A DNA stretch of 64,000 nt from Cupriavidus sp. D39. GTDB lineage: Bacteria > Pseudomonadota > Gammaproteobacteria > Burkholderiales > Burkholderiaceae. Shown one piece after another: positions 1 to 64,000 of this stretch. Below the pieces are notes generated by a model. It was given only the letters and a program-made list of their open reading frames with translations, searched no databases and had not been told where the DNA came from. The stretch lies in NCBI RefSeq assembly GCF_026627925.1, contig NZ_JAPNLE010000006.1:62001-126000 (forward strand), written 5' to 3'. The position numbers and the translations under genes are program-made. How positions within the stretch are numbered: the stretch's first letter is position 1; each line of letters begins with the position of its first letter.

Positions 1-219
1 GCACGGAACTCGGTATCAATACGCCCGATCTGGCGTCTTTGCGGGCGCGATGTCATTGCAAGGTTCCACCCGGAAGACCTTTCTTCACATTCTCCGTTCA
101 GCCTGAAAATTGAAGATATCCTGCTGTACTGAATGTGGGGCAGCGTCATACTGGCATGTCTTGCGAATGGCGTGCGCTGTGGGGGCTAGCTATGTGCGGC
201 TGGCCTGGCCCACCAGGGT
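1..219. other. Left edge, no gene recognised
   Basis: I see no supportable gene in the first 219 bases. Short open frames here lack a ribosome-binding site or a family signature. The stretch lies downstream of the sensor kinase, which reads leftward. Confidence 0.5.
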
Positions 220-1602
220 TCAGGGGGCCAGTGGCAGGCGCACCGTCAGGGTCACGCCGCGTCCGCCGATGCCCGCGCTCAGGCCCACCTGGCCTTGGGC
301 GGCCAGCACGATCTCCTTGACGATGGCAAGCCCCAGGCCGCTGCCTTCCTGGTTCGGCAGCGCATTGCGATAGAAACGGTCGAACACCTTGGGCCGCGCT
401 TCGGCGGGAATACCGGGCCCGTTGTCGCTCACTGCGAGGATGGCGCAGCCCGCTTCGCGCGCCAGCGCCACGGTGACCTGGCCATGCTCGGGCGTGTAGC
501 GGATCGCGTTGTCCACCAGGTTGGATACCACCGCGGCCATCATCCACTCATTGACCCCCACCGTGACGCTGTCGGCCGCCAGCTCGGCGCCCAGGTCGAT
601 GCCCTTGCGCTGGGCCAGCACCACCATATCCTCCAGCGCGGCGGTCACCACCGGCACCAGGTCAGCGACCGGTTGTGCCGCGCCTGAGCTGTTCGCAGCC
701 GCAGCCTCGGCCTGCGACAGCAGCAGCAGCTTGTTGGCCAGGTTGGTCAGGGCCTGCGTGCTGGTCTCCATCGAGCCAAGGATCTCGCCCAGCCTGGTGG
801 CGTCGTCCATCCGGGCGGCGAACTGTAGCTGCGCGCCCAGCACCGCGAGCGGGGTGCGGATTTGGTGCGCTGCATCGGCGATAAAGCGTTTTTGCTGGCG
901 CACATATTCGTTCAGGCGGCGGATGCATTGGTTGATGGCTTCGACGATGGGCCGCAGTTCCTGCGGCAGGTCGGATACCGTCACCGGCACCAGATCCATC
1001 GGGTCGCGTCCTGCCACCTCGTCCTTCACGCGCAGCAGCGGGCGCAGTTCCACCGTGAGGCCTACCACCACCAGCGCGACCGCAAGCACCAGCATCACCA
1101 CTTCGCGCAGCAGCGCCGGCATGCGCAAGGTGCGTACCAGCTCGTGGTTGCCGATCAGCGTCTGCCCGACGGTGACGGTGACCTTGCGCGCCTGTCCAGA
1201 ATCGAACATGGTGCGCGAAGTTTGCACCACCCGCACCCGCTGCGCCTGGAACTGCGAAACGTAGAACACCGGATTGGAGGCGCCAGTCATCAGATGCTGA
1301 TCGAAACCGGGATTGCCGGCGAGGATGCGGCCGCGGTCGTCAACCACGTTGTAGTAGACGTGGTCGGTGTAGGCCGAATCGAACGAGGACAGAGCCGACG
1401 GCGGCACCTGCACCGTGAGGCGGCCGTCCGCCCAGCCGATTTGGCCCGCGATGGCGTCGGCCGAGGCCTGCAGCGCGCGATCCTGCAAGCGGTTGGCGGT
1501 ATCGGCCGCGCTCAGGTAAGACGCGTAGCTGCTGATGCCGATAAATACCGTCAGCGGCACCAGCAGCCACATCAGCAGCCGTACCCGCAGGCTGTGGATC
1601 AT
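220..1602 (-). CDS. Sensor histidine kinase, TctE/QseC-like
   Basis: Inner-membrane sensor kinase of about 460 residues, expected to phosphorylate the response regulator encoded just upstream. Hydrophobic segments near residues 8-30 and 168-190 bracket a periplasmic sensor region. The HisKA box has the phospho-acceptor His near residue 246 (AAHQIRTPLAV). It is followed by an N box (NLVDNAIRYTP), a G1 box (DNGPGIP) and a G2 box (GSGLGLAIV). The reading frame is open much further upstream, but I chose the ATG at 1602 because it overlaps the regulator stop by four bases (ATGA) and gives the usual length. In this family (TctE) the signal is often a tricarboxylate; the ligand here is unknown. Confidence 0.9.
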   Translation of the reverse strand: MIHSLRVRLLMWLLVPLTVFIGISSYASYLSAADTANRLQDRALQASADAIAGQIGWADGRLTVQVPPSALSSFDSAYTDHVYYNVVDDRGRILAGNPGFDQHLMTGASNPVFYVSQFQAQRVRVVQTSRTMFDSGQARKVTVTVGQTLIGNHELVRTLRMPALLREVVMLVLAVALVVVGLTVELRPLLRVKDEVAGRDPMDLVPVTVSDLPQELRPIVEAINQCIRRLNEYVRQQKRFIADAAHQIRTPLAVLGAQLQFAARMDDATRLGEILGSMETSTQALTNLANKLLLLSQAEAAAANSSGAAQPVADLVPVVTAALEDMVVLAQRKGIDLGAELAADSVTVGVNEWMMAAVVSNLVDNAIRYTPEHGQVTVALAREAGCAILAVSDNGPGIPAEARPKVFDRFYRNALPNQEGSGLGLAIVKEIVLAAQGQVGLSAGIGGRGVTLTVRLPLAP

Positions 1603-2267
1603 TGCCTTTGCTGCAGCAGGTAACCGAGGCCGCGCAGCGTCATGATGGTGGCCTGGTAGCCCTCGAGTTTCTTGCGGATGCGGTGGATATATATTTCGAT
1701 GGCATCCTCGCTGGCCTCCTCGTCGAGCGAGTACACGCCCGACATGAGGCTTGCCTTGGACACGGTCTTGCCCCGCCGCATCATCAGGATTTCCAGTGCG
1801 ATGTGCTCTTTCAGCCGCAACGAAAGCAGCTCTCCTGCAACGTAGAACTGCCGCGTGTCGGTGTTGTAGGTGAGGTCGCCGCAAGCCAGTTCGGCTTGCT
1901 TCTCTCCGGTCTGCCGCCGGGCCAGGGCTTTGATGCGCGCGACCAGTTCCCGCACTTCGAAAGGCTTGACGAGGTAGTCGTCGGCGCCAAGGCCCAGGCA
2001 CTCCACCTTCTCGTCGACCGATGCGCTTGCGGTCACCACCAGCACGGGCACGTTGTTGCGGCGCGAGCGCAGCCGGCGCAACACGCTCTTGCCGGCCAGC
2101 CGCGGGATCTGCAGGTCGAGCAGCACCACGTCATAGTTCTGCGTCTGCAGCAGCTGATCGGCGTACTCGCCGTCCAGCGCGGTGTCGACCATGAAGCGCT
2201 CATCCTTCAGCAGCCTGGCGAGCCAGTGGATGAGCGAAGCGTTGTCTTCGATCAGCAATACCTTCAT
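1599..2267 (-). CDS. OmpR/PhoB-family response regulator, TctD-like
   Basis: Cytoplasmic DNA-binding regulator of 222 residues. The receiver domain (1-115) keeps the acidic pair E7/D8, phospho-acceptor D51 (VVLLDLQIP), T79 and K101 (VKPF). The C-terminal winged helix (about 125-220) ends with the typical IHRIRKKL recognition-helix region and a GLGYLL wing. The ATG at 2267 gives a perfect receiver N terminus (MKVLLIED). It overlaps the kinase gene by four bases, so the two are co-translated. TctD-type regulators often control tricarboxylate uptake; a frameshifted 2-hydroxycarboxylate transporter lies at 4.3-5.7 kb, but a functional link is only inference. Confidence 0.9.
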   Translation of the reverse strand: MKVLLIEDNASLIHWLARLLKDERFMVDTALDGEYADQLLQTQNYDVVLLDLQIPRLAGKSVLRRLRSRRNNVPVLVVTASASVDEKVECLGLGADDYLVKPFEVRELVARIKALARRQTGEKQAELACGDLTYNTDTRQFYVAGELLSLRLKEHIALEILMMRRGKTVSKASLMSGVYSLDEEASEDAIEIYIHRIRKKLEGYQATIMTLRGLGYLLQQRQ

Positions 2268-2412
2268 GGACCGCTCTGCTGAGGACCTGCTGTTACCGGA
2301 GCTTCCTTTTACCACTGCCCGCCCGGAGGGGGCGCCGTGCCGTATCGGGATATTCCCTGAGTGGCGAAAGCTGCGTGAAGGTTTTCGCTGCTTGGAATGA
2401 GCCCCCTGCGTT

Positions 2413-2915
2413 TCAGACGCGAGCGTGGTGAGAATGGGGCGCGCCGAAGACTTGCACCACACGCGCGAGCAGCCGCTCGGTCCCGGCACGCATGTCGATG
2501 GGCTCGACGGCTTGCCACAACTCGATCGCAGCCAGTTCCCTAGCAAATGGGCACATTGCTGCGCCGCCGACAGTGGCCAGTGCACGATCAGCGTGGCTGC
2601 GCGTTGAATCTCAATGTGTATTACCTCGGGCGTGGCCGGCGCTGGCGTCTCGCATCAGTCTGCGTCAGCAGGTTCCCCGGCTGCGGGCGAGGGCAGCACA
2701 TGCAGTGGTACAAACGCGTTGCCGTTCTCCAGCGTTGCCAGCATCTGGCGCTGACGGCCTTCGCGCATCCATTGGTGCACCATGTTCGGGTTCAGGCCTT
2801 GGCTGAGTGCCACTCCAGCCACCTATGCACCCTCCTGGCGGATCTGTTCGAGTACCGTCGTCTTGAATTCGGCGCTGTACTCGCGCCTGCCGCCATGCGT
2901 CGGTGGCCACCACAT
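2413..2915 (-). pseudogene. IS66-family tnpA/tnpB relic
   Basis: Translated leftward from about 2912, this stretch reads as an IS66 accessory protein TnpA (EFKTTVLEQIRQEGA, then VALSQGLNPNMVHQWM and IEIQRAATLIVHWP). It has two in-frame stops: TAG at 2825-2823 and TGA at 2657-2655. Directly after it, in another frame, comes the start of IS66 TnpB (WQAVEPIDMRAGTERLLARVV), which stops at 2413. No intact protein can be made and the large IS66 transposase gene is absent, so this is a dead fragment. Confidence 0.75.
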
Positions 2916-3111
2916 AGATCTATCTCCAAAGTGATGAAGTCAAGCGAGCACGCCAGATAGATCAGGCCTTTGCTGCCCGGAAGCCAGCTCCTGGCGGGGT
3001 TCCCGAAAGCTTAGCGTGCAACATTGTCCGCTTTCTGGGGCCACTCCTCGGACAGCAAATTAAATAACGCAAATTGACAGCTGGATGAAAGCTATGCCGC
3101 TCTAGAATGCA

Positions 3112-3629
3112 ATCCCGGGGATCGGCATGCTCACGGCCGCGGCACTGCTAGCGACGATCGGCGATGCGCAGGCCTTCCAATTGGGGCGGCAACTGTCGGC
3201 CTACCTCGGCCTGGTGCCGCGTAAGCGCGGCACTGGGGGCAAGGTGCGACTGGGCGCCATCAGCAAGCGCGGCGACTGCTATCTGCGCATGCTGCTGATC
3301 CACGGCGCCATGGCGGTCCTGTTCCGGGCCAAGGACAAGGGGTGCGGTGCGAACAGCTGGCGCGCCGAGGCCCAACCAACGTGACGGTGGTGGCGTTGGC
3401 CAACAAAGCGGCACGAATCGCGTGGACCGCACTGATGGGCAATGAGCCGTATAAAAGGAACCACGAGTTGAGGAAAGCCGAGAGGGCCAGGCAAATGGCG
3501 GGTTCCGCGCTAGCCCGGCTGCGCCTTGCGAACAAGATTATTGAATTCGACCAGAAGGTTGCACGGGTAAATGTGACAGTGATGGCAAGACAGGTTGGAC
3601 CGCAAGAGCGACACCCTGTCGATTACTAG
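3112..3629 (+). pseudogene. C-terminal relic of an IS110/IS1111-type transposase
   Basis: The frame beginning NAIPGIGMLTAAALLATIGD and continuing with LGLVPRKRGTGGK and ISKRGDCYLRMLLIHGA is the C-terminal IS116/IS110/IS902 domain. A frameshift near 3342-3384 moves the continuation (VVALANKAARIAWTALMGN) into the next frame, which stays open to 3629. The N-terminal DEDD domain is missing; a stop lies directly before the first frame. It is not close in sequence to the two IS110 elements at 11-14 kb, so it is a separate insertion. Confidence 0.75.
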
Positions 3630-4290
3630 TGCCCTGAGCACGCCGAAAGGACGAGGGACGTTCTTGGCGAATTCCATCGGGGCCGCAGGCTTGACCTGCA
3701 CTAGGCCGGATGTAAGTCTGCAACCAGCCCTAGTCGAACATTACGTGATTTTTACCTGTCAAACCTGCGCGTTCATATAAATAATTGAAGAAGGTCGCAG
3801 CCGCCATATGCTTGGTGGTAGATCACAATCATAAAATGATGGAGACAAAAATCAATGCATAATTCTTTGTGTTCAATGAATTCGGCCGTAATGCCGGCGA
3901 AACCAACGAGTACCGTCCTCATCGCGTCGGCTCAAGTCATGGCTGCCGACTCATCAAAAAAATCACCTTCAACTGCGGCATCGCCGAGATAATTAATTTT
4001 TCCTAAAATCAGACTGGCCGGTTTGGTTATTTCACAGAGAAATAACTGGATCTGGCGGAGCAGCGGGGATCGATGTCCGCACGATCGAGGGTGCGATAAA
4101 GACACTCAGTGATCTGCACTCAGCCTCCATCTGCATGTTCGACGCGCTTGGCTGAACACCAAAAAGCCAGGTTCTGCGCAAATACCGCGACAAGGCGCAT
4201 TTAAATGCCAAATTTCATGAGCGAATGCGACCATGTAATTACGGCTAAATTGCAATACTGGCAGGCATGCTGTGCGCAATTTCAAATTAG
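3630..4290. other. AT-richer intergenic stretch, no gene recognised
   Basis: This stretch is visibly richer in A and T than its surroundings. Short frames occur, for example one ending SICMFDALG near 4155, but I cannot assign any of them to a family or find a convincing start. It probably contains the leader and promoter of the transporter gene that follows. Confidence 0.5.
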
Positions 4291-4307
4291 AGTCAAAGGA
4301 GAAGCAA

Positions 4308-5654
4308 ATGAAATCAATACCTTCCGAATATATATTGCCGATTGAGAAAAAACAACAGAAAAATTCTGGCCGAATGGATGGTGGAGGTTGATGGAAATGC
4401 GAGTTGGCATTATACCGTCGCCGGTGTACTTCCTGTTGCTGGCATTGATAACCGGATTTATCGCCACCGGCAAAGTGCCGTCCGATATTTCAGTATCGAT
4501 TGCGTTGCTTGCGGTGGGTGGTTTTTCTTGCGCAGAATTGGGCAAGCGACTTCCTATTATGCGCAACATAGGTGCAGCGGCAATTTTTGCGACCTTCATT
4601 CCTTCTTACCTGGCATTCAAGCATCTATTACCTGGCATGGTCTTAAAGAACGTGGTCGACTTCACCAAGTCTACCAATTTTCTTTATTTATTCATTGCTT
4701 CGATAATTGTCGGCAGTATCTTGAGCATGGATAGAACGGTTCTCATCAAAGGCTTCATCAAGATCTTTGTGCCGCTTGCCGCCGGTTCTGTCGCGGCCGC
4801 TGTTGTCGGCACGGCCGTCGGCACTCTACTTGGCTTGGGCGCTTACCATACCTTTTTTACATCGTCGTTCCGATCATGGCCGGCGGTGTTGGCGAGGGCG
4901 CCATTCCATTATCGATTGGCTATTCCGGAATATTGCATCAGGCGCAAGGAGACGTCTTTGCGCAGGTCTTGCCCCTGTAATGCTCGGCAGCCTGACCGCA
5001 ATCATGCTGGCCGGTGTGCTGAATTTTGTGGGTAAGAAATACCCGCACCTCACTGGCGAGGGCCGACTGCAGCCGGGCGAACATGACGAAATGCATCCGG
5101 CGGAGGAAGAAGGGGCCGGTAATACGGATATCGGTCATATTGCGGCCGCAGGCATTACGGCGATCTCGCTGTATATGTTTGGATTGATGTGTTACAAGCT
5201 GTTTGACTTTCCGGCGCCGGTCGCCATGCTGTTTATTGCCGTGATTCTCAAGCTGTCACGCGCAGTGTCGCCGCAATTGCAGCAAGGCTCTTTAGTTGTC
5301 TACAAATTCTTTTCCACGGCTGTAACTTATCCGTTGCTGTTTGCCATCGGTGTATCCATGACGCCCTGGGACAAACTGGTGTCCGCATTCAATGTCCTCA
5401 ATCTCATTACTATCGTATCGACTGTTGCGACGTTGATGGCGACAGGCTTCATGGTCGGTCGATGGCTGAATCTGTATCCGATTGAAACGGCAATTTTAAA
5501 TGCCTGCCACAGCGGCCAGGGAGGGACGGGCGATGTAGCGATCCTGACGGCAGCGAATCGTATGCAAATGATGCCGTTTGCACAGATAGCGACACGCATT
5601 GGCGGCGCGATTACCGTAACACTCACCCTGATTGCCATGGCTCAGTTGAAATAA
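4308..5654 (+). pseudogene. 2-hydroxycarboxylate (citrate/malate) transporter, frameshifted
   Basis: Member of the 2HCT secondary transporter family (CitS/CimH/MaeN), which imports citrate or malate with cations. The ATG at 4308 has a good Shine-Dalgarno sequence (AAAGGAG, about 4296). Reading then needs three shifts, each equal to one missing base: near 4370-4380, at the T6 run near 4852-4858, and at the C4 run near 4974. Joined, the three parts give a full-length protein with family features, such as VGIIPSPVYF, ELGKRLPI, a glycine-rich loop at IMAGGVGEGAIPLS, and near the C terminus CHSGQGGTGDVAIL and RIGGAI. Either the gene is dead or the sequence has indel errors; the almost perfect protein outside the shifts favours errors or very recent loss. 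Confidence 0.8.
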
Positions 5655-5762
5655 GTGCCTGAAGAAAGATTTTAAGATGATTGAATTCAGGGTTTCCGCC
5701 ATCTAGCTCAATCATATTGTCCGGTGTATTTTATTACTCAACTTTAGACATACGAATGGCCT

Positions 5763-6870
5763 GGCGGTTTCAAGTCCAAAGTGCAACACCCGCGTCAGTG
5801 AATTGAAGTTGGGGGTGAGAAACTTGTTTGAGCATACGAGCGAACACCTCCAGTGGGGAGTGGAACGCGTGCGTAGCGCGGGGTCGTTTGTTCAAGCTGT
5901 CGGCAATTGCGTCGAGTTCTTCTTGTGTGTGCACGGACAAGTCCGGTGCCCTTGGGCAGGTACTGGCGCAGCAGCCCGTTGGTGTTCTCACAAGTGCCAC
6001 GCTGCCAGGGGCTGTGCGGATCGCAGAAGTAGACCTTGACGCCAGTGTTGGCGCTGAGCTCACTGTGGCGCGTCATCTCCTTTCCCTGGTCGTACGTCAG
6101 GCTCTGGCGCAGCGGCCCGGCAATCGAATTGAGCTTGGCAGAAAAGCCGGCCAGCGCCGAGGCCGCAGTAGCGTCATCCATCTTGGCCAACAGCACCAGA
6201 CGACTGCTGCGTTCGACCAGCACGCCCACCGAAGACTTGTTGCCCGCGCCCTTGATGAAGTCACCCTCCCAGTGGCCCGGCATGACGCGGTCCTCGACCT
6301 CGGGCGGGCGCACATGGATGCTGACCATCTCAGGAATCTGCCCGCGTCGATCAACCCCGCGCTTGCGTGGCATGCGTGTGCTGCGACCATGGCGCAGGCA
6401 GGCGATGAGCTGGCGGCGCAACTCGCCCCTGGGCTGCGCGTAAATGGCCGTGTAGATCGTCTCGTGAGACACATGCATGCTGGGGTCCTCGGGCCACACT
6501 CGCTTAAGGATACCGGCGATCTGTTGCGGCGACCACTTCCAATCCAACAAAGTCAGCACTGCGCCCCACCGAGCGTGTTGCGGATCGAGCTTCGCTACCG
6601 GGCGCGCCTGAACCCGCCGCGCCTGCCTCATGGCCTGCGCCGGCAGGCTCGCGTAGCCACGCAGCGCACAACTGTTTCGCCTCAGTTCACGGCTGACGGT
6701 GCCCGCCGAGCGCCCGAGTGTGCGGGCCATGGCCCGCACACTCGAACCGCTCTGGCTCATGCTCGCAATCGTCATGCGCTCCTCAGGCTGAAGTTGTTGG
6801 TACGAAGTTCTGCTTTGCATCTGAGCACCTTACCCGAAGCAAGGTGTTGCACTTCAGATTTGAGGCCGCC
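5763..6870 (-). mobile_element. IS30-family element inserted in IS4 copy 1
   Basis: Terminal inverted repeats of 28 bp are at 5763-5790 and 6843-6870 (23 of 28 match by my alignment; both share the end GGTGTTGCACTT on the inner side). The trinucleotide CCT directly flanks both ends (5760-5762, 6871-6873), fitting the 2-3 bp target duplications of IS30 elements. Length is 1108 bp. The insertion point is between the left terminal repeat of the IS4 element and its transposase stop, so this insertion is younger than the IS4 insertion. Confidence 0.88.
5770..6820 (-). pseudogene. IS30-family transposase, one frameshift
   Basis: DDE transposase with an N-terminal helix-turn-helix (SQSGSSVRAMARTLGRSAGT) and the IS30 catalytic core: D in HWEGDFIKG, D in SLTYDQGKEM, and E in PWQRGTCENTNGLLRQY. 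Start ATG is at 6820. Near 5943 one extra base shifts the frame. The true C terminus (DLSVHTQEELDAIADSLNKR through FTDAGVALWT) is found in the next frame, ending at 5770 inside the left inverted repeat. As sequenced, the protein has the catalytic core but a wrong tail. Confidence 0.85.
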
Positions 6871-6961
6871 CCTCCTCGCGAAGCGCGATGGAGGCCATTG
6901 ACAAGGCAATATGGCGAACGAAACAGCGATGACAGGCTGTCTAAGACGTGCGCGGGCGACA

Positions 6962-8260
6962 CTACGAGGTCGGTCGGGTATCGTTGCGTGGCGTCGGCCA
7001 CTGGAATTTCTGGGACTTGCGGTTCAGGCCATCGCGAAACGCAAGTCCGGTAAATTCCATGCGCAGCCACTGCGTGACCAGGCCGGCCGTGACGGGCTGA
7101 TTCATGCGCCATGGTGCGACCGAGTCCATCGGGAAGGTCTCGGCGAGCACCAGACTCAGCAGTTGGGTCAAGGTCCAGGCCATCGAGCGGATCTGCATCC
7201 ACAACTCCAGCACGGTGCGCGACTGCTGCCAGAGATTGCTCATGCCAAACCAGCGCTTGAGATTGTGAAACAGCGGTTCTATGCCCCAGCGGCGCGCGTA
7301 CAACTGCACGATCTCCTAGGCGCTCAAGTCCGTTTCGCTCGCCAGCAGCAGACGGGGCTTGGTCCAGACCTGTTTCTTCGCATCGAAGAACTGGCACCAG
7401 ACGGCACGCACCAACGCGCCCTTGAGGAAGCCCGCTCTGGCCTCGGCAGAGCGCAGGCGAACCCGCTGCTCTTTGCCATAGAGCCGCATGCTCAGTTCGC
7501 TCGCAGGCAGTGCCTCGATGACCTCGGCACTCAGGCGCTCGCCATAGATGCGCTTGCGACCGCGTCTGGGTGTGGTTGGCAGCAGCGGCATGAGAAACAG
7601 TGCATTATCGATGCGCGACTGACCAATCACGTGCATTTGTCTGCGCAGCAACGGCAAGACCAGACGGGCGCGCATGAACCACGAATCGAACAGTACGCGC
7701 ACCGGCTTGTTGGACACGCCCGCGAGAGCGCGGACCAGCGCCAGGGCGATCTTCAGCTTGTTGCGGTTGCCAGTGTTTGGCACCAGCCGCGAGAGAATCG
7801 GCAGCACCAGGTTGACCCCACCGTTGCCCAGCGCGCTCACGCCCAGGGTGACCCAGCACTGGGCCCGCATGAATTGCGGCCGATTGATCTTGCGGCTGTG
7901 GTCGTGGCGAAACGCGCAACCGGGGGCCTTCTCCGAGGAGCGCGGCACCAGCGTATCGTCGATGACCAGTGTCAGCACATCGCATGGCAGCACTGCAAGC
8001 ACCAGCATGAACGATCTGCGGGCCAAACGCACGGTGCGCAAGCTGCCGCGCCCGAGAAGCTTGTAGTAGGTCGTCCAGTGCCTGCGTCGCGCGATTGTGC
8101 TGATAGCGCGCGTCACCCAGCCTTCTGGCGAAACCATGCAACCGCACAGCAGTTCGACAAAGCTCGCGCGAGAGCGAATCGGCACGGCCAGAAGCAGGAA
8201 GTTGACCCATTCGGACAGACACAGTTGTACACGGTTGGACAAAGACATGGGCAATCGCAA
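6962..8260 (-). pseudogene. IS4-family transposase, copy 1, amber-interrupted
   Basis: Same 432-codon frame as the intact transposase of copy 2. A TAG codon at 7318-7316 replaces the CAG found in copy 2 (LSAQEIVQLYARRWGIE). This cuts the protein just before the IS4 signature Y-x2-R-x3-E-x6-K, so the catalytic Glu is lost. The upstream part keeps the first catalytic Asp (LVIDDTLVP) and second Asp (VLFDSWFMR). The element could only move if copy 2 supplied transposase. Confidence 0.88.
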
Positions 8261-8283
8261 GAGGACCGAAAACGATCCTCATT

Positions 8284-8331
8284 GGCCGCCGCGCTGCTTG
8301 CGCTAAAACCCGCGCAAGCAGCGCGGCGGCC
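8284..8331. terminator. Perfect 20-bp hairpin inside IS4 copy 1
   Basis: Arms 8284-8303 and 8312-8331 are perfectly complementary with an eight-base loop. The hairpin lies between the right end of the element and the transposase start. The same structure is at 45867-45914 in copy 2. It probably stops or blocks transcription and translation entering the transposase gene from outside, as known for several insertion sequences; that role is inference. Confidence 0.7.
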
Positions 8332-8589
8332 ACACGATCATTGCCCCATGTCAAGCATTTTTCGATTTCTTGAATCCGTTTCCAACCCGCTCGTTGAGCG
8401 GGCCTGAATGTCTGGATTGAGACGAGCGACCTATACGGCACTGAGATGCGGCCGTTGACCACCGACGCCATAAACGACCGCTGCGTGTGTCCCACAACAG
8501 TACACATACAAAAAAGGAGGCAGCAACCGAGGAAAGCGGCCGCTGCCCAAAGTGGAGCATTCAGTTCAAGCGCATGTCTGCGTAGCGCG

Positions 8590-9711
8590 TCAGAAGCGCG
8601 TACGCATGCCTACTGCGAATTCAAACTGGTTGTTTGCGTTCGGTGCAGTCGCGACCCGATATCCCTGATACAGCTTCATGTAATCGGCGGCAAGATATAC
8701 CTCTGTGCGCTTCGAAAAGTGATAGAAGACCGATGCGTACAAAGTGTTTTTGCGGCCGGAGCCGGTCGTGGTTGCGAGGCCAATTGGGTTATAGCCCTGA
8801 AGTGTCGCACCCGTGCTTGCGCTGTAGGCGGCGTTTGACGCGTGCATGATCTGATAGCCAAGCTCATAGTCGAAGGCGCCCCGCGGTGCGACCTTTACCG
8901 ACATCGTGTACGCGTTATCCGTGCGTTGGCCGAGAGCGCCCTGTTCGCCAGAGTAGTGGAAGTAGCCGGCGTTCAATCGCAGTATGTCGAAGATGTAGTT
9001 TCCGCCGATCGAGAACGACTTGTCGGTGAACTGGTTGACTTTGGCCTGATCGTAGAACGCCGACACGTGGAAGTTCTGCCCGTTGTAGCCGAGCGCGCCG
9101 GTGTATGTCGTGTTGGTCGAGAACGAGCCTGGCACATTACCAAACTGGAAACCAATGCCGGCAAATAGGCCATTGTCCCAGAGCTTCTTCCAGACCGCGC
9201 CATTGTCCATTCGCGTACCGGTGGCACTCGACGCGTAGAAGATTAGCTGCTTGAAGTTATTGTTGTTGGTATAGCCGGTTTCTTCTGTCGACAACGAGGC
9301 GCTGGTGTATGGGTCGCTATAGATCCCGGATACGTCGCGAGCCAGTGCGTTTTGCCGGCCAAATGTGAGCTTGCCGAGGGTTTCGTTTTGCACACCGATC
9401 CACGCGTCACGATTAAAAATGACACCCGGTGTGTCCATTTCACCGGTGCTGGTCAGAAACTCGCTCTCCAGCTTGAAGATGGCTTTGGTGCCGCCGCCGA
9501 TGTCTTCTGCTCCGGTCAGGCCCCAGCGGCTGCCGCTGAACCACGGCGTCGCGAATTGCACAAGATTGTGTCCTTGGCTGTCTGCGTGGTTGGTATAGCT
9601 AATCGTCGTATCGATCAGCCCGTACAGGTGCACGCTGGACTGCGCATGAACTGTGTTGCAGCAGGCCGCGCTAGCGATGGCCATAGCGGTAAGCAAGACT
9701 TTGCGTTGCAT
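8590..9711 (-). CDS. Gram-negative general porin (OmpC/Omp32-like)
   Basis: Outer-membrane trimeric beta-barrel porin of 373 residues. The ATG at 9711 follows GGAGGAGAG and begins a signal peptide (MQRKVLLTAMAIASAACCNT, cleaved near AQSS). The mature protein starts SVHLYGLIDTTISY, has the family segment SRWGLTGAEDIGGGTKAIFK, and ends with the aromatic beta-strand signal VGMRTRF. It reads away from the IclR gene at 10291. The 17-bp palindrome found before the other IclR-controlled genes lies at 9759-9775, about 50 bases upstream of its start. I infer that it lets the module A/B substrate through the outer membrane. Confidence 0.9.
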   Translation of the reverse strand: MQRKVLLTAMAIASAACCNTVHAQSSVHLYGLIDTTISYTNHADSQGHNLVQFATPWFSGSRWGLTGAEDIGGGTKAIFKLESEFLTSTGEMDTPGVIFNRDAWIGVQNETLGKLTFGRQNALARDVSGIYSDPYTSASLSTEETGYTNNNNFKQLIFYASSATGTRMDNGAVWKKLWDNGLFAGIGFQFGNVPGSFSTNTTYTGALGYNGQNFHVSAFYDQAKVNQFTDKSFSIGGNYIFDILRLNAGYFHYSGEQGALGQRTDNAYTMSVKVAPRGAFDYELGYQIMHASNAAYSASTGATLQGYNPIGLATTTGSGRKNTLYASVFYHFSKRTEVYLAADYMKLYQGYRVATAPNANNQFEFAVGMRTRF

Positions 9712-9758
9712 TGATTGGCTCTCCTCCAAGTTGATTGAATCCACAGGCCTTAATCTGT

Positions 9759-9775
9759 GTTCTGTACAGTAGAAT
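9759..9775. promoter_or_regulatory. 17-bp IclR-type operator, porin site
   Basis: GTTCTGTACAGTAGAAT fits the palindrome GTTCT-N7-AGAAC with one mismatch in the last base. It lies between the porin gene and the first IclR gene and is the only copy close to the porin. Confidence 0.6.
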
Positions 9776-10136
9776 GCAGTTCTATCTATACATTTCCAGC
9801 CTAGCGAGCAGCCATTTGCGATTACAACTCGGGTATTGGCGGATTGACGACGTGGGAGCCTTGATGGGCTTCCAAGGGGGACGCCACTTGAAGCGCAACA
9901 CGTTTGTCGAAATTGGCGACAAGATCGATCGGCTTCCAGCAGGGTTGTGATGTGTGCGCGGCATAGCTGTTGCTTTGCAGAAACACCGTCAGGAGTGTCA
10001 GAGTGCTTGGCGGCGCCAACTGCCGAGGCGGGTTGGTCTGCCTAGCAGAACGAATGCGTAGGCGGCAACGGCAAAGTAGGGGTTAGTCCCAAGATTGACC
10101 TATTGGCAGCGACGCCCTACACTAAATTAGAACGTA

Positions 10137-10153
10137 GTTCTATTAGATGGAAC
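10137..10153. promoter_or_regulatory. 17-bp IclR-type operator before the first iclR gene
   Basis: GTTCTATTAGATGGAAC differs by one base from the site at 14592-14608 read on the other strand (GTTCTACTAGATGGAAC). It is about 140 bases upstream of the IclR start, fitting autoregulation. Confidence 0.65.
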
Positions 10154-10290
10154 ACTCGAGGACGAGTTGTTGCGAGCGATGACGTGGCCGAGATTGTGAT
10201 TGCGGAAGGACCAATCGCAGCAGGGCTGCGTTGAATCGCGCAGCTCGCCTTCACGTTGAGTGCACGTTGTCGCGGAGTGAGTATCAGGTT

Positions 10291-11043
10291 ATGAAAAAAG
10301 ATAGCTTCGACATTAAATGCGCCGTCGCAAGCGGAGGTGTTGCCGCACTCGACCGAGCGTTTGGCATTCTCTCGTCGTTTGTCACGGAGGATGAGATTCT
10401 TACGCTTGCCGAACTTGCCAGGCGCACCGGTCTGTATAAAAGCACCATACTGCGTCTTTTGATTTCGCTGGAGCATGGAGGATTCACCAGGCGCCTATCG
10501 GATGGACGCTACACGATTGGTCCGGAACCGCTACGGCTTGCACATATCTATCAGGACTCATACCGTATCCGGCACATCATCCAGCCGATCCTCCAGGATT
10601 TGTGCAGGGATAGTGGTGAGGCATCGTCGTTCTACGTGCGGGAGGGCAATAGTCGAGTTGTCCTGTACAGGGTTGAGTCGGCGCGTGCGGCGCGACGCGC
10701 GGTGCATGAAGGCGAGCGGCTCCCGGTAGAATGCGGCGCTTCCGGGAAGGTGCTGATGGCCTTCGCGACTCCGCAAAATGAGGGCCTGGAAGAGGTACGC
10801 GAGAACTTGTACTCCGTTTCCTTCGGTGAGCGCGATGCCGCTACCGCGTCCGCGTCGGCTCCCGCCTTCGGCAATTGTCAGGAATTAAAGGGCGCTCTTA
10901 CCCTCTCTGGTCCCCGCGAGCGTTTCACGCCCGAACGTGTGAGAGTTGCGTGTCGAATATTGCTTGCCGCCGCTTCGCGCGCCAGCGCTGCGCTTGGCGG
11001 CAATCCGGCACTATTCTCGCGGGGCCTCGAGCGGCTCATCTAG
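10291..11043 (+). CDS. IclR-family transcriptional regulator 1
   Basis: Cytoplasmic regulator of 250 residues. It has an N-terminal winged helix (about 15-75; VAALDRAFGILSSF, LTLAELARRTGLYKSTILRLL) and a C-terminal IclR effector domain (FYVREGNSRVVLYRVES, ECGASGKVLMAF, SFGERDAATASASAPAF). The chosen ATG at 10291 starts MKKDSFDIK and aligns best with the related regulators at 14550 and 37768; an in-frame start upstream at 10231 lacks support. It is divergent from the porin gene and shares the 17-bp palindrome with it. Its own downstream enzyme genes are missing; a short unassigned stretch and an IS110 element follow. Confidence 0.88.
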   Translation: MKKDSFDIKCAVASGGVAALDRAFGILSSFVTEDEILTLAELARRTGLYKSTILRLLISLEHGGFTRRLSDGRYTIGPEPLRLAHIYQDSYRIRHIIQPILQDLCRDSGEASSFYVREGNSRVVLYRVESARAARRAVHEGERLPVECGASGKVLMAFATPQNEGLEEVRENLYSVSFGERDAATASASAPAFGNCQELKGALTLSGPRERFTPERVRVACRILLAAASRASAALGGNPALFSRGLERLI

Positions 11044-11327
11044 ATATCTCGCCACGCAGCATTGGAGGCACTGTTGCCTGCATGCCAACCATCGTCCCGC
11101 AAACAAGGCCTGCCCCAGAAGACACATTCTGGCTATGGCTCAAACTATTGGTTTCTCTGTACGGCCGTGGCAGCTTGCCGTCGCAGGCGATTCCAAACTC
11201 ATATCATCTCACTTTGGCGTAGTACTCCCTGAAGTGGTGTTGGCCTAAAAAGCGGCGGTCGTCCTATCGGCCGCTTACTCACGAGCTTCCCAAGCCCATG
11301 CCTGTGCCGGGCGTTCGCGAAGAAACG
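11044..11327. other. Unassigned stretch between IclR 1 and IS110
   Basis: A short frame begins with ATG at 11134 (MAQTIGFSVRPWQLAVAGDS) and ends at 11248, close to the IS110 left end. It may be the truncated start of a gene cut by the insertion, but I do not recognise the protein. Confidence 0.35.
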
Positions 11328-11542
11328 ACTATAAAGGGAACGGCAGCGCTGCGATGACCGACAAGCCATTGGTGCGAGCTCGCGGCGATAGGCCTCGCTG
11401 CTGGGTGAGCCCGTTAACGAGCCTGGTCCGGGAATCGTCGGCGACAGTGGTGAGCGCAGCGATGCGCATCCCGTTTGAGAGATCGAGTCGAAATCGACGC
11501 TTCCCATGGCGCTGCCGTTCACTGACGATCTTGGAGCAAGCC

Positions 11543-12109
11543 ATGGCCATGCGCAAGCGAGAAGACGGGGTATTTCCCAACGCGGCGGGGATCGATGTCG
11601 GCGCATCGAGCCACTGGGTCGCCGTGCCCCGCCATGCGACTGACGACCCGGTGCGCGAATTCGGCGCGATGACTGACGACCTCAACGCCATGGCCGACTG
11701 GCTGATTGCGTGTGGCGTCGACGCGGTGGCGCTCTTCTGTTCGTGGCTAGGCCTGTGCCCCGGCACCAAGATCAGCGGTGGCAAGGTGCTGGCCTCGGGC
11801 ACCAAGCGCTCGGCAAACCGGGCACGCCAGGCATTGAAGATGGCCGCCATGAGTCTGTCGCACAGCGACTCGGCGCTCGGCGCGTTCTATCGCCGGCTGT
11901 GCGCCCGCATGGACAAACCGCGCGCCAATACCGCTGTCGCCCATAAACTCGCGCGGATGGTGTACTTCATGCTCACGCGCGGCGAAGCCTTCGTCGACCA
12001 AGGCCAGCACCACTATGAAGAGCAGCAGCGTCAGCGCAGTATTGCCGCCCTCAAACGCCGTGCCAAGGCCCTCGGGTTTCAGGTCAATCCAGTAGAGGTG
12101 GCCGCATGA
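11543..12109 (+). pseudogene. IS110 transposase with large in-frame deletion
   Basis: A frame of 188 codons starts at the ATG at 11543 (SD TTGGAG). It keeps the first catalytic Asp (AAGIDVGASSHWVAVP) but jumps from CGVDAVAL directly to FCSWLGLCPGTKISGGK. Against copy 2 this removes roughly 230-250 residues, including the Glu and the two Asp of the DEDD centre. The C-terminal domain with its candidate nucleophilic Ser region (MSLSHSDSALGAFYRRLC) is intact. The reading frame is preserved across the deletion. Confidence 0.85.
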
Positions 12110-12124
12110 ACACAGCCACCTTCA

Positions 12125-12191
12125 CTTCTGTTTCTCAAGAGCCTTCCAATCCCTCCGCGGCGGGCTCAGCGTTGGCAGAGAAACAGAAATT
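12125..12191. repeat. Inverted repeat at the IS110 copy 1/copy 2 junction
   Basis: TCTGTTTCTC near 12125 and its exact complement GAGAAACAGA near 12180 enclose about 45 bases between the two IS110 copies. A TGTTTCTCA motif also follows copy 2 near 13747. This suggests it belongs to the element ends or to a shared target. Confidence 0.55.
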
Positions 12192-12192
12192 G

Positions 12193-13760
12193 GCTATACC
12201 GGTGAACGGCAGCGCCGCGATGACCGACAGACCAATGGTGCGCACTCACGGCATGCACGCCGATGAGTGAGCCCGCGTGAGAGCATGGTCCGGGATTCGT
12301 CGGCGACAGTGGTGAGCGCAGCGATGCGCATCCCGTTCAGGAGATCGAGTCAACTTCGACGCTTCCCATGGCGCTGCCGTCCATTAACCAGTTTGGAGCA
12401 AGCCATGGCGATGCGCAAGCGAGACGACGACGAGGTGTTTCCGAACGCGGCGGGGATCGATGTGGGCGGGTCCAGCCACTGGGTGGCGGTGCCGCGGCAT
12501 CTGGCCGAGCGGGCCGGCTGCGAGCCGGTGCGCGAATTCGGGCCGATGACCGACGACCTCAACGCCATGGCCGACTGGCTGCTGGCGTGCGGGGTGGACA
12601 CGGTGGCGCTGGAGTCCACCGGGGTGTACTGGATCCCGGTGTACGAGGTGTTGGAGCGGCGCGGCCTGACGGTCTGGCTGGTCGATGCGCGGCAGATGAA
12701 GTATGTGCCCGGCCGCAAGAGCGACGTGCAGGACTGCCAGTGGTTGCAGAAGCTGATGAGCCTGGGGCTGCTGCGGGCGGCCTGGCGTCCGGGCGACGAG
12801 GTGTGCGTTGCGCGCCGTGGTCCGTCAGCGCGAAGTGTTGCTCACCGAGCAGGCCAACTGGGTGCAGCGCATGCAGAAGGCGCTGGTGCAGATGAACCTG
12901 CAACTCAGCGAGGTGCTCACCGACGTGATGGGCATGACTGGGCAGGCCATCGTGCGGGCGAGCGTGACGCCAAAACGCTGGCGCGGCATCGCCATGGGCG
13001 CGTCAAAGCCAGCGAACACGACATCGAGCGGGCGCTGAGCGGCAACTGGCGCGAGGAGCACCTGTTCGTGCTCGGGCAGGCCTTGGCGATGGTCGACAGT
13101 CTGGCGCAGCGGGTGCTCGAGTGCGAGGCGAAGATCGAGGCGTTGTTGGCGCCGCTGGGCCGTCACGAGGTCGAACTCGGCGGGCCGGGCAAGCGGCGCG
13201 GCAAGAACACCCCGGAGTTTGATGCACGTACCGCCTTGGCGCGCTGGGCTGGGGTCGACCTGACCCGCATCAACGGCCTGGCGGTCACCACAGTGATGAC
13301 GATTCTCTCGGAGATCGGTCCCGATCTGGGACGCTTTGCCAACGTCAAGCACTTCTGCTCGTGGCTGGGGCTGTGTCCCGGCACCAAGGTCAGCGGCGGT
13401 AAGGTGCTCAGCGCGCGCACCCGGCGCTCCACCAACCGGGTGCGCCAAGCGGCTGAAGCTGGCGGCGATGAGCCTGTCACGCAACGACTCCGCGCTCGGC
13501 GCCTTCTACCGGCGGCTGTGCGCGCGCATGGACAAGCCGCGCGCCAATACCGCCGTCGCCCACAAGCTGGCGCGGATGGTCTACTTCATGCTGACCCGCG
13601 GCGAAGCCTTCGTCGATCAGGGCCAGCAGCACTATGAAGAGCAGCAGCGCCAACGCGCCGTCGCCGCGCTCCGGCGCCGCGCGACTGCCCTCGGTTTCCA
13701 GATCACCCAAGCCGTTCCACTGGCTTAAAAAACCCTGCGGCCCCAATTGTTTCTCAGGAG
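12193..13760 (+). mobile_element. IS110-family element, copy 2
   Basis: About 1.5 kb, with a left non-coding end (12193-12404) aligned to that of copy 1 and a near full-length transposase frame carrying three frameshifts. In the left end, conserved blocks alternate with a variable segment (about 12240-12290, against 11380-11425 in copy 1). That is where the guide loops of a bridge RNA would differ if the two copies were aimed at different targets (inference). Its right end sits close to the C-terminal end of the IclR 2 gene. Confidence 0.75.
12405..13728 (+). pseudogene. IS110-family transposase, three frameshifts
   Basis: RuvC-like DEDD recombinase. Start ATG is at 12405 (SD TTTGGAG). The catalytic residues lie in NAAGIDVGGSSHW (Asp), VALESTGVYW (Glu) and LVDARQMKYVPGRKSDVQD (Asp, Asp). 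The C-terminal domain has LTRINGLAVTTVMTILSEIG, KHFCSWLGLCPGTK and the Ser region MSLSRNDSALGAFYRR. Shifts occur near 12806 (bases missing), near 12957-12970 (bases missing; VRAIV...GERDAKTLARH is split) and near 13450 (one extra G). With these corrected it is about 440 residues. As written it is inactive. Confidence 0.85.
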
Positions 13761-14550
13761 GCCTCAAGAACAGGCTGAGCGCCGCTGGGCGCAATCTGTT
13801 CCAGGCTGAGCCTTGAGATAGCGGAATCAAATCGCGCACCATTCCCGCCTAGCGATACGGTCGCTCGCTTGGCCGCACTGAGCAGTGTCGCCACTGCCGC
13901 AAACATGGGCGGCACTACGGCCAGCCTCGACAGGGGCCCGACAGGGTCATTGCCCCGATAAAATCGCCCCCGGCGCCGAACACCGGAACGGAGGCCGACG
14001 CGGTCTCCGGATCGCGTTCGCCATATGACACGGCCCATAAACGGTCGCGCACATCGTCCCATCGCTGGTCGTGCATTTCGGTGAATGCCCGCAGCACCTT
14101 GCCGGATGCGCCCCGATCGATCGGGAACTCTTCCCCAACCCCGATCGACACCCGCACAGCGCGCGCCGGCTCGGCACGATAGAGCACCAACCGGTGGTCG
14201 CCCTGGCGGACATAGAACGATGACGTCTCCCCGAGTTCCCGGCTGAGTTGCTCCAGCAGATGCTCCATGACGGGGCCCACACGATACGTTCTCTGGTAGA
14301 TGGCCGCCAGCCGCAATGGCTGCGGGCCGATCGCGTACTGGCCGTCCTCCAGCTTGCGAATGAATCCGCCATGCTCGAGCGCCGTCAGCAGGCGGAGGAC
14401 GGTGCTCTTGTACAGACTGGTCCGACGCGACAACTCGGTGAGGGTCAGCCGCTCATCGGTGGGGCCGAAGGCGCCAAGAATCGCAAACGCGCGATCCAGG
14501 ACAGCTACGCCGCTGGAGCCCTCAGCGGAATCGGTGTCGGGTGCGGGCAT
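13754..14550 (-). pseudogene. IclR-family regulator 2, one frameshift near the C terminus
   Basis: Regulator very similar to the one at 37768, with winged helix (SGVAVLDRAFAILGAFGP, LTLTELSRRTSLYKSTVLRLL) and effector domain (SFYVRQGDHRLVLYRAEPAR, DRGASGKVLRAF, SYGERDPETASASVPVF). Start ATG 14550 follows AAGGAAGAG; the upstream in-frame ATG at 14598 lies inside the operator. Near 13932 a C4 run should be C5. After the shift the family tail continues (LSRLAVVPPMFAAVATLL, LGGNGARFDSAI) and is open to 13754, beside the IS110 right end. It is divergent from the MFS gene of module A and shares two palindromes with it. Confidence 0.85.
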
Positions 14551-14591
14551 GTTCTCTTCCTTTTGCGAAAGCCGCTCGTTGGCGGCGAAAA

Positions 14592-14608
14592 GTTCCATCT
14601 AGTAGAAC
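14592..14608. promoter_or_regulatory. 17-bp IclR-type operator before iclR 2
   Basis: GTTCCATCTAGTAGAAC on the + strand; on the other strand it reads GTTCTACTAGATGGAAC, one base different from the site at 10137. It is 42 bases upstream of the IclR 2 start, fitting autoregulation. Confidence 0.65.
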
Positions 14609-14674
14609 ACAGGTTCAGAAAAGATGGAAGGCGAGGGTATACCCTTATTATTTTGGTCTCTTGTCATGGTTAAA

Positions 14675-14691
14675 GTTCCTTGTGAGAGAAC
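14675..14691. promoter_or_regulatory. 17-bp IclR-type operator before the module A transporter
   Basis: GTTCCTTGTGAGAGAAC, a palindrome of the same GTTCY-N7-RGAAC type, lies 114 bases upstream of the MFS start in the divergent region between it and IclR 2. Confidence 0.6.
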
Positions 14692-14804
14692 TACGTTCTT
14701 TTGAGTGAAACAACAAAGAGGCGCCAACGCCTCGTAACCACTCTGGCGGCTCCCTCCTGAACGCGAGTTCCCACAAGGCGAGACCCGACCGCATGGAGAC
14801 ATCG

Positions 14805-16112
14805 ATGACACCAACATCCGCAACGACCGGCAGCGAGATTGCGATCGACTCGCATATCGAAGCGCGCGCAGTGAAGAAGGCCGCCTGGCGCTTTATTCCG
14901 CTGCTGGCGCTTGCCTATTTCTTCAACTACCTCGACCGCACCAGCGTCGGCTTCGCCTCCCTGACCATGAACCAGGACTTGGGCCTGACCGCCACGCAAT
15001 TCGGCTGGGGGGCGGGGATCATGTTCGCCGGGTATTGCGTTTTCGAGGTACCGAGCAACCTGGCCCTCTACCGCTTCGGGGCGCGCCGGTGGATTGCGCG
15101 CATCATGATCACATGGGGGCTGATGGCGGCCGCCACCGCGTTGGCCACCGGGCCAACCAGCTTCTACATCATCCGGCTCCTTCTCGGGATCGGAGAAGCA
15201 GGCTTCTTTCCGGGCGTGATCTTCTTCCTAGCCGTCTGGTTCCCGGCGCGCTACCGCACGCGGGTCCTGGCCTGGTTCACCGTCTCCACGCCGCTGTCCT
15301 CCCTTGTTGGTGGACCGCTTTCGACGTGGCTGCTGCGGATGGATGGCGTACTGGGCTTGGCGGGCTGGAAGTGGATGTTCATCATCGAAGGGCTGCCGGC
15401 CTGCGTGCTCGGCTTCCTGGTGCTGCGTATGCTCGCCGACACGCCAGCCGACGCCAAATGGCTATTGCCGGAGGAGCGGGGTGCGCTGCAGAAGGCGTTC
15501 GAGCGCGAGGGAGCTGCCAGCGGCAAGAAGAAGGATTTCCGCGTCGCCCTCAAAGATCCGCGAGTCTATCTCCTTGCCATGATTTCGTTTGGCTTCACCA
15601 TGGGCTCCTACGGCATCGGGATCTGGCTGCCGCAGATGCTCAAGGCTCACGGCATGAGCGTGATGGAAACCGGCTGGCTTGCCGCACTGCCGTACTTCTT
15701 CGCCACCATCGGACTGCTCTGGTGGGCCAAGCATGTTGACCGCAATGGGCGTCGCGTCGCCAATCTTGCCGTGGCGTTGGCGATTGGCGCGATCGCGCTG
15801 GGCGTCTCGACCTACTTCAAGACACTGACGCCTGCCATGGTCGGCATTACCCTGGCACTGATCGGCACGATCTCCGCGCGCACCATTTTCTTCACGCTGC
15901 CGGCGCGCTTCCTTTCAGGCCAGGCTGCGGCAGGCGGACTCGCGCTGATCAACTCGATCGGCGCCCTGGGCGGCTTCGCCGGCCCCTATCTGGTGGGCTA
16001 CTTGAAGGACAGCTTCGGCACCTTCACTGCGGGCATGCTCGGCCTTGCCATCGTGCTGGCCATCACGACGCTACTCACGCTCTCGCTGTTCGCCCTCATT
16101 CGGGACGAATGA
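14805..16112 (+). CDS. MFS transporter, anion:cation symporter family (module A)
   Basis: Inner-membrane proton-coupled importer of organic anions, 435 residues with about 12 membrane helices. Family marks are YFFNYLDRTSVGFA after helix 1, the loop ALYRFGARRWIARIMITWG, RLLLGIGEAGFFPGVIFFL, and a central hydrophilic loop near residues 205-245. The ATG at 14805 has GGAGA at the right distance and gives exactly the length of the module B homologue, so I prefer it to the ATG at 14793. It begins the module A operon, followed after one base by the amidohydrolase. It is very similar to the transporter at 41736, pointing to the same or a closely related substrate. Confidence 0.9.
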   Translation: MTPTSATTGSEIAIDSHIEARAVKKAAWRFIPLLALAYFFNYLDRTSVGFASLTMNQDLGLTATQFGWGAGIMFAGYCVFEVPSNLALYRFGARRWIARIMITWGLMAAATALATGPTSFYIIRLLLGIGEAGFFPGVIFFLAVWFPARYRTRVLAWFTVSTPLSSLVGGPLSTWLLRMDGVLGLAGWKWMFIIEGLPACVLGFLVLRMLADTPADAKWLLPEERGALQKAFEREGAASGKKKDFRVALKDPRVYLLAMISFGFTMGSYGIGIWLPQMLKAHGMSVMETGWLAALPYFFATIGLLWWAKHVDRNGRRVANLAVALAIGAIALGVSTYFKTLTPAMVGITLALIGTISARTIFFTLPARFLSGQAAAGGLALINSIGALGGFAGPYLVGYLKDSFGTFTAGMLGLAIVLAITTLLTLSLFALIRDE

Positions 16113-16113
16113 C

Positions 16114-17256
16114 ATGAAAGCTGCATTCAATCCCAAACGCCGGCTGCTGCTCGGTGCGGCCGCCGCCTCGCTCGCAAGCCCCGTGCTTGCCGATGCCCCA
16201 CTTACAGCCGGCAAGGAAGGTTCCCATATGACTACCAGCAGCAACTATCTCCCGGTCCGTCCGGAATGGCTCGCCGCAGGCGCCGAAACAGCGCTGGAGC
16301 CGGATCTGCCGATCATTGACGCTCACCATCACTTCTACGAGCGTCCGGGCTGGCTCTACCTGCTAGACGATTATCTGGCCGACGTGCGTGCCTCGGGTCA
16401 CAATTTCGAGGCATCGGTCTACATGCAGGCGCTGACCCGCTACCACACGAAGGGTTCGGTTTTCACGCGCCCGGTCGGAGAGACCGAATACGTTGCCGCT
16501 GTTACCGCGCATCCGACACCCGGCCAGCCCCAGGTTGCTAAAGGCATCATAGGTCACGTCGATCTTCGCCGCGGCGCCGAGGTGCGCGAGGTGCTCGAAG
16601 CCCATCTGGCAGCAGGTGACGGACGCTTTCGCGGCGTCCGTCACCTGACGACCTGGGACGCCGACTCGACACTGGTAAATCCGCTTAGCGCCGCGCCGCA
16701 AGGGCTATTGCTCGCCCCGGCCTACCGCGCGGGTGTGGCACAACTGGCACCGCTCGGCCTGTCGTACGACGCATGGCTCTTCTTTCCCCAACTGCCCCAG
16801 TTGCTTGACCTTGCCAAGGCGAATCCCGATACGAAGATCATCGTCAACCATTGCGGCGGCGTGGTGCGGATCGCCAGCTATGCCGACAAGCGGCCGGAGG
16901 TGTTCGAGCGCTGGTCCCGCTCGATGCGCGAACTGGCGCGCCTGCCGAACGTGTATGTCAAGGTCGGCGGCCTGGGTATGCGCATCAACGGCTTCGATTT
17001 CGAAAAGGCTCCGCAGGCCTCGTCATCGCTCCAACTCGCCGACACATGGAAGCCGTGGATGATGACCTGCATCGAGGCCTTCGGCGCGCAGCGATGCATG
17101 TTTGAGAGCAATTTCCCTGTGGACAAGGGTTCGTACCCGCTTGGCAACGGCTGGAATGCATTCAAGCGCCTAACTGCACAGGCCAGCGCCAGTGAGCGAG
17201 ACGCCCTGTTCCGCGGCACGGCAAGCAAAGTCTACAGGCTGGACCCTCAACGATGA
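16114..17256 (+). CDS. Amidohydrolase-2 family enzyme with Tat-like signal (module A)
   Basis: Metal-dependent TIM-barrel hydrolase of 380 residues, related to 2-pyrone-4,6-dicarboxylate hydrolase-type amidohydrolases, which open lactone or ester bonds. The HxH-like metal motif is IIDAHHHFYERPGW (about residue 70), with a later His in IIVNHCGGVVRIAS and an Asp in FESNFPVDKGSYP. The N terminus carries KRRLLLGAAAASLASPVLA, a twin-arginine-type leader that the module B paralogue also has, so export is likely. A second start at 16228 after AAGGAAGG would give a leaderless form. It sits between the transporter and the receptor gene. Substrate unknown. Confidence 0.85.
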   Translation: MKAAFNPKRRLLLGAAAASLASPVLADAPLTAGKEGSHMTTSSNYLPVRPEWLAAGAETALEPDLPIIDAHHHFYERPGWLYLLDDYLADVRASGHNFEASVYMQALTRYHTKGSVFTRPVGETEYVAAVTAHPTPGQPQVAKGIIGHVDLRRGAEVREVLEAHLAAGDGRFRGVRHLTTWDADSTLVNPLSAAPQGLLLAPAYRAGVAQLAPLGLSYDAWLFFPQLPQLLDLAKANPDTKIIVNHCGGVVRIASYADKRPEVFERWSRSMRELARLPNVYVKVGGLGMRINGFDFEKAPQASSSLQLADTWKPWMMTCIEAFGAQRCMFESNFPVDKGSYPLGNGWNAFKRLTAQASASERDALFRGTASKVYRLDPQR

Positions 17257-17273
17257 CACATCACGGAGACAAC

Positions 17274-18310
17274 ATGACCCACGCAGTTCGCCCCGTTCTT
17301 TCAGCTACGCCGCAAGTTCGCCGTATTTCCTCGCTCACGCAAGCCGGTATGGTGGCAGGCTTGCTACTGCTGGGGACGCTGTTCACCGCTGGCACCACCG
17401 AAGCCAGGGCAGCCGATGCATATCCAAACCAGCCGATTCGACTAATCGTCCCGTTCCCGCCAGCCGGCGGCACGGACGTGTTGTCGAGACTGGTCTTCAA
17501 CAAGATCGGCATGGCCACGCGCTGGAACGTGGTCGTGGAAAACCGAGCGGGCGCCGGCGGCAATATCGGTCTGGATTCGGTGGCTAAGGCGAAGCCGGAT
17601 GGCTATACGCTCGGCATGGGACAAACCGCCAACCTAGCGATCAATCCCACCCTGTATCCCAAGATGCCGTACAACGCGCAGAAGGATTTCACACCGGTGG
17701 CGTTGGTGGCGGCACAGCCAGTCGTGCTCATTGTGCGCGCCGACACACCCTACAAGACGGTTGCCGACCTGGTGGCCGCGGCCAAGTTGAAGCAGTTGTC
17801 GATGGCGTCCGCTGGCACCGGCACGGTGGGACACCTGACAGGAGAAATGTTTGCCCGACGCGTTGGCATCAAGACGCTGCATGTGCCGTACAAGGGTGCC
17901 TCGCCTGCACTGACGGATTTGCTGGGCGGACAGACTGACTTCTATTTCGCCACGCCCCCCATTGCCATGCCCATGATCAAGGCTGGCAAGATCCGGGCGC
18001 TGGCGGTGACTTCGGCCAAGCGCTTACCGCTGCTCCCAGCGGTCCCTACGGTGGCGGAGTCCGGCTATGCTGGCTTTCAGGCGGAGGACTGGAAAGCCTT
18101 AGTTGCCCCCGCTGGCACGCCCCCGACGTCGTGGCGCGCCTGAACGCCGAGGTCAACAAGGCGCTGACGCAGCCGGACACCATCAACAAGCTGCGAGAAG
18201 AAGGCAGTGAGCCGCGCGGCGGTTCACCCAACAGCCTCGACGCCTTTATCCAGAGCGAGAACGCCCGTTGGGGCGACATCGTGCGTCAGTCCGGCGCGCG
18301 CGTCGAATAA
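17274..18310 (+). pseudogene. Bug/TctC-family periplasmic binding protein, one frameshift
   Basis: Solute receptor of the tripartite tricarboxylate (TctC) family, common in Burkholderiales. The signal peptide ends near EARAADAYPN. Family motifs include IRLIVPFPPAGGTDVLSR, VVENRAGAGGNIG, GMGQTANLAINPTLY and VPYKGASPALTDLLGGQ. Near 18119-18124 a C5 run should be C6: the frame runs off into a stop at 18143, while the true tail (VVARLNAEVNKALTQPD to SGARVE) continues in the next frame to TAA at 18308-18310. Start ATG 17274 follows CGGAGA. No TctA/TctB membrane partners are nearby, so it may serve as an orphan sensor or receptor. Confidence 0.85.
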
Positions 18311-18370
18311 ACCATCCAGTCGCGCTACGGCGGCCGCACCGTCGTGGCGCCACGCCATCGGAAGCCAGTC

Positions 18371-19568
18371 ATGCAAAAGCCTTTGCGCAATGTTCGCGTG
18401 CTCGACCTCACCAACGTGCTGGCCGGGCCGTTCTGCTGCCACCAGCTCGCCCATATGGGCGCGGAAGTGATCAAGGTGGAATCGCCCGGGACGGGCGACC
18501 TCGCCCGCCAACTTGGCGCCGACCCGGAACTCAATAAGGCGCTGATGGGCGTCTCGTTCCTGGCGCAGAACCCGGGCAAGCAGTCCATCACCATCAACCT
18601 CAAGCACGCACGCGGCAAGGAAGTCTTCCGCAAGCTGGTGCGCAGCGCTGATGTCCTGGTCGAGAACTTTCGTCCGGGCGTCATGGACCGCCTGGGCCTC
18701 GGCTACGAAACACTGAAGCAGGAGCATCCGCGACTGATCTATTGCGCGATTTCCGGCTTCGGCCAGGACGGCCCGCTGGCCGAATTGCCTGCCTACGACC
18801 AGATCATCCAAGGGATGTCCGGTGTGATGAGCATTACCGGCGATCCCGAGACGGCGCCTTACCGTGTCGGCTACCCCGTCTCCGACACCATCGGGGGCCT
18901 GACTGCCGCATTCGCGGTGGCGGCATCGCTGGCCGATCACCAGCGCATCGAGGGTTACTTCATCGACGTGTCGATGCTGGAAGCCACGCTCGCTACCATG
19001 GGGTGGGTCGTGTCGAACCACCTGATCGCCGGCCGGAGGCCGACCCCGATGGGTAATGAGAACATGACGGCCAGCCCGTCAGGCACGTTCCGCACCGGCG
19101 ACGGCCTGCTCAACATTGCCGCAAACAAGCAGGAACAGTTTGAAGCGGTATGTCAGGTAGTGGGCCGGCCCGAACTGGCCACCGACGTACGCTTCGCGCA
19201 GCGCCAGGCGCGCCTGGCCAACCGCAAGGCGCTGACCGAGGCCCTGGAAGTGGAGCTGGCCAAGAAGGCCGCCGTCGACTGGTGGCCAATGCTCAATGCC
19301 GCCGGTGTGCCGGCGGGTCCGGTGCTGAGCGTTCCCGACACGCTGGCGCATCCCCAGGTGCGTGACCGCGGCATGATCGGCGAATTTGCCAATGCGCCGG
19401 GCGTTGGCCGCAATATCCGGGTAGTGCGCACCGGATTCAAGCTCAACCGCGAGGCGCCCGCAGTAGATTCCCCCGCCCGAACTTGGCCAGCACACACGCG
19501 AGGTGCTGGAAAGCCTGGGCTACAGCGACGCAGATATCAACCAACTTTGCGAGGAGCGTGCCATATGA
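18371..19568 (+). pseudogene. Class III CoA-transferase (CaiB/BaiF), one frameshift (module A)
   Basis: Cytoplasmic family III CoA-transferase that moves CoA between carboxylates through an aspartyl intermediate. N-terminal motif VRVLDLTNVLAGPFCCHQLA and EVIKVESPGTGD; candidate catalytic Asp in LVENFRPGVMDRLGLGY; GMSGVMSITGDPE follows. A C5 run near 19471-19475 should be C6. After it the expected tail (ELGQHTREVLESLGYSDADI, NQLCEERAI) is read in the next frame and ends at TGA 19566-19568, overlapping the next gene (ATGA). It probably activates the acid released by the amidohydrolase before cleavage by the following lyase-like enzyme. Confidence 0.85.
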
Positions 19569-20421
19569 GTGGCATCGACCATTCCCAGAACGCCGGCGAC
19601 ACCGGCATGGACGCCGGCCAGCGCCTCTCGCAGGACTGGTGGCGCACCAGCATCATCGACATGCGTCCCGGGGAGATCCGGTACCGCGGCTATCCCATCG
19701 AACAATTGATCGGCAGCGTGTCGTTCGCGCAGATGATCTGGCTGATGCTGCGCGGAGATTTGCCCAGACCCGCCCAGGGCGAGCTCCTGGATGCGGCGCT
19801 GATGGCCGCGGTCGACCACGGTCCCCAAGCGCCGAGCATCGCCATCCTTGCGGAGTGGGCCTGAATAATGCGATGGCTTCCGCCGTCAACGTCCTGGGCG
19901 ATGTGCATGGCGGCGCGGGTGAGCAGGCGGTGGCGCTCTATGAGGATGTCGCCAAACGTATGAATGCCGGGAATACGATGGAAGACGCAGTCGCAGCAGC
20001 GTTACAACACTATCGCGACCATCATGGCAAGTTCGTCTCCGGGTTCGGCCACCGTTTCCATCCGCTTGATCCACGAGCGCCACGCCTGCTGGCATTGGTG
20101 GATCAAGCGGCGGCCAGGGGCGTAGTCAGCGGGCGTTTTGCAACAATCGCACGGGCCATCGAACACGCGCTCGCTGCCGGGCGCAGCAAGCCGATCCCAA
20201 TGAATATCGACGGGGCCACCGCCGTGATATACGCGGAACTTGGTTTCCCTGCGCCACTGGCCCGCGGTCTGTTCTGCTTGTCGCGCTCCGTAGGCATCCT
20301 TGCGCATGCCTGGGAGCAGACCTGCCAGGGCGGGCGCAACAAGGGGCCGATCCCCCGTCAGTTCCTTTGGACCTACGACGGCACACCGCAACGAGATGTC
20401 CCCGAATCGCCAATCCGCTGA
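19565..20421 (+). pseudogene. Citrate synthase/citryl-CoA lyase-like protein, short deletion
   Basis: Citrate-synthase-fold protein of the short type, often annotated citryl-CoA lyase, which cleaves or forms a carbon-carbon bond on an acyl-CoA. The N part (DWWRTSIIDMRPGEIRYRGY, PIEQLIGSVSFAQMIWLML) stops at 19862. The rest (CGVGLNNAMASAVNVLGDVH, GKFVSGFGHRFHPLDPRAPR, MNIDGATAVIYAELGFP) is in another frame to 20421. Against the usual family order (SIAIARMxVTCGVG) about 16 bases are missing near 19850, unlike the single-base slips elsewhere. The active-site His (VHGGAG, GHRFHP) regions are present. It follows the CoA-transferase with a four-base overlap. Confidence 0.8.
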
Positions 20422-20726
20422 GCGCGCAAATAGCTCCGTAGATCGATTCGCCCACGCTCGAAAAGAGCGACGCGCATTGCCAAGCCATAATGAAGGACAC
20501 AATGAAGTTGATGCGTTTCATCGCCGTCATTGCGGTCGTATGCCGTAGAACCAAGCAATTCTGTCACTCCGGAATCTGCCTGGAAGCTGCGCCGTATATA
20601 GAGGTCCGGCCGGTGAATTGACAATATTGCTTGCACTCCCCGCGAAGCGAAGTCGTCAATTCGTCCGGATTAATTTCGTCAATTGGCATCCTAGACTTCG
20701 AATCCCGCTCGTAAGGCATTGATCTT
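20422..20726. other. Intergenic stretch, possible left end of the TnsAB element
   Basis: No gene seen. GTCAATT occurs three times close together: in inverse orientation near 20620, and directly near 20663 and 20680. TGTCACTCCGG is near 20565. Tn7-like elements carry repeated transposase-binding sites at their ends, so this may be the left end; no matching right end is found. Confidence 0.35.
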
Positions 20727-21374
20727 ATGGAAGATTCTCTGCACATAGCGGAGCCGGTTGCGCTCGTCCGCCCGCGCGGCGCGCACCGCTTCGAAGCCTT
20801 CAGTCCGAAGCTGAAGCGGCGGCTCACTTTCTACCGACGCTGTGCGTTCGACCAATGGGTCTTGATCGAATCCGATCCGGCAATCGCCCACTTTTGTGAG
20901 CGTCCCGGGTTCATTCAGTTTCGCGGACGGCGATACCTTGCAGACTTCCTGGTCTCGCACTCCGATCGGCAGGAGTTGGTACTCCTGCCGAATCCAGTTA
21001 TCGACGAAGAAAAGAAGGAGGGGCTCGAGTTGAGCGCTGATGTGCTCAATGTCCGGCTGGTCGACGCGGCCGAACAGGCAGCATCACGCATCTGGATCGA
21101 CAACTGGCAGCGCATGCTGCCAAGTATCGTAGCCACGCGAGGTCTCGTGTCGGTGTCACTGCTCGACGCGGTCGAGCGCTTTGTCGCCAGTCCAAAGCCG
21201 CTTCTAGCCATCGAGCGCGAGTTCTCGAAAGGTGACCCAGTGCTTGTGCGCGCCGCCATCTTCAGTCTACTGCATACCGGTCGCGTGCATGCTGAGGAAA
21301 TGCGGACCGACCCATTGTCGTGGATGACGAAGTTTGCAGTCGGGGAGGCCGGTCATGATTCGCCGCAAGCCTGA
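20727..21374 (+). CDS. TnsA-like endonuclease subunit of a heteromeric transposase
   Basis: Protein of 215 residues with the fold order of TnsA, which cuts the 5' ends of Tn7-like elements. It shows FYRRCAFDQWVLIESDPAIAHF (E), FIQFRGRRYLADFLVSHSD (D) and then QELVLLPN where active enzymes usually have E-x-K. The C-terminal half looks like a winged-helix region (RAAIFSLLHTGRVHAEEM). The final Lys is not visible, so activity is doubtful. The stop overlaps the start of the TnsB-like gene by about 20 bases, showing one operon. Confidence 0.7.
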   Translation: MEDSLHIAEPVALVRPRGAHRFEAFSPKLKRRLTFYRRCAFDQWVLIESDPAIAHFCERPGFIQFRGRRYLADFLVSHSDRQELVLLPNPVIDEEKKEGLELSADVLNVRLVDAAEQAASRIWIDNWQRMLPSIVATRGLVSVSLLDAVERFVASPKPLLAIEREFSKGDPVLVRAAIFSLLHTGRVHAEEMRTDPLSWMTKFAVGEAGHDSPQA

Positions 21375-23340
21375 GTTTCAATCAATCGATTTGAGCGCGT
21401 GGCCAAGCATCGCGTGGACTGAGCTTGACGTCGCAGCGCGCGAGGTCACGAAGCGAAGAATAGAGGCCGTCGAGCGCTACGCGCGCGGCGAACGTGTAAA
21501 GGACATTGAGAAGGTAACCGGCGTCAACCGTCGACAGATCTATCGGTGGCTCGAGCGAGGCTTGGCTCCGCATCCTGACAGACGCATATTTGGATTCCGC
21601 GCCTTGTTGGCGCACGTGCGCGTCAATGAGTACGTCCGCATAAGTCCGGTCAATGGCCGACCCAGCGTAGACGGAAGTGGTAAAGCGGGCGCGTTCGCGC
21701 TTTTCTTAGAGCTCTTTCCGACGCTCTCGGGATGGCTGCTCCTAAAAGTAAAACAGCGCCGCGTGTCGCTCGAACAGGTTCATACCGATGGAAGACTACA
21801 GACACGCTTGGTTGGCCTGCATGTACTGCACGCGGAGTTTCTGTGGCAATGCCGGTCCCTCGGTCTGACGGCGGTGGACTACCCCTTCAATACGGATGGC
21901 CGTGCCATTCGGTCGCTATCCGCGCGGCTTAAAGTCGAGTTGCTGCGCAATTTCCGCACGGCGGCACGGGCAGCAGGCGCCACGCACCTGAAGGGGCTTC
22001 CGCACTACGACAAGTCGGACAGTCGGCCGGCCATGCGCCCCTATCAGGTCGTGGAGTTCGACGGTCACCGACTCGATATCCGGCTGAAGGTGGTAGTACG
22101 CGATGCATTGGGCTTTGAACATGAGTTCGAGATCGAACGCGTTTGGTTGCTCGCAATCATCGACGTCTGCACGCGTGCGGTGCTTGGCTATCACCTTGCG
22201 CTGGGTCGCGAGTATTGCCGCTACGACGTCATCAAGACCATCGAGTCGGCCCTGGAACCGCATCGACCGCGCGACTTCACGATTCCTGGATTGGTCTACG
22301 GTGCGCACGACGGCTTTCCCTCACAGCGCTTGCCGGAGCTCGCGTACACAACCTGGGAGTGGATGAAGCTTGACAATGCGAAGGCGAACCTCGCCAAGGA
22401 GACACTGGATGCCTTGTGCGAATTCGTTGGCTGTTGTGCAGACGCAGGGCCGAAGTACAGTCCCGATGATCGACCCTACATCGAACGCTTCTTCGGGACC
22501 ATTGCGAGCAGACTGTCTTCCAGATTGCCTGGCTATACGGGTTCGCATCCCCGCGATTTGCGGCGCGCGCTGGCCGATCCCAAGGGAGAGCTACGCTTGT
22601 TTGTGTCGTTTGACGAGTTGGAGGAGTTGGTCGAATACGCGATCGCGAGCTACAACGGTACGCCGCATGCAAGCCTGAACAATGTCACGCCACTTGAGGC
22701 GATGGAGTATTTCATTCGGGGCAAGGAACAGTTGGTGACATGGCTGCCCGAACATCGGCGCCGCACGCTGTGCCTGATGCAATCGGCCAGGCGTTGCACA
22801 GTGCGCGCATACCTCGACCGGGGCGTTCGACCGCACATCAACTTGTATGGCGTGCGCTACACAAGCAGCATCCTGGCCTGCAGCACGGATCTGATCGGAA
22901 AGAGCCTGCTTATCTATCTGAATGCCGATGATCTTCGCTGTGTCCGTGCGTTCCAACCTGACGGCGTTGAGTTGGGGCTCTTGGAGGCGCAAGGGGGCTG
23001 GGGCGTGATGCGGCACAACCTGAAACTACGCCAGCAAATCAATAAGGAGAGGAAAGACAAGAAGCGGTCACGTGTGCCAGTCGAGGCGAATCCCATCGAG
23101 GAATACGTCCACGGAAAGCTGGCTCAGGCAAAGAAGACACGGAAGGCTGCATCCGAACTGGCGGAGGCAAAGCGAATTCTGTCATCTGCGCCGACGGTGC
23201 GAACTGCGCTGGGGCGGGGCGCATCTGCTGCGCAGCCCACAGCGAACGCAGCATCAGCGCCGACCTTAGACAAGACCTCCGAGCCGCAAACACCAACACG
23301 TCCGAAGAAACTGTCTATCGGTACTGGCCAAGTCTTTTAA
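21355..23340 (+). CDS. TnsB/TniA-like DDE transposase
   Basis: Large retroviral-integrase-fold transposase of about 661 residues. An N-terminal helix-turn-helix (IEKVTGVNRRQIYRWLERGL) is followed by the catalytic core: D in PYQVVEFDGHRLDIRL, D in EWMKLDNAKANL, and E in DRPYIERFFGTIASRLSSRL. The mu-type C-terminal barrel follows (RPHINLYGVRYTS) and then a basic tail (KERKDKKRSRVP) that would contact the ATPase. The chosen start at 21355 (MIRRKPEFQS) overlaps the TnsA-like gene. The enzyme looks complete, but its ATPase partner is cut. Confidence 0.82.
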   Translation: MIRRKPEFQSIDLSAWPSIAWTELDVAAREVTKRRIEAVERYARGERVKDIEKVTGVNRRQIYRWLERGLAPHPDRRIFGFRALLAHVRVNEYVRISPVNGRPSVDGSGKAGAFALFLELFPTLSGWLLLKVKQRRVSLEQVHTDGRLQTRLVGLHVLHAEFLWQCRSLGLTAVDYPFNTDGRAIRSLSARLKVELLRNFRTAARAAGATHLKGLPHYDKSDSRPAMRPYQVVEFDGHRLDIRLKVVVRDALGFEHEFEIERVWLLAIIDVCTRAVLGYHLALGREYCRYDVIKTIESALEPHRPRDFTIPGLVYGAHDGFPSQRLPELAYTTWEWMKLDNAKANLAKETLDALCEFVGCCADAGPKYSPDDRPYIERFFGTIASRLSSRLPGYTGSHPRDLRRALADPKGELRLFVSFDELEELVEYAIASYNGTPHASLNNVTPLEAMEYFIRGKEQLVTWLPEHRRRTLCLMQSARRCTVRAYLDRGVRPHINLYGVRYTSSILACSTDLIGKSLLIYLNADDLRCVRAFQPDGVELGLLEAQGGWGVMRHNLKLRQQINKERKDKKRSRVPVEANPIEEYVHGKLAQAKKTRKAASELAEAKRILSSAPTVRTALGRGASAAQPTANAASAPTLDKTSEPQTPTRPKKLSIGTGQVF

Positions 23341-23365
23341 CCCTGACATTCGCGTGGGAGTCATC

Positions 23366-23665
23366 ATGTCGATTCAAATACCGCGTCCGATCGATCCATC
23401 GCTGCACCCCCTGGTCACCGGCAACTATCGCATCGCCACGCCAGCCATCGAAGAACTCTACGAACTGGTCACTCGATGTCTGCGCTACAGGATGATGGGC
23501 GCGCTGATCTACGGCCCGTCGCGCATCGGTAAGACACGGGCGATCGAGTACGTGCGATTGCTGTTGGCACGCAATCATCCACGCATGACCAGCTATCACG
23601 CACGATGCGAACACAAACCGAGGCATGCCGAGGGACCGTTCTTCGCAAACCTGCTTGAAGCGGGC
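23366..23665 (+). pseudogene. TnsC/TniB-like AAA ATPase, truncated
   Basis: About 100 residues survive: a start (MSIQIPRPIDPSLHPLVTGN), a Walker A motif GPSRIGKT and the following strand region (RMTSYHARCEHKPRHAEGPF). From about 23665 the similarity stops and the DNA continues as a Tn3-family transposase gene in another frame. The Walker B and sensor parts are missing, so the target-choosing ATPase is lost and the element cannot transpose by itself. Confidence 0.75.
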
Positions 23666-23667
23666 AT

Positions 23668-24723
23668 CGCATCGCGGACGAGCGCAAACTCCGCCAGGCC
23701 GCCGATGCTGTCCTGGTCTTCATGCACCAGCATCCGATTGCCCAACACTGGGGGCGCGCCGATCTGGCATCATCGGACATGATGTCACTGGAGACCACGC
23801 GCACGGTCTGGCGGGCACGGGCCGATCCGCGCCGGCGCACGAAATCGATAGGCATGTACACGCATGTCCGCGACCGCTGGGGCATCTTCTACGACCAGCC
23901 GATCCTGCTCAATGAGCGGCAGGCCGGCGCGGCCATCGAGGGCGTCATCCGCCAGAGCGGATCGGAAGACGTGGCGCAACTGGCTGTCGATACCCACGGC
24001 TTTACCGATTTCGCCATGAGCCACTCCCGGCTGCTTGGCTTTGATCTTTGTCCACGGCTTGCGCATCTGCGCGACCGCCGTCTCCATGTGCCCAGGGACC
24101 ACGACATATTGGCCGAATTGGCTTCGGTGACGGACACGGATGTCCGGCTGGATCTGATCGAGCACGCCTGGGACGAACTGGTCCGCATTGCGGCATCGGT
24201 GCAGAGCGGGCAATGCACCGCCGTCCAGGCGCTCACGCGCTTTGGCGCGGCGGCGAAGGGCCAGCCTGTCTATGAAGCGGGCGTGCATCTCGGCCGGCTG
24301 TTTCGCACCATCTTCCTGATTGACTATTTCACCATTCCTGCGTTCCGCCACGAGATGCAGCATGCCTTGAACCGAGGCGAGGCGGTCCACACGGTGCAGC
24401 GGGCCATCCACTACGGAAAGATTCCGCTCGAACTGACCCGGCATGATGCGTCGCTGGCGGCGGTGTCATCTGCCCTGACCTTGCTCTCCAATGCCGTGAT
24501 GGCCTGGAACACGCTGCACATGCAGCGCGCGCTCGATGCCATCGAGGCGATCGGCGGCGAAGCCATGCGCGCCGAAGACCTGCGCCAAATTGCCCCGACT
24601 CATCTGGAAGGCATCAACCTGCGCGGCACCTTCGACTTTCCGATTGCACGCTATGCCCATCGCCTCCTGCCGAACGTCGCAACGGCGCTGGATCAATCAG
24701 CCCTGCATCAGCAGGCCAGTTAG
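23668..24723 (+). pseudogene. 3' part of a Tn3-family transposase gene
   Basis: The frame from about 23668 (ADERKLRQAADAVLVFMHQH) to 24723 matches the C-terminal third of Tn3-family TnpA. It has RRRTKSIGMYTHVRDRWG, DTHGFTDFAMSHSRLLGF (catalytic Asp region), PRLAHLRDRRLHVPRD, LIEHAWDELVRIAASVQSG, LNRGEAVHTVQRAIHYG (catalytic Glu region) and LTLLSNAVMAWNTLHMQRAL. About two thirds of the usual 950-1000 residues are missing on the 5' side, where it is fused to the TnsC relic. A Tn3-type N-terminal fragment also occurs at 61.1-61.7 kb. Confidence 0.8.
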
Positions 24724-24730
24724 AGGCAGC

Positions 24731-25317
24731 GGAACCGGGACCAGGCTTCTTGGCCCATCACGCTTCACCGGCCGTCGAGCTTCGCCGAGACGGCACGTGC
24801 CAGCGGTTCGATCACCGCGCGACGACGCTCAATCATGCTGGCCGGCCCTTCGCTGTAGACCTCGCAGTCAAGCCGGGCGCCACCGCCGGGAGCTGGCGTC
24901 AGGAGGATGCGGCCCAGCTTGCCGATTGCCGCATGCGACAGATGGTAGACGAAGGTGCCTCCTGGCATGAGCTCGCGCTCAACCGCTACATCCTACGGCC
25001 AGACAAATGACGAAGTGGCCATCGATTGGCTCCAGTTGGGGTTCGAGGCGGAATCGTGGAGGCGCTGCCGGAGGGACTGAGCAACGCGGCGCTCCCTATT
25101 GTAGAACGCCTACCGCCGGGCGCCTCGCTTGGTTGCAGCGCTACACCGGCCCTCTGATGTTCGTCTACTGGGACAGAGCCCAGATTTGACTAGAATCGGG
25201 AAATTTCCAGGGAAATTTTCGCATTGCTCCGATATCCCGGCGGACTCGATATCCAATGGGGGAGAAGGGTCGCCAGCCGCCGGGCAAACACCAGCCTATG
25301 TCCCTTCCCGGTCAGTT
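24731..25317. repeat. 0.59-kb direct repeat, copy 1
   Basis: Nearly identical to 36289-36876 in the same orientation; similarity begins at GGAACC and ends at CCCGGTCAGTT in both. The two copies bracket about 11 kb of catabolic and stress genes. This copy contains the amber-interrupted form of the small frame described separately. Confidence 0.85.
24765..25022 (-). pseudogene. Small hypothetical protein, amber-interrupted copy
   Basis: Same 85-codon frame as at 36324-36581, but codon 11 is TAG (24995-24993) where the other copy has AAG. A shorter start at 24968 (MPGGTFVYHLSHAAIGKLGR) could still give 67 residues. I do not recognise the family. Confidence 0.5.
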
Positions 25318-25389
25318 TCGGCCAGCCACCCTTACGCCGTCGGGCGGCCGAAGCAGGTCGGTAGCCGACTCTGGCGGGAGCCTGCTGAC

Positions 25390-27687
25390 TTACACCATTG
25401 GCAGTTGCCGCACCGGCTTGCCGGTAAGCTGGGCGACGGCATGTGCCACGGCCGGCGCGATCGGCGGCACGGCAATTTCACCGACGCCGCTGGGCTCGGC
25501 CGTGCTGGGCACGAGGTGGGTTTCGATCACCGGTGCCTCCGCCATCTTCAGCATCGGATAGTCGGGGAAGTTGGCCTGCACGACCTGCCCGTCCTTGATC
25601 TGGACCTTGCCGTACAGCGCCGCAGTCAACCCGAAGATGATCCCGCTTTCCATCTGCTGCGCAACGATATCCGGATTGACCACCGTGCCGCAGTCCACGG
25701 CGCAGACAACCCGATGCACACGCGGCTTGCCATCCTTGAGCGACACCTCTGCCACCTGTGCCACCACCGAGCCGAACGAGTTGTGCAGCGCAAGCCCGCG
25801 CGCACGCGGTGCGCCGTCCGCGGCGGGTGCCAGCGGCCGGGTCCAGCCTGCCGCCTGCGCTGCGGTGTCGAGCACCTTCAGTTCACGCGGATGCGCCTTG
25901 AGCAAGTCCCGCCGCATCGCCAGCGGGTCGAGCCTGGCAGCGGCCGCCACGTCGTTCAGGAAGCCTTCCAGGAAGAACCCGGTGTAGGAATGGCCGACGC
26001 TGCGCCAGAACCCGATCGGCACCGGCAAATCGACCACCACGTGCGCAATATGCTCGTGCTCGATCTCATACGGCAGGTCGAACAGGCCTTCGGCAGCATA
26101 GCGGTCGATACCGGGCGACGGCGCGCCGAACAGGCGCTCCAGCTCGCCGGCCAGGATCGACTGCCCGGCACTGCGTGAGGCGATGGCCATCACCTTGCCA
26201 TTCTCGACGCGCGCCTTCAGGCGTGCGATGGCCTGCGGGCGATAGAAGTCGTGGCGGATGTCGTCTTCGCGCGCCCAGATCACCTGTACCGGGCGGCCCT
26301 CGGTCTTGGTGGCGATCGACACGGCCTGGCCGATGAAATCCGACTCCAGCCGCCGTCCGAATCCGCCGCCAATGAGCGGGATGTCGATATACACCTGGTC
26401 CCGGCTCACACCTGCCGCGCGCGCGGCGACCAGTTGCGCCAGCGTGGCCACCTGAGTCGGCGCCCAGAGTTGCACGCGATCCCTGGTCACCTGCGCCGTG
26501 CAGTTGATCGGCTCCATGGCGGCATGCGCCAGGTACGGCACACTGTATTCGGCCTCGACGAGGGTTGCGCCACCCGTCTTGTCAAAGGCCTGCAGGCCAT
26601 CGCCCATCGAACGGTACGTGAAACCGCCCTTGTCGCTGTCGAGCGCGCCGACGAGCTGCTGCCGGATGCCCGCGGAATCGAGCGAGGCATGCGGCCCGTT
26701 GTCCCAGACCGGTTCGAGCGTCGCCAGGGCCTGGCGTGCCTGCCAGTAGTGGTCGGCCACTACGGCCACGCCCGGTGCGCCACCCGTCGATCCCTCGAAT
26801 GGCACGACATGGCGCACGCCGGGCATGCCAAGCGCCGCCTTCGACTGAAAGGTCTTGAGCTTGCCGCCAAACACCGGACACATGACGACCGCCGCATACA
26901 ACATGCCGGGCGGCCGCGCATCGATGGCAAAGCGTGCGCTGCCATCCGTCTTGCTGGCGATGTCGTTGCGCGGTGCAGGCTTGCCAATCAGTTGATATTG
27001 CGCAGCCGGTTTGAGCGTGACGTTCGAGGGCGGCGCAATGTCGCGCGCCTTCCGCGCGACCGCGGAGAAAGGCATCTGCTTGCCGCCCGGGCCAATGAGC
27101 TGGCCTTCCCGCACCGTCACCTGTGCCACCTGCACGCCCCATTCGCGCGCAGCAGCTTCCACCAGCGTGGCGCGCGCGGTAGCGGCGGCCTCGCGCACTG
27201 GCTGCCAGCCGTCGGCCACGCTGCTGCTGGCGCCGGTGATGATGAGACCGATCTCTCGCGCGCTCTTGGCCATGATCCAGTGCAGCGCGCGCGCCCAGGT
27301 CTTGTCGGCATCGTCCGGATGCAGCGGTAGCGAGCTGTCGCCCATGGTGACGACATTGCCATAGATTCGTTCGATGGGTGACGACTCGATGCTCACCCTT
27401 GCCAGCGGAATATCGAGCTCCTCGGCGGCCAGCATCGACAGCGCGGTGTGGATGCCCTGCCCCATCTCCACCCGCGGCATGGCGAGGATGACGTTGCCTT
27501 CCGGCGTGATCTTGATCCAGCCGTTCAGGGCAATCTGGCCGGACGTCTCAGGAAATGCCGCGGGATCGCCAAGCCGGCTGCGCGGGGGCATCACGCCCCA
27601 GCCTACCACCAGCGCGCCGCCAAGGCCGAGCGCGCCCAGCAGGAATCGGCGCCGTCCGCGGCGCGGAGTCATTGCGTCGGCGTTCAT
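25390..27687 (-). CDS. iorB: Molybdenum hydroxylase large subunit (isoquinoline 1-oxidoreductase beta-like)
   Basis: Molybdopterin-binding subunit of 765 residues, of the single-gene-pair type (IorAB) that hydroxylates N-heterocycles or oxidises aldehydes. A Tat leader is clear ([20 protein letters not shown]), so the enzyme faces the periplasm. Motifs include [34 protein letters not shown] and near the C terminus [20 protein letters not shown] with the catalytic Glu region GVGE. The ATG at 27687 overlaps the small-subunit stop by four bases. No electron-accepting cytochrome gene is adjacent. The substrate cannot be read from sequence. Confidence 0.85.
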
Positions 27688-28150
27688 GCGCGGCCCTCCC
27701 GCAGCGCCTTCGCTGCACGCTTGATGGCGGTGCGCACGCGCGGATAGGTGCCGCAGCGGCACAGGTTGGTGATGGCCGCGTCGATGTCGGCGTCGCTGGG
27801 GTCTGGCTGCCGGGCCAGCAGGTCCGCCGCCGCCATCAGCATGCCCGACTGGCAGTAGCCGCATTGCGGCACCTGTTCGTCAATCCAGGCCTGCTGCAGC
27901 GCGTGGCGCTTGCCCGGCGCGTTGGCCAGCCCTTCGATCGTGGTGATGCGCTTGCCGGCCACCGCCGCCACGGGCAGGACGCAGGACCGCACCGCCGCGC
28001 CATCCAGATGCACGGTACACGCGCCGCAAGCCGCGACGCCGCAGCCGAACTTCGTGCCGGTCAGGTTCAGGTGGTCCCGCAGCACCCACAGCAAGGGGTG
28101 GCTGGGTCACATTCAACGCTGACCGGCTGGTGGTTGACGTCCAGATTCAT
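27684..28150 (-). pseudogene. iorA: [2Fe-2S] small subunit of the molybdenum hydroxylase, one frameshift
   Basis: Protein of about 155 residues with two [2Fe-2S] clusters: [16 protein letters not shown] for the plant-type cluster and [12 protein letters not shown] with [11 protein letters not shown] for the second. The start is MNLDVNHQPVSVE at ATG 28150. A four-base run at 28095-28098 (C4 on the coding strand) should be five; without the extra base the first 18 residues are out of frame with the rest. It hands electrons on from the Mo subunit encoded directly after it. Probably intact in the organism. Confidence 0.82.
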
Positions 28151-28242
28151 GTGTTATCTCCTTGCCCTTACCGAAATTCATGCCGGCTTGTCGCGCATGC
28201 CAGGCGCTTTGGCCGCGCTGTGCACAGACCATCGACGGTCCA

Positions 28243-28725
28243 TTAGCCAGTCCGGACCGACCGGCGCCGGCTTGCCTTGCGAAGGGTAGTGACATCGCCG
28301 GTCGCCAGGGCTGGGCTTTCCAATTCCCCTGATCGTATCCGCGACAACACCCTGCTCGCATTGGTGGCGCAGTCAATTTCCTCAGGTTTCGCCTCGATCT
28401 CCGCCAAAAGTGCAACGAGGTGCGCCTTGCTCCGCGCAAGCCGTGCCTCCAGCGCCTCGATGTCCTGCACCTTGCCGCGGAGCGTTTCAATCAACGAGCC
28501 ATGCTTCCACTGCGCCAGGTCGGGCGGTAGCAGCTTGCGGATTTCGTCGAGACTAAAACCGGCCTGCTGCGCAGTCGCGATCAGGTCGAGCACCAGCACC
28601 GCCTGAGGTGGATAGGTCCGGTAGCCGTTCCGCTGACGCTCGACCTCCAGCAGGCCAATGCCTTCGTAGAAGCGGATGCGCGACGGGGCAAGGCCAGTGC
28701 GCTCCGCCAGTTCCCCGATCTTCAT
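28243..28725 (-). CDS. MerR-family regulator 1
   Basis: Regulator of 160 residues. It has an N-terminal winged helix (MKIGELAERTGLAPSRIRFY, NGYRTYPP), a long dimerisation helix (LIETLRGKVQDIEALEARLA) and a single cysteine at residue 119 (EEIDCATNAS). The ATG at 28725 gives the canonical MerR N terminus; upstream in-frame starts add nothing conserved. It lies between the iorAB genes and the SDR gene, all on the same strand. Its lone Cys is shared in position by the regulators at 32443 and 46419, so it may sense a thiol-reactive compound (inference). Confidence 0.88.
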   Translation of the reverse strand: MKIGELAERTGLAPSRIRFYEGIGLLEVERQRNGYRTYPPQAVLVLDLIATAQQAGFSLDEIRKLLPPDLAQWKHGSLIETLRGKVQDIEALEARLARSKAHLVALLAEIEAKPEEIDCATNASRVLSRIRSGELESPALATGDVTTLRKASRRRSVRTG

Positions 28726-28747
28726 GCTCGCCAAATTCCTCAACCAG

Positions 28748-28765
28748 CTTGAAGTTGCCCTCAAG
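28748..28765. promoter_or_regulatory. Possible MerR dyad upstream of merR 1
   Basis: CTTGAAGTTGCCCTCAAG, with CTTGA/TCAAG arms, lies 23-40 bases upstream of the regulator start. It resembles the dyads at the other MerR sites but lacks a clear 19-bp promoter frame, so this is a weak call. Confidence 0.4.
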
Positions 28766-28783
28766 AATCTCTGGCTCTATACG

Positions 28784-29560
28784 TCAGTTAAAACGCGCTA
28801 CCCAACCTAGCGGCAGGGCTTGCATCAGCACGCCCACAAATGCCCACGGCCAGCCAGGAACACAAGCCTCATCTGGCTCGCGCTCGATGGCCCTGACCAT
28901 GTATTGGCAGCCGAGCTCCTCCGGAATTTCAAACGGCAACTTCTTCGCTGCTGCGTTGAGTTCCGTACGGATATAACCGGGGAACAGGGTGCTGACCTTT
29001 ATCGGTGTGTTCAGTAGTTCGGCGCGAATGCCTTCAGCCAGATGGGCCACTGCTGCCTTGCTTGCTGCATAGGCGGTCAGGTGCCTGGGCAGGCCGCGTT
29101 TCGCGCTCATGGACGAGATAACCACCAGATGACCGCCGCTCTGGCTTCGGAAGATCTCCACAGCCGCTTCGCATTGGGCAAGGGCTGCTATGAAGTTGGT
29201 CTCGGCGGTGCGCAGATTGGTGGCGAAATGGCCAGTACCAATGCGTCGTCCTTCGCCAATGCCGGCATTGACAATGATCCGATCCAGCCGGCCAAACATC
29301 TGCACAAACTCGCCAAATTTGGCGAAAACCTTCTCGTGATCATTGACATCAAGGGCACTGACCTCGACTCGCACGCCGAATGCTCTGCATAGCTCGCCCT
29401 TCAGCTCGTGCAGACGTTCGGTACGCCGCGCACACAGCGCAAGGTTGTAGCCGCGTGCAGCAAATTGCCGCGCCATTCCAGCGCCTAGTCCTGAGCTGGC
29501 CCCGGTAATCAGGACGGTCCTGGATTGATTTGTCATTTCGATCTCGTCTTGCCCGATCAT
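28784..29560 (-). CDS. Short-chain dehydrogenase/reductase
   Basis: NAD(P)-dependent oxidoreductase of 258 residues. It has the glycine-rich nucleotide motif TVLITGASSGLGAGMARQFA, NAG in RIIVNAGIGEG, the catalytic Ser in VVISSMSAKRGLP, and the Tyr-Lys pair in YAASKAAV. The start at 29560 directly follows the phosphatase stop (TGAATG), which suits coupled translation; a second start at 29536 (MTNQSRTVLIT) is also possible. It ends the leftward operon driven from about 31.8 kb. Similar SDRs accompany acyl-CoA dehydrogenase/APH gene sets in proteobacteria; the substrate is unknown. Confidence 0.88.
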   Translation of the reverse strand: MIGQDEIEMTNQSRTVLITGASSGLGAGMARQFAARGYNLALCARRTERLHELKGELCRAFGVRVEVSALDVNDHEKVFAKFGEFVQMFGRLDRIIVNAGIGEGRRIGTGHFATNLRTAETNFIAALAQCEAAVEIFRSQSGGHLVVISSMSAKRGLPRHLTAYAASKAAVAHLAEGIRAELLNTPIKVSTLFPGYIRTELNAAAKKLPFEIPEELGCQYMVRAIEREPDEACVPGWPWAFVGVLMQALPLGWVARFN

Positions 29561-30256
29561 TCAGCGCCAGGTCAGCAGATAACTGCGATCGCCGTGAAAG
29601 TGTGAGTACTCGTTCAACGTCATGAGCCTGCGCTTACGCTGGCTGCTCACCTGCAATGACGTCATGCTGGCATTGGCCAGTGTCCAGTTGACCTGCATCG
29701 CGGCTGCATCGCCAAGGCCAAGCAAGGCCTGGACAATCACCGCGATCACCCCACCCGATGTGACCACCAGATGCGTCTCATCCGGCCCGGCCAGCTTCAG
29801 CACCTGCTCCAGTGCAGCCTTGCAGCGCGCCTGGAACTGGCGCCAGGGCTCGTCATAGTCCCCATCCGCAGTGCCACCGTACCAGCGCGCCAGTGCCGCA
29901 CCGAACATACCGAAGAATGCATCGCGTGGATTCTCCGCGGCGGCGAGCTCGCTCATCATCACCTCATGGTCGTTGTAGCGAGGCTCATAGCGGACAATCA
30001 CCTGTTGGTGGTCGAATTCGTCAAAACCTGCGAGACAGTGCTGCTCAAGGTCCCAGTCGGCGCCCTGGAGCAATCCCTTTGCCGTTTGCCGGTGACGCTG
30101 AAGCCTTCCGGACCAGAGGGCATCGATAGTTTCGCCGCGCTCGCGCAGTACCTTGCCGAGGTGCTCCGCCTGCTCGTGCCCCTTGTCGGAAAGACAGTCA
30201 TAGTCTGTCGCTCCGAATGAGGCCTGACTATGGCGTACGAGAATGACGCGAGTCAT
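29561..30256 (-). CDS. Histidine phosphatase (phosphoglycerate-mutase-like)
   Basis: Protein of 231 residues from the histidine phosphatase superfamily. It has the phospho-His motif VILVRHSQASFG near residue 8, where the usual RHG is RHS, and a late His in TSGGVIAVIVQALL, where the conserved H of this region is less clear (HLVVTSGG holds a His). The ATG at 30256 overlaps the neighbouring kinase stop region by a few bases. It may dephosphorylate the product of the APH-like kinase encoded just before it (inference). Confidence 0.8.
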   Translation of the reverse strand: MTRVILVRHSQASFGATDYDCLSDKGHEQAEHLGKVLRERGETIDALWSGRLQRHRQTAKGLLQGADWDLEQHCLAGFDEFDHQQVIVRYEPRYNDHEVMMSELAAAENPRDAFFGMFGAALARWYGGTADGDYDEPWRQFQARCKAALEQVLKLAGPDETHLVVTSGGVIAVIVQALLGLGDAAAMQVNWTLANASMTSLQVSSQRKRRLMTLNEYSHFHGDRSYLLTWR

Positions 30257-30258
30257 GG

Positions 30259-31325
30259 TCAAGCCCTCCCGCTTCGACGGATCAGACGCCGACAGCGTCG
30301 ATGGAGCGCATATACCATCAGCCAGAAATGCCTGAATGCCGGATTCTTCGTTTGCTTGTGGTGATAGCGGTAGTAGATCTGCTGAATGATGACTGCCAGC
30401 CGGAAGAGTCCAAAGACCTCGTAGAAGACCCAGTTGTCGGTCTTGAGGCCAGTCTTGCCGAAGTAGTAGTCGACGACTTCTCTTCGGCTCAGCATGCCCG
30501 GCAAGTGCGTCGGTTGACGTCGCGCCGCTCGCATCATGAAGTTGTCATCGGCTTGCACCCAATAGGCCAGCATGGTGCCAAGGTCCATCAGAGGATCGCC
30601 CAGCGTGGCAAGCTCCCAGTCCAGCACACCGATCACCTGCGTGGGTTCCTGAGCGGACAGGACGACGTTGTCGAAGCGCCAGTCGTTATGGATGATGCAG
30701 GTTCGGCTGTCCTCCGGAGTGTTTGTCCGCAGCCACGCGCGCACGCTGCGAAAGCGTGGCACGTTCCAGGTAAGACTCTTCTCGTAGCGTGCGTCCCAGC
30801 CATCGACCTGACGCTTGCAGTAGCCCGCTCCCTTACCCAGCGAATCCAGGCCAGACGCCTGGTAATCCGTCTGGTGCAGAGCGATGAGCTGGTCCAGCAC
30901 GTTCAGGCATAGTTCGCGCACACGCGGCGCCGTGAAATCGAGGTCACGGGACAGGTTCGCGCGGGGGATGATTCCTGCAATACGCTCCATGACATAGAAG
31001 TCGCACCCGATCACTGAAGGGTCCTGGCACAGGGCGACAGTGTCGGGCACCATCGGGTATGCCGGCTTCAGATGCTTTTGAATGAAGTACTCGCGAGCCA
31101 TGTCGTGCGCACCGGCCGCCTTGGTGCCAGCTGGCGGACGCCGAAGAATGAGATCGCGGTTGCGGTATTCCAGCCGGTAGGTCCAATTGGAAGCACCACC
31201 GGCATACTGCGTGATAGTCGGCTGCCCCAAGAGGCTGCGGTCCTGCGCTTTGAGCCATCGATCTACTGCCGCTATGTCGAGCTCTTCCCCGGACGAACCG
31301 CTCCCGCTTGATCTATTGCTGTCAT
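30259..31325 (-). pseudogene. APH/ACAD10-like phosphotransferase, one frameshift
   Basis: Kinase-like protein of about 355 residues in the aminoglycoside phosphotransferase fold, of the group found beside acyl-CoA dehydrogenases. The N lobe has YAGGASNWTYRLEYRNRDLI, then YVMERIAG, the catalytic loop IIHNDWRFDNVVLS and the metal Asp in VLDWELATLGDPLMDLG. The best start is ATG 31325 after GGAGAAG (MTAIDQAGAVRPG). A C4 run on the + strand at 31287-31290 should be five, which joins this start to EELDIAAVDRWLKAQDRSLL and the rest. Without the extra base the gene would begin internally. Probably intact in the organism. Confidence 0.8.
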
Positions 31326-31408
31326 GCTTTGGCTTCTCCGATTTCAGCGTTAGGCCAGCGCCATCCTGGCTTGCTGGCTGAATGAGCGGGCATCTGTTAA
31401 GTGTTTCG

Positions 31409-31623
31409 TCATATCACCTCGAAGCGCAAACCAGCATGGCGCGCCAGGCGGTCGATAAAGCGTTCGTCGAATATCGTCGCCGGTGTCCAGAAGCCACCAC
31501 CACGCCCGATCTTGCTACCGTTCTTGACGTGGTCCAGTGCCAGACTGGCAGGTACCGCGTCAGGATCTGACCAACAAAGCTGGTGGCGCCAAAGACGACG
31601 ACGTCATAGCCTGGGGCGGTCAT
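31409..31623 (-). pseudogene. Saccharopine-dehydrogenase-like gene with large internal deletion
   Basis: The first 25 codons from ATG 31623 (MTAPGYDVVVFGATSFVGQI) are the nucleotide-binding start of a saccharopine dehydrogenase/trans-acting enoyl reductase-like protein. Soon after, in another frame, comes a typical C terminus (KIGRGGGFWTPATIFDERFI, then DRLARHAGLRFEVI) ending at 31409. Roughly 300 residues between them are missing. The following 20-codon frame (MTKHLTDARS) overlaps its stop. It lies second in the leftward operon. Confidence 0.65.
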
Positions 31624-31730
31624 GGACGTTTCCTTGCGGCGCTGATAGCGGAGGGGCTGGAATTCAAGCCTTCCAGCTCACCTTCCAGCGGTCCGAATTC
31701 GATTTGTGCAAACCGCCTATCCATATTCAT
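31620..31730 (-). CDS. Short frame of 36 codons at the operon start
   Basis: ATG 31730 follows GAGGAAG and the stop overlaps the next ATG (ATGA), so it is placed as a translated first gene. MNMDRRFAQIEFGPLEGELE and the rest match no family I know. It could be the joined ends of a larger deleted gene, since its neighbour has clearly lost its middle. Confidence 0.4.
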   Translation of the reverse strand: MNMDRRFAQIEFGPLEGELEGLNSSPSAISAARKRP

Positions 31731-31810
31731 TGAGCTTCCTCGATGATTGACCCTGTATGCGGTGCCTGAGGCAGTGCCCGAGGCAAGCCGATTAACAGCC
31801 GGCAGCCAGC

Positions 31811-31841
31811 ACTTTAAGGTTAAACTCAACTTGAAGGTCAA
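31811..31841 (-). promoter_or_regulatory. MerR-type promoter for the APH/phosphatase/SDR operon
   Basis: Read leftward: TTGACC (31841-31836), a 19-base spacer, and TAAAGT (31816-31811). The spacer carries the dyad TTCAAGTTGAGTTTAA. A 19-bp spacer with a central dyad is the hallmark of MerR-activated promoters. The MerR 2 gene is directly upstream. Confidence 0.65.
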
Positions 31842-31990
31842 GCATCCAGACGCGGATAGGTTGGATTCATTCCGATCACCTTGTGGATCCCAACGCGGAT
31901 ATTGAAGGGACCGGAACCAAAGTAGACGTTCCGACACATTGAGAGACACGTGCGCCAGCAGTTCCTGGCACTTTCCGGCACGTTCCGGGA

Positions 31991-32443
31991 TCAGCTCGCT
32001 GCGGGGCGACGGGTCTTACCCCGGGCTGGCACGACGGCCCCTTCTTCGCGGAGGCGGTCTTGCACCCACTTCGTCCTGTCAGAGCAGGGCATATCCGCAG
32101 GCCGGTTTTCGATGTTCCTGATGGCGGCGAGCAGATGGGTCTTGTTTTGTTTGAGGCGTTTTTTCATGTCCTCGATTTCGGCGACTTTCCGCTTGAGGGC
32201 ATCCAGTAACTCATCGTGCTGCCAGTTCCCCGAACCGAGCGGTAGCAGATGGCGGATCTGATCGAGCGAGAACCCCGCACTCTGCGCGCTGGCGATGATT
32301 TCCAGAATCCATACCGCCTCCGGCGGGTAGTCGCGATAGCCATTCGCCTGGCGCTCGACCGCCAGGATTAATCCGGCTGCCTCGTAAAAGCGAATGCGGG
32401 AGGCCGTCAGACCGCTGAGCTTAGCCAGTTCTCCAATTCTCAT
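31991..32443 (-). CDS. MerR-family regulator 2
   Basis: Regulator of 150 residues with winged helix (MRIGELAKLSGLTASRIRFY, NGYRDYPPEAVWILE), dimerisation helix (LLDALKRKVAEIEDMKKRLK) and one cysteine (ADMPCSDRTK) at about the same position as in the two other MerR proteins. It sits between two MerR-type promoters: one for the leftward operon (31811-31841) and one for the rightward hydrolase (32461-32491). It is therefore a natural candidate to control both. Confidence 0.88.
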   Translation of the reverse strand: MRIGELAKLSGLTASRIRFYEAAGLILAVERQANGYRDYPPEAVWILEIIASAQSAGFSLDQIRHLLPLGSGNWQHDELLDALKRKVAEIEDMKKRLKQNKTHLLAAIRNIENRPADMPCSDRTKWVQDRLREEGAVVPARGKTRRPAAS

Positions 32444-32460
32444 ACGGCACTAAGAAAGCA

Positions 32461-32491
32461 TTGACATTAAGGTTCACTTTAATCCTACAGT
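32461..32491 (+). promoter_or_regulatory. MerR-type promoter for the alpha/beta hydrolase
   Basis: TTGACA (32461-32466), a 19-base spacer with the dyad ATTAA-N8-TTAAT, and TACAGT (32486-32491). It reads toward the hydrolase gene and away from merR 2. Confidence 0.65.
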
Positions 32492-32660
32492 GAATCTTGG
32501 CCCGGCAAGGAAGGCCGACCTGGCTAGCGCGGTGTCCCCGGCCACATTCCCTCCCCCTCATCTACCTATCTGGAAAGGAGCAGGACTCGACCTCCGCGCA
32601 GCAAATATCAGCGCGCACATCGCCGATTGAAGGCTTATGCACTACACAGCAGAAGCGAAA

Positions 32661-33489
32661 ATGGGATACGTGACAACAAAGGATGGCGTTGAGATCTTCT
32701 ACAAAGACTGGGGGCCACGTGACGCACAGGTGATTTTTTCATCACGGTTGGCCGCTCAGCGCTGACGACTGGGATGCCCAGACGCTCTTCTTTCTGGCGC
32801 AAGGCTATCGGGTCGTCGCGCATGATCGCCGCGGTCATGGGCGATCCAGTCAGGTCTGGGACGGCCATGACATGGACCATTATGCGGATGATGTGGCGGC
32901 GGTCGTGAACCACCTCGGCGTGCAGAAGGCTGTCCATGTCGGCCATTCCACGGGCGGCGGCGAGGTCATCCACTACGTCGCCCGCCATGGGGAAGACCGC
33001 GTCTCCAAGGCAGTACTCATCAGCGCCGTTCCGCCGATCATGGTGAAGACCGAGAAGAACCCAGGCGGCCTGCCCAAGGAGGTGTTCGACAACCTCCAGG
33101 CCCAACTCGCGGCAAACCGTGCGCAATTCTATTATGACATTCCCGCGGGCCCCTGCTACGGCTATAACCGCCCGAACGCAAAGCCGTCGGAAGGCGTCAT
33201 CTGGAATTGGTGGCGGCAGGGAATGATGGGGAGCGCCAAGGACCACTATGACGGCATCGTTGCCTTCTCGCAGACCGACGTCACCGAAGACCTGAAGAGC
33301 GCCACGATTCCCGTTCTGGTGATGCATGGCGACGACGATCAGATCGTCCCTTATGCAGACTCGGGCCCGCTGTCGGCGAAGCTGCTCAAGAACGGTACCT
33401 TGAAAACCTATCCGGGTTTCCCGCATGGAATGCCCACCTCCAACGCCGAAACGATAAACGCCGATCTGCTCGCGTTCGTGCGCGGCTAG
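32661..33489 (+). pseudogene. Alpha/beta hydrolase (non-haem chloroperoxidase type), one frameshift
   Basis: Serine hydrolase of about 275 residues starting MGYVTTKDGVEIFYKDWGPR. The catalytic triad is visible: Ser in GHSTGGGEV, Asp in MHGDDDQIVPY and His in FPHGMPT. The T6 run at 32734-32739 is one base too long (or two too short) for the family sequence VIF-HHGWPLSADDWDAQ. As written, the first 27 residues are cut off from the rest. Enzymes of this type hydrolyse esters or lactones and show perhydrolase activity. It is preceded by a MerR-type promoter. Confidence 0.82.
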
Positions 33490-33497
33490 CAGCGACG

Positions 33498-33525
33498 GGT
33501 GCCAGAAGCATAGCCTTCTGGCACC
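33498..33525 (+). terminator. Stem-loop after the hydrolase gene
   Basis: Perfect 11-bp stem, GGTGCCAGAAG (33498-33508) with CTTCTGGCACC (33515-33525), six-base loop, nine bases after the stop codon. No T run follows, so termination strength is uncertain. Confidence 0.55.
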
Positions 33526-33747
33526 TGGCTGCTCCCCTTCGCGAAGCATTTCAGGACGCTCGACCGTGCTGCAGTGGAGAAGACGCAGTTCTGCTCGCCA
33601 CGAGTTTTGTGGCGGGCTTTTTCATTTGGTGGGTACCCGTCATTGCGAAGCGGGAGCCTCAGCCTGAAGTAGCCGCACGTCCGCGGCTCGGCGTCCAGTC
33701 CTCGCAGCCATGCCCCGCGACGCTCATACACCACCTCAAAAAAGGTG

Positions 33748-33778
33748 TTGATATTAAAGTTGACTTTAACCTTAAAGT
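33748..33778 (+). promoter_or_regulatory. MerR-type promoter for the old yellow enzyme gene
   Basis: TTGATA (33748-33753), 19-base spacer and TAAAGT (33773-33778). The spacer region contains two overlapping dyads, TTAAAGT-TG-ACTTTAA and ACTTTAA-CC-TTAAAGT. The start codon is 29 bases downstream of the -10 element. Confidence 0.65.
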
Positions 33779-33806
33779 CGAACCACGATCAAAACGAGGT
33801 GACGCC

Positions 33807-35042
33807 ATGAACATGTTCGACAAGTTGATCCTTCGCAACGGTTCAACCGTTCCGAACCGCATCGCCAAAGCCGCCATGGAAGAGAACATGGCGGACGCTG
33901 ACCACGCACCCTCCGAAGCGCTGATGCGGCTGTACAAGGCCTGGGCAGAAGGGGGTGCCGGCCTGCTGATGACCGGCAATGTGATGGTGGACAGCCGTGC
34001 CATGACGGGGCCCGGCGGCGTCGTGCTGGAAGACGCCAGGCACCTGGACCGGTTCAGGCGCTGGGCACGGGTCGGCCGATCCAAGGGGGCGCAGTTCTGG
34101 CTGCAGATCAACCATCCCGGCCGCCAGATGCCTGCCAATCTGGGGCAGCCCACCTGGGCTCCCTCCGCTGTGTCAATGAACCTGGGCAATATGTCCAGGC
34201 ACTTCAACACGCCGCAGGCGATGACGCAGGAGGTTATCGAGGACGTGATCGAGCGCTTTGCCCGTACGGCGCAACTGGGGGAACAGGCAGGTTTCACGGG
34301 CGTCGAAATTCACGCGGCGCACGGCTACCTGCTGAGCCAATTCCTCTCGCCGTTGAGCAACCAAAGAACAGATGCGTGGGGTGGCCCGCTGGAGAACCGC
34401 GCTCGCCTGCTCTTTGAGATCGTCAAGGCCGTACGCGCCGTGGTTTCGCCCGGATTCGCAGTTGCCGTCAAGCTGAACTCTGCCGACTTCCAGCGTGGCG
34501 GCTTCAGCGCGGATGACGCCCGCCAGGTTGTGAAGATGCTCAACGAGCTTGCCGTCGACCTGGTCGAGTTGTCGGGAGGGAGCTATGAGGCTCCGGCCAT
34601 GCAGGGTGAAGCACGCGACGGCAGCACGCTCGCCCGCGAGGCCTACTTTGTCGAGTTCGCCCGCGACATCCGCGCGGTGGCGAAGATGCCAGTGATGGTC
34701 ACAGGCGGCATCCGCCGTCGGCCGGTGGCCGAGCAAGTGGTCAGGAGCGGCGTGGACATGGTTGGCATCGGTACTGCCCTGGCCATCGACCCCAATCTGC
34801 CGCGCGACTGGCGTGCTGGCAAAGACAGTGCGCCTGCGTTGCTGCCGATCAGCTGGAAGAACAAGCCGCTGGCCTCATTGGCCAACATGGCGGCAGTCAA
34901 GTTTCAACTGCGCAAGCTCAGCCGAGGCAAGGCCACGGATCCCAGGGTGTCACCGCTGCGCGCGCTGATCGTGCAGCAGGTTTCCAACGCATGCCGCGTC
35001 CGCCAATACCGGCGCTGGGTGGCTCAGCGCGTCCATGCCTGA
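33807..35042 (+). CDS. Old yellow enzyme family NADH:flavin oxidoreductase
   Basis: FMN-dependent reductase of 411 residues with one TIM-barrel domain, the length of NemA-like enzymes; the iron-sulfur and second nucleotide domains of larger relatives are absent. Motifs: PNRIAKAAMEENMA, WLQINHPGRQ, EIHAAHGYLLSQFLSPLSNQ (substrate-binding His pair), RLLFEIVKAVR and MVTGGIRRRPVAEQV. Start ATG 33807 follows CGAGGTGACG. Such enzymes reduce activated double bonds of enals, quinones or maleimides. The MerR-type promoter upstream fits a response to electrophiles. The secreted decarboxylase-like gene follows. Confidence 0.9.
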   Translation: MNMFDKLILRNGSTVPNRIAKAAMEENMADADHAPSEALMRLYKAWAEGGAGLLMTGNVMVDSRAMTGPGGVVLEDARHLDRFRRWARVGRSKGAQFWLQINHPGRQMPANLGQPTWAPSAVSMNLGNMSRHFNTPQAMTQEVIEDVIERFARTAQLGEQAGFTGVEIHAAHGYLLSQFLSPLSNQRTDAWGGPLENRARLLFEIVKAVRAVVSPGFAVAVKLNSADFQRGGFSADDARQVVKMLNELAVDLVELSGGSYEAPAMQGEARDGSTLAREAYFVEFARDIRAVAKMPVMVTGGIRRRPVAEQVVRSGVDMVGIGTALAIDPNLPRDWRAGKDSAPALLPISWKNKPLASLANMAAVKFQLRKLSRGKATDPRVSPLRALIVQQVSNACRVRQYRRWVAQRVHA

Positions 35043-35123
35043 CCGGCCAGACAACGCTGCAAGCGCTGATGTCGAGACCATTCCGACCCCATGCCCAACT
35101 TAAGCACCCAAAGTATCGTCAAA

Positions 35124-36109
35124 ATGAAAATCAGCAATCTTGCTGCTGCAGCAGGGTTAATCATGAGCGTCCTCTTGAATCCTGCATGGGCCGATGGCAC
35201 ATCGGAAACCAGGCAAACCGAAAGCACAACAATCAGCATCGCCGGCCATGAGGTCCCTGTGGTCAAAGGCGGGCTGTATGACCGTTATCGCTCCAATCCT
35301 CCGCTTTCCGTCATTGCGTCCGAAGCGCCAGACGTTGACTTGAGTTGGTTCAAGGAACTCAAGAAGGAGAAAGTGAATATTGGCTTTGAATCCTATTCGC
35401 CGAACTTCTACTACAAGAACAGCAGGGTGACGGTCATCTTCACCGCCGACTTGAACAGGCTTCGGGAATTGATGCCTGCCCAAGTCCTGGAGAAGGTTCA
35501 ACCGCTCCAGGTCTGGCCGGGCAGAGGCCTTGTCGCGCTCACCGCCTACGCCTATGACTATTGCGACAACGACAGCTACAACGAGATTGGTCTCTCCGTC
35601 ATCACGAATCGGCCGGGCAGCTCCAGTTTTGGACCGCTCACCTTGATGAGTCAGGCGATGTCGAACGACTTCTGGGGCTACGTACTGAAGCTTCCGGTCA
35701 ATACCGAGCTCGCCAGGGTGCGGGTGTGGTTGGCTACAACCTGCCGAAATGGCTGACGGGCATCAACTACCGCGAGACCGACAAGTCGGTTGTCGTCGAG
35801 ATCTTTGACAGCCAGACGGGCAAAGTCGATGTCACCCTGGAAACCAGGAAGCTGGCCAACCTTTCGAGCAAGATCTCCATGGTGACCAATAGCTTTACCA
35901 ATGTCGATCAGCAAGGGCAATTGACCACGGGCTACGCAACTTCCCGTCAGCTCAGTCATGCCTCCAGCACAAGTGCGGAGGCGGTGAGCCTCAGTCTGAC
36001 TGAAGGAAGTCTATCAACGTTCATCAAGTCCCTGAACCTTGGCAAGATGGTCAAGTACGAGTACGTGCCCGAATTCCAGAGCGCGCTCTACTCGCCCAAG
36101 CCGCTGTGA
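35124..36109 (+). pseudogene. Secreted acetoacetate-decarboxylase-like protein, one frameshift
   Basis: About 328 residues with a Sec signal peptide (MKISNLAAAAGLIMSVLLNP, cleaved near AWADG). The body resembles the acetoacetate decarboxylase superfamily (GRGLVALTAYAYDYCDNDSY, NEIGLSVITNRPG, KLPVNTELARV, GYNLPKWLTGINYRE), though the catalytic Lys is not certain. Near 35718 one G seems missing (GTGCGGG for GTGGCGGG): the first frame ends at 35756, while the continuation (GVVGYNLPKW) runs to 36109. A periplasmic decarboxylase-like protein is unusual. Function unknown. Confidence 0.65.
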
Positions 36110-36135
36110 TCCTTTCTTGTCGTCGCGTCGACGCC

Positions 36136-36168
36136 GGTAGCCCCACACAGGCATGTCTGGGGGCTACC
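36136..36168 (+). terminator. Stem-loop after the decarboxylase-like gene
   Basis: GGTAGCCCC (36136-36144) pairs with GGGGCTACC (36160-36168), and inner bases extend the stem (CAG with CTG). GCCTTTATCC follows. A likely terminator of the old yellow enzyme operon. Confidence 0.6.
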
Positions 36169-36288
36169 GCCTTTATCCTTGTCATCCGAGCAGTGGGTGC
36201 CGGTGGCCCCGCCGGTCGCTGTGAAGCGTGGCCCCGCTCACGGCAACAGGGCTCCCCGCTGCGAGCCAGGCATCGCCAATGCAAGCCT

Positions 36289-36876
36289 GGAACCCCGGAC
36301 CAGGCTTCCTCGCCTATCACGCCTTACCGGCCGCCAAGTTTCGCCGAGACGGCACGTGCCATCGGTTCGATCACCGCGCGACGACGCTCAATCATGCTGG
36401 CCGGCCTTTCGCTGTAGACCTCGCAGTCATGCCGGGCGCCACCGCCGGGAGCTGGCGTCAGGAGGATGCGGCCCAGCTTGCCGATTGCCGCATGCGACAG
36501 ATGGTAGACAAAGGTGCCTCCTGGCATGAGCTCGCGCTCAACCGCTACATCCTTCGGCCAGACAAATGACGAAGTGGCCATCGATTGGCTCCAGTTGGGG
36601 TTCGAGGCGGAATCGTGGAGGCGCTGCCGGAAGGACTGAGCAACGCGGCGCTCCCTATTGTAGAACGCCTACCGCCGGGCGCCTCGCTTGGTTGCAGCGC
36701 TGCACCGGCCCTCTGATGTTCGTCAACTGGGACAGAGCCCAGATTTGACTAGAATCGGGAAATTTCCAGGGCAATTTTCGCATTGCTCCGATATCCCGGC
36801 GGACTCGATATCCAATGGGGGAGAAGGGTCGCCAGCCGCCGGGCAAACACCAGCCTATGTCCCTTCCCGGTCAGTT
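36289..36876. repeat. 0.59-kb direct repeat, copy 2
   Basis: Second copy of the repeat at 24731-25317, same orientation, differing at scattered bases. It marks the right border of the block that begins after copy 1. Beyond 36876 the sequence is unrelated to what follows copy 1. It holds the intact form of a small frame. Confidence 0.85.
36324..36581 (-). CDS. Small hypothetical protein of 85 residues in the repeat
   Basis: Frame MATSSFVWPKDVAVERELMP, then GGTFVYHLSHAAIGKLGRIL. I do not recognise it. It has no membrane segment and ends with a basic helix (MIERRRAVIEPMARAVSAKL). A homologous frame in copy 1 is stopped by TAG. The amino-acid frame is otherwise preserved between the copies, which mildly supports a real gene. 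Confidence 0.45.
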   Translation of the reverse strand: MATSSFVWPKDVAVERELMPGGTFVYHLSHAAIGKLGRILLTPAPGGGARHDCEVYSERPASMIERRRAVIEPMARAVSAKLGGR

Positions 36877-36952
36877 GCAGTCATTCATGAACTTGCTCCT
36901 GATCGTGCACACATGGCGGTTCGACATGGCGAAGCGGCCATTCGACTCTCAC

Positions 36953-37768
36953 TCAGCTAATACGCCCACCTTTCTGATCATGGCTCACCGTGGACGTCTC
37001 AGAAAACGAGGCAATGCTTGCATCGTACCTGGCGCCTCTTCCGCCTAGCCCTGCCGTTGCCTGTTTGGCTCCATCCAGCAAAGCCTTAACTGCAACGTCC
37101 ATCACGGACGGAGCATCGATTCTTCCTTTAGGTCCGGACAGAGTGAGCGCTCCTACAAAGTCACCGACTGCGTCGAATACCGGCACCGACGCTGAAGCCG
37201 TTTCAGGATCGCGTTCGCCGTAGGAGACTGCCCAAAGTTGGTTACGCACCTCTCTCCAACGCTCGTCCAGCGGTTCGGTGAAGGCGAGCAAAACTTTACC
37301 TGACGCTCCCTTTCCAATATCGAACTCCTCGCCGACTCGTATCGATACGCGTACGCTCCTCGACGGCTCCACGCGAAACAGGACTAGTCGTCGATCCCCG
37401 TGCCTCACGTAGAAGGACGCAGTTTCGCCGAGGTCTCGGCTGAGTTGCTGCAGTATTGGCTCGACAACCGGACCAACCGGGAACGATCGCTGATAGAGGC
37501 TCGCGAGGCGCAACGGTTGATGACCGATAGCGTACTGACCGTCGCTTAGCTTACGTATAAAGCCGCCGTGTTCCAAAGCCCCGAGCAAGCGTAGTACCGT
37601 GCTCTTATACAAGCCGGTCCGCCGCGACAACTCGGTCAGCGTCAGGCGATCGTCGGTCGGTCCGAAGGCGTTGAGAATCGAGAAGGCTCGGTCCAATACG
37701 GCGACGCCGCTAGATGACTCAGGCGCGTCAACAGGCGGCTCGGCCGCTGCGGCTTTTTGGGTAGGCAC
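36953..37768 (-). CDS. IclR-family transcriptional regulator 3
   Basis: Regulator of 271 residues, closely similar to IclR 2. It has a winged helix (SGVAVLDRAFSILNAFGPTD, SRRTGLYKSTVLRLLGALEH) and effector domain (SFYVRHGDRRLVLFRVEPSR, GKGASGKVLLAF, SYGERDPETASASVPVF). The start is GTG 37768 (MPTQKAAAAEPP). Seven bases upstream of this codon an IS630 element is inserted, which cuts the gene off from GGAGG and the three operator palindromes now at 39.25-39.39 kb. It was originally divergent from the HMG-CoA-lyase-like gene. Expression must now depend on a start provided by the element. Confidence 0.88.
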   Translation of the reverse strand: MPTQKAAAAEPPVDAPESSSGVAVLDRAFSILNAFGPTDDRLTLTELSRRTGLYKSTVLRLLGALEHGGFIRKLSDGQYAIGHQPLRLASLYQRSFPVGPVVEPILQQLSRDLGETASFYVRHGDRRLVLFRVEPSRSVRVSIRVGEEFDIGKGASGKVLLAFTEPLDERWREVRNQLWAVSYGERDPETASASVPVFDAVGDFVGALTLSGPKGRIDAPSVMDVAVKALLDGAKQATAGLGGRGARYDASIASFSETSTVSHDQKGGRIS

Positions 37769-37827
37769 GCTAGTACAACATCCCGTAAATAGGTTGAATA
37801 ATTAATTGGCTCGGATATCATGGCGGG

Positions 37828-38910
37828 ATGAGTCGAGGCCGCCATGCAACGCCAGTGAAGCTGGCGAAGAAAGAAAGACAGGAACTGCTATCGCTAATCG
37901 AACGCAAGACGGCTGCGCAGCGAGATGTGATGCGGGCGCGAATCGCGTTGTGGGCCCACGAGGGCCACTCCAATACGGTCATTGCGCGGGAACTGGGTGT
38001 GTCGGTGCAAACGGTCTGCCTGTGGCGCAAGCGGATTGCCCAGCAAGGTGCCCAAGGCATTCGCGAGGGCGAGCGCAGTGGCCGTCCGCCACGCATCACG
38101 CACGAGGAGCGGCTACAGGTCATCGCACTGGCGTGTGAAACGCAGGAACCTGAGGGACGGGTCACGCCCACGCTCGACGAGATTGTGGCGCGCGCCGTGG
38201 AGCGCGGCGTCGTCGGGCAGATCAGCCGCAGCCAGGTGCAGCGCATTCTGCAGGCCGGCGACGTGCGTCCACACCGGGTCCGGCAATGGCTACACAGCCC
38301 AGATCCGGCCTTTCGCGAGAAGGTCAACGGAATTTGCAAGCTGTACCGTAAGGCGCCTCGAAACGCGGTGGTGCTCAGTATCGACGAGAAGACTGGCATT
38401 CAGGCCATCGAGCGCAAGTACCCGGGACGCGCGCCCGCGCCAGGGCGGCTGCGTCGTCGTGAGTTTGAATATATTCGTCACGGCACCCAGGCGTTGATTG
38501 CTGCGTTAGACGTGCATACCGGGCAGGTGCTGGCAGAATGCCGCGAGCGGCGCACCCAGGACGATCTGGTGGCCTTCATGGAGCGCGTGGCAAGCGCGTA
38601 CCCAGACAAACAGGTGCACGTCGTCTGGGACAACCTGAACACGCATCGCGCCCACGCGGTCTGGCAGGCGTTCAACGCGCGGCACGATGGGCGGTTTCAC
38701 TTCCACTTCACGCCATTGCACGCGAGTTGGGTCAATCAGATCGAACTCTGGTTTGCCCGCTACACGCGCCGAGTGCTGCGCCATGCGAGTCACATCAGCA
38801 CCGCGCATCTGCGCGAGCGCACCGAGCAGTTTGTCCGCGCGCACAATCAGACGGCACGCCCGTTCAAATGGACTTTCCGGGGCTATCCGCTGCAAACCGG
38901 CGCATCGTAA
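37828..38910 (+). CDS. IS630-family transposase
   Basis: DDE transposase of 360 residues. Two N-terminal helix-turn-helix units (GHSNTVIARELGVSVQTVCL; then ITHEERLQVIALACE) precede the catalytic core: Asp in VVLSIDEKTGIQA, Asp in HVVWDNLNTHRAH and Glu in SWVNQIELWFARYTRR. The frame is intact and the ends are well matched, so the element may still be active. Confidence 0.92.
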   Translation: MSRGRHATPVKLAKKERQELLSLIERKTAAQRDVMRARIALWAHEGHSNTVIARELGVSVQTVCLWRKRIAQQGAQGIREGERSGRPPRITHEERLQVIALACETQEPEGRVTPTLDEIVARAVERGVVGQISRSQVQRILQAGDVRPHRVRQWLHSPDPAFREKVNGICKLYRKAPRNAVVLSIDEKTGIQAIERKYPGRAPAPGRLRRREFEYIRHGTQALIAALDVHTGQVLAECRERRTQDDLVAFMERVASAYPDKQVHVVWDNLNTHRAHAVWQAFNARHDGRFHFHFTPLHASWVNQIELWFARYTRRVLRHASHISTAHLRERTEQFVRAHNQTARPFKWTFRGYPLQTGAS

Positions 38911-38922
38911 TCGAGGATCGAC

Positions 38923-39222
38923 ATGTCAGCTTTACCCGCCAAACATTACGCTGTCGAACTGCAGCGGCAACTACGCACCCTGCTCGGCCACGAGCAGATC
39001 GTCACGCAAGCCTACGGGCGTCATCTGCTGATCAAACGTCTGGACGACGAGGAGCCGACGGTGGTGGCTCGGCTGACCGAGCTCAGCCGCAATTGTTATG
39101 GCGCCGCCTTTCGTAGCCATAGTGGGCGTTGGGAACCTCTGCCAGGCGCCGGTACACTCGACGAGATGGCCAAGGTGATCGTCACCCTACTGGAGCCATA
39201 TTTGCAGCCCGATAATTATTAA
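38923..39222 (+). CDS. Small IS630 passenger protein (99 residues)
   Basis: Begins MSALPAKHYAVELQRQLRTL 12 bases after the transposase stop and ends just before the right inverted repeat. Segment RLDDEEPTVVARLTELSRNC and a C-terminal TLDEMAKVIVTLLEPYLQ look like a compact folded protein. No function known to me; a role in transposition control is possible. Confidence 0.6.
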   Translation: MSALPAKHYAVELQRQLRTLLGHEQIVTQAYGRHLLIKRLDDEEPTVVARLTELSRNCYGAAFRSHSGRWEPLPGAGTLDEMAKVIVTLLEPYLQPDNY

Positions 39223-39276
39223 AGCTATTTGCGGGATGCTGTACTAGTCCTCCAAATGATATGCCTCCACTGTACA

Positions 39277-39293
39277 GTTCTGCGTAACAGAAC
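39277..39293. promoter_or_regulatory. 17-bp IclR-type operator H1 (module B)
   Basis: GTTCTGCGTAACAGAAC, a perfect GTTCT-N7-AGAAC palindrome and the best match of all sites. It lies 111 bases upstream of the HMG-CoA-lyase-like gene. Confidence 0.68.
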
Positions 39294-39350
39294 TCAAGTT
39301 CTAAAATCGTGGGTTAACCCTCTTAACGGTGACCGTCGGTTGGCTCTATA

Positions 39351-39367
39351 GTTCTTTCTAGTAGAGC
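39351..39367. promoter_or_regulatory. 17-bp IclR-type operator H2 (module B)
   Basis: GTTCTTTCTAGTAGAGC, one mismatch in the right arm. It is centred near where a promoter for the following gene would lie. Confidence 0.55.
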
Positions 39368-39370
39368 TAA

Positions 39371-39387
39371 GATCTGTGTAACAGAAC
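39371..39387. promoter_or_regulatory. 17-bp IclR-type operator H3 (module B)
   Basis: GATCTGTGTAACAGAAC, one mismatch in the left arm; it ends 17 bases before the GTG start. Its start is 20 bases after that of H2, so proteins bound at H2 and H3 would sit on nearly the same face of the helix (two turns). Confidence 0.55.
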
Positions 39388-39404
39388 TTACCGAAGGAGC
39401 GATC

Positions 39405-40382
39405 GTGAGTACACCCAGAATTTTGATTAGCGAGGTCGGCCCGCGTGACGGCCTGCAAAGCATCAAGAGCGTCATGCCTACCGAGGCCAAGTTGCTTTGG
39501 ATTTCCGCGCTGGCTGCTGCGGGCTTGAAGGAGATTGAAGTCGGCTCCTTCGTGCCGCCCAAGCTCCTGCCGCAAATGGCTGACATACGCGAGGTCGTGG
39601 CTCACGCTCTCTCGATCCCCGGCCTTCACGTTGCGGTCCTCGCACCTAACTTGCGTGGCTGTCAAGGTGCGTTCGAAGCGGGCGTCCACAAGGTCACGTT
39701 GCCGGTCTCGGTCACCGACGAACATTCCACCGCCAACATCCGTAAAACCACGGCGCAGATGATCGAAGAAGTTCGCAACGTGGTCGGGCTGCGCAACGAG
39801 CGCTTTCCGAACGTGCAGATCGAAGCAGGAGTGTCAGTCGCGTTCGGTTGCACGATCTCCGGCACGGTGACCGATGACCAGACCATGCGTATGTGCTTGG
39901 CGATGGCTGAGTGCGGCGTGGACGAGGTTGGCCTGTCTGATACGAGCGGCTACGCCAATCCGGCGCAGGTTCGTCGGCTGTTTCGTCGCTTGCAATCCGA
40001 AGTGGGCCGAAAAGCGGGCGGCGCCCATTTTCACAACACGCGCGGCCAAGGATTGGCGAACGTGGTCGCCGCACTCGACGCCGGCGTGACAACAATCGAT
40101 GCGAGCCAGGCAGGCCTCGGCGGCTGCCCGTACGCACCTGGAGCGACGGGCAACATCGTTACCGAAGACCTCGCCTTTTTGCTGGAAGCAATGGGCTACG
40201 ACACGGGCGTGGATATCGACAAGCTCGTTGCGGCTCGGGCGATTCTGGCTGAAGCGCTGCCGGGCGAGGCGCTGTACGGGCATGTACAGGACGCCGGATT
40301 GCCTAAGGGTTTCACATATGCAGATGGGCGCGCGCCAAGCGCGCCTCAACCGGGAGGCTGTTTGTTGGGAGTTGCGCAATGA
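39405..40382 (+). CDS. HMG-CoA lyase-like enzyme (module B)
   Basis: DRE-TIM-type lyase of 325 residues that splits a 3-hydroxy-3-methylacyl-CoA or similar acyl-CoA. Motifs: ISEVGPRDGLQSIKSVMPTE (metal Asp and Arg), KEIEVGSFVPPKLLPQMAD, VDEVGLSDTSGYANPAQV, AHFHNTRGQGLANVVAALDA (metal His pair) and GLGGCPYAPGATGNIVTEDL with the catalytic Cys. Start GTG 39405 follows AAGGAG. Its stop overlaps the CoA-transferase start (ATGA). In module A this place is taken by a citrate-synthase-like protein, so both probably do the final C-C cleavage. Confidence 0.9.
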   Translation: MSTPRILISEVGPRDGLQSIKSVMPTEAKLLWISALAAAGLKEIEVGSFVPPKLLPQMADIREVVAHALSIPGLHVAVLAPNLRGCQGAFEAGVHKVTLPVSVTDEHSTANIRKTTAQMIEEVRNVVGLRNERFPNVQIEAGVSVAFGCTISGTVTDDQTMRMCLAMAECGVDEVGLSDTSGYANPAQVRRLFRRLQSEVGRKAGGAHFHNTRGQGLANVVAALDAGVTTIDASQAGLGGCPYAPGATGNIVTEDLAFLLEAMGYDTGVDIDKLVAARAILAEALPGEALYGHVQDAGLPKGFTYADGRAPSAPQPGGCLLGVAQ

Positions 40383-41653
40383 GCGAAGTTCAAGCGAATC
40401 AAAGCCTGCCGTACAACGGCGTGCGTGTCGTCGAGATGACGCACATGGTGATGGGACCGACGTGTGGGATGGTGTTGGCGGACCTGGGCGCTGAAGTCAT
40501 CAAAGTTGAGCCCATCGCGGGTGACAGCACACGATCGCTGCGAGGCTCGGGAGCGGGCTTTTTCAGCACATTCAATCGCAACAAAAAGAGCATTGCTGTC
40601 GATGTGAAAGACCCGCGCGGCTGCGAGATCGTGCACAAGCTGGTTGCCGGCGCCGACGTGTTCAGTGAAAACTTCAAGAGCGGGACGGTAGACAAGCTGG
40701 GGCTGAGCTACGCGACGCTGTCGAAGTTCAACCCCCGTCTGGTCTACGTTTCGCACAAGGGCTTCTTGCCTGGTCCTTACGATCATCGCACCGCGCTCGA
40801 CGAGGTTGTGCAGATGATGGGCGGCCTCGCTTACATGACCGGCCCTGAAGGCCGCCCCTTGCGAGCCGGGACGAGTGTCAACGACATTATGGGCGGTATG
40901 TTCGGTGCCATTGGTGCAATGGCCGCGCTCGCCCAACGTGAACGCACTGGACGCGGGCAGGAGGTTCAGAGCGCCTTGTTCGAGAACAACATTTTCCTCG
41001 TCGCGCAGCACATGATGCAGTTCGCCGTGACCGGGAAGCCTGCGGCCCCGATGCCGGGTCGTATCTCGGCGTGGGCTGTCTACGACGTATTCTCGGTCAA
41101 GGATGGCGAGCAGATATTTCTGGCGGTTGTCTCCGATACTCAATGGGCACTCTTCTGTGACGCCTTCGGATTATCGGAACTGAAGAGCGACGAGCGCATC
41201 GCCACCAACAATCAACGCGTGCAGGCACGGGACTGGTTGCTGCCGCAGCTTCGCGCTCACTTGGAAGCCTTCACTGCGGCCGAAATCGGCGCGGTTTTCG
41301 AGCGCTGCGGGCTTCCGTACGCGCCTATTACGAAACCCCACGACCTATTCGACGACCCGCATCTGCTTTCCACCGGCGGCCTCGCAGACGTCACGTTGCC
41401 GCCCGACGCGAGTGGGGCCGGCCAGCCAGTGACCACCAAGACAGCGCTGCTGCCGCTGACACTCGGCGGAGAACGCCTGCGATTGCGCGCCGCACCGCCT
41501 TCACTGGGTCAAGACACGCAATCCCTGCTCATGCAGCTCGGTTACTCGCATGAAGACCTCCGACAGTTGACCGAGGCAGGCGTAGTCCGGTGCCAAGCCT
41601 CACAGACAGGGGGCGCGACAAGCGCCTCGGCCAACGAACTGGCGAGTGCCTAA
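40379..41653 (+). CDS. Class III CoA-transferase (CaiB/BaiF) (module B)
   Basis: Family III CoA-transferase of 424 residues. N-terminal motif GVRVVEMTHMVMGPTCGMVL and EVIKVEPIAGDSTRSLRG; candidate catalytic Asp in VFSENFKSGTVDKLGLSYAT; then QMMGGLAYMTGPEGRPLRAG and SVNDIMGGMFGAIGAMAAL. It would form the acyl-CoA substrate of the lyase encoded upstream, taking CoA from a donor acyl-CoA. It is not a close copy of the module A transferase, although both belong to the same family. Confidence 0.9.
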   Translation: MSEVQANQSLPYNGVRVVEMTHMVMGPTCGMVLADLGAEVIKVEPIAGDSTRSLRGSGAGFFSTFNRNKKSIAVDVKDPRGCEIVHKLVAGADVFSENFKSGTVDKLGLSYATLSKFNPRLVYVSHKGFLPGPYDHRTALDEVVQMMGGLAYMTGPEGRPLRAGTSVNDIMGGMFGAIGAMAALAQRERTGRGQEVQSALFENNIFLVAQHMMQFAVTGKPAAPMPGRISAWAVYDVFSVKDGEQIFLAVVSDTQWALFCDAFGLSELKSDERIATNNQRVQARDWLLPQLRAHLEAFTAAEIGAVFERCGLPYAPITKPHDLFDDPHLLSTGGLADVTLPPDASGAGQPVTTKTALLPLTLGGERLRLRAAPPSLGQDTQSLLMQLGYSHEDLRQLTEAGVVRCQASQTGGATSASANELASA

Positions 41654-41735
41654 CCTCAAGAGCACTAACGGATTGCAGTGCCGGGCGAGCCTGCACGGCT
41701 CAGTTCGGCCAGTGATTCGAAGGAGACGACAAACC

Positions 41736-43043
41736 ATGACATCCATATCCTCCAATCTGGCGGGCGAGAAGTCCGTCGATTCGACGCTTGAACAGCAGGC
41801 GGTTAGGAAAGCCGCGTGGCGCTTCATCCCACTTCTCGCGCTCGCGTACTTTTTCAACTACCTTGATCGGACCAGCGTCGGATTTGCAGCGCTGACCATG
41901 AACCGCGACCTTGGACTGACTGCGACTCAGTTTGGCTGGGGGGCAGGCATCATGTTCGCTGGATACTGCTTGTGCGAAGTTCCGAGCAACCTGGCGCTGT
42001 ATCGCTTCGGCGCACGGCGTTGGCTCGCGCGCATCATGATCACTTGGGGCTTTTTCGCCGCCGCCACGGCGCTCGCTGTTGGACCGACCAGCTTCTATGT
42101 AATTCGCTTGCTGCTCGGCATAGGCGAAGCCGGCTTCTTTCCCGGCGTAATTTTCTTCCTCGCGATCTGGTTTCCTGCGAACTATCGCACGCGAGTGCTC
42201 GCATGGTTCACCGTTTCGACGCCGCTCTCCTCGCTTATCGGTGGACCGCTTTCGACGTGGCTGCTCAAGATGGACGGGTTCCTCAGCCTCGCGGGCTGGA
42301 AATGGATGTTCATCGTCGAAGGTCTGCCGGCATGCGTGCTCGGCGTCCTCGTACTGAAGCTTCTTGCTGACAGGCCTGCCGATGCTAAGTGGCTTTCGCC
42401 GGAGGAGCGACAAGCGTTGCAAAGCGCCTTTGATCGTGAAGGTGCAGCGAGTGGCAAGAAGAAAGACTTCGCCGCTGCATTGAAAGACGTGCGTGTGTAC
42501 GTCCTCGCGATGATTTCCTTCGGCTTCACGATGGGCTCCTACGGTATCGGAATCTGGCTGCCGCAGATCCTGAAGAGCCACGGGATGACCGTCAGTCAGA
42601 CCGGATGGGTGTCCGCAATACCTTACTTCTTCGCCACCATCGCTCTGCTTTGGTGGGCTAAGCGGGTTGATCGCCGCGGCGGTCACATTGCGAACTTGGC
42701 CGCATGTATGTTCATAGGTGCGATCGCACTGGGCGTGTCGACCTACTTCAACCAATTGGTTCCGGCCATGGTCGGCATCACGCTGGCGTTGATCGGCACC
42801 ATCGCGGGCCGCACCATCTTTTTCACATTGCCGGCTCGGTTCCTTTCCGGACAAGCAGCTGCCGGTGGCCTCGCGCTCATCAACTCGATCGGTGCGTTGG
42901 GCGGCTTCGCGGGTCCGTACCTCGTCGGCTATCTGAAGGACAGCTTCGGTACCTACACGGCCGGAATGCTCGGATTGTCGGTGGTGCTCGCCATCACAAC
43001 CTTGCTGACTTTGTCTCTTTACGCTTTTAACAAGGGAAAATAA
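41736..43043 (+). CDS. MFS transporter, anion:cation symporter family (module B)
   Basis: Inner-membrane importer of 435 residues, about 12 helices, very similar along its whole length to the module A transporter (same YFFNYLDRTSVGFA, GARRW-ARIMITWG, GIGEAGFFPGVIFFLA and FTLPARFLSGQAAAGGLALI segments). Start ATG 41736 follows AAGGAGA. Only a few bases separate it from the amidohydrolase gene. Conserved length and sequence suggest the same substrate class, presumably an organic acid or lactone. Confidence 0.92.
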   Translation: MTSISSNLAGEKSVDSTLEQQAVRKAAWRFIPLLALAYFFNYLDRTSVGFAALTMNRDLGLTATQFGWGAGIMFAGYCLCEVPSNLALYRFGARRWLARIMITWGFFAAATALAVGPTSFYVIRLLLGIGEAGFFPGVIFFLAIWFPANYRTRVLAWFTVSTPLSSLIGGPLSTWLLKMDGFLSLAGWKWMFIVEGLPACVLGVLVLKLLADRPADAKWLSPEERQALQSAFDREGAASGKKKDFAAALKDVRVYVLAMISFGFTMGSYGIGIWLPQILKSHGMTVSQTGWVSAIPYFFATIALLWWAKRVDRRGGHIANLAACMFIGAIALGVSTYFNQLVPAMVGITLALIGTIAGRTIFFTLPARFLSGQAAAGGLALINSIGALGGFAGPYLVGYLKDSFGTYTAGMLGLSVVLAITTLLTLSLYAFNKGK

Positions 43044-43046
43044 AAG

Positions 43047-44180
43047 TTGAAATCAAGACATTCACCCCGGCGCCGACAGCTTCTTAGTGCGGCCGCAGCA
43101 TCGATCGTGATTCCTGCCCTTGCTCAACACAAGGTATTTGCAAAAGAGGAAGTCCACAGCATGAGTACAACCAGCAACTATCTTCCGGTTCGGGCGGAAT
43201 GGCTTGCCTCCAACACCGAGGCGGCACTCGAGCCCGACATGCCTATCATCGACGCGCATCACCATTTCTACGAGCGACCCGGCTGGATATACATGCTGGA
43301 CCAATACCTCGAAGACGCCCGGTCGGGACATAACGTCATTGCATCGGTGTATATGCAGGCGCTCACACGGTACCGTATGGATGGTCCTGAATTCATGCGT
43401 CCGATAGGCGAAATCGACTACGTGACGACCGTTACCGCATCACTGCAGAAGGCCAAACCGAAGGTGGCGAGTGGTATGGTCGGATACGTAGATCTTCGTC
43501 GAGGGGCCGAGGTGCGGGAAGTCCTCGAAGCTGAGCTCAAAGCTGGAGACGGACGCTTTCGTGGCGTGCGGCACCTGGTGACTTGGGATGCCGATACGAC
43601 GCTGGCGAATCCACTGACTGCGGCTCCTCGCGGGCTGCTACTCGACCGGAGCTATCGGGAGGGAGTGGCTCAATTGGCGCCGCTAGGCCTGTCCTACGAT
43701 GCGTGGCTGTTCTTCCCGCAACTGCCGGAGCTTCTCGATCTGGCAAAAGCATTCCCCAACACGCCGATCATCATCAATCACTGCGGCGGGGTGCTGCGTA
43801 TTGCTTCCTATCAAGATCGTCGAAAGGAAGTCTTCGAAACTTGGTCTCGCTCGATGCGCGAGCTATCGCAACTGCCTAATATCTACGTCAAAGTCGGCGG
43901 ACTAGGCATGCGCATCAATGGCTTTGACTTTGAAAAGGAAGCTCGACCGCCGTCGTCGGTCGAACTCGCCGAAACGTGGAAGCCGTGGATGGAATCGTGC
44001 ATTGAAATGTTCGGTGCAGATCGCTGCATGTTCGAAAGCAACTTCCCTGTGGACAAAGGCTCCTACCCGTATAGCAACGGCTGGAATGCCTTCAAGCGTT
44101 TGACAGCTAACGCAAGTCCGACTGAACGAGAGACCCTCTTTCGAGGCACAGTGAACAAGGTGTACCGCTTGGGGCTGTGA
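43047..44180 (+). CDS. Amidohydrolase-2 family enzyme with Tat-like signal (module B)
   Basis: Paralogue of the module A amidohydrolase, 377 residues. Metal motif IIDAHHHFYERPGW, then VDLRRGAEVREVLEAELKAG, FRGVRHLVTWDAD, IIINHCGGVLRIASYQDR and FESNFPVDKGSYP. It starts at TTG 43047 or at the internal ATG 43161 (MSTTSNYLPVR). The longer form has SPRRRQLLSAAAASIVIPAL, again a twin-arginine-type leader. Two divergent paralogues both keeping this leader argues for real export. It is the last gene of module B; 240 bases later comes the IS4 element. Confidence 0.86.
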   Translation: MKSRHSPRRRQLLSAAAASIVIPALAQHKVFAKEEVHSMSTTSNYLPVRAEWLASNTEAALEPDMPIIDAHHHFYERPGWIYMLDQYLEDARSGHNVIASVYMQALTRYRMDGPEFMRPIGEIDYVTTVTASLQKAKPKVASGMVGYVDLRRGAEVREVLEAELKAGDGRFRGVRHLVTWDADTTLANPLTAAPRGLLLDRSYREGVAQLAPLGLSYDAWLFFPQLPELLDLAKAFPNTPIIINHCGGVLRIASYQDRRKEVFETWSRSMRELSQLPNIYVKVGGLGMRINGFDFEKEARPPSSVELAETWKPWMESCIEMFGADRCMFESNFPVDKGSYPYSNGWNAFKRLTANASPTERETLFRGTVNKVYRLGL

Positions 44181-44421
44181 GCAACCTCCGGCAACCGTGA
44201 TCTGACGGCACGCCGACGCTCGCTCTATCATGAATCTTTTGGATCTGCCGGTGAGCGCGGGTCAGCTTGCTCGGCGAGGATTTTCAGCGGGGAAACGGAG
44301 ATTCGTCAGCTTCCGCTGAACATCCGGGACTCGTCATTTCTTCCGGGCGTGGGCTGCTCGCCGCTGCGGATCGCATCCGTCGCGCCCTCCAGCAGCAGCC
44401 TCTCGATAATTAGGAATTCAC
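44181..44421. other. Intergenic stretch before IS4 copy 2
   Basis: No complete gene seen. One frame ending LLAAADRIRRALQQQPLDN near 44410 may be the C-terminal remnant of a lost gene. AGGAATTCACC just before the IS is the likely ribosome-binding region of the yciI-like gene on the other side of the insertion. Confidence 0.4.
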
Positions 44422-44544
44422 CATGAAGTACTCAACATTAGACATGCGAATGGCTGCCTCACCGGCTGCGACGGTGGTCGTCAACGAGGCGATTTGGCAA
44501 TGGAAACAGCGATGAGACGCCGTCAGAAGCGCGAGCGGGCAATC

Positions 44545-45843
44545 CTACGAGGTCGGTCGCGTGTCGTTGCGTGGCGTTGGCCACTGGAATTTCTGGGACT
44601 TGCGATTCAGGCCGTCGCGAAACGCAAGTCCGGTAAATTCCATGCGCAGCCACTGCGTGACCAGACCGGCCGTGACGGGCTGATTCATGCGCCATGGTGC
44701 GACCGCGTTCATCGGGAAGGTCTCGACAAGCACCAGACTCAGCAGTTGGTTCAAAGTCCAGGCCATCGAGCGAATTTGCATCCACAACTCCAGCACGGTG
44801 CGCGATTGCTGCCAGAGATTGCTCACGCCGAACCAGCGCTTGAGATTGTGAAACAGCGGTTCTATGCCCCAGCGGCGCGCGTACAACTGCACGATCTCCT
44901 GGGCGCTCAAGTCCGTTTCGCTCGCGAGCAGCAGACGGGGCTTGGTCCAGGCCTGTTTCTTCGCATCGAAGAACTGGCACCAGACGGCACGCACCAACGC
45001 GCCCTTGAGGAAGCGCGCGCGGGCCTCGGCAGAGCGCAGGCGAACCTGCTGGTCTTTGCCATAGAGCGGCATGCGCAGTTCGATCGCGGGCAGTGCTTCG
45101 ATGGCCTCGGCGTTCAGGCGCTCGCCATAGATGCGCTTGCGACCACGTCTGGGTGTGGTTGGCGGTGGCGGCACGAGAAACAGCGCGGTGTCGATGCGCG
45201 CCTGTCCAATCACGTGCATTTGTCTGCGCAGCAAAGGCAATACCAGGCGGGCGCGCATGAACCACGAATCGAACAGTACGCGCACCGGCTTGTTGGCCAC
45301 GCCCGCCAGAGAGCGGACCAGCACCAGCGCGATTTTCAGCTTGTTGCGGTTGCCGGTGTTTGGCACCAGCCGCGAGAGAATTGGCAGCACCAGGTTGACC
45401 CCGCCGTTGCCCAGCGCGCTCACGCCCAGCGTAACCCAGCACTGGGCCCGTATGAATTGCGGCCGATTGATCTTGCGGCTGTGGTCGTGGCGATACGCGC
45501 AACCGGGCGCCTGCTCCGAGGAGCGCGGCACCAGCGTATCGTCGATGACCAGTGTCAGCACATCGCATGGCAGCACTGTGAGCACCAGCAAGAACAATTG
45601 GCGGGCCAAACGCACGGTGCGCAAGCTGCCGCGCCCGAGAAGCTTGTAGTAGGTCGTCCAGTGCCTGCGTCGCGCGATGGCGCTGATAGCGCGCGTCACC
45701 CAGCCTTCTGGCGAAACCATACAGCCGCACAGCAGCTCGACAAAGCTCCCGCGAGAGCGAATTGGCACGGCCAGAAGCAGAAGGTTGATCCATTCGGACA
45801 GACACAGTCGTACACGGTTGGACAAAGACATGGGCAATCGCAA
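44545..45843 (-). CDS. IS4-family transposase, copy 2 (intact)
   Basis: DDE transposase of 432 residues. Catalytic Asp in LTLVIDDTLVPRSS, Asp in VRVLFDSWFMRARL, and the IS4 signature Y-x2-R-x3-E-x6-K in YARRWGIEPLFHNLK, an exact fit. The start at 45843 lies inside the right end of the element, after the 20-bp hairpin. It can act on copy 1 at 5.7-8.4 kb, whose own transposase is stopped early. Confidence 0.92.
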   Translation of the reverse strand: MRLPMSLSNRVRLCLSEWINLLLLAVPIRSRGSFVELLCGCMVSPEGWVTRAISAIARRRHWTTYYKLLGRGSLRTVRLARQLFLLVLTVLPCDVLTLVIDDTLVPRSSEQAPGCAYRHDHSRKINRPQFIRAQCWVTLGVSALGNGGVNLVLPILSRLVPNTGNRNKLKIALVLVRSLAGVANKPVRVLFDSWFMRARLVLPLLRRQMHVIGQARIDTALFLVPPPPTTPRRGRKRIYGERLNAEAIEALPAIELRMPLYGKDQQVRLRSAEARARFLKGALVRAVWCQFFDAKKQAWTKPRLLLASETDLSAQEIVQLYARRWGIEPLFHNLKRWFGVSNLWQQSRTVLELWMQIRSMAWTLNQLLSLVLVETFPMNAVAPWRMNQPVTAGLVTQWLRMEFTGLAFRDGLNRKSQKFQWPTPRNDTRPTS

Positions 45844-45866
45844 GAGGACCGAAAACGATCCTCATT

Positions 45867-45914
45867 GGCCGCCGCGCTGCTTGCGCTAAAACCCGCGCAA
45901 GCAGCGCGGCGGCC
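45867..45914. terminator. Perfect 20-bp hairpin inside IS4 copy 2
   Basis: Identical to the hairpin at 8284-8331, arms 45867-45886 and 45895-45914. It sits just outside the transposase start and may block outside transcription. It also stands between any IS-borne rightward promoter and the yciI-like gene. Confidence 0.7.
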
Positions 45915-46006
45915 ACACGATCATTGCCCCATGTCAAGCATTTTTCGATTTCTTGAATCCGTTTCCAACCCGCTCGTTGAGCGGGCCTGAATGTCTAAAG
46001 TTGAGC

Positions 46007-46303
46007 ATGAAGTACTACCTGTGCAAATTTATCCCGCCGCGCGCGGATTTCCTGGCAACGATGTCGGCTGATGAACAGAAATGGATGAAGCAGCATGGCG
46101 ACTTCTTAAACGACCTTCTCGACAAAGGTCTGATCGTTGCCCACGGCCCCGTCATGGACGAAACGGGTGGTTACGGTGTCTCGCTCTACGAGATTGCCGA
46201 TGACCTGGATATTTCGGCACTCACCGCCGAAGATCCCATTGTGAAGAACGGTGCCGGCCATTACGAGCATTACACGATGCTTCATTTGAAGGCGCGTGGC
46301 TAA
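46007..46303 (+). CDS. YciI-like small protein
   Basis: Small alpha/beta protein of 98 residues of the YCII/EthD-like ferredoxin-fold group (MKYYLCKFIPPRADFLATMS, KQHGDFLNDLLDKGLIVAHG, GAGHYEHYTMLHLKARG). Members bind small ligands or act as hydrolase-like enzymes, with an active-site His (HGDF). The IS4 element is inserted at the ATG. The codon itself survives through the target duplication, but its former upstream region now lies 1.6 kb away, so expression is doubtful. The third MerR gene follows. Confidence 0.85.
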   Translation: MKYYLCKFIPPRADFLATMSADEQKWMKQHGDFLNDLLDKGLIVAHGPVMDETGGYGVSLYEIADDLDISALTAEDPIVKNGAGHYEHYTMLHLKARG

Positions 46304-46418
46304 TACCGCCAGACAGAAGTTGTGGAATTGTGCACGTTATGGACGGTGAACGGCATCGGACTTCGGTCAGACCAACATGCTATCGTTTGTTCAACGCATT
46401 CTCCCGCGGAACGAGCCT

Positions 46419-46904
46419 ATGAAGATCGGGGAACTCTCGCAGCGTACCGGACTAACTCCCTCACGCATCCGCTTTTACGAGCGCATTGGGTTGCTGAAGA
46501 CCGTCCATCGTCAGCCCAATGGGTATCGGACCTATCCACCCGAGGCCCTGCTGGTGCTGGATCTGGTGTCGACTGCGCAAAAGGCCGGCTTCAGCCTCGA
46601 TGAAATTGGCACCCTGCTGCCGCTTGATCCGACGCAGTGGCGACACGGGAAGGTGCTCGAAACACTCCGCCTCAAGGTGCAGGACATCGAAGCGTTGGAG
46701 GCACGGCTGGCGCAGAGCAAAACCCATCTCGTCTCGCTGATTGCGGAGATCGAAACCAAGCCAGCAGAGATCGATTGCACCACTAATGCCCAGCGACTGC
46801 TGTCGCGAATGCGCCGGGGCGAAATGACAAGCCCTGCGCTGGCCTCCGGCGATGTCAAAGCACTGCGCAAGCCCCGCCGCCCACGACCGGAAACATCCCG
46901 CTAG
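46419..46904 (+). CDS. MerR-family regulator 3
   Basis: Regulator of 161 residues, strongly similar to MerR 1: winged helix (MKIGELSQRTGLTPSRIRFY, NGYRTYPPEALLVLD), coiled dimerisation helix (LETLRLKVQDIEALEARLAQ) and the same single cysteine context (AEIDCTTNAQ). ATG 46419 gives the canonical start. The MerR-type promoter at 46977-47007 for the DJ-1/Hsp31 gene is directly downstream, so that gene is its likely target. Confidence 0.88.
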   Translation: MKIGELSQRTGLTPSRIRFYERIGLLKTVHRQPNGYRTYPPEALLVLDLVSTAQKAGFSLDEIGTLLPLDPTQWRHGKVLETLRLKVQDIEALEARLAQSKTHLVSLIAEIETKPAEIDCTTNAQRLLSRMRRGEMTSPALASGDVKALRKPRRPRPETSR

Positions 46905-46976
46905 AGCAGGGCCATTCCGACCTACCTTCGTGATCCTTCTTCCGGTCGCTAATCGATACTTAGGCACCTAAAGGCC

Positions 46977-47007
46977 TTGACCTTGAACTTTACTTCAAGG
47001 TTATCGT
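46977..47007 (+). promoter_or_regulatory. MerR-type promoter for the DJ-1/Hsp31 gene
   Basis: TTGACC (46977-46982), 19-base spacer, TATCGT (47002-47007). The region holds a perfect dyad CCTTGAA-N6-TTCAAGG (46981-47000), the best of the four MerR-type sites. Confidence 0.7.
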
Positions 47008-47108
47008 TGAGCCAGTCGAGCGTATCGTGGGCGCCGGTGTATCTGACTGCAGCAACGCCGCAATGCGTCCGCAATGTGCGCCCAGGAATAGTGAAAGGAC
47101 GTTTGAAC

Positions 47109-47798
47109 ATGACAAAACGCATACTGCAGGTCGTCACTAACGTCGGCAATTATGCCGATCAGACCGAGCCTACTGGTTTGTGGCTATCGGAGCTAACCCA
47201 CGCCTGGCACGTTTTCGGCAAAATGGGATACGAGCAGCAGATCGTCAGTCCGAAAGGCGGTGTTTCGCCGCTGGAACCGCGCTCCCTCAAATGGCCGCTC
47301 GCCGATGCTTCGGTGAAGGAATGGCTGAGCGACAAGCGCCGGCAGGCGCTGCTTTCGGCAACCGCCCGTCCCGATCAGATCGATCCGGCAGACTTTGATG
47401 CGATCTATTTCACGGGTGGCCACGCCGTCATGTGGGACTTTCCGGATGATGAGAGCCTTCAGCGAATCACGCGCGGCATCTATGAGCGGGGCGGAATCGT
47501 TTCGTCGGTCTGTCACGGCTATTGCGGTCTGCTGAACACGAAGCTCTCCGGCGGCGCGCTACTGGTCGCCGGACGGCGGCTTACCGGCTATTCCTGGGTC
47601 GAAGAAATACTTGCGGGGGTTGCCAGCAAGGTGCCGTACAACGCTGAGCAGGAAATGGTGCGCCGCGGCGCATTGTACGAGAAGGCATTGCTGCCATTCG
47701 TCTCAAAAGTGGTCACCGACGGCCGCCTGGTGACCGGTCAGAATCCGCAGTCGGCCAAGGCGACGGCAAGCCGGGTTGCAGCACTTCTTGGTAACTGA
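47109..47798 (+). CDS. DJ-1/PfpI-family protein, Hsp31/glyoxalase III-like
   Basis: Protein of 229 residues with the class I glutamine-amidotransferase-like fold. The nucleophile elbow is SSVCHGYCGLLN (Cys then His), the acidic partner is in QTEPTGLWLSEL, and the loop YFTGGHAVMWDFPDD is typical. Hsp31-type relatives convert methylglyoxal or glyoxal to hydroxy acids without glutathione and protect thiols. A MerR-type promoter lies about 100 bases upstream. With the old yellow enzyme and YciI-like genes it fits an electrophile or aldehyde response (inference). Confidence 0.88.
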   Translation: MTKRILQVVTNVGNYADQTEPTGLWLSELTHAWHVFGKMGYEQQIVSPKGGVSPLEPRSLKWPLADASVKEWLSDKRRQALLSATARPDQIDPADFDAIYFTGGHAVMWDFPDDESLQRITRGIYERGGIVSSVCHGYCGLLNTKLSGGALLVAGRRLTGYSWVEEILAGVASKVPYNAEQEMVRRGALYEKALLPFVSKVVTDGRLVTGQNPQSAKATASRVAALLGN

Positions 47799-48201
47799 AT
47801 CCGTCTCCGAGCGAGTCGGTCGCATCCAGCTAGAATGGCATCACAAGGGAATCGCCGGTGTGCCGGCGACCTGATTGGCGGGCAAGTTTCAGCCGGACTG
47901 TAACGAGCGAATGACGGCTGGACTCCATGAGCGGTCGTTGCCCTCCGGCGAGTTTATCGGCCGTAGTGGGTCGTTCTGAGCCATTTGATTCGGGCCGACA
48001 AGGCGCCGCGTCACCTGCACAATTGATCCGCCGCTGGCCGGGGCGACAAGCCAACGATCTCAATACATAGTCTCCTTACTGGACTGAGAAAAGGCGTCTG
48101 CGGCGCGCACGGCCGCGGCCCGCCAGCGCGAGCTGCGACGTTCTATGCCGCGCTCGGGATTGCGCTGCCATGACAGACCAGCGATACGCCAGTCCGACAG
48201 A
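47799..48201. other. Intergenic stretch, no gene recognised
   Basis: No supportable gene. The sequence around 47880-48000 (ACTCCATGAGCGG and neighbours) looks like the degenerate intergenic repeats common beside IS-rich regions in Burkholderiales, but I cannot assign it. Confidence 0.4.
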
Positions 48202-49697
48202 TCACTGCGGCACATCCTCGGTAAACGTGGCATCGACAAAATCCCGCAGCCGGCTCAGGTCGGTTTTCGCATAGGCGGCAGTGGTCTGCACCGAGGCGTG
48301 CCCGAGCAACGCCTACGCGGCGGGCAGCGGCACCTGATGGTCGACCACCAGTGTGCGCGCGTAGGCGTGCCGCAGCCAGTGCGGCGAGGCCTTGCGTAGC
48401 AGCAGCGCCTGCGCCGGATCGTTATCCGCCAGGCCGGCCGCGACCGCCGCCAGCAGGGTCTTGAGTTCCCGGTACAGGCCGGCCGCCTGCAGGGCCTCGC
48501 CCTTGTTGCCGTGGATCAGCGGCAGCGCCTCATGCGCCGGCGGCTCGGCCGGTAGGCCCCGCGCGAGCCGGTAGGCGCGCACGATGGCCACGCACGCAGC
48601 CGGCAGCGGAATGGCGCGCCGCTTGTCGCCCTTGCCGCGCACGTACAAGGTCCAGCGTCCCAGGGTCTCGGCTTCCAGGCGCGGCAGCCCAGCCTCGGCC
48701 GACCAGGCCAGTTCCGCCAGGCGCACGCCGGCATAGCGGAACAGTGCCCAGATGGCGCGCTGGCGCCGAGCGACCAACGCGTCAGCGCCGTCTGGCACAG
48801 GGATCGCGCACCACGCATCGCAGGCGGCCATCAGTGCCGGCGGCAGCCACCGCGTCGGCGTGAAGCCGGCGCGGGCGCGGCTGCCCGCGGACAGGCCCGC
48901 AGCCGGGTTCGCGTGCAGGTAGCCGGTGTCGTACCAGAAGCGGTAGCAGCTCGCCACCACCGCCAACGCGCGGCTGCGGGTCGCCTCCGCCAGCGGCCGG
49001 TTGCCGGGCGCGACGGTATTGCCACGGTCGTCACCGTGCTGCAGCGCGTGCCGGTAGGCGAGCAGGTGCTGGCGGCTCAGGTCGGACAGCGGCCCCAGCT
49101 GACGCGCCTCGCACCAGGCCATCAGCCGACGCAGCTCTGCGCGATAGGCGCGCCGCGTGTGGGCTGAGCGGGCGGCCCGGTCGCGCAGGAAAGCGCCAGC
49201 GCCTGGGCGTCATCGGTCGCGCCGAGCGTGTTGGTGGCGGCATGCGGCTGGGCGAAGCGCCCGGCGCGGGCCAGCCACGCCAAGGTGCGCGCGTCCTGAT
49301 CCGCGAGCCACGGGCCCGGTGCCGCCGGCGCGGACGTTGCCTTCAGCGTCGTCGCAGTCGGCGCTGCCGCGCGCTGAAAGCGGCGCCGGTGGGTGTGCAA
49401 CACTCGGGCCAGCACCGCCTTTGGGCTTGGCGCCTGCGCCGCCGGTAGAGTGCGCAAGCGCCCGCGCTCCCAGTACTCAACCGCCGCGTCGTGTGCGAGC
49501 AGCAGCTTGAGCACGGCCGGCTGCGCGGCCTCGGCCTCGGCCAGCGAGCCGTAGCGGCGCTTGACGCGCGCCAGCGTCCAGTGCGCATAGACCGGGTGCC
49601 CCAGCACCTCGGCCAAGTAGGCCAGTGCTGCCTCCACCGTCGGCGGCAGGGGGCGCGGCGGGATCGTGGCCGTGTCGATCCAGTCGGCCGGGTTCAT
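48202..49697 (-). pseudogene. Plasmid-type tyrosine recombinase, frameshift and amber stop
   Basis: About 495 codons from ATG 49697. The N-terminal part (MNPADWIDTATIPPRPLPPT) is followed near 49190 by a shift of one missing base, joining ALALS to LRDRAARSAHTRRAYRAELR. The catalytic domain has R in RYAGVRLAELAW, K in VRGKGDKRRAIPL, HxxR in SPHWLRHAYARTL, H in LLGHASVQTTAAY and the Tyr in the same segment. A TAG near 48318 interrupts between LPAA and ALLGHASV, probably replacing CAG. The gene overlaps the KfrA-like gene upstream. Such recombinase/KfrA pairs occur on large plasmids. Confidence 0.8.
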
Positions 49698-50599
49698 GAC
49701 TGGGCCCCTCGTTTGGCGCTCGCCTTGGGCGCCGATTTGGCCGATCCGGGCCTGGCGGCCTTGGCAGCGGGCGCCGCGGCCGCGAGCGTGGCGTGCAGTA
49801 GCTCGTCCAGTTGCGCGCGCTGGCTGGCGGTCACCGCCTTGAGCGCGCTCGCCTCGCCGGCAGCGGTCTGGCGCGCGGCGCGCTCGCTGGCCAGGTCCGC
49901 CTCGAGGCGCCCACGCACGTCCTCGAGCGAGGCCAGGCGCCGCTCGGCGAACTTCAGTTGCGAGGTGAACTGGCCGCGCTCGGCCTGCAGCGCGTCGCGC
50001 TGGTGCGCGGTCTCCTGGAGCAACTGTTTCGACAGCGCCTCGTAGCGCGCTTGCGCGGTGGCGATGGCCTCGGCCTGGGCGCGCTCACCGGCCGCCACGC
50101 GGTCCTGGGCGGCGCCCAGCGCCGCTTCCAGCTCGCCGGTGCGCGCGGCGAGTTGCTCGGCGCGGGTCCGTTCGGCCGCCAGGCCGGCGCGCGCCTCGGC
50201 CAGTTCGGTATCGCGCGCAGCCAGCTGTCCGCGCACCTCAGTCAACTCCTGGCGCAGCAGCTCGACCCGCAGTTCGGCCTCGGCGCGCGCGGCCTCGGCC
50301 ACCTCGATCGCGGCCTGCGCCTCGCGTTTCAGGCGCACCACGTCGTCGAGCTGCACCGCGACCGCGGCCTGCCACAGCGCGCGCATCTGTTCGGCGATCT
50401 CGGGCGGGAGGTCCGGGATGGCGACCTCTGCCAGGCCCGCGCGCACCACTTCGGCCTCGATCGCATTGAGCGTGCGCGACAGCGTGGCCGGGTCGCCGCC
50501 GCCCAGGCGGTCGCGCAGCTTGCGCACCGAGACCACGCGGCGAAAGCGCGCGGCGGTTGGCGGCGCCGCGTCGCCGGCCTCGGTCAGCATGGCGAGCAC
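49694..50599 (-). CDS. KfrA-like coiled-coil DNA-binding protein 1
   Basis: About 301 residues or more. The N-terminal helix-turn-helix-type domain (TAARFRRVVSVRKLRDRLGG, PATLSRTLNAIEAEVVRAGL) is followed by a very long alanine/glutamate-rich coiled coil (about 90-260) and a basic Ala/Lys tail (KAARPGSAKSAPKASAKRG). KfrA proteins of IncP-type plasmids bind DNA and polymerise to aid stable inheritance. The frame is open upstream to about 50630 (ITPTDQIRATVLAML), so the true start may be a non-ATG codon after AAAAGG; 50599 is the first ATG. The stop overlaps the recombinase start. Confidence 0.8.
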   Translation of the reverse strand: MLAMLTEAGDAAPPTAARFRRVVSVRKLRDRLGGGDPATLSRTLNAIEAEVVRAGLAEVAIPDLPPEIAEQMRALWQAAVAVQLDDVVRLKREAQAAIEVAEAARAEAELRVELLRQELTEVRGQLAARDTELAEARAGLAAERTRAEQLAARTGELEAALGAAQDRVAAGERAQAEAIATAQARYEALSKQLLQETAHQRDALQAERGQFTSQLKFAERRLASLEDVRGRLEADLASERAARQTAAGEASALKAVTASQRAQLDELLHATLAAAAPAAKAARPGSAKSAPKASAKRGAQS

Positions 50600-50660
50600 G
50601 GTGGCGCGGATCTGGTCGGTCGGGGTAATCGTCCTTTTGCAGCAGATTGATACGGTCAGG
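50600..50660 (-). promoter_or_regulatory. Leader segment shared by both KfrA-like genes
   Basis: Read leftward, CCGTATCAATCTGC, a short variable part, AAAAGGACGAT and ACCCC recur at 61792-61822 before the second KfrA-like gene. The shared part includes a Shine-Dalgarno-like AAAAGG, so it probably marks the original start region of both genes. Confidence 0.5.
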
Positions 50661-50883
50661 CTTAAAAAACGTTACAGAACAATGACTTAGTGATCCTTCG
50701 CTTCGCGCTGCACCGTCCTTTCTTTGCCGATTGGTACGCGGTCAGCAGGCGCTGTCTCGCTTTTTGTGCAACGTCGATGTTGACTGTGGCCGTCCGCGTG
50801 CGTATGGCCACGCGGGCTTTATCATGTCGAGTTTGAAACATCCCCCTGGTAGCCTCTCGGCCAACCACCTACTTGACGAGACC

Positions 50884-51546
50884 ATGAAAGCAACGATGCC
50901 GACCAAGCTAAGCGCCGCCAAACAAAGCCGCCTCGAGGTCATGGACGCCATCCGCCGCGCCGCAATCCGCGAATTCAGTCAGCACGGCTTCGCCGGAGCG
51001 TCGACCCAGGCCATTGCGGAAGGCGCCGGAATTTCCAAGTCGGCGCTGCACTACTACATCGAGGACAAGGAGGCGCTGTACTCGCTGATCCTCAGCGAGT
51101 TGATGAGCAGTTGGGCCAAGCTGTTCGAGTTCGACAAGAAGGCCGGCACGCCTGCCGAAATTCTGTCCGACTATCTACGCCAGAAGCTCACCTTCACGCT
51201 GAAGAACCCCGAACTGTCGCGGATCTTCACCACTGAGTTGCTCAGCGGCGGGCACCGGCTGGAGCGCCTGTGGCCGGACGCGGTGGAGAGCACCAACAGC
51301 CGCGTGGCAGTGATCGAGCGATGGGTAGAAAGCGGCCAGATCCGGCCGCTGAATGCCCGCCTGCTGATCATGCATATGTGGGCGATGACGCAATACTACG
51401 CCGACTATGCCATCCAGGCCGAGCAGATGATGGGCGCCTCGCTGCGTTCGCGCAAGACGCAGAAGCAGATACTGAATGAACTGATCGCCTTTGTGTTGGC
51501 CGGCTGCGGGCTGGAACTTGCAGCCGTTGCTGTGCCCGCTTCCTGA
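50884..51546 (+). CDS. TetR-family regulator, RutR-like
   Basis: Regulator of 220 residues. The TetR DNA-binding helix-turn-helix is in the N terminus (AIREFSQHGFAGASTQAIAE, GAGISKSALHYYIEDKEALY). The C-terminal ligand domain resembles the RutR/YcdC type (SRIFTTELLSGGHRLERLWP, WAMTQYYADYAIQAEQMMGA), whose known ligands are pyrimidines. It is upstream of, and in the same direction as, the catabolic operon at 51.8-61.0 kb; a palindromic site lies between them. The ligand is probably the operon substrate or its product (inference). Confidence 0.88.
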   Translation: MKATMPTKLSAAKQSRLEVMDAIRRAAIREFSQHGFAGASTQAIAEGAGISKSALHYYIEDKEALYSLILSELMSSWAKLFEFDKKAGTPAEILSDYLRQKLTFTLKNPELSRIFTTELLSGGHRLERLWPDAVESTNSRVAVIERWVESGQIRPLNARLLIMHMWAMTQYYADYAIQAEQMMGASLRSRKTQKQILNELIAFVLAGCGLELAAVAVPAS

Positions 51547-51768
51547 TAGAGCGAATTTACCGCCCCGTTTCCGACCCAATTTCCGGACCTGATCCCTCTT
51601 TTAGGGTGCGCCGTGCCCCCCGAGTGCGTGGCGCACGCCTACTTCCCCGCCCTTGGCCGCCGTGTATACGTGGCCGCCGCCCCCATTCCCGGCTAAAACT
51701 CCCGCCCCACCTGGTTTCCGATCACCCGTCCGGGCGTCATCGGCGTCCATGGCATGCTCTTTGCTCTA
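51547..51768. other. Intergenic stretch after the TetR gene
   Basis: No gene seen. C-rich and G-rich inverted words are present (for example GGTGCGCCG and GTGGCGCACGCC near 51605-51640), possibly a weak terminator for the regulator gene. Confidence 0.35.
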
Positions 51769-51806
51769 GAACAAATAATTAAACCATTCGGTCAAACCAT
51801 TTGTTC
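51769..51806. promoter_or_regulatory. Candidate operator of the TetR/RutR-like regulator
   Basis: GAACAAAT (51769-51776) and its exact complement ATTTGTTC (51799-51806) frame two related words, TTAAACCATTCGGTCAA and TCAAACCATTTGTTCA. The inner word resembles the RutR box TTGACCA-N2-TGGTCAA in part. The site ends two bases before the first gene of the operon, where a repressor would block initiation. Confidence 0.55.
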
Positions 51807-51807
51807 A

Positions 51808-52764
51808 ATGAATGAGCCTACTATGGACGTGATGGTGACCAGGACGGTCGCCCTGACCGCGGAGGTCATCCAAGTTTTCCTGAGCCGCCCGGACGGGAAG
51901 GCACTGCCTGCCTTCGAGGCTGGTGCGCATGTCATGGTGACGGTGGCCCCCGGCATCACCCGGGCTTACTCGCTGTGTGGCGATCCTGCGGACACCGGCG
52001 AGTATGTGATCGCGGTCAAGCGCGAGAGCGCGGGGCGTGGCGGCTCACAAGCGCTGCACGCACGCGCCTGCGCCGGCATGACGTTCTCCATCGGCGCGCC
52101 GCACAACCTGTTCGCGCTGGCCGGGCAGGCGCCGCATCACTTGCTGATTGCCGGAGGTATCGGCATTACGCCGCTGGTGGCGATGGCGCATGCGCTGCAT
52201 CGACGGAGGGAAGCGTTCTCGCTGCTTGCTTTCAGCCGCAGCCGGGCGCTGCTGCCGTTTGCGGAGTTGCTGAACGCGGGGTCGTGGAAGGATCGCGTCG
52301 CCACGTATTTCAACGATACGCCGCGTGCTGATCTGGCGGCAAAGTTTGCCACTATGCCCACCGGCACGCATGTTTACTGCTGCGGCCCGGATGGCTTCAT
52401 GCGTCAGATGCGTGAGGCATGTAAGACGATTCCCGATTCGACCTGGCATCAGGAGAGCTTTGGCGGAAGTTTGCCAGCGGTCGACGCAAAGCCCCAAGCC
52501 TCCAGGCCCGTCACCCTGTTCCTGAACCGCAGCGACCGCCAGATCATCGCGCCGGCCGGCGCCACGCTGTTAGACGCGTTGCGCCACGCCGGCATCGCCG
52601 TTGACAGTGCCTGCGAGCAAGGCGCGTGCGCCAGTTGCGTGGTTGGCTACCGCGACGGCCAGCCTATCCACGGCGACACCTGCCTAAGCACCGAAGAGCG
52701 CCTGGAATACGTAGCGCTGTGCTCGGCCACGTGCGCATCGCCCACACTGACGCTGGATCTCTGA
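51808..52764 (+). CDS. Ferredoxin-type oxygenase reductase (phthalate dioxygenase reductase-like)
   Basis: Electron-transfer protein of 318 residues with FMN and NAD domains (HVMVTVAPGITRAYSLCGDP, LLIAGGIGITPLVAMAHALH, HVYCCGPDGFMRQM) and a C-terminal plant-type [2Fe-2S] domain (DSACEQGACASCVVGYRDGQ, then a fourth Cys in VALCSA). Such proteins feed electrons to Rieske oxygenases or demethylases. No oxygenase gene is in this operon. The start at 51808 (MNEPTMDVMV) is chosen because the operator occupies the sequence just before it. The next gene starts two bases after the stop. Confidence 0.88.
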   Translation: MNEPTMDVMVTRTVALTAEVIQVFLSRPDGKALPAFEAGAHVMVTVAPGITRAYSLCGDPADTGEYVIAVKRESAGRGGSQALHARACAGMTFSIGAPHNLFALAGQAPHHLLIAGGIGITPLVAMAHALHRRREAFSLLAFSRSRALLPFAELLNAGSWKDRVATYFNDTPRADLAAKFATMPTGTHVYCCGPDGFMRQMREACKTIPDSTWHQESFGGSLPAVDAKPQASRPVTLFLNRSDRQIIAPAGATLLDALRHAGIAVDSACEQGACASCVVGYRDGQPIHGDTCLSTEERLEYVALCSATCASPTLTLDL

Positions 52765-52766
52765 AC

Positions 52767-54008
52767 ATGGCCACCCAACTGATCCGCGCCGTGCGCCTGC
52801 CGCGCTGCCTGCTGCCGGAGGCTTGGCCAGAAGCCGACGCCAGTCCGCTGTTGGCAGACCTGGAAGTGTCCGGCGGCCGCTTCCGCGCCGTGCGCCCGCA
52901 TGTGCCGGGGCCGACTGAGACGGACTCCATCGACCTTGCCGGTGCTCTCGCGCTGCTCGGCTTGCTCGAAGCCCACGCGCATCTCGACAAGGCTTTCACC
53001 CGTCAACGCCTGGGCAAGCTGGAACCCGGCCTGCTCGCAGCCATTGCCGCCATGCAGCGCGACCGCGCCCACTGGACCGACGACGACCTGCGCGCGCGTG
53101 CCGAACGCGCACTGCGCATGGCCTGGCACGCGGGCGTGACGCATCTGCGCACGCACGTGGACTGGTGGAGCCTGGCCGCGCCGCGCTCCTGGCACATCCT
53201 GACAGAGCTGGCATACGAATGGCGCCACCGCGTGCGCCTGCAGCGCGTGGCGCTGGTGCCGCTGCCGTTCTTCGCCAGCGCGGCGGATGCGGCCACCATC
53301 GCTGCGCAGCTGAAAGACGAACCGTACGCCGTGCTTGGCGGCTTCGTCCACACCAGCAACTACAGTCACGCCGCGCTGGACAACCTGCTGCATGCCGCGC
53401 TGTCGGCCTCGCTGGACCTCGACCTGCACGTGGACGAAGAACTCGATCCGCAAGCGCACGGGCTGGAACATGTGGCGGCTTGGGCCATGCAGCATCGCTA
53501 CATCGGCCGCATCGTCTGCGGCCACGTATGCACGCTGGCATCGCGCGACGAAGCCGAAGCATTGGCGCTGCTGGACCGCGTTTCGCGGGCGCCGATCACG
53601 CTGGTGACGCTGCCCGCCACCAACCTGCTACTGCAGGACGCCAGCCTCGCGCGCACGCCGCGCCAGCGCGGCCTGACGCTGGTCAAGGAAGCGCACGCGC
53701 GCGGCATCCCGGTACTGATTGGCAGCGACAACGTGCAGGACGCCTTCTGCCCGCTCGGCAACTTCGATCCAGTGGAAGCGCTACGGCTGGCCGTGATGGC
53801 GGCTCAGCTGGACGATACCTTCGACACTTGGGCAGCCGCCATCTGCCGCGACGACTGGCTTGCCCCCAAGCCTGCGGCCCGCCGCTCGCTGGTGGGCCTG
53901 CCGGCGACGCTGACAGTCTTCCCCGACGCCGATCCCCACACGTGGCCTGCCAGCACCGCCCGCCGCGTGCTGCGCGGCGGCGCCCATTCCCTTCTCACGT
54001 GGAGCTAG
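52767..54008 (+). CDS. Cytosine deaminase-like amidohydrolase
   Basis: Metal-dependent amidohydrolase of 413 residues. The metal ligands are visible: H-x-H in LEAHAHLDKAFTRQ, His in LDLDLHVDEELDPQAHG with the catalytic Glu nearby, His in IVCGHVCTLASRDEA, and Asp in LIGSDNVQDAFCPLG. HLDK and HVDE are typical of cytosine/creatinine deaminase-type enzymes (CodA group), which release ammonia from a ring C-N bond. It acts in the cytoplasm. Its place beside RidA and creatininase suggests ring deamination or opening of an N-heterocycle. Confidence 0.85.
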   Translation: MATQLIRAVRLPRCLLPEAWPEADASPLLADLEVSGGRFRAVRPHVPGPTETDSIDLAGALALLGLLEAHAHLDKAFTRQRLGKLEPGLLAAIAAMQRDRAHWTDDDLRARAERALRMAWHAGVTHLRTHVDWWSLAAPRSWHILTELAYEWRHRVRLQRVALVPLPFFASAADAATIAAQLKDEPYAVLGGFVHTSNYSHAALDNLLHAALSASLDLDLHVDEELDPQAHGLEHVAAWAMQHRYIGRIVCGHVCTLASRDEAEALALLDRVSRAPITLVTLPATNLLLQDASLARTPRQRGLTLVKEAHARGIPVLIGSDNVQDAFCPLGNFDPVEALRLAVMAAQLDDTFDTWAAAICRDDWLAPKPAARRSLVGLPATLTVFPDADPHTWPASTARRVLRGGAHSLLTWS

Positions 54009-54011
54009 ACA

Positions 54012-54468
54012 TGCCCCCCAACCCGAACTGGCGCAGCCGCTGGCACGCTATGCTGCCTATCGCCGCGCCGGCGATTTCATCTTCCTGTCCGGCGTGATCG
54101 CGGTGAACCCCACCAGCGGCCTGATCGTCAAGGGCTTCGACGACATTCCCGCCGACGTGGCCGACACCCTCGGCCGCACCGGTGAGTTCTCCACCGACAT
54201 CAAGCAGGGCCCGATCCTGGCGCAGAGCTGGTACGTGCTCGACAGCATCCGCCGCACAGTGGAGGGTGCGGGCGGCCAGTTGAGCGACGTGTTCAAGCTG
54301 GTGCAGTACTTCACCAACCTCGACCACTTTCCGTACTACAGCCGCGTCCGCAAGCTGTTCTACCCCGACGTACCGCCCGCCTCCACGGTGGTGCAGGTTA
54401 GCGCCATGCTGCCCACCGCCGACATCATGATTGAGGTGGAAGCCACCGCCTACGTTCCCCAGCGCTGA
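54012..54468 (+). pseudogene. RidA-family (YjgF) protein, one frameshift
   Basis: About 152 residues of the Rid family, which hydrolyses reactive imines or enamines formed in amine catabolism. ATG 54012 begins MPP; a C6 run directly after (54014-54020) should be C7 to join it to PELAQPLARYAAYRRAGDFI, then FLSGVIAVNPTSG. The family Arg-containing C-terminal segment is replaced by VVQVSAMLPTADIMIEVEAT, with the usual Glu near the end. As written the gene would give a 28-residue peptide. Probably intact in reality. Confidence 0.82.
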
Positions 54469-54519
54469 GCGCGCGTCCCTGTTCCGCTGTCCCAACGCCA
54501 CCAACCAGAGACCCACACC

Positions 54520-55367
54520 ATGCTCCACGGTTACACCCCGCCCCAACGTTTCCTGCCTTACCTTAGCTGGACCGAGATCGACGCGCTGCCCGACCGCGCT
54601 AACACCGTGATCGTGCTGCCCGCCGGCGCCATCGAGCAGCACGGCCCGCACCTGCCCTGCGCGGTGGACAGCGTGGTAGCTGCCGGCGTGGTCGGCAAGG
54701 CCATGTCGCTGCTGCCGGACGACGTGCCGGCCTACGCGCTACCGCCGATCACCTACGGTAAATCTGACGAGCACCTGCATTTCCCCGGCACGATCACGCT
54801 GACCGGCGAGCTGCTGCTGCACACCGCCATCGAGATAGGCGAGTCGATCTACCGCGCAGGCTTCCGCAAGTTCATCATGGTCAATGCCCACGGTGGCCAG
54901 CCGCAGCCGCTGGAGATGGCGGCGCGCGAGCTGCGGCTGCGCCATGGCGACTTCGTCATCATCGTGCGCTCGGCCTGGAGCGTGCCGCACGAGGCGTCGT
55001 ACCTCCCCGCGCATGAACGCCAGCTGTCCATGCACGCCGGCCACGGCGAGAGCGCCATCATGATGGCGCTGGCTCCGGACACCGTGCACATGGAACGCGC
55101 CGAAGCCAACATCCCTGAGCCCTTCCCTGCCCGACGCTCGCGACCGGCCGCCCCGCCGCGGCCTGGTGCGCGCGCGACTTCGGCGCCAGCGGCGTGATCG
55201 GTGACCCGAACGGCGCCACGCTCGAGCAGGGCGAGGCCCTGCTGGAAGCGCTGGGAACGCAGTGGGCCAACGCCATCGGCGAAGTGCATCGCATGCAGTG
55301 GCTGGTGCGCGAGGCTGCCACCTGGGGACGCGGCCAGTACTGCGGCGACATCCAGTCGCGCACATAA
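54520..55367 (+). pseudogene. Creatininase-family amidohydrolase, one frameshift
   Basis: About 282 residues. Metal-binding signature IVLPAGAIEQHGPHLPCAVD near residue 35, then GKSDEHLHFPGTITLT, MVNAHGGQPQPLEMAARELR and SMHAGHGESAIMMALAPD (His and Glu ligands). At about 55127-55132 a C3 run should be C4: the first frame ends at 55197, while the true tail (TLATGRPAAAWCARDFGASG through GQYCGDIQSRT) runs in the next frame to TAA at 55365-55367. The family opens cyclic amides such as creatinine, or hydrolyses formamides. Confidence 0.83.
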
Positions 55368-55424
55368 GCACGCCGCCTCCCAACTGCTTTTGCCCCCAAC
55401 CCGCCCAAGCCCCGGAGCTATGTC

Positions 55425-56426
55425 ATGGACACATCCAAGCTGCACCGCATCCTGAAGCCAACCCGCACAGCCCTTGCCACCAGCTGCACTATCCTCGCCA
55501 CCGGCGCCGCGCAGGCCGCCACGCCTTTCGTCTTCGTCACCAACTGGTATGCGCAGGCCGAACACGGTGGCTTCTACCAGGCGCAGGCCGACGGCCTGTA
55601 CCAGAAGGCCGGCCTCGACGTCTCGCTACGCATGGGCGGGCCGCAGGTCAACGCCGTGCAGCTCCTGGCCGCCAATCGCGCGCAATGCATCATCAGCGAC
55701 GACATCGCCACCATGAATGCGCGCGCCAAGGGCGTGCCAGTCGAGCTGGTGGCCACCTCGTTCCAGCGCGATCCCACGGTGCTGATAGCGCACGACGACG
55801 TGGCAGACTTCGCTGCCATGAAGACACGTACGCTGCTGGCCTCCAGCAATGCCAACGCCAGTTGGCTGCCATGGGCCAAGGCCAAGTTCGGATTCAGCGA
55901 CGAGCAGGTGCGGCCCTACACCTTCAACATCCAGCCCTTCATGGCGGACCGCAAGGTGGTGCAGCAGGGCTACCTGACCTCCGAGCCGTTCGCTCTGGAG
56001 CAGGCCGGTGCCAAGTTCAAAGTGTTCCCCCTGAGTGATGCGGGCTATCCCCCGTATGGCAACGCAATCGCCTGCCGCAGCGATTTCGTCGCGCAGCACA
56101 AGGACGTGGTGGCCGCCTTCCTGAAGGCCACCATGCAGGGCTGGAAGAGCTACCTCGCCAATCCTGCCCCGGGCAACGCGGCGATCCAGAAGGAAAACCC
56201 CAACATGAGCACGGCCCAGCTCGACTATGCGGTGGGCAAGCTCAAGTCCAGCGGGCTGGTCACCGGCGGTGATGCTAAGACGCGGGGGATCGGCGTGATC
56301 ACCGCCGAGCGCGTCAAGGCCAGCTGGACCATGGCCGTGGCCAATGGCCTGATCGACGGCAAGTTGCTGTCGGTGGACAATCTCTACAACACCAGCATCA
56401 TCGACCATATCCAGGTGCTGCCATGA
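55425..56426 (+). CDS. ABC transporter substrate-binding protein, NMT1/THI5-like
   Basis: Periplasmic receptor of 333 residues with a signal peptide ending near GAAQAATP. Motifs of the NMT1/SsuA-like group: FVTNWYAQAEHGGFYQAQAD, GLYQKAGLDVSLRMGGPQVN, GYLTSEPFALEQAG. Relatives bind pyrimidines, taurine or aromatic N-compounds (for example ThiY). It overlaps the ATPase gene by four bases and so forms an uptake system with the next two genes. Confidence 0.87.
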   Translation: MDTSKLHRILKPTRTALATSCTILATGAAQAATPFVFVTNWYAQAEHGGFYQAQADGLYQKAGLDVSLRMGGPQVNAVQLLAANRAQCIISDDIATMNARAKGVPVELVATSFQRDPTVLIAHDDVADFAAMKTRTLLASSNANASWLPWAKAKFGFSDEQVRPYTFNIQPFMADRKVVQQGYLTSEPFALEQAGAKFKVFPLSDAGYPPYGNAIACRSDFVAQHKDVVAAFLKATMQGWKSYLANPAPGNAAIQKENPNMSTAQLDYAVGKLKSSGLVTGGDAKTRGIGVITAERVKASWTMAVANGLIDGKLLSVDNLYNTSIIDHIQVLP

Positions 56427-57277
56427 ACGTGGTGTTCGTGAGCCCGCCGGCGGCTTTGCACAATCCGGCCAATGCCGCGCCGCAGGGCGCGCACGCTCCC
56501 TACGCGGTGGAAGCGCTCTCGGTGGAAAAAATTTACGCCAACGGCACGCAGGCGCTGCGCCCGGTGGATCTACGCCTGGCGCCCGGCGAATTCGTGACGC
56601 TGTTGGGGCCGTCCGGCTGCGGCAAGAGCACGCTGCTGAAGATGGTGGCCGGCCTGATCCCGCCCAGTAACGGCCGTCTGCTGATCTGGCGCAAGCGGAT
56701 CGACCAGTTGCCCGAGTCCGGCCGCACCCTGTCCTTCGTATTCCAGGAGGCCACATTGATGCCCTGGCATACCGTGTTCCGCAACGTGCGGCTGCCGCTG
56801 GAACTGGCCGGCGTGCCGCGCACGGAGGCGGACCGCCGCGTGCGTGAGGTGCTTTCGCTGGTGGGCCTGGCACGCTTCGAAGATGCGCTGCCACGCGAGT
56901 TGTCGGGTGGCATGCAGATGCGCGTATCGATCGCGCGCGGGCTGGTGGTCAAACCGGACCTGCTGCTGATGGACGAGCCGTTCGGCGCTCTGGACGAAAT
57001 CACCCGCTACAAGCTGGACAGCGACCTCCTGGCGTTGTGGCAGCGGCACAACCTGACCGTGATGTTCGTCACCCATTCGATCCACGAGGCGGTCTTCTTG
57101 TCGCAACGCGTCGTGGTGATGGCAGCGCGGCCCGGCCGCATCGTGGACGACATCGTGATCGACGAACCGTTTCCGCGCACCACGGAATTCCGCCTGTCGG
57201 CACGCTTCAGTCAGCACGCGATGCGTCTGCACGAGAAGCTGGCAGAGGCCAGCGCGGATCAGGAGGAGGACGCATGA
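56423..57277 (+). CDS. ABC transporter ATP-binding protein
   Basis: ATPase of 284 residues with Walker A TLLGPSGCGKSTLLKM, Q loop FVFQEATLMPW, signature ELSGGMQMRVSIARG, Walker B LLLMDEPFGALDE and switch His in VMFVTHSIHEAVFL. It is of the nitrate/sulfonate/taurine (SsuB/TauB) type. The stop overlaps the permease start (ATGA). Confidence 0.92.
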   Translation: MNVVFVSPPAALHNPANAAPQGAHAPYAVEALSVEKIYANGTQALRPVDLRLAPGEFVTLLGPSGCGKSTLLKMVAGLIPPSNGRLLIWRKRIDQLPESGRTLSFVFQEATLMPWHTVFRNVRLPLELAGVPRTEADRRVREVLSLVGLARFEDALPRELSGGMQMRVSIARGLVVKPDLLLMDEPFGALDEITRYKLDSDLLALWQRHNLTVMFVTHSIHEAVFLSQRVVVMAARPGRIVDDIVIDEPFPRTTEFRLSARFSQHAMRLHEKLAEASADQEEDA

Positions 57278-58104
57278 GTACCACTAACACTCAGCCACGG
57301 CGCGCGCTACCTCTGATGGACTCGCCGCGTGCCCGCCGTATCCTCGTGCCGCTGCTGGCGGCCGTCGTGCTGGTGCTCGCCTGGCAGGCCGCCGTGGTGG
57401 TCTACGAGATACCGTCGTACCTGGTGCCGTCGCCGGCGCTGATCTTCTCCACGCTCGTGCGCGACTGGGCGCTGCTCAGCAACGCCACGCTGTTCACGCT
57501 GAAGATCACGTTGCTTTCGTTCGGCATGTCGATCGTGATCGGCGTGCTACTGGCCTTCATGTTCGTGCAGAGTCGACTGATTGAGACCGTGTTCATCCCC
57601 TACGCGGTGCTACTGCAAGTCACGCCCATCGTCGCCATCGCCCCGTTGATCATCATCTGGGTGCAGAACACCACGCTAGCGCTGGTGGTGTGCTCCACGC
57701 TGGTGGCGGTGTTTCCCATCATCTCTAACACCACGCTCGGCCTGCGCAGCGTGTCGCCCGGGCTGCTGGCCTACTTTAAGCTGCAACGCACCTCGCGGCT
57801 ACAGGTGCTGCTGCGGCTGCGGGTGCCCACCGCGCTGCCATACTTCTTCGGCGCGCTGCGCATTGCCTGCGGGCTGGCGCTGATCGGCGCGGTGGTGGCC
57901 GAGTTCGTGGCCGGCACCGGCGGCAGTAATACCGGGCTGGCCTACCAGATCCTGCAATCCGGCTACCAGCTGAACATCCCGCGCCTGTTCGCAGCGCTGA
58001 CGCTGATCTCGGCCGTGGGCATCGCGCTGTTCGCGCTGATGTCGCTTGCTTCCAGGCTAGCGATCGGCCGCTGGCACGAGAGCGAGGGCGACCGTCCGGC
58101 CTGA
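57274..58104 (+). CDS. ABC transporter permease
   Basis: Inner-membrane permease of 276 residues with about six membrane helices and the BPD_transp motif (LRSVSPGLLAYFKLQRTSRL, then RVPTALPYFFGALRIACGLA), which docks to the ATPase. It completes the SsuC/ThiX-like importer. TGA of this gene is followed closely by the oxidase gene. Confidence 0.9.
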   Translation: MSTTNTQPRRALPLMDSPRARRILVPLLAAVVLVLAWQAAVVVYEIPSYLVPSPALIFSTLVRDWALLSNATLFTLKITLLSFGMSIVIGVLLAFMFVQSRLIETVFIPYAVLLQVTPIVAIAPLIIIWVQNTTLALVVCSTLVAVFPIISNTTLGLRSVSPGLLAYFKLQRTSRLQVLLRLRVPTALPYFFGALRIACGLALIGAVVAEFVAGTGGSNTGLAYQILQSGYQLNIPRLFAALTLISAVGIALFALMSLASRLAIGRWHESEGDRPA

Positions 58105-58114
58105 TGACGACCTG

Positions 58115-59515
58115 ATGCCGGCTCCCCGTAACCAACGACTCCAAACGCTCATGACCCAATATTCCGAACGAATCGACGACCTGCAGGCTGCCCTACCTAC
58201 GCTCGCCTGGAGCACCGCACCGCTGCAGGTCAAGCGGCAGTCGCGTGACTTCCACTGGTTCAGCCCCGTGCTCAAGCGACAACTGGACAGCAAGCGCGCC
58301 GACGCCTCCGTGTCCCCGCGCAACGAAGAAGAACTCAAGGCCGTGGTGGCCGCCTGTGCCCGCGCCGGCGTGCCGTTGACCATGCGCGGCGGAGGCACCG
58401 GCAACTATGGCCAGGCGGTGCCGCTGGAAGGCGGCGTGGTGATCGACATGACCGCCTGCAACCAGCTGCTGTGGGTCAAGGACGGCGTGGCCCGGGCGCA
58501 GGCCGGCATCAAGCTGGCGCCTCTGGATGAGCAGCTCAATCCGCACGGCTGGGAGCTGCGATGCATTCCTTCCACCTTCCGCATCGCCACGCTGGGCGGT
58601 CTGTTCTGTGGCGGCTTCGGCGGCATCGGCTCGATCAACTACGGCCCGCTGGGCGCGCCCGGCACCATCCTCGGCATCAAGGTCATGACGGTGGAGCCCA
58701 CGCCTCGCATCCTGGAGCTGCGCGCGCCCGAAGCCATGCTGCACGCCCACACCTACGGCACCAACGGCATCGTGCTGGAGCTGGAAATTGCGCTGGCGCC
58801 GGCACAGCGCTGGGACGAATACCTGCTTGCCTTCCCTGACCACGTCAGCGCGTTTGCCTGTGCGCAGGCACTGGCCCAAGCGCCGGGCATCTCCAAGAAG
58901 AACGTGGCGATGTTCTCCGACCAGGTAGTGCCCCACTTTGTCAAGCTGGCGCCCAGCCTCAATGCCGGCGAGCACGCCGTGATCGCCGCGCTGGCGCCGC
59001 AAGCGCGCGAACCGCTGGTCAGCTTCTTGGCCGCCCACGGCGGGCGCATCGCCTGGCAGCAGGACGCGGAGGCGGCCCGCGCAAGCCAGCACACGCTGCT
59101 CGAATACTGCTGGAATCACACCACCCTGCACGCGCTGCGCGACGGCAGCGCCATCACCTATCTGCAGACCGCCTACGCCTACGGCCAGGAGCGCGAGCAG
59201 CTGGACCTCATCGCGCGCGAGGCCGGCAGCGAGGTGCTGGACCACCTGGAATTCATCCGCGACATACAGGGCCGCGTAACCTGCGTGGGCCTGCCGCTGA
59301 TCCGCTTCACCACCGAGGCGCGGCTGGCCGAGCTGATCGCCCTGCACCGCGCGCACGGCATCAAGATCAACGATCCCCACGTCTACACGCTGGAGGACGG
59401 CAAACACGGTGGCTCGCTGGACCCCGCCATCGTCGCCTCCAAGCGCGCGTTTGATCCGGATGGCCTGCTAAATCCCGGCAAGGTGCGCACGGTGATGCCG
59501 CAGTTGCCTTCCTAA
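58115..59515 (+). CDS. FAD-linked oxidase (GlcD/D-lactate dehydrogenase type)
   Basis: Flavoprotein of about 454-466 residues. The FAD-binding PP-loop region is VPLTMRGGGTGNYGQAVPLE followed by IATLGGLFCGGFGGIGSINY; the C-terminal cap ends KRAFDPDGLLNPGKVRTVMP. The start is either ATG 58115 or ATG 58151 (MTQYSERIDDLQAAL). Members oxidise 2-hydroxy acids or similar alcohols. In this operon it could oxidise a hydroxy acid left after nitrogen removal (inference). Confidence 0.83.
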   Translation: MPAPRNQRLQTLMTQYSERIDDLQAALPTLAWSTAPLQVKRQSRDFHWFSPVLKRQLDSKRADASVSPRNEEELKAVVAACARAGVPLTMRGGGTGNYGQAVPLEGGVVIDMTACNQLLWVKDGVARAQAGIKLAPLDEQLNPHGWELRCIPSTFRIATLGGLFCGGFGGIGSINYGPLGAPGTILGIKVMTVEPTPRILELRAPEAMLHAHTYGTNGIVLELEIALAPAQRWDEYLLAFPDHVSAFACAQALAQAPGISKKNVAMFSDQVVPHFVKLAPSLNAGEHAVIAALAPQAREPLVSFLAAHGGRIAWQQDAEAARASQHTLLEYCWNHTTLHALRDGSAITYLQTAYAYGQEREQLDLIAREAGSEVLDHLEFIRDIQGRVTCVGLPLIRFTTEARLAELIALHRAHGIKINDPHVYTLEDGKHGGSLDPAIVASKRAFDPDGLLNPGKVRTVMPQLPS

Positions 59516-59611
59516 TCCGTATCCGTAGTAGTTCCCCCGTTGTACGCAGTCGCCCTGGCGCCGCGCTCCGCGGCGCTGCCCCCTATTGTCCAACACCACG
59601 AGAGATATCAG

Positions 59612-61006
59612 ATGCACGGCAGTCAATTCACCTTGATCAGAAGCACCCTCGCCTGTGCCGCGATGGCGGTAGTCCTGGGGCAGGCCGCAGCGGCACAGGC
59701 CGCGGATGCGGAAACGCAATCGACCATGACCGCTGCAATCCCTGGCGGCTCGGAAGGCGCGGACAGTCCGCCGACCACGGCGCCCGTGGCGCTGCCGACC
59801 GTCGTTGGCAATGAGGCTACCTCGTTCTCAGAGGTCTTCACCAAAGGCCGCTTCTCGGGCAACTTCCGCACCATCTACTTCTCATCCCACAACGCCTTCT
59901 TCACCCCGGGCAAGAACCAGGACACCATCAGCTACGGTGGCAACCTGGCCTATCGCACGTCCAGTTACTACGGATTCTCCGCCGGTGTCAGCGGCTTCAT
60001 TCAGCGTGGAATCAACCATTCGGACAACCCGGCGCAGGTCGACGGCTATCTCGGCCCCAACCTGCTGGGCATGGGCGAGGCCTACCTGCAGTACGATCGC
60101 AACGGGATCAAGGTGGTGGCCGGCAACCAGCAACTGGATGTGCCGTTCGCCTCTACCTACGACTGGCGCATGGCGCCGCAGCTGTTCCAGGGCGTGTCGG
60201 CGCGTTACGGCGACAACGACAACTTCCTGACCGCGTTCAAGATGATTCGTTTCAAGTCATATATTGACAACTCATTCCGCAAGGGCACCACGTACAACGT
60301 CAATGTGGACTCGTTCTCGTCGATCGGCAATACGGAGACCAACGGATTCTGGGGTGTGGGCGGCGCCAAGATGCTGTCGCTCGATCCGCTCTCGGTCAAT
60401 TTGCAGGGTTGGTACATGACGTACCAGGATTACGCGAAGCTCGGCTACGTGGAAGGCAAGGTCAGCGGTAACGCGGGCAGCCTCCAGCCCTTCGCCGCGG
60501 TGCAGGTGTTCCACGAGACCGGCGACGGCCGCGAGCTGCTGGGGCATGTCAACAGCCAAGTCTACGGGCTGCAGCTCGGCGTCAAGCGCCAGTCGCTGAC
60601 GGCCACGCTGGGCTACGACCGCATCGTGCCGAACCACGATTCCTACCTGAACGGCGCGCTGGTCACGCCCTACGCGCACAACGTGTCATCCGGCCCGCTT
60701 TTCGCGCAGCCGTTCCTGAGCAGCACGCAGGACCTTGGCGCCGGCAATGCATACGCCTTCGACGTGAGCGGATCGCCGATTGCCGGGCTGGTGCTGGGCG
60801 CGCGCTATTCCTTCATGGATTTGAAGTCGAGCGCCACGTCGGTGAGCCAGAACCAGTCGGAATATCTGGGCTATGTGATCTACAACCTCGGGGGCAAGCT
60901 GAAGGGCTGGAGCATCGCTGACTTCCTGGCTCTGCAATCGTCGCCGGCCAGGAGCGCGCGCTTCATCCAGAACCGATTGACGCTGCAATACGCCTGGGGC
61001 ACTTGA
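59612..61006 (+). CDS. OprD-like outer-membrane porin
   Basis: Outer-membrane protein of 464 residues. The signal peptide (MHGSQFTLIRSTLACAAMAV) is cleaved near AQAADAE. The mature part has the OprD-type start (FTKGRFSGNFRTIYFSSHN), GGNLAYRTSSYYGFSAGVSG, and ends QNRLTLQYAWGT with an aromatic/alternating final strand. Such monomeric porins admit specific small solutes. As last gene of the operon it supplies the outer-membrane step before the ABC importer. Confidence 0.85.
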   Translation: MHGSQFTLIRSTLACAAMAVVLGQAAAAQAADAETQSTMTAAIPGGSEGADSPPTTAPVALPTVVGNEATSFSEVFTKGRFSGNFRTIYFSSHNAFFTPGKNQDTISYGGNLAYRTSSYYGFSAGVSGFIQRGINHSDNPAQVDGYLGPNLLGMGEAYLQYDRNGIKVVAGNQQLDVPFASTYDWRMAPQLFQGVSARYGDNDNFLTAFKMIRFKSYIDNSFRKGTTYNVNVDSFSSIGNTETNGFWGVGGAKMLSLDPLSVNLQGWYMTYQDYAKLGYVEGKVSGNAGSLQPFAAVQVFHETGDGRELLGHVNSQVYGLQLGVKRQSLTATLGYDRIVPNHDSYLNGALVTPYAHNVSSGPLFAQPFLSSTQDLGAGNAYAFDVSGSPIAGLVLGARYSFMDLKSSATSVSQNQSEYLGYVIYNLGGKLKGWSIADFLALQSSPARSARFIQNRLTLQYAWGT

Positions 61007-61075
61007 GGGGATAAGGCGGTGTGGAGGGAGGGCGGCGATGCGGATGCGCCTCTCTGCGCAGCCCGCCCTTTTTGT

Positions 61076-61736
61076 TTAAGCTGAAGGTACTGCTCGGCTT
61101 TGGCGAGCAAGTCGGCGCTGGCGTGCTACATGGATGACCGCTACAAGCATTTGCGCCTCGTAGGCGGAAAATGCATGCCGTGCCAAGTCGGTGATCTGGC
61201 GCTGGCCGGGAATGAGGAGGCAGCGATCGTAGAGCCATCGCTGGGCGGTGGCGACAAGTTCATCCAGGTGTGGCGCTGCGGCAGCTTGCACGCGGAGCAT
61301 CTCCAGCAAAGCGGCCTGGCTGGTGACATCGAGCGCCTTGATGCCAAGGTGCTCCTTGACCCATTGCTGATGCTCGTACAACGTCCGGCGTCGCTGGTAC
61401 AGCGTCTTCAGGCTGGCAATCGACAGCAGCAGCGCGAAGAAAGCTTCGCACAGGTACCGAAGGAGATTGCGCGGAACGGCAGCAAACCGGTCCAACGGCC
61501 GACCAAAGTCCCGGAGGCAAACGAGCTGTAGGCCGACCGCGGCGAATCTGTCGGCCCGAAACCGCTCCCGTATTTGCCACGATGTTAGCTCTGGTGAGCT
61601 GAAAAAACTGCCACAGGTCAAATTCTGTCAAGCGGGCAGGCAACTCTTCCCCTGCCAACGTAGCGATACTAAAATGCCGAAATCTACACTTTTCGTTGGT
61701 GTCATTCGGGGCAAAACTGTACGACAAGCCTCGCAT
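61076..61736 (-). pseudogene. 5' fragment of a Tn3-family transposase gene (DUF4158 part)
   Basis: Read leftward, ATLAGEELPARLTEFDLWQF begins the N-terminal domain. After a one-base shift near 61590 the frame continues LTSWQIRERFRADRFAAVGL, QLVCLRDFGRPLDRFAAVP and LDELVATAQRWLYDRCLLIP, typical of the DUF4158 region of Tn3-type transposases. Similarity ends near residue 160 and a stop comes at 61076. The catalytic two thirds are absent. A 3' fragment of this gene family is at 23.7-24.7 kb. Confidence 0.7.
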
Positions 61737-61762
61737 GGCTGCAATAGGGTCAGGCGAGTGAG

Positions 61763-62716
61763 TTGCAACGGAGTTCGGGGCTGACTAATAACCGTATCAA
61801 TCTGCAGGAAAAGGACGATCACCCCAACAAGCTCTACGGCCTGGTGCGCAAGGGCAGCATGGGCACGCCGACCGAGGTGCTGGCGCAGTTCTGGCAGGAC
61901 CTGCGCGACAAGATGCACGTGACCATCGCGCACCCCGAACTGCCGGACGCGCTCAAGGCGATCGCCGCCAATGCCGTGCAGTCGATCTGGCAGGCCGCCA
62001 ACGAGTCCGCTAGCGGCGAACTGGCCGCGCTGCGGGCCGAAGCGCGGTTGCAGGCGAGCGAGGCGGAGGCGCAGCGCGACCAGGCGCGCGCCGCGGTGGT
62101 AGTGGCCAAGCAGGAGACCGTCGCCGTGCAGGCCGAGCGCGACGCCGTCCAGTGCGCGCGCGCGGCGCTACAGGGGGAGCTGGAGGCCGAGCGCCAGGCT
62201 CACGCGGCCGCGCAGGCGCGTCATGACGAGGGCAAGCGCCAGGTCGAGGCGCTCGAGCGGCAGTTGCTGGAGCTGCGTACCCAGTTCTCGACGGAGCTGG
62301 AACACACCCGCGAGCAGGTGGCTGTCGCGCAGGAGCGGGCCAGCGCCACCGAGCGCCGCGCGCTGCGCGAGATCGACCAGGAGCGCACATTGCGCCAGAA
62401 GGCCGAGCAGGCGCTCGCGGAATTGCGCGCTGAGCTGGCGGCGGCGCAGGCGAGGGCGCAGGACGCCGCCGTCGCCGGCGCCGAGGCGCGGGCGCGGTTG
62501 CAGGCTGAGCGCGATACGCTCAGCCTGCGACTGGCGGAGACAGAGCAGGCGCTCGGGCGAGGGCAGGCGGCTCGAGACGAGCTGCGGGCGCAACTGGAAA
62601 CGGCGGTACGGCGCGCCGAGCGGGCCGATGCGCAAGCCACCGCGACGCGCCGCCTGGTAGGTGCCAAGCGCCGGGTGCCTGTGACGCGCACCAAGTTCAA
62701 GCCCGGGCCAGCCTGA
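61763..62716 (+). CDS. KfrA-like coiled-coil DNA-binding protein 2
   Basis: About 317 residues. The DNA-binding part is short (NKLYGLVRKGSMGTPTEVLA, QFWQDLRDKM) and is followed by a long coiled coil (about 85-290, rich in A, E, R, Q) and a basic tail (GAKRRVPVTRTKFKPG). The start of the family domain seems partly deleted: the leader shared with KfrA 1 (61792-61822) runs straight into NKLYG in another frame. The first ATG (61763) begins a non-conserved extension. The same leader suggests both genes derive from related plasmid loci. Confidence 0.72.
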   Translation: MQRSSGLTNNRINLQEKDDHPNKLYGLVRKGSMGTPTEVLAQFWQDLRDKMHVTIAHPELPDALKAIAANAVQSIWQAANESASGELAALRAEARLQASEAEAQRDQARAAVVVAKQETVAVQAERDAVQCARAALQGELEAERQAHAAAQARHDEGKRQVEALERQLLELRTQFSTELEHTREQVAVAQERASATERRALREIDQERTLRQKAEQALAELRAELAAAQARAQDAAVAGAEARARLQAERDTLSLRLAETEQALGRGQAARDELRAQLETAVRRAERADAQATATRRLVGAKRRVPVTRTKFKPGPA

Positions 62717-62737
62717 AGGCGTGGGCGGGGGCAGGGT

Positions 62738-62772
62738 TTGTCCACCGCGCCACGGGATAAGCCTGTGGACAA
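62738..62772. promoter_or_regulatory. DnaA-box-like inverted pair, possible origin element
   Basis: TTGTCCAC (62738-62745) faces GTGGACAA (62765-62772); the second, read on the other strand, is TTGTCCACAGGCTTATCC, containing words close to the DnaA box TTATCCACA. A short A/T-rich run (62810-62830) follows. The place between a KfrA-like and an H-NS-like gene would suit a plasmid origin or partition region, but no Rep gene is present in the window. Confidence 0.35.
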
Positions 62773-62963
62773 GCCGCGCGGGGGCAGACAGCCGACGGCC
62801 TCTCCGGATTTGATTAAAATTTAAGCAAAAGATAGCGGCCACATCCTCCCGCCGGCAATGATTCCCACCGCAGCCATCACCTGGAGCAACCCTGAAATCC
62901 AACGCTCCCACCAGAAGGCACAACGCGGGATCCGGCGCTGCCCCAAATTTCTTCACCTACACC

Positions 62964-63212
62964 ATGTCAATCGAAATCGAGCGCGCGCAAGCGATTACCT
63001 GGATCCGCATCCAGATGGCCCAGCATGGGCTGAGCCTGGCTGACTTGCAGGCCGCCGGCTGCTTTGCCGAGCCGCCGCCGACCCCAACGCCAGGAGCGGT
63101 GCGCTACCGCAATGCGCACGGGCAGGGCTGGGACGGCCGCGGCGCCATGCCGGACTGGCTGCAGCGGGCGATCCACGCCGGGCAGACGGTGGAACACTTC
63201 CGCGTTGGCTGA
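62964..63212 (+). CDS. Short H-NS-like nucleoid protein
   Basis: Protein of 82 residues. The C-terminal half, VRYRNAHGQGWDGRGAMPDW and LQRAIHAGQTVEHF, is the H-NS DNA-binding domain (Y-R...W-x-GRG-x-P-W). The N-terminal half (IERAQAITWIRIQMAQHGLS, LADLQAAGCF) is far shorter than the usual oligomerisation coiled coil. It may bind DNA or hetero-dimerise with chromosomal H-NS, as plasmid-borne truncated relatives do (inference). Confidence 0.8.
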   Translation: MSIEIERAQAITWIRIQMAQHGLSLADLQAAGCFAEPPPTPTPGAVRYRNAHGQGWDGRGAMPDWLQRAIHAGQTVEHFRVG

Positions 63213-63270
63213 CGTGTCGACCTGCTGGATTAACGATAAAGTGCACTGGTCGCCACCCGAGCAGTAGTTC

Positions 63271-63319
63271 CGGACTTTTAATCCGTTGGTCGCGTGTTCG
63301 AGTCACGCACGACCCACCA
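63271..63319 (+). tRNA. 3' fragment of tRNA-Lys (anticodon TTT), likely attachment site
   Basis: The bases from the anticodon arm (CGGACTTTTAATCCG) through the T arm (GTTCGAGTC within GCGTGTTCGAGTCACGC) to the acceptor strand and CGACCCACCA match the 3' half of a beta-proteobacterial tRNA-Lys. The 5' half (acceptor GGGTCG and D arm) is not present upstream, so this is not a functional gene. A fragment of this kind next to an integrase is what a tRNA-targeting island leaves at one border. Confidence 0.8.
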
Positions 63320-63330
63320 GCATTGCAGAA

Positions 63331-63360
63331 GGCGTAGCGGGCAACCGCTACGCCTTTTTT
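63331..63360 (+). terminator. Rho-independent terminator
   Basis: GGCGTAGCGG (63331-63340), loop GCAA, CCGCTACGCC (63345-63354) and six T. A textbook terminator, probably the original tRNA-Lys terminator carried with the fragment. Confidence 0.88.
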
Positions 63361-63455
63361 GCGTTCTGCAGCCAGCAAAAATTCGCCTTTGCCGGAAATC
63401 TGCCGGAATCGCACCATCCAGGCCTGTATCAACATTGCTTGTTTGGAGCACCCGG

Positions 63456-64000
63456 ATGGCTTACATCGCCCAGCGTGGCGCGTACTGGCGCGCAGAGGTT
63501 CGTCGGAGAGGGTTCAAACCGACCTACAGGACCTTTGACACTCGGCTTCTGGCCCAACAATGGGCTCGCAAGATCGAGTCGGAAATGGACGCCGGCATAT
63601 ACATCGACCGCTCAGAAGCTGAGCGCACGACGCTTAGGGAAGCGCTCGAACGCTACCGCCAAGAAATCGTACCCTCCAAGCGGCATCCGACCCAAGAAAA
63701 CGGCCGAATTCAACGATGGCTCGCGACGGAGCTTGCCTATCGCGGTATCACTTCGCTGCGAGGCGTTGATTTCGCTCGCTACAGGGACGCGCGCAGAGGC
63801 GAGGGTAAGGCGGAGAACACGATCCGTTTAGAACTCCAACTCCTGAGCCATCTGTTTGAGACTGCACGGAAGGAGTGGGGGATGGAGGGCTTGGCGAACC
63901 CGTTGAAGAACATCCGAAAGCCAGGAGGGAGCGCTGCGCGCGACCGCAGGCTCGGCGACGGAGAGTACGACGCGATTCGCGCCCAGCTCGAGTTCAGCAC
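63456..64000 (+). CDS. Phage-type tyrosine integrase, cut by the window end
   Basis: The frame from ATG 63456 (SD GGAGCA) is open to the last base: MAYIAQRGAYWRAEVRRRGF, then RTFDTRLLAQQWARKIESEM (Arm-type DNA-binding domain) and a SAM-like core-binding domain (LREALERYRQEIVPSKRHPT; KAENTIRLELQLLSHLFETA; WGMEGLANPLKNIRKP). The catalytic domain lies beyond the window. Its place 140 bases after the tRNA-Lys fragment, same strand, suits an integrase using this tRNA as attachment site. Confidence 0.9.
   Translation, partial: MAYIAQRGAYWRAEVRRRGFKPTYRTFDTRLLAQQWARKIESEMDAGIYIDRSEAERTTLREALERYRQEIVPSKRHPTQENGRIQRWLATELAYRGITSLRGVDFARYRDARRGEGKAENTIRLELQLLSHLFETARKEWGMEGLANPLKNIRKPGGSAARDRRLGDGEYDAIRAQLEFS

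Follow-up and report, generated by a model that had tools for sequence, protein, structure and literature searches.

Gene content of the two modules

The window analyzed here, a 64-kb stretch of DNA from Cupriavidus sp. D39, holds two gene clusters that we call modules A and B (Table 1). Profile matches place genes for an IclR regulator, an MFS transporter, an amidohydrolase (Amidohydro_2; hereafter AMH), and a class III CoA-transferase in both modules. The lyase gene is of the citryl-CoA-lyase type (citrate synthase fold; CitL) in A, and of the HMG-CoA-lyase type (HMGL) in B. The original prediction, made from the letters of the sequence, was therefore right about the gene families and about a different lyase in each module. 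The parallel that it drew is real, but its description of A lacked a gene for a TctC (Bug) receptor, which follows AMH and precedes the CoA-transferase, the ranges that it gave to the modules left out both regulators (at 13.9-14.6 kb in A and 36.95-37.77 kb in B), and four genes of A are broken. Similarly, the MFS and AMH proteins, described as near-identical, are related at 82% and 72% identity, respectively; the two IclR regulators share 78% (open part) and the two CoA-transferases 32%.

Table 1. Features of modules A and B, with positions in the window
Feature	Position	Strand	Remarks
IclR_A regulator, open part	13915..14598	-	HTH_IclR and IclR_C matches; broken, C-terminus continues in other frame
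Remains of degenerate operator array, module A	14592..14691		Sites at 14592 and 14675
MFS_A transporter, intact	14793..16112	+	MFS_1 7.5e-45
AMH_A amidohydrolase, intact	16114..17256	+	Amidohydro_2 5.5e-37; ORF open from 16045, start probably at 16114
TctC_A (Bug receptor), broken	17253..18330 (end approximate)	+	PF03401 9.4e-65 on 17253-18143; C-terminal part in other frame
CaiB_A class III CoA-transferase	18371..19568 (end approximate)	+	PF02515 1.1e-115; broken near C-terminus
CitL, citryl-CoA-lyase-like (citrate synthase fold)	19565..20421 (start approximate)	+	NF004864; broken over two frames
IclR_B regulator, intact	36953..37768	-	Pfam; 72-83% identical to Burkholderia-type regulators
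Transposase gene between IclR_B and its operators	37828..38910	+	Pfam DDE_3 2.8e-24
Operator palindrome 1, module B	39276..39294		0 mismatches
Operator palindrome 2, module B	39370..39388		1 mismatch; spaced 94 bases from the first palindrome
HMGL_B, HMG-CoA-lyase-like, intact	39405..40382	+	NF004283 288.5 bits, cut-off 246
CaiB_B class III CoA-transferase, intact	40379..41653	+	PF02515 1.3e-109
MFS_B transporter, intact	41736..43043	+	MFS_1 4.1e-43; ORF open from 41646, start probably at 41736
AMH_B amidohydrolase, intact	43047..44180	+	COG3618 fold

In relatives of module B the IclR and HMGL genes are directly divergent, whereas in the window a transposase gene lies in between; “IS630 type” is our own presumptive label for it, the profile match itself being to DDE_3. 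Each of the two operator sites of module B is matched on both strands, which makes four matches in the window, where 0.07 would be expected.

Decay and patchwork in module A

When module A is read in three frames, four of its six genes (IclR, TctC, CoA-transferase, and CitL) prove to be out of frame. Alignment of each region to six relatives traces every broken gene to one frame-changing deletion of 1 to 16 bases. None of these deletions is present in any of the six, whose CitL, CaiB_A, and TctC genes are free of stops. The C-terminal part of CitL passes the cut-off of the citryl-CoA lyase profile NF004864 by itself (328.7 bits against 261; the N-terminal part scores 135.2 bits), its reading frame is not intact, and the genome of the window holds no other CitL match at E <= 1e-60. 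The operator sites of module A have 4 and 3 mismatches to GTTCTGNNNNACAGAAC and stand 83 apart, the same distance as in relatives.

Because the genome is a draft of 11 contigs, one might suspect sequencing or assembly errors and take A for a working second copy. We consider this very unlikely: the four lesions fall in A's IclR, TctC, CaiB, and CitL, whereas MFS_A, AMH_A, and each of the five B genes have open frames; one lesion takes out 16 bases; and the operators of A are degenerate as well. Module A is thus probably dead, to judge by its reading frames, except for MFS and AMH. Three relatives (L096, L200, and L206) carry indels that are private to them and lie elsewhere than the lesions of module A, and the AMH gene of one of them (L200, genome G019) has two stops.

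IclR_A is 78-87% identical to five Cupriavidus-type regulators, and CaiB_A is 75-93% identical to Cupriavidus homologues. The MFS-AMH pair inside the module resembles the Burkholderia type (MFS_A is 79-84% identical to Burkholderia-type MFS), and a search of six Cupriavidus type A loci found no MFS match. As for the donor of this pair, the module A copies stand in open forks of the AMH and MFS trees, and AMH_A is equally close to Cupriavidus and Burkholderia copies. Duplication of one module within the genome was considered and rejected: the identity between AMH_A and AMH_B does not exceed that to copies from other species, and the lyases of the two cassettes are unrelated. The genome has one HMGL cassette that is intact (B), and its copy of the CitL operon that belongs to the genus (A) is decayed and patchwork.

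The exchanged unit

The check proposed with the original prediction was to tabulate which lyase stands in a row with AMH, MFS, and CaiB. CitL adjoins a CoA-transferase of type A in 31/31 loci and the HMGL-like lyase one of type B in 75/75 (a similar filter left 30 and 66 distinct sequences; L258-L284 excluded and, as in all our tallies, the short duplicate loci L001-L013, L105-L148, and L209-L228, with some records from different collections still doubled). There is no mixed pair among these 31 and 75 loci.

The same backbone can carry either cassette. In a Comamonadaceae plasmid, IclR, AMH, and TctC accompany HMGL-CaiB_B (where plasmid records lacked gene tables, they were read solely by tblastn), and in Cupriavidus the cassette of this backbone is CaiB_A-CitL, with TctC genes before and after it. 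A DASS carrier adjoins CaiB_A-CitL-AMH in Bradyrhizobium and Methylobacterium. The AMH tree requires at least two switches of cassette type. The cassettes are not mutually exclusive, as a Cupriavidus-type genome (G014) holds an AMH-CitL operon and an HMGL-CaiB-TctC set within 10 kb. The predicted modular route with interchangeable lyases is therefore upheld in that one backbone takes the other cassette, but exchange of the lyase alone is not; the CoA-transferase travels with it. Judged from sequence, the exchanged unit is CoA-transferase plus lyase, because the pairing is strict, without mixed pairs, and the regulator type is shared.

Outside the window, AMH was found at 60 places in Burkholderiaceae. 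In the 59 loci fetched (G768 was excluded), the HMGL cassette occurs 52 times, the CitL cassette four times (always in the genus of the window), and three loci are degraded. CitL itself is present in 58/60 genomes of the genus, four of the matches having one stop each and the window genome having a broken copy only; 20 of the 60 places in this survey, picked outside known AMH operons, formed our set of further CitL loci. Among the best 120 CitL matches listed, those that are named at all are named “citryl-CoA lyase” or “citrate synthase.”

Regulators and operators

Both cassettes, with or without AMH, are accompanied by closely related IclR regulators and share one arrangement of spaced palindromic operators. 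An operator triple with two set spacings stands in 42/57 promoters of type B, 4/5 of type A with AMH, and 6/7 of type A without AMH; for a spaced double or better, the counts are 54/57, 5/5, and 7/7. This tally drops rows with an IclR match below 58% or a late start, and it covers five of the six Cupriavidus type A loci with AMH. The layout appeared in 0/3600 first-order Markov resamples, which served as the control for a motif and spacing derived from the same loci as were tallied. The same test found no operators in the sole Comamonadaceae promoter, nor in either window promoter when read from the IclR side.

Likeness to known enzymes

HMGL_B passes the NF004283 cut-off, and its nearest solved sequence is 1ydo. 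It reads G-L-S-D-T where 1ydo, 2ftp, and 2cw6 read S-L-G-D-T, and so lacks S-L-G-D-T-I-G, a marker of our own choosing; 6nds, also titled HMG-CoA lyase, has T-L-A-D-T. G-L-S-D occurs in 73/74 HMGL loci, 65 of them with G-L-S-D-T-S-G-Y-A-N. We call the protein HMG-CoA-lyase-like and do not claim HMG-CoA lyase activity for it.

PF02515 covers CaiB_A and CaiB_B over nearly its full length, which makes both class III CoA-transferases, and the nearest solved sequences to CaiB_B are 4ed9 and 9br6 (succinate-hydroxymethylglutarate CoA-transferase, SUGCT). Neither falls into a named substrate subfamily among the NCBIfam equivalogs; the best of these, SucGlutTfsCaiB, has a cut-off of 750 bits, and the two proteins score 295 and 243. 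SUGCT (9br6) and mitochondrial HMG-CoA lyase (2cw6), both human, belong to the same families as CaiB_B and the TIM-barrel HMGL_B; unlike HMGL-CaiB_B, they are not known to form an operon.

An intact relative of CitL matches the citryl-CoA lyase 6hxp over nearly its whole length, and the His, Asp, and Arg motifs are kept in the family. NF004864 names CitL citryl-CoA lyase. CitL differs from 6hxp in adjoining a class III CoA-transferase at every locus counted.

The amidohydrolase

The fold of AMH is nearest to members of COG3618 and the same as that of the lactonases 4dlf and LigI (4d8l), at 24% and 17% identity. Unlike these lactonases, both window copies carry a leader (RR, then a hydrophobic stretch), as do 10 of 14 aligned proteins; two of the four without it are named Cupriavidus proteins. 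The Tat leader foreseen for AMH thus holds for the window but not for all orthologues, and hydrolysis outside the cytoplasm is not general, given the leaderless relatives.

An order-wide survey with AMH_B matched 16/399 genomes at E <= 1e-100, and as the 15 besides the window's own stood at 46-51%, a survey of the family was used in its place. Of the best 80 named AMH loci, 65 are without either lyase; a match to the CoA-transferase, a distant one, is present in 10 of them. In 27 AMH loci from other classes of the phylum (likely Alphaproteobacteria; some contigs are short) neither CitL nor HMGL was found at E <= 1e-10 and > 60 bits; two of these loci (L264 and L281) hold a distant CoA-transferase match (38% and 34%). 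As AMH does without either lyase in 27/27 such loci, it is, by its gene neighborhoods, an optional add-on. The original prediction had staked itself on AMH, MFS, and CaiB not being found consistently without a lyase; this is borne out in Burkholderiaceae, where 56/59 loci carry a cassette, but not elsewhere. Conserved neighbors of AMH in the other classes are an ABC transporter, an aminopeptidase-like ORF, and an MBL-like ORF (labels by eye), which give no substrate clue.

A proposed route and its alternatives

Close IclR relatives and the same operator layout point to one shared inducer and acid, and both cassettes most likely act on the same acid. On balance, we lean slightly toward reading both modules as inducible operons for one kind of hydroxy acid, with a CoA-transferase-lyase cassette in two versions. 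AMH, where present, would free the acid from a precursor that is lactone-like or masked in some other way; MFS, the TctC receptor, or (in Bradyrhizobium and Methylobacterium) the DASS carrier would take it up; and the class III CoA-transferase would load CoA onto it. Cleavage of the 3-hydroxyacyl-CoA by a carbon-carbon lyase would then supply central metabolism with an acyl-CoA and a keto compound. CaiB_A-CitL and HMGL-CaiB_B would be interchangeable for the last two steps, and in either case close IclR relatives would act through a common operator layout. Candidate substrates are HMG, citramalate, and a citrate-like acid. Counting against this reading is Pantoea sp. A4, where AMH and MFS are paired with an Ldh_2 dehydrogenase, which a tertiary hydroxy acid would fail to explain; no CoA-transferase or lyase match lies within 10 kb. 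The presence of both cassettes in G014, the deviating motif of HMGL_B, and the promoters in which the test found no operators also weigh against it.

Whether AMH would hydrolyze a lactone is uncertain, because it has Asn332 where 4dlf has Asp (S-D-W-P-V; aligned by profile), and this Asn is invariant in 33/33 members. It could instead be another enzyme of the amidohydrolase superfamily (a hydratase or decarboxylase, for example) that makes the hydroxy acid, and decarboxylases and the LigJ hydratase are among its fold matches alongside the lactonases; we regard this as rather unlikely. A little less probable, in our opinion, is the original proposal that the two lyases handle different acids and that the lyase follows the side chain. 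The lyase folds and CoA-transferases do differ, CitL keeps the His, Asp, and Arg positions that it shares with 6hxp, the nearest relatives of HMGL_B are HMG-CoA lyases, and G014 has both kinds of cassette near each other. However, choice by side chain sits poorly with regulator relatives and an operator layout common to both cassettes, and across types in Burkholderiaceae, identity to the window copies runs at 68-77% for AMH and 67-79% for IclR.

Within the reading of one shared acid, we offer a more speculative step, which we consider unlikely. The acid may be prochiral; 3-hydroxy-3-methylglutarate and a citrate-like acid would be examples. By its choice of carboxyl, the CoA-transferase would fix the hand of the acyl-CoA, and a given lyase fold would take one hand only. 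CoA-transferase and lyase would then have to swap as a pair under an unchanged regulator type, which matches the lack of mixed pairs, and the window would be a replacement, in a direction that we infer, caught half-finished. If both cassettes do serve one acid, they amount to an experiment of nature: an enzyme pair was replaced as a block by unrelated folds, while the regulator, the operators, and the hydrolase were kept. There would also be a function for a CoA-transferase/lyase operon carried by most of the genus. The case also cautions against assigning a substrate by nothing more than the fold of the lyase.

Our literature check was incomplete; it found no paper title on this operon, and we make no claim that it is unpublished. 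According to the available part of one report, Mtb Rv2498c and P. aeruginosa PA2011 have unrelated lyase folds and cleave opposite enantiomers of HMG-CoA (PMC6689899), which resembles the use of two folds for one acid that we propose here. Rv2498c is CitE-like, however, whereas CitL has the citrate synthase fold, and that part of the report does not describe exchange of a linked CoA-transferase. A study of Mimosa root exudate (PMC5789663), whose text does not contain the word “amidohydrolase,” describes, in the part available, an induced HMGL-CaiB pair in P. phymatum and C. taiwanensis. The locus tags of that pair (BURPHK2) are not those of NC_010627, the plasmid on which AMH lies in P. phymatum; as here, an HMG-CoA lyase and a CaiB/BaiF CoA-transferase have neighboring locus numbers and lie in one operon.

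Exchange of paired cassettes

The unit of exchange is a CoA-transferase and lyase pair. The citryl-CoA-lyase-like gene CitL adjoins CaiB_A in 31 of 31 loci and the HMG-CoA-lyase-like gene HMGL adjoins CaiB_B in 75 of 75 (a comparable filter leaves 30 and 66 non-identical sequences; tally made before L258-L284 were added), and no mixed pair occurs among them. The original prediction had the lyase swapped alone; instead, the CoA-transferase moves with it. Many of these loci are related by descent, so they represent few independent events; in the tree of the amidohydrolase (AMH), cassette type must change at least two times. In one small-genome relative (L250), the IclR gene of an HMGL-CaiB-TctC operon has as its neighbour a gene for a CitE-like lyase (HpcH_HpaI), which adds a third lyase fold to this kind of neighbourhood.

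Exchange of the lyase-bearing cassettes is real, and tabulating the lyase at each AMH locus, as had been proposed, returned both types. Among the best 80 AMH loci of the named collection, judged within the DNA examined around each, 12 carry HMGL and CaiB_B with the MFS transporter and IclR (in one of them HMGL is split into two pieces), one holds a remnant, two, both from Bradyrhizobium, combine CaiB_A and CitL with MFS, and 65 have neither lyase. In the family survey, a close AMH was found in 60 of 398 genomes. The 59 loci fetched besides the window comprise 52 with the HMGL cassette (including L149, cut by a contig end, and L166, L183, and L198, each with one gene in two pieces), four with the CitL cassette, all in the window's genus (L200: stops inside AMH), and three that are degraded. 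Across the loci examined, the window's genome is the only one with AMH next to both cassettes. Plasmid records read IclR-AMH-HMGL-CaiB-TctC (Comamonadaceae), DASS-CaiB-CitL-AMH-LysR-MFS (Methylobacterium nodulans), and IclR-AMH-TctC-CaiB-CitL-TctC (C. necator C39 and Cupriavidus sp. KK10).

Two further loci deserve mention. In L254 (genome G014), an AMH-CitL operon is accompanied, within ~10 kb, by an HMGL-CaiB-TctC operon, and a gluconolactonase-like ORF (labelled by eye) lies between them. In Pantoea sp. A4 (L027), an Ldh_2 gene (malate/lactate dehydrogenase family) lies alongside AMH and MFS, together with what looks by eye like a LysR-type regulator; the locus gave no match to a CoA-transferase or a lyase.

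Layout of the window and probable decay of module A

The window (G000:C6:62001-126000) lies within a 7.74 Mb draft genome. Module A runs IclR(-), MFS, AMH, TctC, CaiB_A, CitL, and module B IclR(-), transposase gene, HMGL, CaiB_B, MFS, AMH; between the two, protein identity is 82% for MFS, 72% for AMH, and 32% for the CoA-transferases. Several transposase genes lie around both modules, and SDR, histidine phosphatase, and phosphotransferase-family genes (Pfam) stand consecutively between them.

Coordinates of features in the window and in related loci
Feature	Location	Remark
Transposase gene, IS110 family	window 11.4-13.6 kb	
Transposase gene, Tn3	window 23.7-24.7 kb	
SDR, histidine phosphatase, phosphotransferase-family genes	window 28784-31230 (-)	
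Transposase gene, DDE_3	window 37828-38910	IS630 type (our own label); separates IclR_B from its candidate operators
AMH_B	window 43047-44180	
Third AMH paralogue	G000:C6:507740-508600	L208
Ldh_2 gene	L027 12086-13138	
CitE-like lyase gene	L250 3334-4209	

We read module A as a decaying operon, a reading that resequencing might still reverse. Its IclR, TctC, CaiB_A, and CitL genes each run on in a different frame, and alignment with six relatives per region places in each a single deletion, one to sixteen bases long, that shifts the frame and is common to none of those relatives. The relatives' CitL, CaiB_A, and TctC read free of stops. The frames of MFS_A and AMH_A are open; the candidate operators of module A are likewise degenerate.

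Regulator and candidate operators

The palindrome GTTCTGNNNNACAGAAC occurs in two copies upstream of HMGL in module B; each copy matches in both orientations, giving 4 matches in the window vs 0.07 expected. The relatives' IclR promoters often have three copies, ~84 and ~20 bases apart. When as many as 3 mismatches are tolerated, 42/57 B promoters, 4/5 A promoters with AMH, and 6/7 without contain the triple; the double (two sites 80-105 apart) is present in 54/57, 5/5, and 7/7. Neither arrangement was found in the single Comamonadaceae promoter or, when tested from the IclR side, in the two window promoters. No Markov resample (0/3600) had either arrangement; since motif and spacing were derived from the loci tested, this control argues against chance, not for function. 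In module B the sites remain beside HMGL, but on the far side of the transposase gene from IclR_B, which has thus probably lost its position beside them. One type of regulator would appear to serve both cassettes.

The original prediction of two parallel modules with differing lyases caught a real pattern. It overlooked that A is decaying and contains a TctC gene, that the CoA-transferase is exchanged along with the lyase, and that both cassettes share the operators. Together, these point to the two cassettes as interchangeable solutions for one acid.

The amidohydrolase as an add-on

AMH is an add-on to the operons. A close AMH occurs in few genomes of the window's genus and CitL in most (58 of 60, the window's genome and G772 only partial, and four matches with one internal stop). 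A CaiB_A-CitL core is common to 20 CitL loci picked outside AMH operons; TctC and IclR are variably present in them, and none has AMH. Of 398 genomes, 54 have CaiB_B at 79% or above. AMH is present in 53 of the 54; the remaining one, G678, carries HMGL-CaiB_B and shows no match to AMH or MFS in its vicinity. Four small-genome relatives and G014 have more distantly related HMGL-CaiB operons that include TctC but lack AMH; in one of the four, L253, the TctC gene lies on the opposite strand and IclR gave no match. Neither lyase was found at 27 AMH loci from other classes (52-67% to a Bradyrhizobium AMH). If operons that have AMH and operons that lack it answer to one inducer, this is presumably the acid itself or a product further down the pathway, and not the compound on which AMH acts.

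The CitL match of G772 (L247, G772:C82) is in two pieces, so CitL loss may not be peculiar to the window's genome. In the window's genome, the third AMH paralogue (46% to AMH_B) is flanked on both sides by TctC matches, and no CoA-transferase or lyase match was found at its locus. Residue 332 of AMH_B is Asn in 33/33 aligned members and Asp in the solved COG3618 relative 4dlf; hydrolases of the superfamily do not usually have Asn here.
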